From positions 1 to 41,041 of the forward strand of contig JALZUU010000496.1 of NCBI GenBank assembly GCA_023300665.1: DNA of 41,041 nt, given 5' to 3'. The DNA is from Saprospiraceae bacterium (GTDB lineage: Bacteria; Bacteroidota; Bacteroidia; Chitinophagales; Saprospiraceae). Below are positions 1 to 41,041 of the stretch, piece after piece (position 1 is the first letter of the stretch; every line of letters starts with the position of its first letter). A program made the position numbers and the translations under genes. The notes beneath the pieces were generated by a model that made no database searches, was not told where the DNA came from, and worked only from the letters and a program-made list of their open reading frames with translations.

Positions 1-416
1 CTATTGCGGACTGCATTGGTATAAACTTCCAACTCTTGTAGGGTGATATCATGGTGACCAAATTTATTGACAATATCACGTACCGCTATCATTTCTTCTT
101 CATCTACTTCTCCATCGGCTAGCATCATTAAAACCATGGTATGTTTCATCGCCTTTTCATATTCCGCTAAAAACTGATCTTCAGTCCCGCGACCATCCGG
201 ACGGTATTCCAAGACATTGGGAACATAGGTTCCTTTACAAGTTCCGCATTCAACAAAATCACCTATTCTACCCAAAGGAATAAGTGGAATAAAATAAAGG
301 GTGAAAAATCGGGTCACCTTTCGATGCCGATAGGGTTCTTCTCGTTCGCATTGAGGACAGAAGAAATGTCCTTCGTCCATGGTTGAATTAATGCCTCTAG
401 TTCCAAAAATAATCAT
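1..416 (-). CDS. Zinc-ribbon / TerB-like (tellurite resistance TerB-fold) protein, C-terminally truncated by the window edge
   Basis: Open minus-strand frame from ATG at 416 to the window start, absent from the ORF track because it is truncated. Translation MIIFGTRGINSTMDEGHFFCPQCEREEPYRHRKVTRFFTLYFIPLIPLGRIGDFVECGTCKGTYVPNVLEYRPDGRGTEDQFLAEYEKAMKHTMVLMMLADGEVDEEEMIAVRDIVNKFG... has two CxxC pairs followed by a TerB-like 'MMLADGEVDEEE' motif. Confidence 0.7.
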   Translation of the reverse strand, partial: MIIFGTRGINSTMDEGHFFCPQCEREEPYRHRKVTRFFTLYFIPLIPLGRIGDFVECGTCKGTYVPNVLEYRPDGRGTEDQFLAEYEKAMKHTMVLMMLADGEVDEEEMIAVRDIVNKFGHHDITLQELEVYTNAVRN

Positions 417-432
417 AAGCTTGGTTGTTGTT

Positions 433-472
433 GAATCGTTGAATCGTTGAATCGTTGAATCGTTGAATCGTT
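433..472. repeat. Octanucleotide tandem repeat, 5 perfect copies of GAATCGTT
   Basis: Read directly: gaatcgtt x5 at 433-472. Further copies (atcgttgaatcgttga) at about 607-622. Confidence 0.95.
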
Positions 473-478
473 AAGTTA

Positions 479-600
479 ACTCTAAAAAGTGTTTTTCTCG
501 CAGAGACCTTCTATCATGTATATCTTTTAACCTGAAGCAATTCTATATTTTATTCTTGTTAAATAAGATTCAGAATTTCTGTTTTTCTACTTTTTAGAGT
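479..600. mobile_element. Candidate MITE-like element with perfect 12-bp terminal inverted repeats
   Basis: ACTCTAAAAAGT (479-490) and its exact reverse complement ACTTTTTAGAGT (589-600) bound a non-coding 122-bp segment that has GAATCGTT copies on both outer sides. Confidence 0.45.
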
Positions 601-867
601 AGGCTCATCGTTGAATCGTTGAAATAACGGGATTTAGCGAAAAGGATAATATTGGTTGCTATCTTTTTTGTCTCGACCAAATCAAAATCAGCGATTGCGA
701 TTCAAGATTTCAAGATTCTATATACCACTGTACATTTCTTCCATTTTCTGTCTCCCAGCCTCCTAAAAGAGTAGCACCAAACCCGCAAATGTCCAGTAGT
801 ATGAACATTCTATGTAAATAAACTAATTTTTTTCTAACATTTCTTATATTGTCATCAAAATATTAAT

Positions 868-2475
868 ATGAGAAATGAATTTGTTGGTTTTTCCATTATA
901 AGTTTGGCTATTGTCTTTGGAGTCGGTTATTATTTATGGACTCCTATCTATTGGGGTTTGTTGTTTTTAGTTCCTTTGATTATACTGGGATATTATGATA
1001 TGTTTCAGGCCAAGCGAGCCATTGTTCGCAATTTTCCAATCCTAGGAAGAGCTCGTTATCTTATGGAAAATTTACGACCAAAAATCTATCAATATTTTAT
1101 TGAATCAGATACCAATGGTACGCCCATCAATCGACAATTCAGATCCATTGTCTATGCGCGTTCAAAACAAGAGCTTGCTACCAATCCTTTTGGTACTCAA
1201 ATCAATGTATACGATGAAGGTTACGAATGGATGAATCATTCTATCGCGGCACTTGACCATCACGAACTTGATTCCAATCCTAGAGTTACGGTTGGTGGTC
1301 CTGATTGTAAGCAACCTTATGCGGCTAGTCTGTTAAATGTATCTGCGATGAGTTTTGGGTCTTTGAGTAGTGCGGCAATAGAAGCGCTTAATGGTGGTGC
1401 TCAAATTGGAGGCTTTGCCCATAATACAGGAGAAGGCGGAATCAGTCCTTACCATAAAAAACCAGGTGGAGACCTGATCTACCAAATCGGAACTGGATAT
1501 TTTGGTTGTCGATCTAAAGAAGGCGGTTTTGATCCTGAATTATACAAAAAACGAGTCGCCAATCCTTCGGTCAAAATGATTGAGTTAAAACTTTCTCAAG
1601 GTGCCAAACCAGGCCACGGTGGTATCTTACCGGGCAAGAAAAACACCAAAGAAATTGCGGAAATTAGAAATGTAACGCAAGGAGAATCTGTTCTTTCTCC
1701 ACCCTATCATAAAGAATTTAATACGCCGCTCGGATTACTTAAATTTTTAAAACAGCTTCGAGATCTTTCCGATGGAAAACCAATAGGATTTAAGTTATGT
1801 GTTGGACACCGAAGTGAATTTTTGGCGATTTGTAAGGCCATGGTCCAAACGGGTATCAAACCGGATTTTATAGCCGTCGATGGAGCCGAAGGAGGAACGG
1901 GTGCAGCGCCTTTAGAGTTTTCTAACTCAGTTGGTACGCCTTTTAAAGAAGGACTCGCTTTTGTACATGATGCCTTGGTTGGCTTTGATTTAAAAAAGGA
2001 TATTACGATTATCGCAGCTGGAAAGATCATCACTGGATTTCATGTTTTTAAGGCCCTTGCCTTAGGAGCGGATATTTGCTACTCTGCTCGTGCCATGATG
2101 TTGGCACTTGGATGTATACAAGCCTTAGAATGCAATACCAATCACTGCCCTACGGGTGTTGCAACTCAAGATAAGGAGCTCGTTGCAGGTCTAAACGTTA
2201 ACAATAAAAAAGCACGGGTAGCCAATTATCATCGAGAAACCATCAATAGTTTGATTGAATTAATGGCAGCGGCTGGTATTCGAGATCCGAAACAGATCGG
2301 TCGTCATCAGATTTATCGTAGAAATAATATTAATGAAATTAGTAGTCTAGCACAGATTTATCCTAGAATGGAAACGGGAGCACTCCTCGATATTAATACC
2401 GCTCCGGAATCTTATAAGGTGTATTTGGATATGGCTCAGGCGGAGAGTTTTGCGCAGCGGTTGGTGGTGGTGTAG
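868..2475 (+). CDS. FMN-binding glutamate synthase family protein (GltB central/FMN-domain-like, N-terminal membrane segment)
   Basis: 535-aa ORF with N-terminal hydrophobic helices, then glutamate synthase FMN-domain motifs: MSFGSLSSAAIEALNGGA, NTGEGGISPYH, KLSQGAKPGHGG, VDGAEGGTGAAPLEF, CNTNHCPTGVATQD. Confidence 0.92.
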   Translation: MRNEFVGFSIISLAIVFGVGYYLWTPIYWGLLFLVPLIILGYYDMFQAKRAIVRNFPILGRARYLMENLRPKIYQYFIESDTNGTPINRQFRSIVYARSKQELATNPFGTQINVYDEGYEWMNHSIAALDHHELDSNPRVTVGGPDCKQPYAASLLNVSAMSFGSLSSAAIEALNGGAQIGGFAHNTGEGGISPYHKKPGGDLIYQIGTGYFGCRSKEGGFDPELYKKRVANPSVKMIELKLSQGAKPGHGGILPGKKNTKEIAEIRNVTQGESVLSPPYHKEFNTPLGLLKFLKQLRDLSDGKPIGFKLCVGHRSEFLAICKAMVQTGIKPDFIAVDGAEGGTGAAPLEFSNSVGTPFKEGLAFVHDALVGFDLKKDITIIAAGKIITGFHVFKALALGADICYSARAMMLALGCIQALECNTNHCPTGVATQDKELVAGLNVNNKKARVANYHRETINSLIELMAAAGIRDPKQIGRHQIYRRNNINEISSLAQIYPRMETGALLDINTAPESYKVYLDMAQAESFAQRLVVV

Positions 2476-2524
2476 AGACAATTCATGAATTGTCTCTACA
2501 CATGAATTCTCTCTACATTTTTTT
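2471..2524 (+). terminator. Palindromic element / intrinsic-terminator-like structure (30-bp perfect palindrome, second half-copy, T7)
   Basis: TGTAGAGACAATTCATGAATTGTCTCTACA (2471-2500) is a perfect palindrome. CATGAATTCTCTCTACA (2501-2517) repeats its 17-nt right part with one mismatch, followed by TTTTTTT (2518-2524). Confidence 0.7.
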
Positions 2525-2528
2525 GATC

Positions 2529-3098
2529 TTATTCAATTAATGTTTCAAGGTCAATTTTAAGACTGTTGAGTATCTCAATTTCCCGAGACCAATTTAGTAT
2601 TTGCCAGTCTTTATTTTTTTCAGATATCATAACTTTTTGAGAATCTGTAAATATCCAAATTACTTTTTCAACCCCAAAATCAAGCAATTGATCTGTCTTT
2701 TTATGAAAATATCCAAAAGAGTCTTGTACTTCTTCTAGCTCAGCCTTCGTATCAATTTCTATGACTACTTTAGGCGGAATGCCCAAATATTTATTCGACT
2801 TTTTAATACCTTCTAATTTCTTTTTTTCTACTATGGCAATATCTGCAGCCCTCCATCCTTTGTCTTTAAATTGTAAACCGATCTCATTTGTTAATACAAC
2901 ATATTCATTACCCAAATTAGACATTAAAAAATAAACCAGTCTGGTAATAATAAGCGATTGCAAATAGCTACTTCCCATTAGTTCATCAATTTGTTTATTA
3001 CCTTTTAAATAATCTTTATACCCACGATAATAGATGGGTTTACCAGCTACCATTTCGTAAATTAATTCATGTGGAATATTTTGCTGTGCGTTTGACAT
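2529..3098 (-). CDS. Uma2 family endonuclease-like protein (DUF820, PD-(D/E)XK fold)
   Basis: 189 aa with RAADIAIVEKKK...GIPPKVVIEIDTKAELEEVQDSFGYFHKKTDQLLDFGVEKVIWIF, typical of the Uma2 core (ADIAxV, VVIEI, K, Y, GVxxVWxI). Confidence 0.85.
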   Translation of the reverse strand: MSNAQQNIPHELIYEMVAGKPIYYRGYKDYLKGNKQIDELMGSSYLQSLIITRLVYFLMSNLGNEYVVLTNEIGLQFKDKGWRAADIAIVEKKKLEGIKKSNKYLGIPPKVVIEIDTKAELEEVQDSFGYFHKKTDQLLDFGVEKVIWIFTDSQKVMISEKNKDWQILNWSREIEILNSLKIDLETLIE

Positions 3099-3197
3099 AC
3101 AGACTAATTCTGATTTTTTAAAGATTATTTTCTCTAAGATACCCTATTTAATGATTAACTCCAATTTTTTTAAAAGAAATGCTTGTCTCTGCCTCTT

Positions 3198-4415
3198 CTA
3201 TGATTCCACCATCTTAATCACACATTGATCTTTTTGCATATCGATTTCTAGGTCTTTTCGATTGCGAAGCCAGGTGATGAGGTTTTCTCCTAAAAATTTT
3301 CCACGCCATCCGGTGGCTAATTTTTCATCAAAATACTGATCGTCTGCTTTCATTTTTTTGATGCCAGAACCATAGATGACTAGGCCATTAGAAAGGCTTT
3401 CTTGGTTACATTTTATTTTGATGAGTAAGGACAACATCTCCATGATGGTTTCTTGTCCAGTCGGTTGAATCTGGGTTTTAGGAATCTCAGCAAGGACTTC
3501 TTCTTCCTCAGGAGTTGGCGCTGCTTCATAAAGGGCCAAAAACTCATCCATATATTTCCCCATAATTCCGTTTGGGAGACGACGATGATTTTTGAGTGCT
3601 GCTCTACCCGATCCGATATTACGCGTAATCGCACTGATATATTTTGCGGGAAGAATCATCTCTTTGCTATAATTCTTTTGCTCCGCCTTTTTTATTCTCC
3701 ATTTGTAGATCCGAATTAAGAATAGCTGATTTTGAGGGCGTAGATTATAGATCATGCTATTAGAAAGCGCCTCTTTGTTTGGAATGCCTTTATAATAATC
3801 TTCAAACTCATATTTCTTCATCTCCTCAATTGCCCATTCGTAACGGTCTAACTTATTGAGTTTAGCCGTCAATAATTCCCAGAGTCGCTTAAGGTAGATA
3901 ATATCATCCAGCGCGTACTTAATTTGTTTTTGATTAATAGGACGAGATTCCCAATCTGATACGGTATAGCCTTTTCCGAGATTGACATTTATTTCATTAG
4001 CCACTAGCTTACGAAAAGAAATGGGATAATTATAACCTACAAATCCTGCCGCAATTTGGGTATCAAATAAATTTTTTGGAATTACATTCCCTTCCACCTT
4101 TAACAATCGGTAATCGTTTTCTCCCGCATGTGTAACTTTCACAATACTGGGATCCTCAATCATCGCATAAAAGGAATCCAAGTTTTTTAATACAATAGAA
4201 TCAATAATATAAACCCCATTATCAGTTATTACCTGAATTAAGCATAATAAGGTATAAAAACGCTTTTCACCTACAAATTCGGTATCAAAGCCCATCCAGG
4301 AAATATCCTGATTTTCATCGATAAATTGCTGTAAAGTTTCGGGCGTATCTATGTATAAATAGTCTACCATTGTCCTTGATTGTCTGTCTTTTTCACCCAT
4401 GACACAAATGTACAA
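3198..4415 (-). CDS. rnd: Ribonuclease D (DEDD 3'-5' exonuclease with HRDC-like region); start may be the internal ATG at 4370
   Basis: GFDTEFVGE (DxE), THAGENDYRLL, YALDDIIYLKRLWELL (YxxxD) exonuclease motifs and a downstream HRDC-like region. Internal start MVDYLYIDTPETLQQF fits better with the family N-terminus. Confidence 0.88.
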   Translation of the reverse strand: MYICVMGEKDRQSRTMVDYLYIDTPETLQQFIDENQDISWMGFDTEFVGEKRFYTLLCLIQVITDNGVYIIDSIVLKNLDSFYAMIEDPSIVKVTHAGENDYRLLKVEGNVIPKNLFDTQIAAGFVGYNYPISFRKLVANEINVNLGKGYTVSDWESRPINQKQIKYALDDIIYLKRLWELLTAKLNKLDRYEWAIEEMKKYEFEDYYKGIPNKEALSNSMIYNLRPQNQLFLIRIYKWRIKKAEQKNYSKEMILPAKYISAITRNIGSGRAALKNHRRLPNGIMGKYMDEFLALYEAAPTPEEEEVLAEIPKTQIQPTGQETIMEMLSLLIKIKCNQESLSNGLVIYGSGIKKMKADDQYFDEKLATGWRGKFLGENLITWLRNRKDLEIDMQKDQCVIKMVES

Positions 4416-4683
4416 TATTTCAATGGATAATTTATCTTACTTCCTTTTCGTTATGATAAATGACTACAAGCATAAGGAGGGTTTTCTTAGTTAAAAATTT
4501 GGTCAAAATCATCAATTTTTCGATAATTTTAGCTTTTAAAACGAAAAATTCATTCCTAAACTATGTTAAGCGAATTTGAAAAATAACCTAATTTCGTTCC
4601 TTTGTACACCTATTATACGTCTAAAAAAGGTGAACATATAGTCAAAAAAACCGTTTAACCAACACACACCTAAACACATTTTT

Positions 4684-7600
4684 ATGAAATTTATTAAGTG
4701 GTTATTCTTTACGATCCTATTTTTAGTGATCTTATTGATTGCTGGAGGCTTTGTCCTCAGCTATTTTTACAAAGATGAAATCGTTGCAAAAGTAAAAACA
4801 GATATCAATAAGAACTTTGATGCGACCATTGATTTTGGCGATGTTGATCTCTCCTTCTTACGGAGTTTTCCTGATTTCAATCTTCAGCTAAAAGATTTAA
4901 ATATCAAAGGCAAAGACGCTTTTGAAGGTATCACACTGATTGATGCTAAGAATATCGAACTAGACCTAGATGTTATGTCGGTCATCAACGCCGAAGTGCC
5001 CATTCAAATCAATACGATCCAATTTACAAAGCCAAGTATCCATGTGATGGTACTCAAAGATGGAAAGGCCAATTATGATATTGCCAAAGAAACGGCTAGT
5101 GAAACGGAAGAAGCCTCTTCTTATAATTTTAAAATAAACCTTGAAAAGTATAATATTGTAGAAGGTCATATAACTTATGATGATCGTGCGGGAGATTTAT
5201 TTCTTGAGCTAAAAGACATGGATCACGAAGGCACCGGTAATTTTACTGAAACAGTTTTTGATTTAGTTACCAAAACCAATATTGCGGAAATTTCTGCCAA
5301 AACAGGTGGAATTACTTATTTGCGACGAGCGAAGGGTGATTTGGATATGACCCTCAATGCGGATTTGGATCAAATGAAGTTTACGCTCAAAGACAACGAA
5401 TTGATGGTTAACGCACTTAAGTTAAAGGCCGATGGCTTTGTCAATTTACTTAAGAATGGAGATATAGATTTGGATTTAAAATTTGACGCACCTGGTAATT
5501 CTTTTAAGAATTTTCTATCGCTAGTTCCTAGTGCTTTTACCAAAGATTTTGCGGAGGTAGTCGCCAATGGAAATCTTGCTTTTAATGGCTTTGCGAAAGG
5601 TATCTATAATGGAGAAAAAAATAAAATGCCGGCATTTAAAGTATTTCTTGATATTGCCAATGGTGATTTTAAATATCCATCTTTACCGATGGGGGTAAAA
5701 GATATTTTTGCTAAAATAAATATCAACAGCCCATCCAGCGATTTTGATAAAATGGTAATCGATATTCCGGATTTCAAAATGAACCTCGGTAATAATCCTT
5801 TCGCTGCTAGACTCAACCTAAAAAATCCAGTCAGTGATCCTAATATTGATACAAAGATCAATGGGGTTATTAATCTAGCAGATCTTTCCAAGGCCTTTCC
5901 AATGGAAGATGTCCAAACACTCAATGGAGTGATTACGGCTGACGTAGTCGCCAATACTAGAATGAGCTATATTGACCAACAAAAGTACGAACGGGTACAG
6001 ATGGATGGGACGATGCAAATTGAAAATTTAAATTATGTGGCGACTGGCTTACCAAAAATCAACATTAAAAATACAAATATTGCTTTTACTCCTAAGAATG
6101 CGAAGATTGATAATTTTATAGCCACCCTTGGAAAAAGTGATATCGAAGCAAAAGGTACTTTAAATAATATCTTAGCTTACTTCTCTACAGAAAAAACAAT
6201 GACGGGTAAATTTTCGGTTCGTTCTAATTATTTTGATTTAAATGAATGGATTGCCGAAGAAGAGAAAACGCAACCAGCAGTAGCCACCACACCTGGTGAA
6301 ACAGCGGAAGTTTTTGATCGATTTGATTTTGAACTTGATGCAGTGATGGACAAAATTGATTATGATATTTATAAATTATCTAAAGTCTCTGCAGCAGGAC
6401 ATTTTTCCCCTACTCGACTGGCTATGGATAATTTCGCACTGCGTATCAGTAATAGTGATATAAAAGGAAACGGAGATTTAAAAAATATTTTTGCTTATGT
6501 TTTTGATAATGAAACCCTAGAAGGTAATCTAAATATCAGCTCTAAATATTTTGACCTTAATCAGTTTATGGCGGATATAGAAACGGGTACACCACAGGCC
6601 AAAACTATTGCGGAGGAAGAATTACAACCCTTGGTTATTCCTGAAGGTGTGGCGGTTAATATCAATGCGAAAATTGACAAGCTAGACTATACGAATATGG
6701 CCTTAAAAAATATTAATGGTAAAATGGTCATTGCTGATCAAGCGATTAATATTGATAAAGCTACGGCCAATACTTTGGGAGGAAAAATGACGATGTCTGG
6801 TGGATATGATTCTAAAGATACCGAAAAGCCAGGTTTTAATATGGATTTTGATATTAATCAATTTTCTTTTCAAGAAGCATTTAAAAAACTCAATACCGTA
6901 CAAGCACTTGCTCCAATCATCAAGTTTATGGATGGTAAATTTGATACTAAATTAAAGTTAAATGGCTTTGTTGGTAAAGATATGATGCCTGATTTAAACA
7001 CCTTGACGGCTGATGGATTTCTTCAAACATTAGATGCAGTCCTAAAGTCTTTTAAACCTTTAGAAAAGCTAGGAGATAAACTTAATATTTCTGCTTTTAA
7101 TTCTTTAAAAATTAAGGATACTAAAAACTGGTTTACGGTTAAAGATGGGATGGTTAATATTTCAGAATTTGATTATTCTTTCCAAGAGATTGCCATGAAA
7201 ATTAGTGGTCAACATGGATTAAATCAAGACATGAACTATACAATTAAGACAAAGATTCCTAGAGAGTTATTGCGTCAATCTGGCATCGGACAAGCAGCAG
7301 ATAAAGGTCTTGACTTCTTGAGTAAAGAGGCCAGTAAATTTGGGGTAAACATTGCGCAAGGAGATTTTATCGATATGGATATCAATATCTTAGGCTCGAT
7401 TAGTTCACCAAAAATCAAGATCAAACCTACTGGTTCTGGTGGAAAATCATTTAAAGAAAATGCCACTGATCAAATTAATGCCATAAAAGATAAAGCGATT
7501 CAAGATGCTAAAGATAAATTAAAAGAAGAAACGGATAAGGCCAAAGCTGCCGCTGAACAAAAAGCCAAAGAAGAACTCGACAAAGCCACCGCCAAGGTAA

Positions 7601-7809
7601 AAGCTGAAGCCGAAAAGAAGGCCAAAGAAGCAGCAGATAAAATCAAACAACAAGTAAAAGATAGTATCGCCAATAAAGCCACAGAGGTCATCAAAGATAA
7701 GATCGACGATGAAATAAAAGATAAAGTAAGCGATGAGGTAAAAGATAAAATAAATGATATCAAGGATAAATGGAATCCCTTTAAAAAGAAAGAAGGAGGT
7801 GGTCGGTAG
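4684..7809 (+). CDS. AsmA family protein with Lys/Ala/Glu-rich C-terminal tail
   Basis: 1041 aa with an N-terminal TM helix, AsmA-like N-terminus (FKDEIVAKVKTDINKNFDATIDFGDVDLSFLRSFPDFNLQLKDLNIKG) and AsmA-2-like C-terminal region. About 110 residues of K/A/E/D-rich sequence follow. Confidence 0.88.
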   Translation: MKFIKWLFFTILFLVILLIAGGFVLSYFYKDEIVAKVKTDINKNFDATIDFGDVDLSFLRSFPDFNLQLKDLNIKGKDAFEGITLIDAKNIELDLDVMSVINAEVPIQINTIQFTKPSIHVMVLKDGKANYDIAKETASETEEASSYNFKINLEKYNIVEGHITYDDRAGDLFLELKDMDHEGTGNFTETVFDLVTKTNIAEISAKTGGITYLRRAKGDLDMTLNADLDQMKFTLKDNELMVNALKLKADGFVNLLKNGDIDLDLKFDAPGNSFKNFLSLVPSAFTKDFAEVVANGNLAFNGFAKGIYNGEKNKMPAFKVFLDIANGDFKYPSLPMGVKDIFAKININSPSSDFDKMVIDIPDFKMNLGNNPFAARLNLKNPVSDPNIDTKINGVINLADLSKAFPMEDVQTLNGVITADVVANTRMSYIDQQKYERVQMDGTMQIENLNYVATGLPKINIKNTNIAFTPKNAKIDNFIATLGKSDIEAKGTLNNILAYFSTEKTMTGKFSVRSNYFDLNEWIAEEEKTQPAVATTPGETAEVFDRFDFELDAVMDKIDYDIYKLSKVSAAGHFSPTRLAMDNFALRISNSDIKGNGDLKNIFAYVFDNETLEGNLNISSKYFDLNQFMADIETGTPQAKTIAEEELQPLVIPEGVAVNINAKIDKLDYTNMALKNINGKMVIADQAINIDKATANTLGGKMTMSGGYDSKDTEKPGFNMDFDINQFSFQEAFKKLNTVQALAPIIKFMDGKFDTKLKLNGFVGKDMMPDLNTLTADGFLQTLDAVLKSFKPLEKLGDKLNISAFNSLKIKDTKNWFTVKDGMVNISEFDYSFQEIAMKISGQHGLNQDMNYTIKTKIPRELLRQSGIGQAADKGLDFLSKEASKFGVNIAQGDFIDMDINILGSISSPKIKIKPTGSGGKSFKENATDQINAIKDKAIQDAKDKLKEETDKAKAAAEQKAKEELDKATAKVKAEAEKKAKEAADKIKQQVKDSIANKATEVIKDKIDDEIKDKVSDEVKDKINDIKDKWNPFKKKEGGGR

Positions 7810-7894
7810 AAGGGTAATTAATAATGGTTTAATGAAGAATTAATAATGCCGCTTCTATTGTATTTTTAATTTCATTAGCGTTTTTATTTTTAGC

Positions 7895-7937
7895 AAAAAA
7901 AAGGATCATTTCTAAATTAGAAATGATCCTTTTTTTT
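7895..7937. terminator. Bidirectional intrinsic terminator between convergent genes
   Basis: AAAAAAAAGGATCATTTCTAAATTAGAAATGATCCTTTTTTTT: perfect stem with an A-run on one side and a T-run on the other. Confidence 0.93.
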
Positions 7938-7954
7938 GCTTGAAGCCAATGGCA

Positions 7955-8353
7955 CTACAATCCACCAATAGCATATTTCAACACATCAAATCTAAAACCG
8001 TCTTTTCTTTCTAGCAGTAATTTAAATTCTTCTTTTGTTATTTTTCGCATTTCTGAATCTGACAACCAGAAACTTTTAAGCACTTTCAATTCATCATTAA
8101 CTGGATTGAGTTCATTGAGCATTTTCACAATGCGTTCTCTGTTTACTTCATCCACCAAGGCGTAAATTACTGCCTCGTCTAATTTTCTAAAATTTAATTC
8201 TGCCTCTGCCGTCTCTAGTGCCTTGGAGCTAAAATTTTCTGGATGTTCTAAAACCGAAATTAAAGTTTTGGTATCCTTACGAGCATATCTTTTTGCTAGA
8301 TCCATAGTAGTTTGCTTTTTCTCATTGAAATTATTAATTGAAATAAGATACAA
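7955..8353 (-). CDS. Hypothetical protein, 132 aa (possible start at internal ATG 8305)
   Basis: ORF co-oriented with and 26 bp downstream of giant PKD gene 1. MDLAKRYARKDTKTLISVLEHPENFSSKALETAEAELNFRKL... gave no recognised family. Confidence 0.65.
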   Translation of the reverse strand: MYLISINNFNEKKQTTMDLAKRYARKDTKTLISVLEHPENFSSKALETAEAELNFRKLDEAVIYALVDEVNRERIVKMLNELNPVNDELKVLKSFWLSDSEMRKITKEEFKLLLERKDGFRFDVLKYAIGGL

Positions 8354-8379
8354 AAGTTCAAGAACAACTGCAAAATCTA

Positions 8380-11300
8380 CTATCGAACTAGGGTGATATC
8401 TCCTTTAATCAAGATCGGTAAGTTATTTACAGGACAAGTTGCCTCAACAAAATAAACATATACGCCTATTGGCATTCTTTCTCCTTTTACCTCACCATCC
8501 CAGCCTCGTCGCATATCATCAGTTCTAAAAACCAATGCACCCCAGCGATCAAAAATCTGAAAGGATTCAATTGAATTCAGCGTAGCTGAGTTAACGATTA
8601 CTTCATCGTTGCGGCCATCATCATTAGGAGAAAAAGCAGATGGAACCCAAAGGATATCCTCTGGACAAGAGATCAACACCTCCGTCCTGGTCATTAATTC
8701 TTTTTCACAACCAGTATCCAAATCTGTTATTAATAAGGTATAAGTAGTTCCAACAAACGCGCTATCAACAATCGGCCGGAGACAATCGGTACAACTTAGT
8801 CCCTCTTCAGGAAACCAACTAAATTGATAATTACCAGTCGTATCTGCTATTGGTTCAATTACTAATGGAAGATCAGGCAACGCATATGTAATTGCATTCA
8901 GGGTGACATCTGGGCCTTCATCCACATTTACCGTAACAAAAGCCGTATCTGCTGGACAATCAGTCAAGGTACCGATCAAGGTATAAGTAGTTGTTATATT
9001 TGGAAAAGCATCCGTAATAGCACTATTAGGATCTGATAGAGATTCAGGTGAACTCCATTCAAAAATATCTGCATTTCCCGTGGCAGATAAGGTGATCGTA
9101 TCGCCATTACAAATATCTCTTCCAAAGGCTTCAATGGTTGTTTCTTCTACCACACTGATAAGTACTGAATCGATCAGTACACAATTGTCTTGTGTCAGTG
9201 TTAATTGATAAACAGTCGTAGTATCCGGTGTAGCCGTGGAATTCAAATTTGTAGGATCAGAAAGAGTACTATTTGGAAACCAATTAGCATCACCCTCCCC
9301 TATTCCATTAAGAAGAATACTCCCACCTGCACAAAGGAAAACATCTTCCCCTGCATTTATTCCGTCTTGCGTAAGCACCGTCACCGTAATAGAATCTTGA
9401 ATAAGACAACCTTCATCTGTAGAAATTTCTACTTGATAAGTAATGGTAGAATCTGGAAAAGCAATTGGATCAGGACAAAAAGCACAACTCAAATTTTCAG
9501 GATTGGTCCATTCTAAACCTAGCACACCAGTCATCAAAACAACTGAATCTCCTCGGCAAATGATACGATCCTCGCCAGCCAGCGGTTGGAATTGATCTAC
9601 TAAATTAATCGTAACTGAATCAATCGCCGAACAACCTTCCCCATTAGTAACCGTCACAACATAAGTAGTAGATTCGGATGGATTTGCAATTGGGTTCGAA
9701 CAAAACTGATAGCAACTTAAGCCTGGTCGTGACTCGTCCCACTCGTAAGAAAATACATCACTTCCTCCAGTAACGTTTAACTGAATTATATCACTTACAC
9801 AGATCGCCGTATCAGCCGTAATTCCAACTACTGGAATAGCAGTATCCAAAACCGTAACAGTAGTTGATAAGGTAGTTGAACAACCTTCGGAATTCAATGC
9901 TGTAAACTGGTAAGTAGTCGTAGTCGTTGGAGATACTTCTACCTCTAAACAATTCGTACAACTTAAATCTGTTCCACCAGTCCACATAAAAGTCAGCTCA
10001 TCCACTGACCCTTCAATGATCGGTGTTAAGGTAACTATTTCTCCTCTACAGATCGTCTGATCTGAATTTAGCGTCATCCTTGGAGCTGCTAGCACTTCTA
10101 TTTCAATAGAATCTGATGACTCACAACCGAAATCAGTTCCAACAGTCAACACTGTTTGATACACACCAGCATTGTTATAGGTATGAGCTGGATTCGGTGA
10201 ACCAGCCATTTCTCCATCACCAAAATCCCAATTCCAGTTAGAAATCGCGCCTATTTCAGTAGTAGACATATCACTAAAATTAACTAAAAATGGTTCACAT
10301 CCAATAGTATCAGAAACTTGAAAGCTTATATCAGGGTCGCTACCAATTTTAATATAATTGGGTCTGGTTAAAGTGTCCTGACAAAACGCTGTATTCACAA
10401 AGAGCGTAACATCAAAAATACCAGCTGTTGGATAAGTAATAGTTGGTTCAGATTCTGTAGTACTCCCTTCTAAAGAACCAGGAAATATCCATTCTACCCC
10501 AGTAATTGGTGTAGTTGATTGAGATAGATTGATAAAGGAAGTTGATAAATTTTCTCCACATAAAAGAGAATCCATTGCGAGAAAATCTACATTTATACCT
10601 GTTACTTGAATACTATCTGGTGATTCGATGGCTCTAGCACAATTAGATTCGTCAATAAGAATAAGCTTAGGAACGAATGTACCAAGTGCTTGATAGACGT
10701 AAGTGACCTCATCAGAGATGACATTAAGCGTAGTATCTAACACACCGTTTCCAAAATCCCAAATATAATCGTAGAAATCAGTTGATGTTCCTGAAAAATG
10801 GACTTGCATTGGTGCACAAGAAGTATCTACAACAAAGTCAAAATCTCCTATGGGACCATTAAGCGTAATTAAATCATCGATGGTTAAAGTGTCTCGACAA
10901 TTTTCGGTACTTCCTACAATTAAGGTTACATCATAGGATCCGGGAATAGTATAAACATGCGGAGGATTTTCTAAATTACTGGTTCCAGATACATCCCCAA
11001 AATCCCATTCGTAAAAATTAGCATTAAGAGAAGTATTCATAAATCGAGCAATCAAAGGAGGACAAAACGCAAAGGTTGAATCAACCGTAAAATCAGCTAC
11101 TGGATTAGCAATAGTGATGTAATTTTCTTTACACTGCATATCCATGCAACCATATTGATTAACAATACTCAGACAAACGTCATAACTTCCTTCTTGCGTA
11201 TAATTATGTTCTGGTGCTGCTTCTGTAGACGTAAAACCATCTCCAAAATCCCATAAATAAGTCAATTCACCAGTGACTAGGGCTTCGAAATTCACTAAGT

Positions 11301-13956
11301 CAGCGGTACAACTAGTAGTATCTGCTGTAAAAGTTGCTTTTGGATCGGTTACCTCAATTTGGTTATTTCTCTTTCTCCGAACGGTACATCCATCACCATC
11401 TGTTACAATCAATTCTATTGAAAAATTTCCTACGGTATCAAAAGTATAGGTAAAACTTTCCTCCTCTGAGGTAAATAAGCCATTGCCAATATTCCAGGAC
11501 CAGGTAAGTGGCGTACTCAAGGCACTTGTGGAGTTATCAGAAAAATTTACAGTTAATGGTAAACAACCTCCCGAAACATCAATATCATAGTCTACTATTA
11601 AACCTCGCGCGAAAATAGTTTCAAAGGTTCTAAAGGTATCGGTACATTCGTGAATATCAGAAATAACTAGTGTCACTTCATCATAAATTCCTGGGGTATT
11701 ATAAGTAAAAGTAGGTGAATCCGTATTCGCACCTGTTATCTCCGCTCCAGGAGCAATCCATTCGTAAGTTTCTGCAAAGATGGAATTATCCTCTACGGTT
11801 ACTTCCAATGGAGCACATCCATCTGTATTATTCAAATTAAAAAAGGCACGAGGATCAGAAATACATACAGTCATTGTATCATGATCTACACAATCGGTAG
11901 TAAGATTAAAAACACTATGAACAACTTTATAGCATCCAGTATCCGCAAAAACATGAGTAGGACTCAGAATTGTAGATGTATCGGTCGTAATATTTTCTTC
12001 TCCAAAATCCCAAAATACGGAGTCAACCCCAAAGCTTCGATCTACAAAACTAATAGAAAAAGGGTTTTCACAGTTTCGATCAACACGCGCTCTTCCTATC
12101 GGAGGATTAACATGAATTAAGTCTTCATAAATAATCTCCGAAAAACAGCCATAATGAAATGCAAAAAGCTGTACATCAAAAAAGCCTGTATCGATATACT
12201 CATGAGATGGATTTTGATTATCTTCTACTATTACTCCATCACCATAATCCCATATCCAAAAATTGGCATTATCACTTGACAAATCTGTAAAACTTACAAT
12301 AGCATCAATACAAGTCTCCAAAGGGGTTGCCGAAAAATCAGCAGTAACTTCCTCTCCTACCGCAACAGCTCCTTCAAAAAAACCAGTACTACTACAGCCA
12401 TCTTCGTTCACCACTGTCAGTTGAACATTATATAAGCCAGTATCCACTAAGGTGTGTGTAGGGTTTTCTTCTGTAGAAGTAAAAAGAAGCTGATTATCTT
12501 GGTCAAAAATATTCCATTCCCAGCTATTGATTGCTACAGAAGTAGCCGAACTTTCATCCAAGGTAAATTCATAAGGAGTGCATCCCCAGTAACTAGACTC
12601 CGTAAGCTGTACTGCAGTTTCAATCACGTGTATCGTATCTCGATAGATCGTTTGACAACCATTACCATCTCTAACGCGTAACACAATTGGATAAACGCCA
12701 TAATCATCATAACTATGAGAAGAATTTTGTTCGTTAGCAGTAGTTCCATCTCCAAAACTCCAAAACCAAATTACATCATCATTTGAACTAGCAACAAAAG
12801 ATACGTCATGCGGAAGTATACAACCGGTGGGGTTATCATTAGAAAAGACAGCCATAGGGGCTGATTCTATTAGTAAACAATCAGATAACCGTCCTACTGA
12901 TGGGCAATCTTCTGTAAAACGAGTAAGGGAAACCTCAAAACACCCTCCTTGATCAAAAGAATATACTGGATTAATTTCTGTAGAAAAATTACCATCTCCA
13001 AAATCCCAAAGAACACTATCGGCTGGTTCAGTGGAGTTATCCATAAATGAAATATTAGTTCCTTGACAACTATTATTACTTGAATAATCTATCTCTACAG
13101 GATTCCCTAACTGCAAAATATTACTAAAAATTTCGCTAATCATACAATTTGTATTCTGATTCATAGCGGTTACCGTAATATCGTAAGTACCAGGATCTGT
13201 ATAAATAATTGGAGGAGGATTCACCCCAGTAAAAGATTCTCCATTACCAAATTCCCATATATAAGTTAGGTCATTTGCAGGACTATTATTGTTAAAATCA
13301 GCGGTAAAAGGAAGTTCACAACTAAATGCCTCGTCAATGGTAACATTGACCTCCGGATCAGGAAAAACAGTGATTAGATCAGTTTGTGTAATCGTATTTG
13401 AACAATTATTATCATCTGTAATAGTTAAACTAACCGTATAATTATCTGGGATATCATAAGTGTTTGTGACTACCTCGGCTGGATCAGTCACTACGACTAC
13501 CCCACTAGATCCACCAATCCCCCATATCCATTCTTCAATATTACCTACGCTGGTAGATTGATCAGTAAACGTAACTTCAAGTGGAGCACAACCAGCTATT
13601 TCAGAGACAGTAAAATCAGGGATAGGCAATGGAAAAACTTCGATATAGGCAGGTTTACAAATAGAATCCGTCATTCCTTCTGTGTCTGTCACCATCAAGC
13701 AAATATCATAAGTACCGGGTGTACCAAATATTCTTCCAGGATCTTGGGTGCCAGCAGAAACACCTCCTAAATCCCACGACCAATCGATAATCGTATTGGC
13801 GGAGGTAGATTGATCAGTAAAGGAAACTTGTAAGGAGCCGCAACCTGTGGTAATACTAGCATCGAAGTCAGCAGTTATCTGCGCTGATCCCCAACTAGTA
13901 AATATAAACACAAAGCAAAGCGACCAAAATATGCGTGTGTGGTGCATTTCAGTCAA
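8380..13956 (-). CDS. Giant PKD-domain surface protein 1 with C-terminal T9SS type-B (CHU_C / gliding-motility-associated) sorting domain
   Basis: 1858 aa. Signal peptide MTEMHHTRIFWSLCFVFIFTSWGSAQ; about 15 repeats of the type C.PL.V.F.D.S...W.WDFGDG....NP.H.Y...G.Y.V.L.V....C; 6 Ig-like Cys modules; end SAFSPNDDGRNDEV...IFDRWGALVF...GWDG...G.YVYFVEATC....KGDITLVR. Confidence 0.95.
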   Translation of the reverse strand: MTEMHHTRIFWSLCFVFIFTSWGSAQITADFDASITTGCGSLQVSFTDQSTSANTIIDWSWDLGGVSAGTQDPGRIFGTPGTYDICLMVTDTEGMTDSICKPAYIEVFPLPIPDFTVSEIAGCAPLEVTFTDQSTSVGNIEEWIWGIGGSSGVVVVTDPAEVVTNTYDIPDNYTVSLTITDDNNCSNTITQTDLITVFPDPEVNVTIDEAFSCELPFTADFNNNSPANDLTYIWEFGNGESFTGVNPPPIIYTDPGTYDITVTAMNQNTNCMISEIFSNILQLGNPVEIDYSSNNSCQGTNISFMDNSTEPADSVLWDFGDGNFSTEINPVYSFDQGGCFEVSLTRFTEDCPSVGRLSDCLLIESAPMAVFSNDNPTGCILPHDVSFVASSNDDVIWFWSFGDGTTANEQNSSHSYDDYGVYPIVLRVRDGNGCQTIYRDTIHVIETAVQLTESSYWGCTPYEFTLDESSATSVAINSWEWNIFDQDNQLLFTSTEENPTHTLVDTGLYNVQLTVVNEDGCSSTGFFEGAVAVGEEVTADFSATPLETCIDAIVSFTDLSSDNANFWIWDYGDGVIVEDNQNPSHEYIDTGFFDVQLFAFHYGCFSEIIYEDLIHVNPPIGRARVDRNCENPFSISFVDRSFGVDSVFWDFGEENITTDTSTILSPTHVFADTGCYKVVHSVFNLTTDCVDHDTMTVCISDPRAFFNLNNTDGCAPLEVTVEDNSIFAETYEWIAPGAEITGANTDSPTFTYNTPGIYDEVTLVISDIHECTDTFRTFETIFARGLIVDYDIDVSGGCLPLTVNFSDNSTSALSTPLTWSWNIGNGLFTSEEESFTYTFDTVGNFSIELIVTDGDGCTVRRKRNNQIEVTDPKATFTADTTSCTADLVNFEALVTGELTYLWDFGDGFTSTEAAPEHNYTQEGSYDVCLSIVNQYGCMDMQCKENYITIANPVADFTVDSTFAFCPPLIARFMNTSLNANFYEWDFGDVSGTSNLENPPHVYTIPGSYDVTLIVGSTENCRDTLTIDDLITLNGPIGDFDFVVDTSCAPMQVHFSGTSTDFYDYIWDFGNGVLDTTLNVISDEVTYVYQALGTFVPKLILIDESNCARAIESPDSIQVTGINVDFLAMDSLLCGENLSTSFINLSQSTTPITGVEWIFPGSLEGSTTESEPTITYPTAGIFDVTLFVNTAFCQDTLTRPNYIKIGSDPDISFQVSDTIGCEPFLVNFSDMSTTEIGAISNWNWDFGDGEMAGSPNPAHTYNNAGVYQTVLTVGTDFGCESSDSIEIEVLAAPRMTLNSDQTICRGEIVTLTPIIEGSVDELTFMWTGGTDLSCTNCLEVEVSPTTTTTYQFTALNSEGCSTTLSTTVTVLDTAIPVVGITADTAICVSDIIQLNVTGGSDVFSYEWDESRPGLSCYQFCSNPIANPSESTTYVVTVTNGEGCSAIDSVTINLVDQFQPLAGEDRIICRGDSVVLMTGVLGLEWTNPENLSCAFCPDPIAFPDSTITYQVEISTDEGCLIQDSITVTVLTQDGINAGEDVFLCAGGSILLNGIGEGDANWFPNSTLSDPTNLNSTATPDTTTVYQLTLTQDNCVLIDSVLISVVEETTIEAFGRDICNGDTITLSATGNADIFEWSSPESLSDPNSAITDAFPNITTTYTLIGTLTDCPADTAFVTVNVDEGPDVTLNAITYALPDLPLVIEPIADTTGNYQFSWFPEEGLSCTDCLRPIVDSAFVGTTYTLLITDLDTGCEKELMTRTEVLISCPEDILWVPSAFSPNDDGRNDEVIVNSATLNSIESFQIFDRWGALVFRTDDMRRGWDGEVKGERMPIGVYVYFVEATCPVNNLPILIKGDITLVR

Positions 13957-14368
13957 TAATTAATCCCGGTTAAATAATGTAAAATTCGCTTCACTGCACA
14001 ACGTACCTCAGGCACTTTTATCTTATGTACAGCATATTGCTTTCTCATAAAAGAAATGGATCGTACCTTGAAAAAGGCCATTTCCATAAGTAATGTAGGT
14101 AATAACATTATTAAAGACTGCCACATTCCAGATGACAGAATCTACCTTAAAATCAATTTAAGAAAATGTTATTAGGTAATTGATTGGTTAGATGGTTAGA
14201 TTAGAGAAATACTTTTTTAACTATTCAAATGTTCCTAAAGAAGTTTCTCTACCCCTCATTTTTAATACGGCCACAAATCTAAGCTTTTTTTCCAGTTTTC
14301 TTAAAAAAAAAGGCTTAAAAAATTAAAAAATATTATTAAATAAATAAATATGTTTATATAAGTATCAT

Positions 14369-17300
14369 TTATCGAACTAAAGTGATATCTCCAGAATGGA
14401 TTACGGTCTGTCCTGTCAGCTCACAAGTAAATTCTAACATAAAAACATAAACACCGATCGGCACTGGATTTCCCTTCATTCTTCCGTCCCATCCATGGTC
14501 ATATAAATCATCTGTTTCGTACAATAATGCTCCCCATCGATTAAAAACTCGAAAGCTATTTATCGACGTGATAGAAGGGTTCGGAGATATTTGTAAATAA
14601 TCGTTTTCACCATCATCATTGGGTGAAAATACATTCGGTACTGCAATCAAATCAGAAGGACAGGTAAGCAACTCATCAAAAACAATGGTATCTGTAACAG
14701 CACATCCAGTAGTTAGATCTGTAATTAGCACTTGATAGATCGTGTTGCTATCTGGTAAAATTTCTGGTTGCTGACAATCTACACAATCCACACTATCGGA
14801 TGGCATCCACTGATATTCATACAATGAACTATCTGGTACCGTTAATGGAATTCGGATAGGAATGCCTGGAAGGTAAGTTAGTACCTCTGGTAAATAGGTC
14901 ACAGGCTTTGGAGTAACTTCCACCATTATCGTAGCTGTATCTGGTTCACAAGTGGTGTATTGACCAACTACAGTATAATTTGTAGTCTCTAATGGTTGAA
15001 CAGTTACCAGGTCTATCTCATTTCCAAATTCATCAAACCAAATGGCCTGATCTGCTACCCCTTCATACGCTAATTCAACTATTTCTCCTTCACAAATCGC
15101 AACATCTTCTGTTTCTATAGTGGTTTTTTCAATTAAAGTAACCGCTATAGAATCTACTAACGTACAGTTTCCTTCCGTTAGCGTAAGTGTATAAATCGTG
15201 TTGACGGTAGGATTAACTTCTGTTTCCAAAGTATTCGCTGAAGAAACAGATTGAATCGGTGTCCAATTGGCTGTGCCCACGCCACTTCCTATTAAAGTGG
15301 TAGTTGAACCTTCACAAATCTGTTGGTCCTCTCCTGCGTCAATGGTATTTAAAGGAATTACTTTTATTTCGATGGTATCTAATAATTCACAACCATCATC
15401 TGTCGTTACGCGCACTCGATAGATCGTTGTACTATCTGGTTTTGCTACTGGATCAGGACAATATGTACAATCCAATCCATCGGTTACTAACCAAGTAGGA
15501 TCATTGCCCAAAATAGTATTTAGTTGAATGGTATCCCCTTCACAAATTGTTTGGTCTTCACCTACTATTGATTGTGGTTCGTTTGAAATAGTTACCAACA
15601 CTGAATCTGTGCTAGCACAACCAAATTCGTTGGTTATGGTTACTTGATAATTCGTGGTAACAAATGGACTAGCAATAGGATTAACACAGGCATCATAACA
15701 ACTGAGTCCTGCTGCATCCGTGCCCCACTGATATTCGTGCAAATCATTCCCACCGCTTACTCGTAGCTGTACAAAATCATTTAAACAAATACTGGTATCT
15801 TGGGTAAGTGCAACTATAGGTGCTGCAAAAGGACGAACCTCCACTGTTACTCCTTCCGTAGTAGTACATCCAATTGTATTAGTAACAGCTAAGTGATAGA
15901 TAGTAGTATCTGCCGGATTTACCATTGGTGTTAAACAATCCAAACAACTTAGATCTGGATGATTGATCCATTGAAACTGATATCCTGTAGTATCTTCTGT
16001 AAATTCAGGAATTAGTTCAGTGAATTGACCGATACAAATAGATTCTGGTTTAGGAATTGAGAAGACAGGTGATTCTAAAACCTCTACCATTCTAGTAGTA
16101 GAGTCCTGACATCCGACAGCAGAAGTAACTGTCAATGTGATATGGTGATTACCTGGTTCATTAAAAATAAATACAGGTGCATTTATAGTTGTTTCTTCGA
16201 TATTGTTAAAATTCCAATGATAACTTGTAATAGTACTACTATCTACGGTAGAAAGGTCTTGGAAATTAACGGTTAAAGGTGCGCATCCCACGGAGTCACT
16301 TACTTGAAAAGCGACTTCTGGAATAGCTCCTACACCGATATAATCTTCTTTTAATAATGAATCAATACAGATTCCATTACTAACCAATAATTGTACAGAA
16401 AAACTGCCTGGATTTAGATATTCAATACTTGGTTCTGGTTCTGTACTACTGGAAGGATTAGCACCAAAGAATTCCCATTCTAAATCAGTAATCGGATGAG
16501 TAGACCCTGTTAAGTTGGTAAATTTAGTCATCCCTTGATCGTTGCAAAATAACGTTTTATCCGCCTGAAAATCTAAATTCATTTCTGAAATAACAATAGG
16601 ATTGTCTGCAACAATAGTCGTTTGACAATCTACTTGATCTATTAATATTAGTTTTGGAATAAAATTTCCACCATTTTCATAAACATAAAAAATACTATCG
16701 TGAGTGACGTTCTCCGTAGTATCTAACATACCATTTCCAAAGTCCCAGATATAAGTATAAGGAGCAGCTGAATTACCTACAAAATTTATAGTAGCCGGTG
16801 CACAGGCCGTATCGATATCAAAATAAAAATTACCTGTCGGACCATTTAGATCAATCAAATCATTCATAAATAAAGTATCCTGACAAAACTCCGTCGCAAC
16901 GGCAATCAATTGAACACTGTAAGTTCCTGGCATCGTATAAATATGGGGAGGATTTAATTGATTAGAGGTTCCACTTTGATCTCCAAAATTCCATTCATAA
17001 GTAGTTGCATGAATGGAAGTATTTTCAAAGTTGACCAATAATGGTGGACAAATTCCAAAAGTAGTATCTTGGGTAAAACTAGCTACTGGATCAGCAATTA
17101 CAACATAGTCTTCTAGGCATCTAGTATTTTCACAACCAATACCATCTGTAACCGTTAGACAAACATCATAAGTCCCATCCATAGCATATATATGAATAGG
17201 GTCTTCCTCGGTAGAAGACAATCCATCACCAAAATCCCAAGAAAAACTTAATTCTTTTCCACTAGAATTATTCTTGAAGTTTACCCCATGTGCACTACAA

Positions 17301-19942
17301 CTAAGCGTATCTTCGGTAGCAAATCGGGCTATTGGTCGATATACTTCTACTAAGCTATCGAGGGTTGTTGTTTTGGTACAACCTAAATCATCCGTTGCAG
17401 TAAGCGAAATATCAAAGAACCCTTCTTGATTGTATAAATGGGTCGGGTTATTTATTTGACCAATAGCTGTACTATCGCCAAAATCCCATTCCCACTGATT
17501 GACATTTCCATATAGACTAGTTGAAAGGTCAGTAAATTGGGTATTTAAAGGAAAACACCCTTCTGGAGGATCCACCGAAAAATCAGTAGTTACTTCGTTC
17601 ACCCATATGGTATCTGTAAACACGAGCGAATCTCGACAACCGTTAACGTCTGTCACCAATAATTGAATATTGGTATATGGCCCTGCCGTGTTAAATCTGA
17701 TGGTTGGTTCAGCAGCCATAGGATCACTGATTACACCAGTTCCACCACCACTCCAAATCCAACTTTCTGCAAAAGCAGAGCTGTCTGAAAGGGTAATCGT
17801 TAATGGAACACAACCGGTAGTAGTTGATAGTTGAAACTCTGCCTGTGGCTCAGTAATTTGGACTAGTCTTAATAAGGTATCTGAACAACCCGTAGTAAAA
17901 TTAAATGCAATTTGGCTAACAAAATAGTCACCCGTATTATTGTAAATATAAGTTGGATCACGTTGGGTACTAGTATCTGTTTCTATATCGGGAACACCAA
18001 AATCATAGATTATAGAATCCGCCCCAATACTAACATCTTCAAAATCAATAATATATAATTGAGAACAAAGTCGATTAATTTTAAAAGCTGCTTTTGGTGG
18101 AACTACTTCAATATATTCTATCAATGTCTCTTGCGCTGGACAACCATGATGCAAAGCTGTTAATCTGACATCCATTCGTCCAGTATCCTGATATTCATAA
18201 ACTGGGTGTTGATCTTCTGATAAACCTCCATCACCAAAATCCCATTCCCAACTATTTGCAAAGCTGCTAGATTCATCCGTAAAGGTAACAACAGAGTTAA
18301 TACAAGAAACCAATGGCTCTGCAGAAAAGCTAACCTCCGGTGGCATTCCAGCTGCAGCTCCTTGTTCTACAATTGTTGTATCTTGACAACCCATCTGATC
18401 TTTAATAATTAGTTGAATAGCATATTGTCCCGTATCTACTATGGTAAAAACTGGAACACTATCGGTAGAAGTAAAAACGATTGGTGGAGCCGAAGCATTA
18501 TTAAAAACAGTCCACTCCCACTCAGTAATCGCACTAAAAGTTTTACTTGAATCACTAAGTGTGAACGTCAATGGTGTACAACCCTCTGGTTCATCTCCTG
18601 CAATAATTGCTTGTGCTGGTAAAATCTGAATGGTATCCGTAGCTGTTTGAGTACAGCCGACACTATTGGTGGCAGTTAAGGTAATAACATACACCCCAAT
18701 ACTATCATAAGTATGTTGAGGGCTAGCTACATCACTCGTATTTCCATCTCCAAAATCCCAATCAAAGGTAGCACCATCAACCACTGCATCGGAAAAGAAA
18801 TCAGCTATATGAGGTACCGTACATCCCATCGGATTATTATTCGTAATAGATACCGGATTAACATCCAATACCGTGATGCATTGTTCGCTAACTTTTACTC
18901 CTGGACATCCGTTAACGGTCCTAGTTAGAATTACAAAAAAGCAACCGGATGTATCGTATTGATGATTTGGGTTGGCAGCAATACTACTTTGTCCATCTCC
19001 AAAATCCCAGAAAACATCTGAGGCATCATCTGGAGAAATATCAGTAAATTTTACAGAACTTCCTTCACAAATAGTGTCCTTATTTTGTGTAAAATCAGTT
19101 GGGTAACTAAGTTGGATATAATCTACTTTTGACAAGGTATCGCTGCAACCTGTTAGGTTATCGGTTCCAAACAATGTAATATCGTATAAACCCTGGTTAT
19201 TATAAGTCACTCCAGGTGGATTTGCTCCATTGAAAGATTGGCCATTACCAAAATCCCATTGAAAAGTCATATCCGGATTAGGAGAACTATTGAAATAATT
19301 TACCGTATGTGGAGAATTACAAGAAAAGGTTTGATCCGCAGCAAAATCAACTATTGGATTTTCGTTTACTGTTAAGAAATTATCTTTTGTAATCGTATTT
19401 GTACAACCATTATCATCTCGAACAGTTAGACTAATAGTATAATCATCGATGATGTCGTAAGTATTTTCTATAGTTGTCAAACTACCATCATTTGTAATTA
19501 CTCCAGCTTGACCACCAACGCCCCAAATCCATTCCTCAATATTGCCATCTTGTGAAATAGATAAATCAGTAAAAGTAACTTGAAAAGGTAAACATCCGTT
19601 AGGATGTGGAACACTAAAATCAGGTTCTGGAAGATTGAAAACAGTAATAAAGTCTGACTTACAATTTGTATTGGTCAAACCGCCTGCATCTGTAACTGTG
19701 AGACATACTTCATAGCTTCCTGGCGTACCAAAAATTCTACCTGGGTTTTGAGTTGTGGACGTCACTCCTCCTAAATCCCAAGAATACGCTGTGATATTTC
19801 CACTAGATGCGTCTTGAAAAGAGACTTGTAAAGACCCACATCCAGATTGTACGTTTGCAGTAAAGTCTGCGATTGGTTGAGCAACGGCAAAAGTCCCTGA
19901 TAGAAGCCACATCACCACCAATATATTCTTTAGTATGTTCAT
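14369..19942 (-). CDS. Giant PKD-domain surface protein 2 with C-terminal T9SS type-B sorting domain
   Basis: 1857 aa with signal peptide MNILKNILVVMWLLSGTFAVAQ. Same domain order as its neighbours, and C-terminus VFSPNDDGENDYLQI...VFNRWGALLYETDD...GWDGRMKG...GVYVFMLEFTC...SGDITLVR. Confidence 0.95.
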   Translation of the reverse strand: MNILKNILVVMWLLSGTFAVAQPIADFTANVQSGCGSLQVSFQDASSGNITAYSWDLGGVTSTTQNPGRIFGTPGSYEVCLTVTDAGGLTNTNCKSDFITVFNLPEPDFSVPHPNGCLPFQVTFTDLSISQDGNIEEWIWGVGGQAGVITNDGSLTTIENTYDIIDDYTISLTVRDDNGCTNTITKDNFLTVNENPIVDFAADQTFSCNSPHTVNYFNSSPNPDMTFQWDFGNGQSFNGANPPGVTYNNQGLYDITLFGTDNLTGCSDTLSKVDYIQLSYPTDFTQNKDTICEGSSVKFTDISPDDASDVFWDFGDGQSSIAANPNHQYDTSGCFFVILTRTVNGCPGVKVSEQCITVLDVNPVSITNNNPMGCTVPHIADFFSDAVVDGATFDWDFGDGNTSDVASPQHTYDSIGVYVITLTATNSVGCTQTATDTIQILPAQAIIAGDEPEGCTPLTFTLSDSSKTFSAITEWEWTVFNNASAPPIVFTSTDSVPVFTIVDTGQYAIQLIIKDQMGCQDTTIVEQGAAAGMPPEVSFSAEPLVSCINSVVTFTDESSSFANSWEWDFGDGGLSEDQHPVYEYQDTGRMDVRLTALHHGCPAQETLIEYIEVVPPKAAFKINRLCSQLYIIDFEDVSIGADSIIYDFGVPDIETDTSTQRDPTYIYNNTGDYFVSQIAFNFTTGCSDTLLRLVQITEPQAEFQLSTTTGCVPLTITLSDSSAFAESWIWSGGGTGVISDPMAAEPTIRFNTAGPYTNIQLLVTDVNGCRDSLVFTDTIWVNEVTTDFSVDPPEGCFPLNTQFTDLSTSLYGNVNQWEWDFGDSTAIGQINNPTHLYNQEGFFDISLTATDDLGCTKTTTLDSLVEVYRPIARFATEDTLSCSAHGVNFKNNSSGKELSFSWDFGDGLSSTEEDPIHIYAMDGTYDVCLTVTDGIGCENTRCLEDYVVIADPVASFTQDTTFGICPPLLVNFENTSIHATTYEWNFGDQSGTSNQLNPPHIYTMPGTYSVQLIAVATEFCQDTLFMNDLIDLNGPTGNFYFDIDTACAPATINFVGNSAAPYTYIWDFGNGMLDTTENVTHDSIFYVYENGGNFIPKLILIDQVDCQTTIVADNPIVISEMNLDFQADKTLFCNDQGMTKFTNLTGSTHPITDLEWEFFGANPSSSTEPEPSIEYLNPGSFSVQLLVSNGICIDSLLKEDYIGVGAIPEVAFQVSDSVGCAPLTVNFQDLSTVDSSTITSYHWNFNNIEETTINAPVFIFNEPGNHHITLTVTSAVGCQDSTTRMVEVLESPVFSIPKPESICIGQFTELIPEFTEDTTGYQFQWINHPDLSCLDCLTPMVNPADTTIYHLAVTNTIGCTTTEGVTVEVRPFAAPIVALTQDTSICLNDFVQLRVSGGNDLHEYQWGTDAAGLSCYDACVNPIASPFVTTNYQVTITNEFGCASTDSVLVTISNEPQSIVGEDQTICEGDTIQLNTILGNDPTWLVTDGLDCTYCPDPVAKPDSTTIYRVRVTTDDGCELLDTIEIKVIPLNTIDAGEDQQICEGSTTTLIGSGVGTANWTPIQSVSSANTLETEVNPTVNTIYTLTLTEGNCTLVDSIAVTLIEKTTIETEDVAICEGEIVELAYEGVADQAIWFDEFGNEIDLVTVQPLETTNYTVVGQYTTCEPDTATIMVEVTPKPVTYLPEVLTYLPGIPIRIPLTVPDSSLYEYQWMPSDSVDCVDCQQPEILPDSNTIYQVLITDLTTGCAVTDTIVFDELLTCPSDLIAVPNVFSPNDDGENDYLQISPNPSITSINSFRVFNRWGALLYETDDLYDHGWDGRMKGNPVPIGVYVFMLEFTCELTGQTVIHSGDITLVR

Positions 19943-20221
19943 GTAATAAGTTTCTCAGCATACAAATACAATCAATGTATTTTATGTGTCAGATTAGTAG
20001 AATACTGTTTGATTAGAATTACAGAGGGGAGTTTCGTGAAATCCTTCAATTTGTTGAGTTAGAAGTAAATTTCAAAGATGGTTATGTGTTAGGAAGGATA
20101 ATTCAAAAATAATGCCGTCCTTTCAAGGGTAGGAAGAAAGGGAATATTAGGGTGATAAAAGGTATTAAATACATGGATAAACTAAGCGATAATTTATGGC
20201 CAAGTATCTACCTATTTTAAT

Positions 20222-20256
20222 AAAAAAAACCAAAAGCCGGAGAACCGACCTTTGGT
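20222..20256 (-). terminator. Putative intrinsic terminator downstream of giant PKD gene 3
   Basis: Minus strand reads ACCAAAGGTCGGTTCTCCGGCTTTTGGTTTTTTTT: imperfect GC-containing hairpin followed by a T-run, about 65 nt after the stop at 20320. Confidence 0.7.
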
Positions 20257-20319
20257 AATATGTTGGGTTTATAATCTGAAGGCTGTCTGGAAAATTATAT
20301 TTATTCTAATTTTCTTTTA

Positions 20320-23300
20320 TTAACGAATAAGGGTAATATCACCGGATTTAACCATTGTATTATTTAGTACAGGGCAATCTGCCTCAATCATATAAATATA
20401 TACGCCATTTGGTAAAGGTTCCCCATTTGTTGTTCCATCCCAAGTTTCTCCTGCGTTAGAACCTTCATAAATTACTGCTCCCCAGCGATTAAAGATTCTA
20501 ATACTGTTAATAGATGGTAAAGCTGGATTTAAGAAAACTTCAAATACATCATTTTGTCCATCATTATTTGGAGAAAAAGCACTTGGAACCTGAATTAGCT
20601 CTTCTGGACACTGATTCAGTAAGTTTAAAGTTGTGGTAAATTCATTAGAGCAACCTGTATTAATATTCGTTACCATTAATTGATATTGCATTCCGCTTTC
20701 TGGACTTGGTATAGCTAATTCCCTACAATCAATACAATCAACACCTGCGGTAGAACTCCACTCATATTCATAATTATTGCGGTCTTCGCCTTTAGGAGCT
20801 GGGTTGAGAATAACTTCTTGGCCAGGGAAAAAGACATAGTTAGTTGGCATTTCTACTTTTGGAGCTGGATCGACCTCGACTGTCAGCCATGTTGTATCTG
20901 CTGCACAAGAAGCTAAGCGGCCGATAACCATATATTCAGTTGTTTCAATTGGGTAAACTATTGGGCTGCTAGGATCCGTCAAATCCATTCGATCTGTTCT
21001 TATCCATTCGTATTCGGACGCTTCTCCTTCTACCGACAATTGGACGGTATCACCTTCACAAATCAGCATATCTTCTGCAACAATCTCTATTTTTTCTCTA
21101 ACAGAGATTCTAACTGAATCAGTGAGTATGCATTCTCCGTTTTGAAGTTCTAATTGATAAACAGCCGTACTAGTTGGAAACGCTTCTGGATCTAAAATAC
21201 CAGCATCATCTAAGGTAGCTGCTGGAGTCCAACTCACTGTTCCACTACCCTGTCCATTTAATGCAACTCCATCTCCTAGGCAAATTGTTTGGTCTTCACC
21301 AGCATCAATATCATCGGCACTAAAAGTATTTATTGTTACTGTATCTGTGATCGTACAACCTTGATCTGTCAGTACTTGTACTACATAATCAGTTGTTTCA
21401 CTAGGAAAGGCAATCGGACTTGGACAATAAGTACAACTCAAATCATTGTTCACCAACCATTCTGGGTTTCTACCTGTTGCGATATTAAGTTGAACTGTAT
21501 CACCAGCACAAACACTTCGATCTTCGCCAGCAAACTGCTGTGATTGATCTACAATATCTACCTCAACTGAACTTGAAGCCGAACAACCATGAACCGTGGT
21601 AACAGTAACGGTATACGTACTACTCGTTAAAGGTTGTGCAATTGGATTTTGGCAATTTTCATAACAAGATAATCCTGGAACATTCATATCCCAATCATAA
21701 TTAAATACTTCCGTTCCACCACTCACATTTAACTGTACAATTTCATTGAGACAAATTGACGTATCCGCAGATAGATCGACCACTGGTACAGGAAAGGGTT
21801 TTACCATAACCATTACTTCGCTAGTAGATGTACATCCTTCTGGCGTACGTACTACGAATGTATAAGTGGTCGTATCCGATGGGGTAGCTACAGGGTCCAT
21901 ACAAGCAACACAACTCAATGATTGACTTGGACTCCAGTAATATTCTAAACCAGTTGTATCTCCAAAGACTAAACCTTCTAATATCGTAGGTTCTCCAATG
22001 CAAATCGTTCTGTCTTCTCCAGCACTAATATCTGTTACTCCAAGTAAGCTGATTGTTTCAGATTGAGTAGCGGTACAACCATCAGCGGTAGTAATAACTA
22101 AACTAACATTAAAAGTATTGGCAGTTTCATTGGTAAAAACATGTGTTGGATTGGGAATATCTGCCGTTCCACCATCTCCAAAATTCCATTCCCAAGATAT
22201 AATTTCGCTATTCATAACAGCACTATTATCCGTAAAATTCACAGTTAATGGAGTACAACCCGTAGTAGCAGAAGCTGTAAAATTAATATCTGGAGCATCG
22301 CCCAATTTGATATAATCTGGTATTAATAAAGTATCTGTACATCCACCATTATCAATGACCATTCTTACGTCAAAAGAACCTGGTGTATTGTAAGTTACTA
22401 TAGGTTCAAATTCATCACTAGTTGCGGGACTTCCTCCTTCAAAAATCCATTCAACTGCTTGTATAGGGGTAGCACTTGAAGAGAGGTTAATGAAATTCAC
22501 TGTTTCACCGGGGGTACATAATACCGTTTCAGATGCTTCAAAATTTGGAGTACTAGAAGCCACAACGATAGGACCAACTGGTGGTAAAGTTCGGAAACAT
22601 CCTGTATTATTAATAAAACTCAAAGTAGGATAATATGTTCCTGGCTCGGTATAAGTAAAAGTCACTTGATCATTTACTGCACTAATCTGAGTAGTATCCA
22701 AATTACCTAAACCAAAATCCCATATATACATATAATTAGCCGCAGAATTAGCGGTAAAAGTGATGATTGCCGGTGCACAAGAGGTATCAATATCAAACTG
22801 ATATTCCCCCTCTGGTCCATCTAGAACGATGAGGTCTTGTGTCATTAAACTATCTTGACAAGCCTCCGTTCGGAAAGCCCTAAGTGTTACGTTATATACA
22901 CCAGGAATCGTATAGATATGGGATGGATCATCTAAATTAGATAAACCACTATTGTCTCCATAATCCCAAGTAAAAGAACTCGAATTAGTTGACTCGTTAA
23001 AGAAGTTTACTGGTAATGGTGGACAACTAGCAAAAGTAGAATCTACCGAAAAGCCTGCAACAGGATCAGCAATATCTATTGAATTTTCTCGACAAAAAGT
23101 ATTAACGCAATCAAATTTATCTGTCACGGTAAGACAAACAGTATAAATGCCCTCATTAGCATAAGTATGAGTCGGGTTTTCATCCGTAGAAGTTTCTCCA
23201 TCTCCAAAATCCCAAAAATGATCTAAGGCTACGCCTTCTGAGGCATCTGTAAAGGTCATTCCTGCCCAAGTACATCCAAGTGTATCCGCAGCGAAGTTAG

Positions 23301-25902
23301 CAATAGGATCCGTTACTTCAATTGCACCAACCATATTTCTAGCTCTTCTACACCCCCAACTATCTGTCACGATCAATCTTACATTGTGTAACCCAGTTTC
23401 TGTAAAAGTAAAAGTAGGGTTTTCTTCGGTAGATGTTCCTAAGCCATCACCAAAAGTCCATTCCCAAGATTCAATTGTAGCAAAATCACTAGTAGCATTT
23501 TCTGTAAAATTAACTGTTAATGGTAAACAACCACCAGTTACATCCATTGTGAAATTGGAAATGGCTCGACCAATTGAGATTGTTTCGGTAAATAAAATGG
23601 TATCTTGACAGTCATTCACATCTGTAATAATCAATTGTACATCTGAATAAGTTCCAAAAGTATTATAGAGGATAATAGGTTGTTGAGCGGAAGGATCCTC
23701 GATTGTTGCTCCAGGAGCGCTCCATTCCCAAGCGACAGCGTCCTGAGAACTTTCTTCGATTAATAAAGTATATGGTCTACAACCTTCCGTTTCCAGCACA
23801 GAGAAACTAGCCGCTAGGTCTCTAACTCTAGCGAATCTTGTCGTTGTATGTGAACATTGAGTTTCAGAATTATATACGGTCATGGTAACCAAATAATCTC
23901 CCGTTGCTGGATAGATATATTCTGGGTCGCTTTCGGTAGAAACATCTGTACTAATTCCATCTACTCCAAAATCCCATTCTACAAAATCCGCATCAATAGA
24001 ATTATTCTTAAATTTCTTGAGGAATGGGTCTTCACAGAAATTGATTACCTGAAACTTAGCCACTGGCGCCATTACATGCATATAATCATCTAAGGTAAGT
24101 GTGTTTACACATCCGTTATGAGTTCCCACTAAACTAATATCGTAACGTCCAGTATCTTGATAACTCATCGTAGGATTTTGTTCATCAGAATTTTCTCCAT
24201 TACCAAAATCCCAAAACCATTCTTCAACATTTGGAGAAGAGGCATCCGTAAAGTTTACCTCCCACTCAATACAAGTTTCAACTGGATCAGCAGAAAAATT
24301 TATTTCTGGTGGAGATCCTACTTCAATAGATTGTAAAAAAGTAGCCGTATCTCGACACCCTAGTGTATTGGTTACAATTAAAACAACATCGTAAATACCT
24401 GTATCAATAACGCTAAAAGTCGGTTCTTCTTCTATTGATGTATAACTAGTATTTGCTGACTTTACTTCCCATTCCCAAGACGCAATATCCGTTACGGAAA
24501 TCGAAGATTCTGTTAAGGCTACATCTAGTGGTGCACAACCAGAAATATCGGTATCGTCTAAGACGGCTTGTAGTTCTGTTAGATTTATGGTATTAACGGT
24601 AGCAGAATTTGTACAACCAAAAACATTGGTAACCGTCAGCGTAACTGGGAAGTCACCAAAATCCTCAAAAGAATGCGTAGGATTCTGTTCGTCAGAAGTA
24701 TTCCCATCCCCAAAATCCCAACTCCAAGCTACTGCGCTGGAAGAAATAGCAGAGAAGTTTACAACATGTGGTAAAACACATCCTATATTATTATCATTTG
24801 CATACCAAACATCCGGTTGTGGATCTACTCTGATACATTCAGAAGCAAAAACAACCGAAGGGCAGCCTTGTGCTGTTCGAGAAAGTTTAACGGTATAGCA
24901 ACCGGGTACTTCATAAGTATGACTAGGGTTGGCTTCTGTAGATAAATTTCCGTCTCCAAAATCCCATTCTATCTCAGTAGCAGTATCTGGAGATTCATCC
25001 GTAAAACTTACAGTAAGATCTTCACAACCACCTTCTACTGAACTAGTAAATTCGGCATAAGCCCCAACCTGAACATAGTCTGTTAAAACCAATGTATCAG
25101 CACATTGAGAAGCTGCATTAGTAGCGATTGCCGTTACCGTGTAAAACCCTGGAGTATCATAAGTGACCGCAGGAGGATTATCTCCTTGAAAAATATTCCC
25201 ATTTCCAAAATCCCAAGTAAGGAGAATATTTGGATTTGGACTATTATTAATAAAATTCGTAGTATGAGGCGCATCACAACCGATCAGATTATCTCCACTA
25301 ACATCTACGACGGGAGCAGGAGATACACTTATAAAATCGGTTTTTGTAATGGTATTTGTACAGCCATTGGCATCAATAACTGTTAAATTTACGCTATAAT
25401 TATCTGTTATTTCGTAAGCACAAGAAGGACTCTCACCTGTGGTATTCGAAATCGTTCCACATGAACCACCTAATCCCCACATCCAATCGGTAATAGCTGC
25501 ATCTGCTGGTTGAGAAGCATCTATAAAGGTCGCTACTAAAGGCACACAACCTTGCGGTTGATCAGCCGTAAAGTCTGGAACTGGTAAGGCAAAGACCGTA
25601 ATAAAATCGTCTTTACAAATCTCATCGGTATTCCCACCAGTATCGGTTACCTTTAGACAGATAGAATAAACACCTGGTGTACCAAAGATTCGACTGGGAT
25701 TCTGCTGAGTCGCGTTTAAATCTCCTGTCCACTCCCAAGATACAATAGATCCATTAGAAGTAGTAGAGGCATCCGTAAAGGCAGCCTGTAAAGATCCACA
25801 ACTAGTCGTGTTATTGACTGTGAAATCAGCAGTAATCTGAGCATTGACTACCTGAACAAAAAATAACAATGCAAGTGCAAAAAAAATGTTTCTTAGTGGC
25901 AT
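20320..25902 (-). CDS. Giant PKD-domain surface protein 3 with C-terminal T9SS type-B sorting domain
   Basis: 1860 aa with signal peptide MPLRNIFFALALLFFVQVVNAQ. Same architecture, and C-terminus AFSPNNDGQNDVFEV...IFNRWGAVIYEG...TWDGTTNGEPLPNGVYIYMIEADC...KSGDITLIR. Confidence 0.95.
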   Translation of the reverse strand: MPLRNIFFALALLFFVQVVNAQITADFTVNNTTSCGSLQAAFTDASTTSNGSIVSWEWTGDLNATQQNPSRIFGTPGVYSICLKVTDTGGNTDEICKDDFITVFALPVPDFTADQPQGCVPLVATFIDASQPADAAITDWMWGLGGSCGTISNTTGESPSCAYEITDNYSVNLTVIDANGCTNTITKTDFISVSPAPVVDVSGDNLIGCDAPHTTNFINNSPNPNILLTWDFGNGNIFQGDNPPAVTYDTPGFYTVTAIATNAASQCADTLVLTDYVQVGAYAEFTSSVEGGCEDLTVSFTDESPDTATEIEWDFGDGNLSTEANPSHTYEVPGCYTVKLSRTAQGCPSVVFASECIRVDPQPDVWYANDNNIGCVLPHVVNFSAISSSAVAWSWDFGDGNTSDEQNPTHSFEDFGDFPVTLTVTNVFGCTNSATVNTINLTELQAVLDDTDISGCAPLDVALTESSISVTDIASWEWEVKSANTSYTSIEEEPTFSVIDTGIYDVVLIVTNTLGCRDTATFLQSIEVGSPPEINFSADPVETCIEWEVNFTDASSPNVEEWFWDFGNGENSDEQNPTMSYQDTGRYDISLVGTHNGCVNTLTLDDYMHVMAPVAKFQVINFCEDPFLKKFKNNSIDADFVEWDFGVDGISTDVSTESDPEYIYPATGDYLVTMTVYNSETQCSHTTTRFARVRDLAASFSVLETEGCRPYTLLIEESSQDAVAWEWSAPGATIEDPSAQQPIILYNTFGTYSDVQLIITDVNDCQDTILFTETISIGRAISNFTMDVTGGCLPLTVNFTENATSDFATIESWEWTFGDGLGTSTEENPTFTFTETGLHNVRLIVTDSWGCRRARNMVGAIEVTDPIANFAADTLGCTWAGMTFTDASEGVALDHFWDFGDGETSTDENPTHTYANEGIYTVCLTVTDKFDCVNTFCRENSIDIADPVAGFSVDSTFASCPPLPVNFFNESTNSSSFTWDYGDNSGLSNLDDPSHIYTIPGVYNVTLRAFRTEACQDSLMTQDLIVLDGPEGEYQFDIDTSCAPAIITFTANSAANYMYIWDFGLGNLDTTQISAVNDQVTFTYTEPGTYYPTLSFINNTGCFRTLPPVGPIVVASSTPNFEASETVLCTPGETVNFINLSSSATPIQAVEWIFEGGSPATSDEFEPIVTYNTPGSFDVRMVIDNGGCTDTLLIPDYIKLGDAPDINFTASATTGCTPLTVNFTDNSAVMNSEIISWEWNFGDGGTADIPNPTHVFTNETANTFNVSLVITTADGCTATQSETISLLGVTDISAGEDRTICIGEPTILEGLVFGDTTGLEYYWSPSQSLSCVACMDPVATPSDTTTYTFVVRTPEGCTSTSEVMVMVKPFPVPVVDLSADTSICLNEIVQLNVSGGTEVFNYDWDMNVPGLSCYENCQNPIAQPLTSSTYTVTVTTVHGCSASSSVEVDIVDQSQQFAGEDRSVCAGDTVQLNIATGRNPEWLVNNDLSCTYCPSPIAFPSETTDYVVQVLTDQGCTITDTVTINTFSADDIDAGEDQTICLGDGVALNGQGSGTVSWTPAATLDDAGILDPEAFPTSTAVYQLELQNGECILTDSVRISVREKIEIVAEDMLICEGDTVQLSVEGEASEYEWIRTDRMDLTDPSSPIVYPIETTEYMVIGRLASCAADTTWLTVEVDPAPKVEMPTNYVFFPGQEVILNPAPKGEDRNNYEYEWSSTAGVDCIDCRELAIPSPESGMQYQLMVTNINTGCSNEFTTTLNLLNQCPEELIQVPSAFSPNNDGQNDVFEVFLNPALPSINSIRIFNRWGAVIYEGSNAGETWDGTTNGEPLPNGVYIYMIEADCPVLNNTMVKSGDITLIR

Positions 25903-25946
25903 TGGAAATCACTTTAGGGTTCTTAAATAAAACACGCAAAACTCTC

Positions 25947-26004
25947 ATATCTGTCAAACAGATATAATTAAATTAATATCTGTTAAACAGATTTAATTTA
26001 AATA
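25947..26004. promoter_or_regulatory. Tandemly duplicated 29-bp unit containing a 15-bp dyad (operator-like)
   Basis: ATCTGTCAAACAGAT (25949-25963) and ATCTGTTAAACAGAT (25978-25992). The second is a perfect dyad, and the surrounding 29-bp units are about 25/29 identical. Lies 45-100 bp upstream of the start at 25902. Confidence 0.55.
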
Positions 26005-26217
26005 AGCCACGGGATTATAATTAGGTAGAGGGGTAATTGTAGGTTAATATGACATGGTGTAGGGAATAGGATATTTCAATTATGACAATATTCATTCCAA
26101 AACATATCGATATTACACAATACGATTACTAATAGTTATATGTACAATGGCGTCAATTCGTTTTTACAAAAGAGATTTTGCAAAAGAGACTATAAAATCG
26201 GGTCAACAAAAACTAGA

Positions 26218-26235
26218 ATCGTAGGAACCTACGAT
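26218..26235. terminator. Small inverted repeat, possible terminator for the PorP/OmpA transcript
   Basis: ATCGTAGGAACCTACGAT (8-bp arms). On the minus strand it is followed by TCTAGTTTTTG, but it lies about 280 nt beyond the stop at 26519. Confidence 0.35.
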
Positions 26236-26518
26236 AGATTAGATTAACGAGACAATTCGCTTTTTGTTTGGGTTTAAGTTAACTTTTTAATAAAAAAAAT
26301 AATATTTATAAAAAATCAATATTTTGAATGTTTTTTATAAAAAGATTTTAAGATTAAATAGATAATTGAACCTACGCGCAATTTAACACATTGTTCATCA
26401 ATATCATAATAAATAACAAAAAAAATTCATACATAATATAAAATAAGGGAATTCACCGATAAACTAGGAGTAAAACTCAGGGTTTTCCCCTAGTACTAAG
26501 TTAATCTTTTAATTCTGG

Positions 26519-28615
26519 TTATTTTACCTGTATTTCCACTAGCTCTACCCTTCTTTCTCGAGCAGCAGCTGGAACATAAATCGAGTTTCGGCGATCTTGG
26601 AGCAGATCACTAACAGAAGAGGAAGCCTTGGTTTCTCCGAAAGATTTTTCTTTAATATTTAATTGTCCACCATTAAAATAGGGAACGAATACGCCATTTT
26701 GATGGCTTTGAAAGAAATTAATAATAGAAGCCGTTCTTCTTTTACCAAGGGCAAGATTATAACCGGAGAGTGCTCGGGGACTAGTAAAGCCTTGAAGAAT
26801 CAGAGATACGTTCTTCCCTTGCTCTAATTGAGTGACCACCCCGTTACAAAACGCCAAAAATTCAGTATAACCCATTTTTAGGTCTTGATCAAAAAAATCA
26901 TTTACCGATTGCTTTTCATCCGTTAATACCGCAGTGAGGTATTCTTGTCGACGCTGGATATAGTCATTATAAGTAGTCTCATAATTTTTATTAGTGGTCT
27001 CCAAAAAGCTGTGAGCATCTGGTCGATCATTATGAAAATATAACGGTAAAGGCAACATCGTCTTAAGCTGGTCAATGGTAGTAACAATCGGAGGAGCCGT
27101 AATAACTTTAGGAGGCGTAACTGGAACTTTTGTTGGAATGACAGGAGGTGTTTCAGGAACGGGCTTTACTGGAGGAGGTGGAGCCACCACTACAACCGGA
27201 GTTGTATCTACTAATACTGGTTCTACAGGTGGGACTGGTGGTGTAGGTGGCATTATTACCAAAGTAGTAGTATCTTTTTCTGGAACGCTTGGGTCTTTTG
27301 GTAAGGGTGGATGTATTTTTACGGCAAAAATATCATTACAACAAGCTTTATTTTTTTCTTCTAAATAAAAAGAACCTGTGCGGTTAGAAGAAATATAAGC
27401 TTGCGTGGAATCGGCATTCAACGTAAAATAAATATCATTATAACTACTATTCAAAGGATATCCTGTGTGTTGAGGTGGTTCCCAGGTACTGCCGTTATGT
27501 TTAGTTTGATAGATATCGTATCCACCCAAATTTTGATAACCTTCTGAGCTAAAAAATAAAGTTTGAGATTTTTGGTGATAAAACGGAGTGATATCGTCTT
27601 TTTCTGTGTTAATAGCCGTCAGGTTGGTTGGAACGCCAAACCCATTTTTAGTTATCTCTACTTGATAAATATCCAAGCCTCCTTTTCCTTCGGGACGATC
27701 AGAGGAAAAATAGAGGACTTCCTTTTCCGTAGTTGGGTCTAAACCCCAAGTTGGTTGAGTAGACGTATACCCTTCCATATTAACGGTTGCGGGTAATTTC
27801 TCCGCTTTCCCCCAACGCTTTCTTTTATCTTGATCTCGAAAATAAATTTGACACCGAATGTCTACTGTCCCGATATACTCACAGATCGTATAATAGATCC
27901 GTTGGCCATTGGATGTAAGACTGGTATGCGCGGTAAGTTTATCTGTTTCGTTAAATTTTCGAGTCAACGGACGGCCTTTCGCCGTTCCAGTTTGGGTTAA
28001 AACTTTAGTCATCCGACGTTGAGGGTCAGAGAGATCTTTCATCATTTTATACCGATAAGAAGAATAGTATAAAGTATCGCCTTGACGGATGGCACCAAAT
28101 TCAGAATAAGGCGTATTAATTTTTTTATCTAAATGGGTTACTTCAATATTATGGGGTTGATTGACCAAAGATAAAGCCCATTTGCATGCTTGCTGGGCAG
28201 AGATCGCCTGATTTTTAAAGGCTTCGTTTGGTGTATTTTTAATAAAATCCTTAAATCCATTGATGGCTTTTTCATATTGCCCCAAACTTTGATAAGCAGT
28301 AGATAGCCAGAATTTGGTTAATGGAAACTGATCTGCTTTTTTATCATTTAAAACTAATTGATACTGTTGGATCGCCAGATCATAAGCAAAAAACTGCCGA
28401 GCTGCTTCTCCATATTGATAACGAATTTCAGTTTCTGAACCTGGAAAAGCAAGTGCCTCTTCAAAATAGTTCATAGCGGAAAAATAGTCATGCTTAGTCA
28501 TCGCTTCTTCACCAGCACGAATAAACGCGGCTTTTGTTTGAGCAGAATTTACTCCTATCAAGAATAAGTTAAAGACAATAAAAAGAAATATTTTTTTCAT
28601 GAAAGTGTTTTCCAA
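26519..28615 (-). CDS. TPR / PD40 (WD40-like propeller) / OmpA-family protein (PorE- or SprE-neighbourhood-like); likely start MKKIFLF at 28600
   Basis: 698 aa: signal peptide, TPR-like helices (AEEAMTKHDYFSAMNYFEEALAF), PD40-type repeats (LYFSSDRPEGKGGLDIYQVE, LFFSSEGYQNLGGYDIYQT, AYISSNRTGSFYLEEKNKACCNDIF), a Pro-rich linker and an OmpA-like C-terminus (LILQGFTSPRALSGYNLALGKRRTASIINFF). Confidence 0.88.
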   Translation of the reverse strand: MENTFMKKIFLFIVFNLFLIGVNSAQTKAAFIRAGEEAMTKHDYFSAMNYFEEALAFPGSETEIRYQYGEAARQFFAYDLAIQQYQLVLNDKKADQFPLTKFWLSTAYQSLGQYEKAINGFKDFIKNTPNEAFKNQAISAQQACKWALSLVNQPHNIEVTHLDKKINTPYSEFGAIRQGDTLYYSSYRYKMMKDLSDPQRRMTKVLTQTGTAKGRPLTRKFNETDKLTAHTSLTSNGQRIYYTICEYIGTVDIRCQIYFRDQDKRKRWGKAEKLPATVNMEGYTSTQPTWGLDPTTEKEVLYFSSDRPEGKGGLDIYQVEITKNGFGVPTNLTAINTEKDDITPFYHQKSQTLFFSSEGYQNLGGYDIYQTKHNGSTWEPPQHTGYPLNSSYNDIYFTLNADSTQAYISSNRTGSFYLEEKNKACCNDIFAVKIHPPLPKDPSVPEKDTTTLVIMPPTPPVPPVEPVLVDTTPVVVVAPPPPVKPVPETPPVIPTKVPVTPPKVITAPPIVTTIDQLKTMLPLPLYFHNDRPDAHSFLETTNKNYETTYNDYIQRRQEYLTAVLTDEKQSVNDFFDQDLKMGYTEFLAFCNGVVTQLEQGKNVSLILQGFTSPRALSGYNLALGKRRTASIINFFQSHQNGVFVPYFNGGQLNIKEKSFGETKASSSVSDLLQDRRNSIYVPAAARERRVELVEIQVK

Positions 28616-28650
28616 TTTGGAATCTCAGGGACATAAAAGACATCCGCTTC

Positions 28651-29700
28651 CTAGAAGATAGGACAAGATTTAGAAGCTTTTAAAGGTTTGACTTTGGTGA
28701 TACGATACTGCAATGCTAGCTCGGGACCACCTCTACCATTCGTCGCTAATTCAAACTCAGATTGATTGAAATCATAGCTAAAGCCCAAAATCCAAGCATT
28801 ATAAGCCACCGCAATATTAGGAATTAAGGCATCTCTATCACCAATAAAACGATAGCTTGCTCCCAGCCGTAATCCTAATTCACGACCTCTTGTATCTGTG
28901 AGCTGATACTTAATAGCGGCTCCAGCTACTGATTCTGTGTAGGCATTTTGTTTTTGAAAATAACTATTAAATTCTAAATCAATTTTTTCATTGATGGCAA
29001 ATCCTATATTTCCATAAATAGAAAAACGACGAGGAAGTACTGCTTCTCCTTGATTATAAAAACTAACATTGGGCTGCGTCAAATGAAATACACCCACCCC
29101 TAAATCTCCCCAGTATTTTTGTTCTTCATCTTGTAAATGCCAATTAAATCCAACTCCAAAATCAAGGTATTGAATACTTGTATCATCAAGATTTTCGCGC
29201 GTTGGAGCAGAACCTACAAAAAGATCTCCATTGAATTGATTACCAAAAGTGAGTTGACTAAGATCAATACGTCGTTGCCCCGCTCCGATCAGTAGTCCTG
29301 CGGTGATTAACTGTTGTTCGGTTAATTTTTGGGTATAACTGGCGGTAGCACTAATATTTGAATAGGTTAGATTTCCATCTCCAGCTATATCATGGTTAAA
29401 AACTAGTCCTCCAGAAAAGAAGCCATTAGGAAAGCTTAGGGAAGTTATTTTGCCATCTACGACCCCTGAAAAGGTTAAATAATCTACGGGAACAGACTTC
29501 CACTGCCTCCGATAATTGGCAGAAAAACGAATATCTTCTTTAAAAACCCCCGTCAAAGCAGGATTTAGCTGTAAAGGAGCATAGTAAAATTGAGAAAAAT
29601 GCAAATCTTGTCCTTTCAGACCAAAAACGGTTGAAAAGGCGAGTAATAATACAATATTCTTTATGTAAAACTTTGTCTGCAATATTCTAGATTTAATCAA
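28651..29700 (-). CDS. PorP/SprF family type IX secretion system outer-membrane protein
   Basis: 349 aa with QDLHFSQFYYAPLQLNPALTGVFKEDIRFSANYRRQW, the hallmark PorP/SprF N-terminus. Beta-barrel-like body, C-terminus ...KASKSCPIF. Confidence 0.93.
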   Translation of the reverse strand: MIKSRILQTKFYIKNIVLLLAFSTVFGLKGQDLHFSQFYYAPLQLNPALTGVFKEDIRFSANYRRQWKSVPVDYLTFSGVVDGKITSLSFPNGFFSGGLVFNHDIAGDGNLTYSNISATASYTQKLTEQQLITAGLLIGAGQRRIDLSQLTFGNQFNGDLFVGSAPTRENLDDTSIQYLDFGVGFNWHLQDEEQKYWGDLGVGVFHLTQPNVSFYNQGEAVLPRRFSIYGNIGFAINEKIDLEFNSYFQKQNAYTESVAGAAIKYQLTDTRGRELGLRLGASYRFIGDRDALIPNIAVAYNAWILGFSYDFNQSEFELATNGRGGPELALQYRITKVKPLKASKSCPIF

Positions 29701-29825
29701 TAGAATTCATATTCAAATTTACGATAATTTTTCTTTTCACTCGTCTGATTCTTAGGGTTATGCCCAGATTCGACTTTTTCAAATTATTATTCTTGAAAAA
29801 AGGAGCTTATCTTGCAAGAAAAAAC

Positions 29826-30419
29826 ATGCTTAAAGTTGGAATTACTGGTGGAATTGGAAGTGGAAAGACAACCGTTTGTCGGATTTTTGAAATGTTGAAT
29901 ATTCCAGTCTATTATGCGGATGATCGGGCAAAGTGGTTGATGCAACATGATCCTGTTTTAAAAGAAAATATTATTACACTCCTGGGACCTACTGCCTACC
30001 TGCCGGAAGGTGGTTTGAATAGAGCTCATATTGGTAAACAGGTTTTCTCTGATAAAAAATTATTAGACAAGCTAAATAAATTGGTGCATCCTGCTGTTTT
30101 CCTTGATGGTCAAAATTGGTTTGCTGAACAAAGCAGCTCATACGCGCTAAAAGAGGCAGCCTTATTTTATGAGACCGGAAGCTATCAACAAATGGATAAA
30201 ATGATCGTGGTTACCGCAGACCGTGAAGAACGAATCAGGCGAGTGATGCTACGGGATGGATTGGAACGAGCAGCAGTCGAGGCTCGGATGGATAAACAAT
30301 TACCGGAAGAAGAAAAAGTCGAAAAAGCAGATTATGTGATCTATAATGATGGACGGGAAATGTTGATTCCGAAAATATTGGAGATCGATGGTTTGATATG
30401 CGGATTGGTGGATTTGTAA
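29826..30419 (+). CDS. coaE: Dephospho-CoA kinase
   Basis: P-loop GITGGIGSGKTTVCRIF at the N-terminus; YYADDRAKWLM, LVHPAVFLD and VVTADREERIRRVMLRDGL match CoaE. The ORF-track start at 29760 adds 22 residues that look spurious. Confidence 0.93.
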   Translation: MLKVGITGGIGSGKTTVCRIFEMLNIPVYYADDRAKWLMQHDPVLKENIITLLGPTAYLPEGGLNRAHIGKQVFSDKKLLDKLNKLVHPAVFLDGQNWFAEQSSSYALKEAALFYETGSYQQMDKMIVVTADREERIRRVMLRDGLERAAVEARMDKQLPEEEKVEKADYVIYNDGREMLIPKILEIDGLICGLVDL

Positions 30420-30501
30420 ATGTGCGGATTCGTGAATGCGCTTCTGGCGTGCTTGGACGGCACAAAGGGTAGATTTTAAACAGACTTAGGTGAACATTCT
30501 T

Positions 30502-31122
30502 TTATAATTCAATCAATCCTTTTTTTGTTTTTATCCAGGCATGGAGTTGAGGTTTTGGACCAAATTTTACTTCGTATGAAATGCCTAAATGTTTCCAATA
30601 CTTTTTGATTAAATCTGCTTGCGGATGGGTACCAGATATTTTTTCTAGACTTCCAGCGAGTGGCAATGATTCAGAGGGATGTTTGCTTTTTCCCCAACTG
30701 ATAAAGAATGGAAGTAAGCCTCCAAAGTCTTCGACATCAGGGAACGTGGCTTCCCAACTAATCGGTGTTCCATCTGTTTGTGTTCGACTGCCTGGTCGGA
30801 TATCTCCTAAGGGGATATTTTGTTCTTTTGCTATTTTTGCTATAGTGGTAAGTTCGTCTGTTTGAGCAACCCAACGGGATAGACGAGGTGTCGGATCATC
30901 CAAAATATTAATCCACAGTTTATTTTTATCAATATCTTGTTTAGGGTCTGGAGCGATCACTTCAAAATAGGTACGGTTTCCCAAACTCAGCAAAGCATTA
31001 TGAGTACCTAGCCCGATATGTTGCCCAGCAAATACAGGACGAACTCCGAATAGGTTTTCTACATAATCCATTCCTATGGTTAAATCTGGGGTGGTTAGGA
31101 TAAGATGGTCGGGATGGGTCAT
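30502..31122 (-). CDS. VOC family protein (glyoxalase-like domain, Glyoxalase_3 type)
   Basis: 206 aa: DHLILTTPDLTIGMDYVENLFGVRPVFAGQHIGLGTHNALLSLGNRTYFEVIAPDP is typical of glyoxalase-like family members. Confidence 0.85.
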   Translation of the reverse strand: MTHPDHLILTTPDLTIGMDYVENLFGVRPVFAGQHIGLGTHNALLSLGNRTYFEVIAPDPKQDIDKNKLWINILDDPTPRLSRWVAQTDELTTIAKIAKEQNIPLGDIRPGSRTQTDGTPISWEATFPDVEDFGGLLPFFISWGKSKHPSESLPLAGSLEKISGTHPQADLIKKYWKHLGISYEVKFGPKPQLHAWIKTKKGLIEL

Positions 31123-31134
31123 GGGAGGTGGTGA

Positions 31135-31174
31135 TTTGTTTATTTGTTTATTTGTTTATTTGTTTATTTGTTTA
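31135..31174. repeat. Octanucleotide tandem repeat, 5 perfect copies of TTTGTTTA
   Basis: tttgttta x5 read directly, ending 12 bp upstream of the start codon at 31122. Confidence 0.95.
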
Positions 31175-31324
31175 AAATAATGAAAAATTGGGTAAGGAAT
31201 AATTAATAATGTTCTTCTTTCGTGTATATCTTTTAGCGTGTGGTTCTTTTAATTTAATTGTGAATCTTTTAAGGTAGTAATATTGCTCCCTACAAAACTG
31301 ATTTACCGATTAAAGAAACGCTTA

Positions 31325-32035
31325 TCAACATCTAGCGGCTTTTCGTTTTTTCCCTACTCGATCTTTATCAATTATTTTTTGAATATAGTCTTTTGCCAAA
31401 GGTACTTTACACGAGGTTCCGCCCATTTCTACGGAGACTTTGCCGATTTTTTCAGCGACGGTTTGTGATTTTTTTGTGAGTGCTTTAATATAACTTCCTG
31501 TGGCGATTACAAAACCATTCATAGCGTAGCGAACTCGATTAGGAGGTTGATTGTGAATTTCTTTTTCGACCTGATTCAATAGTTTTTCATAGGCCTTTAT
31601 GTCTAATTTTTCGTCTGGTTGAACGGAAGCGTAGTTGGCCAGTGTTGCCCATCCTGCGGCAGCGATATGCACTTTTTTGGATTTAATCCATTTGAGGCCT
31701 AAGTCAAAACCGTGATCTGTTTCCGCAGCTACCCAAGGTACAGCAAATTCGCTTAGGTAGTACCAATAAGCTTTATCGGCCCAATCATTGAGTTGTTTTT
31801 TGGTCACTTTTTTCTCGTCGGCCATCAAGCCAGCAAGGTACATTGCATCAGAGTTTCCGGTGTCGTATAGCGCTAATGAAAGTTCGTGGTTTTTTTTTGT
31901 TTTCTTTAAAATCTTTTTTAGATCTGCTACTTTTACCCCAAAGAAAGGTTCCTTTGCACCATGCTTCATTAAAGTATTTTTGGTGCGTTCATCACCGTAG
32001 GATTCAAGTTCTTTAAGTACTTCTTGGAGGGTCAT
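31325..32035 (-). CDS. DNA alkylation repair protein (AlkD-like HEAT-repeat family)
   Basis: 236 aa: YGDERTKNTLMKHGAKEPFFGVKVADLKKILKKTKKNHELSLALYDTGNSDAMYLAGLMAD...WVAAETDHGFDLGLKWIKSKKVHIAAAGWATLA. Confidence 0.88.
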   Translation of the reverse strand: MTLQEVLKELESYGDERTKNTLMKHGAKEPFFGVKVADLKKILKKTKKNHELSLALYDTGNSDAMYLAGLMADEKKVTKKQLNDWADKAYWYYLSEFAVPWVAAETDHGFDLGLKWIKSKKVHIAAAGWATLANYASVQPDEKLDIKAYEKLLNQVEKEIHNQPPNRVRYAMNGFVIATGSYIKALTKKSQTVAEKIGKVSVEMGGTSCKVPLAKDYIQKIIDKDRVGKKRKAARC

Positions 32036-32162
32036 ATTAGTGAATTTTTATTGTAGGATTGTTGAGTGGGTGAAGTTGAATAAACTACCCTTTCTTCGAT
32101 TCCTAAAGATAGAATTTTTCTAAAATAAAATAGTATTTTTTTTGAGAATCTTAGTCTTATCC

Positions 32163-33365
32163 CTACTTTTTGAAGGGGCGTCGTTGGATCCATTCGGGAG
32201 ATTTCGGTTGAAGATACTCCACCATTGATTGAAGGAGGCGGTTAGAAAATTTAGAGCGATGGCGTGCATAAAAATACATTTCTTCTGGCTCTGCACCAAT
32301 GGAACTTTTAATTTCTAAGGCCGTACGAGCGAAGACAATTTTTTCAACATTTGCTGCTATTCCATCTCGGGTAATATCAAAAAGGATGTTTAGATAGGTT
32401 TGATAAATTCTATTTTTTTCATAATCAAATCCCAAAAAATGTGCTTCCAATTCTGTGTGGTTTTTAATCGTCGTATAATAGCCAATCAGTTCGTCTTCTA
32501 CATAATAACCGGTCAATTGAAATCCTTCTGGAAAAGCTCTTTTCAATTCTAAAAAATAATCTTCGTGCAATTCTGCGGAATTAAAATCTGAGTTATTTGC
32601 TACACCGATATACAGCTCATGGATTCGCTTTTTATTCGCAATCATGGTCTCAAGATCCATCGGTTCTTTACGAATATCTGCTCCTTTTTTAAAGGCTCTT
32701 TTCATCCGAACTCGATACTTAGAAGAGATACGATCTACGTAATCTTGAAACGTTCGCCAATTTGGATCTAGTTCAAAAACCATATTAGGCTGCATCGTAA
32801 ATTCTTGATAATATTTACCCAGTGATGGTCCGATTACTTTTTTATTTTTTTCAGCAATTTCTTTAATTAGAATCGCACTTACTTCTGTCCCTTGTTCGCC
32901 TAATTTTGGTAAAACAGCATTGAGTCCATTATATAATAAATCTATTTGATTAGAGATATTTAAATCAGGTTGAAAATAAAACCCATGCTCTCCGGTTAAT
33001 AATAAATTGCCACAGACTAGGGTATAAAAACTGATTTTTTCCGCCACTTTATCTTTTACAAAATCTCCAATTCGTCCCAATAGTCCCGAGTCTTCTTTTT
33101 CTTCTTGAATATTCTGATTGGCACGAAATAATTGAATTTGTGCAATGGCAATTCCAACAGGCTTTTTATTTTGAAAAAACAATAAATAGGCAAACCGCAT
33201 TTCCCGTGGAGGAAAATGCTCTAGTATTTTTAAATAAGTTTTTTGTAGAAAGATATTATTTTTCGGGGCAAGCTGATCCCAGAGATCAGGAACCGTCTTC
33301 ATGCTTCGATACAACGCTACTTCGGTATCTTCACCCAAACTTATTAATTCACTAGTGACGGTCAT
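32163..33365 (-). CDS. GNAT/FemAB-like acyltransferase family protein
   Basis: 400 aa. A FemAB/GNAT-like core is suggested by SSKYRVRMKRAFKKGADIRKE, LIGYYTTIKNHTELEAHFLGFDYEKN and YLNILFDITRDGI. Family assigned by eye only. Confidence 0.6.
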   Translation of the reverse strand: MTVTSELISLGEDTEVALYRSMKTVPDLWDQLAPKNNIFLQKTYLKILEHFPPREMRFAYLLFFQNKKPVGIAIAQIQLFRANQNIQEEKEDSGLLGRIGDFVKDKVAEKISFYTLVCGNLLLTGEHGFYFQPDLNISNQIDLLYNGLNAVLPKLGEQGTEVSAILIKEIAEKNKKVIGPSLGKYYQEFTMQPNMVFELDPNWRTFQDYVDRISSKYRVRMKRAFKKGADIRKEPMDLETMIANKKRIHELYIGVANNSDFNSAELHEDYFLELKRAFPEGFQLTGYYVEDELIGYYTTIKNHTELEAHFLGFDYEKNRIYQTYLNILFDITRDGIAANVEKIVFARTALEIKSSIGAEPEEMYFYARHRSKFSNRLLQSMVEYLQPKSPEWIQRRPFKK

Positions 33366-33562
33366 TTAATATAAAAGTAGATCTGTACAACACAAAAAAA
33401 TCAAAAATAAAATCTAATACTTGAACTAATCAAAAAGCTAGAAAGTTGCGAAAATTAATAAATAATAGCGTCAAGGTTTAAATTAAATTTCGACGCTTGA
33501 TTCGTATATCTTATAAGAAAGTTGTTCAAAACTCCCAACTTGCCTAAAACTAATAGAGTGCT

Positions 33563-34186
33563 CTACTCTTCTACCTTTTCGCCAACCTGCCACTTTTTTA
33601 TTTCCATAAGGGCATTTTGTTCATTTTCCCAACCTTTTAGCTTAGTTTGACCAAGGCCTTTATAATTCAAAAACCAAGTTTCAATAATACGCATACCCGC
33701 ATTATATTTTATCAAAAAATCTTCAAACCCATCCACTTGAATAATTTGGAGACTAGTATCTGCCGGAATTGCGATGATTTTCGTGTCAATTTCTCCACCA
33801 TCCATCAGATTAAGGACGCCAATGGGACGAATGGCCATCAAAGTCCCTGTGGGTTGAGCAGGAGCAATAACCAGTACATCTAAAGCATCTCCGTCCCCGC
33901 CACGCGCTTGATCCATCCGTGTAGAAGGAATAAATCCGTAATTTGCTGGATAGGGTAAAAAATCAATTATCCGGTCTTTTCCGTTCACTTGATCAGTCTC
34001 AAATCGCTTATTTTCAGCGTTAAACTCAATTTTTTGGTTGGTTCCAGCTGGAATCTCAATCACCGCATTGATGGCACCTGTTTTAGTTATGGCAGGAGCA
34101 CGATATACATCCCCTTCTCCTGATTGGCAAGAAAAGGTCGTACAAAGGATCGTAATTAAGATAAATAGGCTAGAATTATTGCTCAT
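33563..34186 (-). CDS. ppa: Inorganic diphosphatase (family I) with predicted lipoprotein signal peptide
   Basis: 207 aa: signal peptide with lipobox-like LCTTFSC; then VIEIPAGTNQKIEF, DFLPYPANYGFIPST, GGDGDALDVLVIAP, RPIGVLNLMDGGEIDTKIIAIP, KGWENEQNAL. Confidence 0.88.
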   Translation of the reverse strand: MSNNSSLFILITILCTTFSCQSGEGDVYRAPAITKTGAINAVIEIPAGTNQKIEFNAENKRFETDQVNGKDRIIDFLPYPANYGFIPSTRMDQARGGDGDALDVLVIAPAQPTGTLMAIRPIGVLNLMDGGEIDTKIIAIPADTSLQIIQVDGFEDFLIKYNAGMRIIETWFLNYKGLGQTKLKGWENEQNALMEIKKWQVGEKVEE

Positions 34187-34427
34187 AAGAAATCAAAAGT
34201 AAGTAAATTATCCTTACTTTACCCGATTTTTAACCTTCTATCAAATAGAGCATTTGTAGTAATCAAGACCTTTACCTATACAATGATTGTTTAACTTTGA
34301 GAGTTATCTAAGCGCCTTCTAAGTAAAAGATAAGACAAAAGACCTAGGTTCTTGTTTTTTCTTTAAACAATTATAGAACAAAAAGGCTTAAAAGATATTA
34401 TAGATAGTTTATTAATACCGTATTATT

Positions 34428-34766
34428 ATGAGCAAAGATTCTTATTTCGACCCCGCAGACTTGAAAAAATTTGGAAATATCACCGATTATCAAGAGGCGA
34501 TGGGTAAGAAATTTTTCGATTATTATGGGGAAGTATTTAAAGATGGAGCCCTAACAGAAAGAGAAAAAGCACTAATCGCACTTGGCGTAGCTCACGCGCT
34601 TCAATGTCCATATTGTATCGATGCTTATTCTAGTACTTGTCTGGTCAAAGGAGCAGACGAAGAACAAATGATGGAAGCGGTCCATGTAGCAGCGGCAATT
34701 CGAGCAGGTACGACCCTAGTCTATAGCACACAGATGATGAAGCATGTTGATAAATTGAGTATGTAA
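34428..34766 (+). CDS. Arsenosugar biosynthesis-associated peroxidase-like / carboxymuconolactone decarboxylase family protein
   Basis: 112 aa: YFDPADLKKFGNI...FDYYGEVFKDGALTEREKALIALGVAHALQCPYCIDAYSSTCLVKGADEEQMMEAVHVAAAIRAGTTLVY...KLSM, adjacent to an ArsS-like radical SAM gene. Confidence 0.9.
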   Translation: MSKDSYFDPADLKKFGNITDYQEAMGKKFFDYYGEVFKDGALTEREKALIALGVAHALQCPYCIDAYSSTCLVKGADEEQMMEAVHVAAAIRAGTTLVYSTQMMKHVDKLSM

Positions 34767-34890
34767 CTGACCGATCCCGAGTGAAAGGGACAATACGTTG
34801 AGGGAAGGCACCGCGTAAGCGGACGGGATGTGTGGATGTGTTTATAAATTTAGAAAATAAAAAATAAAAAATAGTTAAATAGTAAATAAA

Positions 34891-35964
34891 ATGGGTGTTA
34901 AGCAAAAATCAAAATCGTTAAAAGCGAGAGAAGATAATTTATCAGATAGCTTTTTTCAATTGGAGGTCCTAAATGGTCGTCAATTGATGGAAGAGCAATT
35001 CCCGAGTTTTGCGGGAAAGTTAGCTGATTTGGGGCATCGTCCATTAAAGTCTACTGGTATTCAAATATTCCAACTTAATATTGGTAAGCTTTGTAATCAA
35101 ACCTGTTCACACTGTCATGTTGATGCAGGGCCAGATCGAAAAGAAGAAAATATGGATCGGGCGACGCTAGAGCGATGCCTCGAAATAATTGGAGCAACTC
35201 CTTCTATTACTACCGTAGACATTACCGGTGGTGCACCGGAGATGAATCCTCATTTCCGTTGGTTTGTGGAGGAATGTACTAAGTTAGGTAAGCAGGTAAT
35301 TGATCGTTGTAACTTGACCATCATTATGGCCAATAAAAAGTACCACGATATGCCAGAATTTCTGGCGAAGCATAAAGTACAAATCGTTTCTTCTCTACCT
35401 TATTTTTCAAAAAAGAGAACAGATAGTCAAAGAGGAGATGGTGTTTTTGAAGATTCTATTAAGGCATTACAAATGCTGAATGCGGTGGGTTATGGAAAAG
35501 AAGGAACGGGTTTAGACCTTCACTTGGTGTATAATCCATCAGGAGCCTTTTTACCAGATGATCAAGAAAATTTACAAGCAGAATTTAAACGCCAATTAAG
35601 CCGTAAATACGATATCGTTTTTAATAATTTATTTGCGATCACGAATTTACCTATTGCTCGATTTTTAGAATATTTGATTGAGAGTGATAATTATAAAGAT
35701 TATATGCAGGCTTTGGTTGAGGCGTTTAATCCTGGAACTGTGATGGGATTGATGTGTAGAAATACAATCTCGGTAAGTTGGGATGGACACTTGTATGATT
35801 GTGATTTCAATCAAATGTTAGATTTAAAAGTAGCGGTTCCTGAATCGACTCATCTAGATACTTTTGATGCTAATAAACTTCAGGAAAGAAATATCATACT
35901 AAATCAACACTGTTACGGATGTACAGCGGGTGCTGGTTCTAGTTGTGGTGGGGAGATTATGTAG
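34891..35964 (+). CDS. arsS: Arsenosugar biosynthesis radical SAM protein ArsS-like
   Basis: 357 aa: IGKLCNQTCSHCHVDAGPDRKEENM (radical SAM CxxxCxxC), VDITGGAPEMNPHFR, LMCRNTISVSWDGHLYDCDFNQML, HCYGCTAGAGSSCGGEIM. Confidence 0.92.
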   Translation: MGVKQKSKSLKAREDNLSDSFFQLEVLNGRQLMEEQFPSFAGKLADLGHRPLKSTGIQIFQLNIGKLCNQTCSHCHVDAGPDRKEENMDRATLERCLEIIGATPSITTVDITGGAPEMNPHFRWFVEECTKLGKQVIDRCNLTIIMANKKYHDMPEFLAKHKVQIVSSLPYFSKKRTDSQRGDGVFEDSIKALQMLNAVGYGKEGTGLDLHLVYNPSGAFLPDDQENLQAEFKRQLSRKYDIVFNNLFAITNLPIARFLEYLIESDNYKDYMQALVEAFNPGTVMGLMCRNTISVSWDGHLYDCDFNQMLDLKVAVPESTHLDTFDANKLQERNIILNQHCYGCTAGAGSSCGGEIM

Positions 35965-35983
35965 TCATTAAATCTAAATTATC

Positions 35984-36025
35984 AAAAAATGCCAATAGCT
36001 TTTTACGAAGTTATTGGCATTTTTT
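35984..36025 (+). terminator. Intrinsic terminator downstream of arsS
   Basis: AAAAAATGCCAATAGCTTTTTACGAAGTTATTGGCATTTTTT: strong stem with A/T tails. Confidence 0.88.
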
Positions 36026-36049
36026 AGTTGAAGCTGGGACTGTACTACT

Positions 36050-36116
36050 AAGTGTGTCATTTTGCCGCCCGCGTCCCGGCAGTATCGCCGGGAAAGGCCA
36101 ACCCGCAGACACACTT
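36050..36116. repeat. GC-rich nested inverted repeat in a convergent intergenic region
   Basis: Outer arms AAGTGTGTC (36050-36058) / GACACACTT (36108-36116); inner arms CCCGGC (36075-36080) / GCCGGG (36087-36092). Confidence 0.7.
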
Positions 36117-36142
36117 TAACCGAACAATTTCGTTGAAGATGA

Positions 36143-37477
36143 CTAATGTACAATTAACTTTTGCATTAAAACGGGTTGATCTTCATTTTCAATTTTGATA
36201 AAATAAATTCCTGGTGTATTAGGTGCAGTGAATTGGAAATCACCAGTCGATCTTTCTTGATTAATTAACCGTCCGGTTAAATCAAAAATATAAATTTCTA
36301 AATTAGTAAATTCAAGATTTAAATCTTTAATGGTCAATAATTCATTACTACTGATTGGATTTGGAAAAAGGATCGGTTGATTGATTTCGATCAAATTATC
36401 ATTCGAAACAATCGATTCTTTTTGAAAGAATTCTTCTCGGAAATTTTCTAAGACAAACTGGTCCATATCTATCTGATATAAAAATAGAGATTCTTCGTAA
36501 CGTACTTCTTCTTCATTTACGTCTATATAGTTAAAATACTGTCGAGTAATCAATTGATCTTCGGTCGATAGATTAAAATTAAAGGTGAGAATAGAATCTG
36601 GCAAACTGCTGTAAATATTTCGCCCAACATATTCTTCTACTCTACTGTTGCTTTCCCAATCGTTGTTAATCCAAGAATCAATATCTCGAATAATTCGATT
36701 TTCTTGCAAGTCATATGTAAAAACGGATCGAGATAAATTTTCACAATTAACCGTATCTGGAAAAGTATATAAACAAAATATAACTGTATCTTGTTGTTGG
36801 TCATCGTTATAAGAAACGATCATTTTATCAGAAAAAAAGACCCCACCATTATTTCCAGTGAGACTAAGGATTTCTGTCGGTTGGTTGTTATTATTGTATT
36901 TAATTCGATCACCAAAAGTAAAAACAAAATCCCCATCTTGATTTGCGTTAAAATAAGACTGCAAAATTCGATTACCCATATCATCAAAAGTATTCTCTAC
37001 TTTTTCCCGATTCACCCATTCATTGTCTATCCATATTTGAGTAATCTGATCTATTAATTGATCGTTATCATTATAATTTAGGATCTCTAACTGTTCGTTT
37101 TCCCAAAAATTATTTAAGAAGACTTCTGTAAAAATCTCTACAGGTTGATCACTTTCAAAAGTAGTCGTAATTCGTTTAGCATTTTCCCATAATCCATTAG
37201 TAAAGATCTCTACTAATTCTACTTTTTGCATGTTAAGAAAAGTAAAATTAGAACGCTCGTTCTCTCTACGAATCTGCAATAACGCACCTTCTGTATCATA
37301 GGAATATCCAGCAAAGGAAGCGATCTCTATAGGATTTCCAAAAAAATCAAGTGACCTAAAAAAAGAATAGGAGCTATCTATTCGCAAGGGAATAAATTCT
37401 TGTGCAGTAACCGCAAGATTGCACATAAGGGATAAAATAACAACTTGTAAGATTCTCATAAGCAGACCAACTAGCAA
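36143..37477 (-). CDS. T9SS type-A sorting domain-containing secreted protein with W/N/Y repeats
   Basis: 444 aa: signal peptide near MRILQVVILSLMCNLAVTAQ. Type-A C-terminal signature: LFPNPISSNELLTIKDL...IYIFDLTGRLINQE...GIYFIKIENEDQPVLMQKLIVH. Confidence 0.88.
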   Translation of the reverse strand: MLVGLLMRILQVVILSLMCNLAVTAQEFIPLRIDSSYSFFRSLDFFGNPIEIASFAGYSYDTEGALLQIRRENERSNFTFLNMQKVELVEIFTNGLWENAKRITTTFESDQPVEIFTEVFLNNFWENEQLEILNYNDNDQLIDQITQIWIDNEWVNREKVENTFDDMGNRILQSYFNANQDGDFVFTFGDRIKYNNNNQPTEILSLTGNNGGVFFSDKMIVSYNDDQQQDTVIFCLYTFPDTVNCENLSRSVFTYDLQENRIIRDIDSWINNDWESNSRVEEYVGRNIYSSLPDSILTFNFNLSTEDQLITRQYFNYIDVNEEEVRYEESLFLYQIDMDQFVLENFREEFFQKESIVSNDNLIEINQPILFPNPISSNELLTIKDLNLEFTNLEIYIFDLTGRLINQERSTGDFQFTAPNTPGIYFIKIENEDQPVLMQKLIVH

Positions 37478-37651
37478 TAAATTTGCTCAAAGGTTCAGTA
37501 AAAGCAATAGTCAACCGACAGCTTTTTACCGATATTTGAGAAATATCGTAAAGAAAAAAATAAGAAGTTTAGGGACGGTGGGGACTAAAAAGAAAAGTAT
37601 TTTTGCAAAGATAAGAAACTTATTAGACAAGTTAGTAAGAATTCAAACAAA

Positions 37652-37686
37652 AACATTCTAGCCATCATAAAGACGACTAGAATGTT
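37652..37686 (-). terminator. Intrinsic terminator downstream of ytxJ
   Basis: 10-bp arms AACATTCTAG / CTAGAATGTT; on the minus strand followed by TTTGTTTG. Confidence 0.78.
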
Positions 37687-37729
37687 AGATGATGATCAAG
37701 GTCATCCATAAAGTATTTTTCAATCGAAA

Positions 37730-38119
37730 TTAAATCGAATTTAAGGCATTATTGACGGCTTGTGGGTTGATCGCATGGTGAGATGTATCAAACGTTGCTT
37801 TTCCGTCCTTGATTAAAATAACTTGCGGTGACTGATGAATTACATTCAATTCTTGTGCAATTAAGTTAGAAATAGAACGATAGCTTAGTAAATCAAGGTA
37901 ATAAAAATCCATTTTTTCTGGATCAATATCCCAGTCAGCTTCCAATCGGTGCTTCGCTCCAGCGCTGATTCCACAGGTTGTACTATGCTTAAAGATCATC
38001 GCAGGTCGGTCATATGACCCTTTGATAATTTCTTTTAACTGTTTTTCGCTATCCAAGGTTTTCCATCCTGAATGAAGGTTACCTTTTTGTGAATTTCGTA
38101 GATTATCTAAAAATCCCAT
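37730..38119 (-). CDS. ytxJ: Bacillithiol-system redox-active protein YtxJ (BrxC-like thioredoxin fold)
   Basis: 129 aa: W.TLDSEKQLKEII...RPAMIFKHSTTCGISAGAKHRLEADWD...LDLLSYRSISNLIAQELNVIHQSPQVILIKDGKATFDTSHHAI. Confidence 0.88.
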   Translation of the reverse strand: MGFLDNLRNSQKGNLHSGWKTLDSEKQLKEIIKGSYDRPAMIFKHSTTCGISAGAKHRLEADWDIDPEKMDFYYLDLLSYRSISNLIAQELNVIHQSPQVILIKDGKATFDTSHHAINPQAVNNALNSI

Positions 38120-38403
38120 GTTAATATTTTTATAAAATGTTTACTAATTTGGAGAAAGTATAAGCGTAAACGGATATACTTTGGGGGTATTTAAGACAAA
38201 TAATTAATCAATATACCCAGGCTCCACTTATTTCTAACAGTATTTTTCACTCAATGTTCGGAATTTTCACTAATTTTTAGAATTTTAATAAAGCAGATTA
38301 TAATTTTTGCTGGTTGGCTAGTTGACTTCTCAAAAAAATTACCAGATCCATAAAAAAAGAAGTTCTTTTGTAAAACCTTTAAGGACTCTTTTACCTAATT
38401 ACT

Positions 38404-39105
38404 ATGCAACTTAAAAAAATTCAAGAAGCCATTGCGGTTTATAAAGATTTTCTAAAAAAAGCACCGGATCAACGAGCGCTATTCGCCTGGGAATCACAGA
38501 AAGTATTTCAAGATAATTGGGATATGGAAGCGCCAGATTTTGGCAAAATGTATGATAATTGTCTACAAAATACGCATACTCGTCGATGGTGGACAGGCGA
38601 TAATTTTAAACCTAAAAAGAGGATGTTAGAATTCATCCATCAGAATTCAGACTTTGTCCGTTCGATGTTTCGAGAATTATTTGATGAATCAAAAGCCATC
38701 GAAAATCGGATATCGAAATTTCAATTTGGTTGTGAAGTGATGATGCAGGATTATAAAGAAGATCATCCTACCAGTATTGAGAACAATCATTTCCATCTAG
38801 AAAATCATGTTATTTCCATGTATCTCGCCTTTCGGTATCCCACTGAATACGCCGTTTATTTTTATCCTGAATTTGCTAGTATGATGAAAAAAATCGGTAG
38901 CACCAAAATACCAGAACCTTTCGAAATGGAACGCTTTTTTAAGATTACTAAAACTTTAACGACCTTTCTACATAAAGATGAGGAACTCCTTTTACTTCAC
39001 CAAAAATCAATAAACGCTACTCCACTCTATCAAGAAGCCTCTATGTTATTGGTAACGGATTTTTATCGGTTTATTGGGTTGACGGATTGGGGATTAGAGG
39101 CGTAA
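38404..39105 (+). CDS. Hypothetical protein, 233 aa
   Basis: Long uninterrupted ORF with plausible codon usage; no family recognised (MQLKKIQEAIAVYKDFLKKAPDQRALFAWESQKVFQDNWDMEAPDFGKMYDNCL...). Confidence 0.75.
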   Translation: MQLKKIQEAIAVYKDFLKKAPDQRALFAWESQKVFQDNWDMEAPDFGKMYDNCLQNTHTRRWWTGDNFKPKKRMLEFIHQNSDFVRSMFRELFDESKAIENRISKFQFGCEVMMQDYKEDHPTSIENNHFHLENHVISMYLAFRYPTEYAVYFYPEFASMMKKIGSTKIPEPFEMERFFKITKTLTTFLHKDEELLLLHQKSINATPLYQEASMLLVTDFYRFIGLTDWGLEA

Positions 39106-39151
39106 TTGATATTGGCTGGATTTTCTTCGAGTTATATTTGTTTCGAGGTTT

Positions 39152-40246
39152 TTAATTAACTATAAATTTATTGAAAGTTTGCCAATATTTATCTTTATAG
39201 ATATCAAACTCAATTTCAAATTTAGTCGCAAAAACTTTTTTAACCTCATAAAAAACATTTGATGACTTCCTAAAATCTTTGCAAGCGAAGTAAATCGTTC
39301 TTTTACTTTTTGCGGTCATTCTTCCGATATTTATGTATCCTTCGCTTTCGATGAGTTTTGCTGTTATTTGGTCCTCAACCTCTTCAAGTTCTTGCTGAGT
39401 TTCTTCATTCGGCATCCCTTTATTTGACTTTCCATTATAATTAATTTCGATTGAACATACCCAAGGATGAGAAGCTTGGTTATCCCATCTTAGTATTTCT
39501 GTATTTATAGCCGCAATCCCTTTATCTCCATCCTTAAAATTAAATTCGAGAATAGAGTAAGTTGCATTATTTGAATCGTAAACTACATTTTCATATTTCT
39601 CAATAAATTCTTTCTGCCTCCATTTTAAAAAATCTTTCAATTTAGAAATAGGAATTAAATCTTTCTTATCTTTTATTACTCCTGAAATATTGATTGCATC
39701 AATAGTCGTAATGAAATTTAATTCTCCAAGATAATTATCTAAAAAAATGTGAACTCCATTCCCAATATCATCTTTATTTTCTTCACTCCATTCGGTATAA
39801 GCAATTGTTAAATCAATTTCGTCTGGATAATCTTTGTTATTATTTGAGCAAAAGAATAGATTCTTTGAAGTAAATTCGTATCCTCCCATTTTTATACTAG
39901 TATCCTCTATCTTTAATTCTGGTTTTAGTGCTGTAAATACCCAGCCACTTAAATTTGGTGCGTCTTTGATTAATTCTTCAACTAAGGCAACGTTTCTTAA
40001 ATCCCCATCTGGTGTTAAAATCAGTTCAGCTTCTAACTCAGTTTTCATTCCTGTCAAATAAAATATTCCTTCTCGAATTTGATCTAGCTTAGGAGCTAAT
40101 TTATCTAAAAAATCTTTTTCAATGTTTTTGTGGTTGTTAACAACCTTGTGAAATACTTTCTCATTTTCAACAAACCAATCCCAAAAGTCTTTATTCGAAT
40201 TTATAGGTTTTTCTTTACGACTAAATAAATTTTTAATAAATTTCAT
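39152..40246 (-). CDS. DUF695-like domain protein, 364 aa
   Basis: NSNKDFWDWFVENEKVFHKVV...GIFYLTGMKTELEAELILTPDGDLRNVALVEELIKDAPNLSGWVFTALKP and C-terminal GRMTAKSKRTIYFACKDFRKSSNVFYEVKK resemble DUF695-type proteins (from memory). Confidence 0.7.
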   Translation of the reverse strand: MKFIKNLFSRKEKPINSNKDFWDWFVENEKVFHKVVNNHKNIEKDFLDKLAPKLDQIREGIFYLTGMKTELEAELILTPDGDLRNVALVEELIKDAPNLSGWVFTALKPELKIEDTSIKMGGYEFTSKNLFFCSNNNKDYPDEIDLTIAYTEWSEENKDDIGNGVHIFLDNYLGELNFITTIDAINISGVIKDKKDLIPISKLKDFLKWRQKEFIEKYENVVYDSNNATYSILEFNFKDGDKGIAAINTEILRWDNQASHPWVCSIEINYNGKSNKGMPNEETQQELEEVEDQITAKLIESEGYINIGRMTAKSKRTIYFACKDFRKSSNVFYEVKKVFATKFEIEFDIYKDKYWQTFNKFIVN

Positions 40247-40264
40247 TATTTGAATTTGATATTT

Positions 40265-41041
40265 TCAATTCCGAATCCCCCTCACAAAACCCTCTATCGT
40301 TTCCTCAAGTCCACTATCCCCATTTTCCAACGCCCGAATAAAAGCACTACCGATAATCGCACCATCTGCATATTGACAAGCAGTTGTAAAGCTTTGATGA
40401 TCTGAAATTCCAAACCCAATCATTCTTGGAAGTCTTAAACTCATGGCTTCAATTCGTTCAAAATAGGCCACTTGTTCGGGAGAAATTTCTTTGCTATTTC
40501 CTGTGATGGCAGCACTAGAAACGACATAAATAAACCCTCGGCTCAACTCATCAATTTTTCTAATTCGTGCTTCGCTCGTCTGTGGTGTGATCAAAAAAAT
40601 AGGGGCTAAATCATATTTTTTAAATAAATCTTGATATTCTTTTTCATAAACTGACAACGGTAAATCTGGTAAAATCAATCCATCGACACCTACTGCCTGA
40701 CAACGTTTTAAAAAAGCTTCTTCGCCAAACTGCATCACCTGATTAAAATATCCCATCAAGATTAATGGTGTATCGACTTCCGCTCTTATCTTTTCTAATT
40801 GACCAAATAAAACGGAAACACTCATCCCATTCTCTAACGCTTGCATCCCACTTTTTTGAATCGTCGGACCATCCGCCATCGGATCAGAATAAGGCATTCC
40901 CACCTCGATTACATCAACTCCACTCTTGGATAAACTACGAATAATCGTTTCCGTATCTTCCAATGCAGGAAACCCCGCCGTAAAATAGACATTGAGCAGT
41001 TGCTTATTTTTATTATTAAATGTTTTTTCTAAACGAAGCAT
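40265..41041 (-). CDS. trpA: Tryptophan synthase alpha subunit (start codon at the window edge)
   Basis: 258 aa: NVYFTAGFPALEDTETI, DVIEVGMPYSDPMADGPTIQ (active-site region), GVDGLILPDLPLSVYE, FIYVVSSAAITGNSKE, IGFGISDHQSF, DGAIIGSAFIRAL. Confidence 0.96.
   Translation of the reverse strand: MLRLEKTFNNKNKQLLNVYFTAGFPALEDTETIIRSLSKSGVDVIEVGMPYSDPMADGPTIQKSGMQALENGMSVSVLFGQLEKIRAEVDTPLILMGYFNQVMQFGEEAFLKRCQAVGVDGLILPDLPLSVYEKEYQDLFKKYDLAPIFLITPQTSEARIRKIDELSRGFIYVVSSAAITGNSKEISPEQVAYFERIEAMSLRLPRMIGFGISDHQSFTTACQYADGAIIGSAFIRALENGDSGLEETIEGFVRGIRN

Follow-up and report, generated by a model that had tools for sequence, protein, structure and literature searches.

Organization of the Locus

The window, by which is meant the entire stretch of 41,041 nucleotides that was analyzed, contains a locus of six minus-strand genes encoding a PorP/SprF carrier, a TPR/β-propeller/OmpA protein, three PKD giants of ~200 kDa, and a small protein. 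The genes and the transcriptional features between them are located as follows:

28651..29682, minus strand: PorP/SprF-family outer-membrane carrier, 343 aa from its probable start, TTG 29682
26519..28600, minus strand: PorE-like TPR/PD40 propeller/OmpA-like periplasmic protein, 693 aa from its probable start, ATG 28600
20320..25902, minus strand: giant 1, 1860 aa, type-B CTD at 20326-20595
20229..20256, minus strand: intrinsic terminator after giant 1, a 28-nt hairpin with a 12-bp stem and a T run
20104..20111, minus strand: TAnnTTTG element (Bacteroidota −7-like) ahead of giant 2
14369..19942, minus strand: giant 2, 1857 aa, type-B CTD at 14375-14644
8380..13956, minus strand: giant 3, 1855 aa from ATG, type-B CTD at 8386-8646
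7955..8305, minus strand: small protein, 116 aa from an internal ATG that is probably its start, shortly downstream of giant 3

Several starts in the ORF list were TTG extensions, which corrects the first listing; the longest PorP ORF reaches 29700. An earlier note on this DNA had placed six genes on one strand with 35 bp between porP/sprF and the OmpA gene, and both statements are borne out, there being no other minus-strand ORF of at least 100 aa in 7955-29700. Its description of the block as uninterrupted holds for the strand but not for the spacing, as the gaps ahead of giants 1, 2, and 3 are 616, 377, and 412 bp, respectively, and a terminator lies between giants 1 and 2. This terminator is identically positioned in four congeneric genomes, and a TAnnTTTG element, which from its sequence may be the promoter of giant 2, lies downstream of it in five of five genomes. 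Given these long gaps and the conservation of the terminator, one transcription unit is not supported, and a single operon of six genes was rejected. The block is not an assembly artifact, since it recurs in the independent genomes G002-G005. The 616-bp gap before giant 1 is conserved only in patches; a small gene or known RNA within it was considered and rejected, as it contains no ORF of more than 43 aa and has no Rfam match.

The Type-B Adhesins and Their Carrier

All three giants have signal-peptide-like N termini, as judged by eye, and type-B CTDs that exceed the TIGR04131 cut-off of 35 bits (giant 1, 57.9 bits in one profile search and 64.0 in another; giant 2, 50.0; giant 3, 50.4). Giant 3 contains many PKD domains (PKD_4, 443.6 bits over 14 stretches). 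Orthologues of giant 1 are present in G002-G005 (82-85%), those of giant 2 are at 78-84%, and those of giant 3 are found in G002 and G003; giants of ~1860 residues recur within the genus and in several other Saprospiraceae. The carrier exceeds the curated cut-offs of both PorP/SprF family profiles, TIGR03519 (174.3 bits over residues 14-334; cut-off 90.55) and Pfam PF11751 (130.9; cut-off 22.3). A sequence search of the PDB with the carrier found nothing; by fold, its barrel model best matches the F chains of the T9SS translocon in PDB entries 8gl6 and 6h3i. Conservation of the porP-porE pair extends across the family Saprospiraceae. Two cultured relatives, Phaeodactylibacter xiamenensis KD52 and P. 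luteus, have the pair, with no giant seen beside it in either. The family profiles and the synteny conserved in relatives, a check that the earlier note had proposed, support its reading of the block as an adhesin locus of the type-B T9SS kind that has a carrier and a PorE-like partner of its own, and the locus is very probably a T9SS type-B surface-display locus. The further suggestion that it is a self-contained module does not hold, because SprA (contig C470), GldK (C282), and a GldJ-like protein (C765) are encoded elsewhere in the genome, and the locus itself has no translocon or motor genes.

The small protein has no real family match in profile searches, and a match to the OXA-493 β-lactamase (14.5 bits; cut-off 475) is attributed to chance. 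Its orthologues (80-86%) are found only in G002 and G003, downstream of giant 3.

Loci that combine PorP, PorE-like, and type-B proteins have already been described in Flavobacterium johnsoniae (PMC9143113, PMC12618676). In Fjoh_3952/3951/3950 and other porE-like/type-B/SprF-like loci the same three gene types adjoin, and a static, cell-wall-linked adhesin complex has been proposed for them (PMC12618676, PMC9143113). The window differs from PorE-paired loci in the Flavobacteriaceae genomes examined in having a cysteine in the carrier tail and a Cys-Cys pair in the partner; it also has three paralogous giants, which lie downstream of the porP-porE pair rather than upstream. The earlier note had distinguished the block from the sprCDBF operon; it is right that neither SprC nor SprD is found among the minus-strand ORFs of at least 100 aa in the block, but these published loci were overlooked. 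The PorE-PorP-PG1035 complex of Porphyromonas gingivalis similarly pairs a TPR, propeller, and OmpA protein with a carrier of the PorP type, and it includes a type-B protein (PMC9143113, PMC7192894).

The PorE-like Protein

As listed, the PorE-like protein has 698 aa. Its PD40 repeats score 43.3 (cut-off 20.9), its TPR and OmpA Pfam matches are under cut-off, and its AlphaFold2 model (mean pLDDT 84.8) has a helical N terminus, a propeller, and an OmpA-like C terminus; the domain order of PorE, TPR, β-propeller, and OmpA-like, is thus present, with PD40 identified by profile and all three domains by model. The best family matches, to the CHU_0125 OmpA-like family (NCBIfam NF053607, 149.6 bits) and PorE (NF052230, 136.8 bits), are far under the cut-offs of 620 and 600, respectively, and span only the TPR-propeller part. 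A sequence search of the PDB returned chiefly designed TPR proteins. P. gingivalis PorE is a lipoprotein with an Asp/Asn/Arg pocket, whereas a pattern search found no lipobox in the window protein, nor in 53 of the 55 members of its class, and one pocket residue differs. The pocket and the cysteines considered below are at the following positions:

26735..26782, minus strand: OmpA-like peptidoglycan pocket, Ser607, Asn615, and Arg622
27338..27343, minus strand: vicinal pair C420-C421 (ACCNDIF), in the last propeller blade, on the loop leading into the final propeller strand
27851..27883, minus strand: C240 and C250, both invariant, facing each other on adjacent predicted strands (234-243 and 247-257)
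28663..28665, minus strand: carrier tail cysteine (KSCPIF), fourth residue from the C terminus

Asp576 of P. gingivalis PorE contacts DAP (PMC7192894). The equivalent residue is Ser607 in the window protein, with Asn615 and Arg622 kept, and because the DAP-contacting Asp is Ser here, the peptidoglycan binding that the earlier note had attributed to this protein appears doubtful on sequence grounds.

Conserved Cysteines in the Carrier and Its Partner

The first reading of the sequence missed the two features of the locus that are most informative, its tail cysteine and its Cys-Cys partner. The tail cysteine, in a CPIF end, is the only cysteine of the carrier, and any disulfide that it forms could therefore only be intermolecular. 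It is present in all 67 members of the Cys-tail clade and is the sole cysteine of the mature protein in 45 of them. Among 42 PorE-like proteins with 23-84% identity to that of the window, C421 is invariant and C420 is conserved in at least 90%; C240, C250, and C421 are three of only 18 invariant columns. C240 and C250 are opposite each other in the model and probably form a structural disulfide, which leaves the Cys-Cys pair as conserved unpaired cysteines.

The two features are associated. In 117 adjacent porP-porE pairs, a partner motif with at least two cysteines accompanies 54 of 55 Cys-tail carriers and none of the 62 carriers without the cysteine; the exception, L108, has a Cys tail but one cysteine at the partner motif. 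Seven further loci outside this count, including order- and class-level relatives, agree, and carriers with the variant tail FCPTCPVYL have partners with CxC. When 59 pairs from named genomes were chosen by the Cys-Cys motif, all 59 carriers had the tail cysteine; the search profile was a 10-row subset of the 42 PorE-like rows that includes the motif, so this set tests the carrier tail only. In 106 of the 112 cases compared, the class of the CTD tracks that of the carrier, consistent with cognate loading. In four Flavobacteriaceae genomes, PorE-paired carriers lack the tail cysteine, ending in PRFF or PRYF, and their PorE-like partners lack Cys-Cys. This carrier/partner cysteine signature looks new, and a covalent anchor of the kind that it suggests is not described in the literature searched.

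Both trees show the association as one deep split, which common ancestry by itself could explain, and repeated co-evolution of the cysteines is not supported. The carrier and the PorE-like protein might form a static, non-covalent complex, as has been proposed for F. johnsoniae and P. gingivalis, in which the cysteines are lineage markers with structural or local roles and are not bonded together. A complex of PorE and PorP forms in P. gingivalis (PMC9143113), and an origin of the cysteines in one phylogenetic event, with no Cys-Cys in the partners of no-Cys carriers, fits this explanation. We nevertheless regard it as rather improbable, as neither a vicinal pair retained in a flexible loop nor a single cysteine four residues from a C terminus is likely to be structural, and both persist at a mean identity of ~35% between carriers.

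A Possible Covalent Anchor

In the proposed explanation, the three giants very probably cross the outer membrane through the single SprA translocon detected in the genome, encoded away from the locus, and the PorP/SprF carrier collects them through their CTDs and keeps them bound as long filaments on the surface. The PorE-like protein would dock beneath the carrier in the periplasm; the function of the carrier and its complex with the PorE-like protein are suggested by published homologues, including the carrier-PorE complex of P. gingivalis (PMC9143113). The cysteine of CPIF and Cys420-Cys421 might then form a mixed disulfide, which would tether carrier and adhesin covalently to a static anchor in the periplasm. 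The arrangement would mirror the published SprF-GldK link of F. johnsoniae, with the donor pair on the partner (Cys-Cys) instead of on the carrier (Cys-X-Cys). In a single-chain pseudo-complex of carrier and PorE, taken from an in-frame read-through in G002, the pTM was 0.69, whereas the PorE-like protein by itself gave 0.63, and the pLDDT of the Cys-Cys loop block rose from 76 to 91; the two models were built from different alignments. This gain was counted in favor of the anchor, together with the 117-pair association, the invariant cysteines, and the sole carrier cysteine. Counted against it were the single split, 12 Cys-tail carriers that have no adjacent PorE-like gene and still keep the cysteine, L108, a conserved GldK cysteine, the missing OmpA Asp, and at least 12 loci with a Cys-Cys PorE-like gene but no detectable adjacent carrier. 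The disulfide step is tentative, with somewhat less than an even chance of being correct, and the whole explanation, a display locus with a disulfide-linked static anchor, falls a little short of even.

The 12 carriers without the neighbor indicate that the tail cysteine has a role independent of it, and its exclusive use by PorE partners was rejected. The giants could instead be gliding adhesins, in which the tail cysteine bonds GldK, the giants move along the track, and the PorE-like protein assists only in export or positioning. SprF of F. johnsoniae, which likewise carries a giant type-B adhesin and has a cysteine in its periplasmic C-tail, bonds GldK Cys343 through Cys326 (PMC12635249). 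The GldK of the present genome retains the counterpart of the cysteine that SprF bonds; it aligns with PorK Cys356, the PorG-linked residue (PMC12635249), and is a candidate for an equivalent disulfide; a GldJ-like protein is also encoded, at 370.6 bits and under the cut-off of 458.2. The Cys-tail clade as a whole retains its cysteine with or without a PorE-like neighbor. The window carrier has a single cysteine, in contrast to the Cys-X-Cys of SprF, both members of which are needed for gliding in F. johnsoniae; P. gingivalis PorG functions with one (PMC12635249). It also has a PorE-like neighbor, which is absent from published mobile carriers (PMC9143113, PMC12618676) and from all eight Cys-X-Cys carriers in the four Flavobacteriaceae genomes. 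Gliding also leaves the Cys-Cys motif of the partner unexplained; we consider it less likely than the anchor, though it is the main alternative. A disulfide relay, in which the Cys-Cys of the PorE-like protein oxidizes or parks the tail cysteine and passes the carrier to GldK, so that the adhesin alternates between parked and moving states, would account jointly for the single carrier cysteine, the donor pair of the partner, and the conserved GldK cysteine. Cys-tail carriers that have no adjacent PorE-like gene count against it, and it is quite improbable.

Implications for Static and Mobile Adhesins

Two papers from 2025 leave open what determines whether a type-B adhesin is static or moving. 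By the published rule, a PorE-like neighbor denotes a static adhesin and its absence a mobile one (PMC9143113, PMC12618676); by the tail-cysteine rule, a Cys-X-Cys tail denotes linkage to the track. The neighbor and tail-cysteine rules agree in Flavobacteriaceae but conflict at the window locus and in many Saprospiraceae relatives. The covalent anchor, which the matched cysteines turn into a specific prediction about three residues, would represent a second, partner-side disulfide chemistry for anchoring T9SS carriers in Bacteroidota as a static, possibly switchable, tether, with two matched lineages of tail, PorE, and CTD class; this generalization is put forward with considerable reserve. 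By these cysteines, type-B carriers, PorE-like partners, and CTDs fall into two lineages that are inherited together. In wastewater treatment plants, Saprospiraceae are abundant (PMC9304909), and filaments on the cell surface could affect floc structure there.

Genes of the Block and Their Transcription

The six genes that the earlier note had placed at 7955–29700 are present at those positions. Family profile searches identify the first product as a clear PorP/SprF carrier, and the folds closest to the modeled barrel of a close homologue are those of chain F in the T9SS translocon structures 8gl6 and 6h3i and of FadL-type barrels. In the 698-residue PorE-like protein, profiles and a predicted model delineate a TPR-like helical N terminus, a PD40 propeller, and an OmpA-like C terminus. 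The three giants are paralogues of near-equal length (1855–1860 residues; 43–44% pairwise identity), each with a TIGR04131 signal above the cut-off; giant 3 was the one scored for PKD domains, of which it has many. Wherever the position could be read in congeneric genomes (giants 1 and 2 in G002–G005, giant 3 in G002 and G003), the position-matched giants are orthologous, with 76–85% identity; G022, from another genus, also has three giants, without one-to-one mapping onto those of the window. The small protein downstream of giant 3 is known from this genus alone, and the named neighbors whose PorE-like gene is 68–84% identical are MAGs of uncultured Saprospiraceae. Each giant has about 57 cysteines (range 56–59; window 8380–25902), unusually many for surface filaments, and by eye many lie in the C-terminal Ig-like region.

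The porP and PorE-like genes are separated by 35 bp and very probably form a single transcript, of which the giants are not simply a part. Giants 1 and 2 are separated by a strong hairpin terminator with its T run; it is kept in four other genomes, and TAnnTTTG follows it in all five. Because terminator-like sites over the full scan were only slightly above expectation (16 versus 12 by chance), the case for this terminator rests on its conservation. Giant 1 is preceded by a 616-bp spacer and giant 3 by one of 412 bp; the longer (25903–26518) is AT-rich and patchily conserved across the five genomes, with no ORF longer than 43 residues and no Rfam match. Other genes noted in the window include the following.

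4684–7809, plus strand: 1041-residue protein, convergent with the block; weak AsmA match (21.9 bits, far below cut-off)
29760–30419, plus strand: coaE, encoding dephospho-CoA kinase; divergent from porP, starts ~78 bp apart
34428–35964, plus strand: arsenosugar-biosynthesis-associated peroxidase-like gene, beside a radical SAM/DUF3641 gene
36143–37477, minus strand: a further T9SS substrate, of type A (TIGR04183), lying apart from the block, 6.4 kb upstream
37730–38119, minus strand: YtxJ-type bacillithiol redox protein

A Cysteine Signature Shared by Carrier and PorE-like Partner

The sole cysteine of the window carrier lies in its C-terminal sequence, KSCPIF. In 117 adjacent pairs from relatives and from across the phylum, the presence of cysteine in the last 12 carrier residues was compared with the cysteine content of the last-blade loop in the aligned PorE-like partners. 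At least two cysteines were found at the loop in 54 of 55 partners of carriers with a C-terminal cysteine (Cys-tail) versus 0 of 62 partners of the others. Three further traits follow the same division: Cys240 and Cys250 are both present in 52/55 and 0/62 partners, respectively; a cysteine pair in the OmpA domain shows the reverse pattern (with Cys-tail carriers, 7/55 at one column and 1/55 at the other; with no-Cys-tail carriers, 59/62 at both); and the CTD class of the carriers was recovered by nearest neighbors in 106 of 112 cases. Seven additional loci agree with the association, and two of these, L329 and L330, retain the canonical HTD peptidoglycan motif. The tail cysteine also occurs on 59/59 carriers in pairs from named genomes, these pairs having been selected by the Cys-Cys motif of the partner.

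Fisher's test gives 6e-33 for the 117 pairs, which are not independent of one another. When the trait columns were left out of tree building, each label required one change, plus one loss of Cys-Cys in locus L108, and the association is therefore a deep co-inherited split, strictly conserved in both halves, as opposed to repeated co-evolution. The degree of conservation is notable in itself: the Cys-tail carriers have a mean identity of 35% and 21 columns that are at least 95% conserved, among them the tail cysteine (67/67), and three of the 18 invariant columns in 42 PorE-like partners are cysteines.

Loci L165, L202, and L017 form a deep-branching subgroup with tails ICPRL (that of L017) or FCPRF and partners containing TCCxDI, the Cys-Cys of the L017 partner included; the C termini of these partners look unlike an OmpA-like domain and are possibly DUF1573-like. 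Cys-Cys PorE-like proteins without a carrier in the stretch read occur at L251, L253, L254, L256, L272, L280, L286, L294, L297, L298, L301, L309, L326, and L328.

Possible Roles of the Cysteines

Gorasia et al. (PMC9143113) and a 2025 article in Commun Biol (PMC12618676) propose that carriers beside porE-like genes correspond to static adhesins and those without to mobile ones; Liu et al. (PMC12635249) demonstrate that the motion of SprF results from a Cys-X-Cys tail that bonds Cys343 of GldK. Both rules agree in four complete Flavobacteriaceae genomes, where the PorE-paired carriers end in PRFF or PRYF (15/15) and the 8 Cys-X-Cys carriers have no PorE-like neighbor within the 1.5 kb read. They collide in Saprospiraceae, in which Cys-tail carriers are commonly beside a PorE-like gene with its own cysteine pair, a pair of which no description was found in the open literature (subscription journals and preprints were outside the search).

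We favor a reading in which the tail cysteine would form a disulfide with the PorE-like protein, giving a static anchor. In the PorE-like model, Cys240 and Cys250 are directly opposite on two adjacent strands (240 + 250 = 243 + 247) and are thus probably bonded to each other, and the loop before the last strand, which holds Cys420-Cys421, is modeled with less certainty (block pLDDT 76). Joint placement was probed by folding the two proteins of the G002 operon, read through in frame, as a single chain. This gave a pTM of 0.69 over 1047 residues, versus 0.63 for the PorE-like partner alone, and a pLDDT of 91 for the block with the Cys-Cys loop; the tail residues fall outside the segments below 50, which contain the artificial linker (residue 350 onward). 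A confident carrier-propeller interface would be expected to yield such scores, but they are suggestive only, since the alignments differ and the linker constrains the tail. The main rival is a disulfide between the carrier tail and GldK, a bond that is possible because GldK of the same genome retains the track cysteine, which aligns with Cys356 of PorK, but that leaves the Cys-Cys pair of the PorE-like partner unexplained. A third reading is a relay using both bonds.

In Porphyromonas gingivalis PorE, Asp576, Asn584, and Arg591 hold the peptidoglycan peptide through their side chains (PMC7192894), whereas the window protein has Ser, Asn, and Arg. Ser occupies the Asp position in 42 of 45 pattern-scorable proteins of its class, and the consensus of the no-Cys-class partners retains the HTD motif. 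With this substitution and no lipobox in the window protein, its peptidoglycan binding is doubtful, and a tether of the kind proposed may have its far end at some other site.

The Locus in Its Genomic Context

The block had been described as a self-contained module, a view that does not hold, as SprA, GldK, and a GldJ-like protein (the last scoring below cut-off) are encoded elsewhere in the genome. This 5.4-Mb MAG, 87% complete, has at least 19 PorP/SprF genes, about 54 type-B CTDs, one SprA, and GldK. At its loci L009–L012 the order is type-B giant, carrier, PorE-like gene, whereas in the window the pair precedes the giants. The unit conserved beyond the genus is the carrier-PorE pair. Of the 64 loci that could be tested in the best named relatives, just 15 have a type-B giant within the next 3 kb; the pair is therefore widespread, and the giant triplet is a cargo specific to the lineage. 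Independent support for a functional connection of carriers with OmpA-type anchors comes from L123 (G054:C8, 2091–3815, minus strand), where one 574-residue ORF naturally fuses a PorP/SprF barrel to an OmpA-like domain, beside a type-B protein with a CTD of the Cys-tail class.

As a separate observation, PorP/SprF barrels at the Flavobacteriaceae loci L353, L359, L361, L362, and L363 lie within much longer frames, of 559–799 residues, apparently with extra C-terminal domains.
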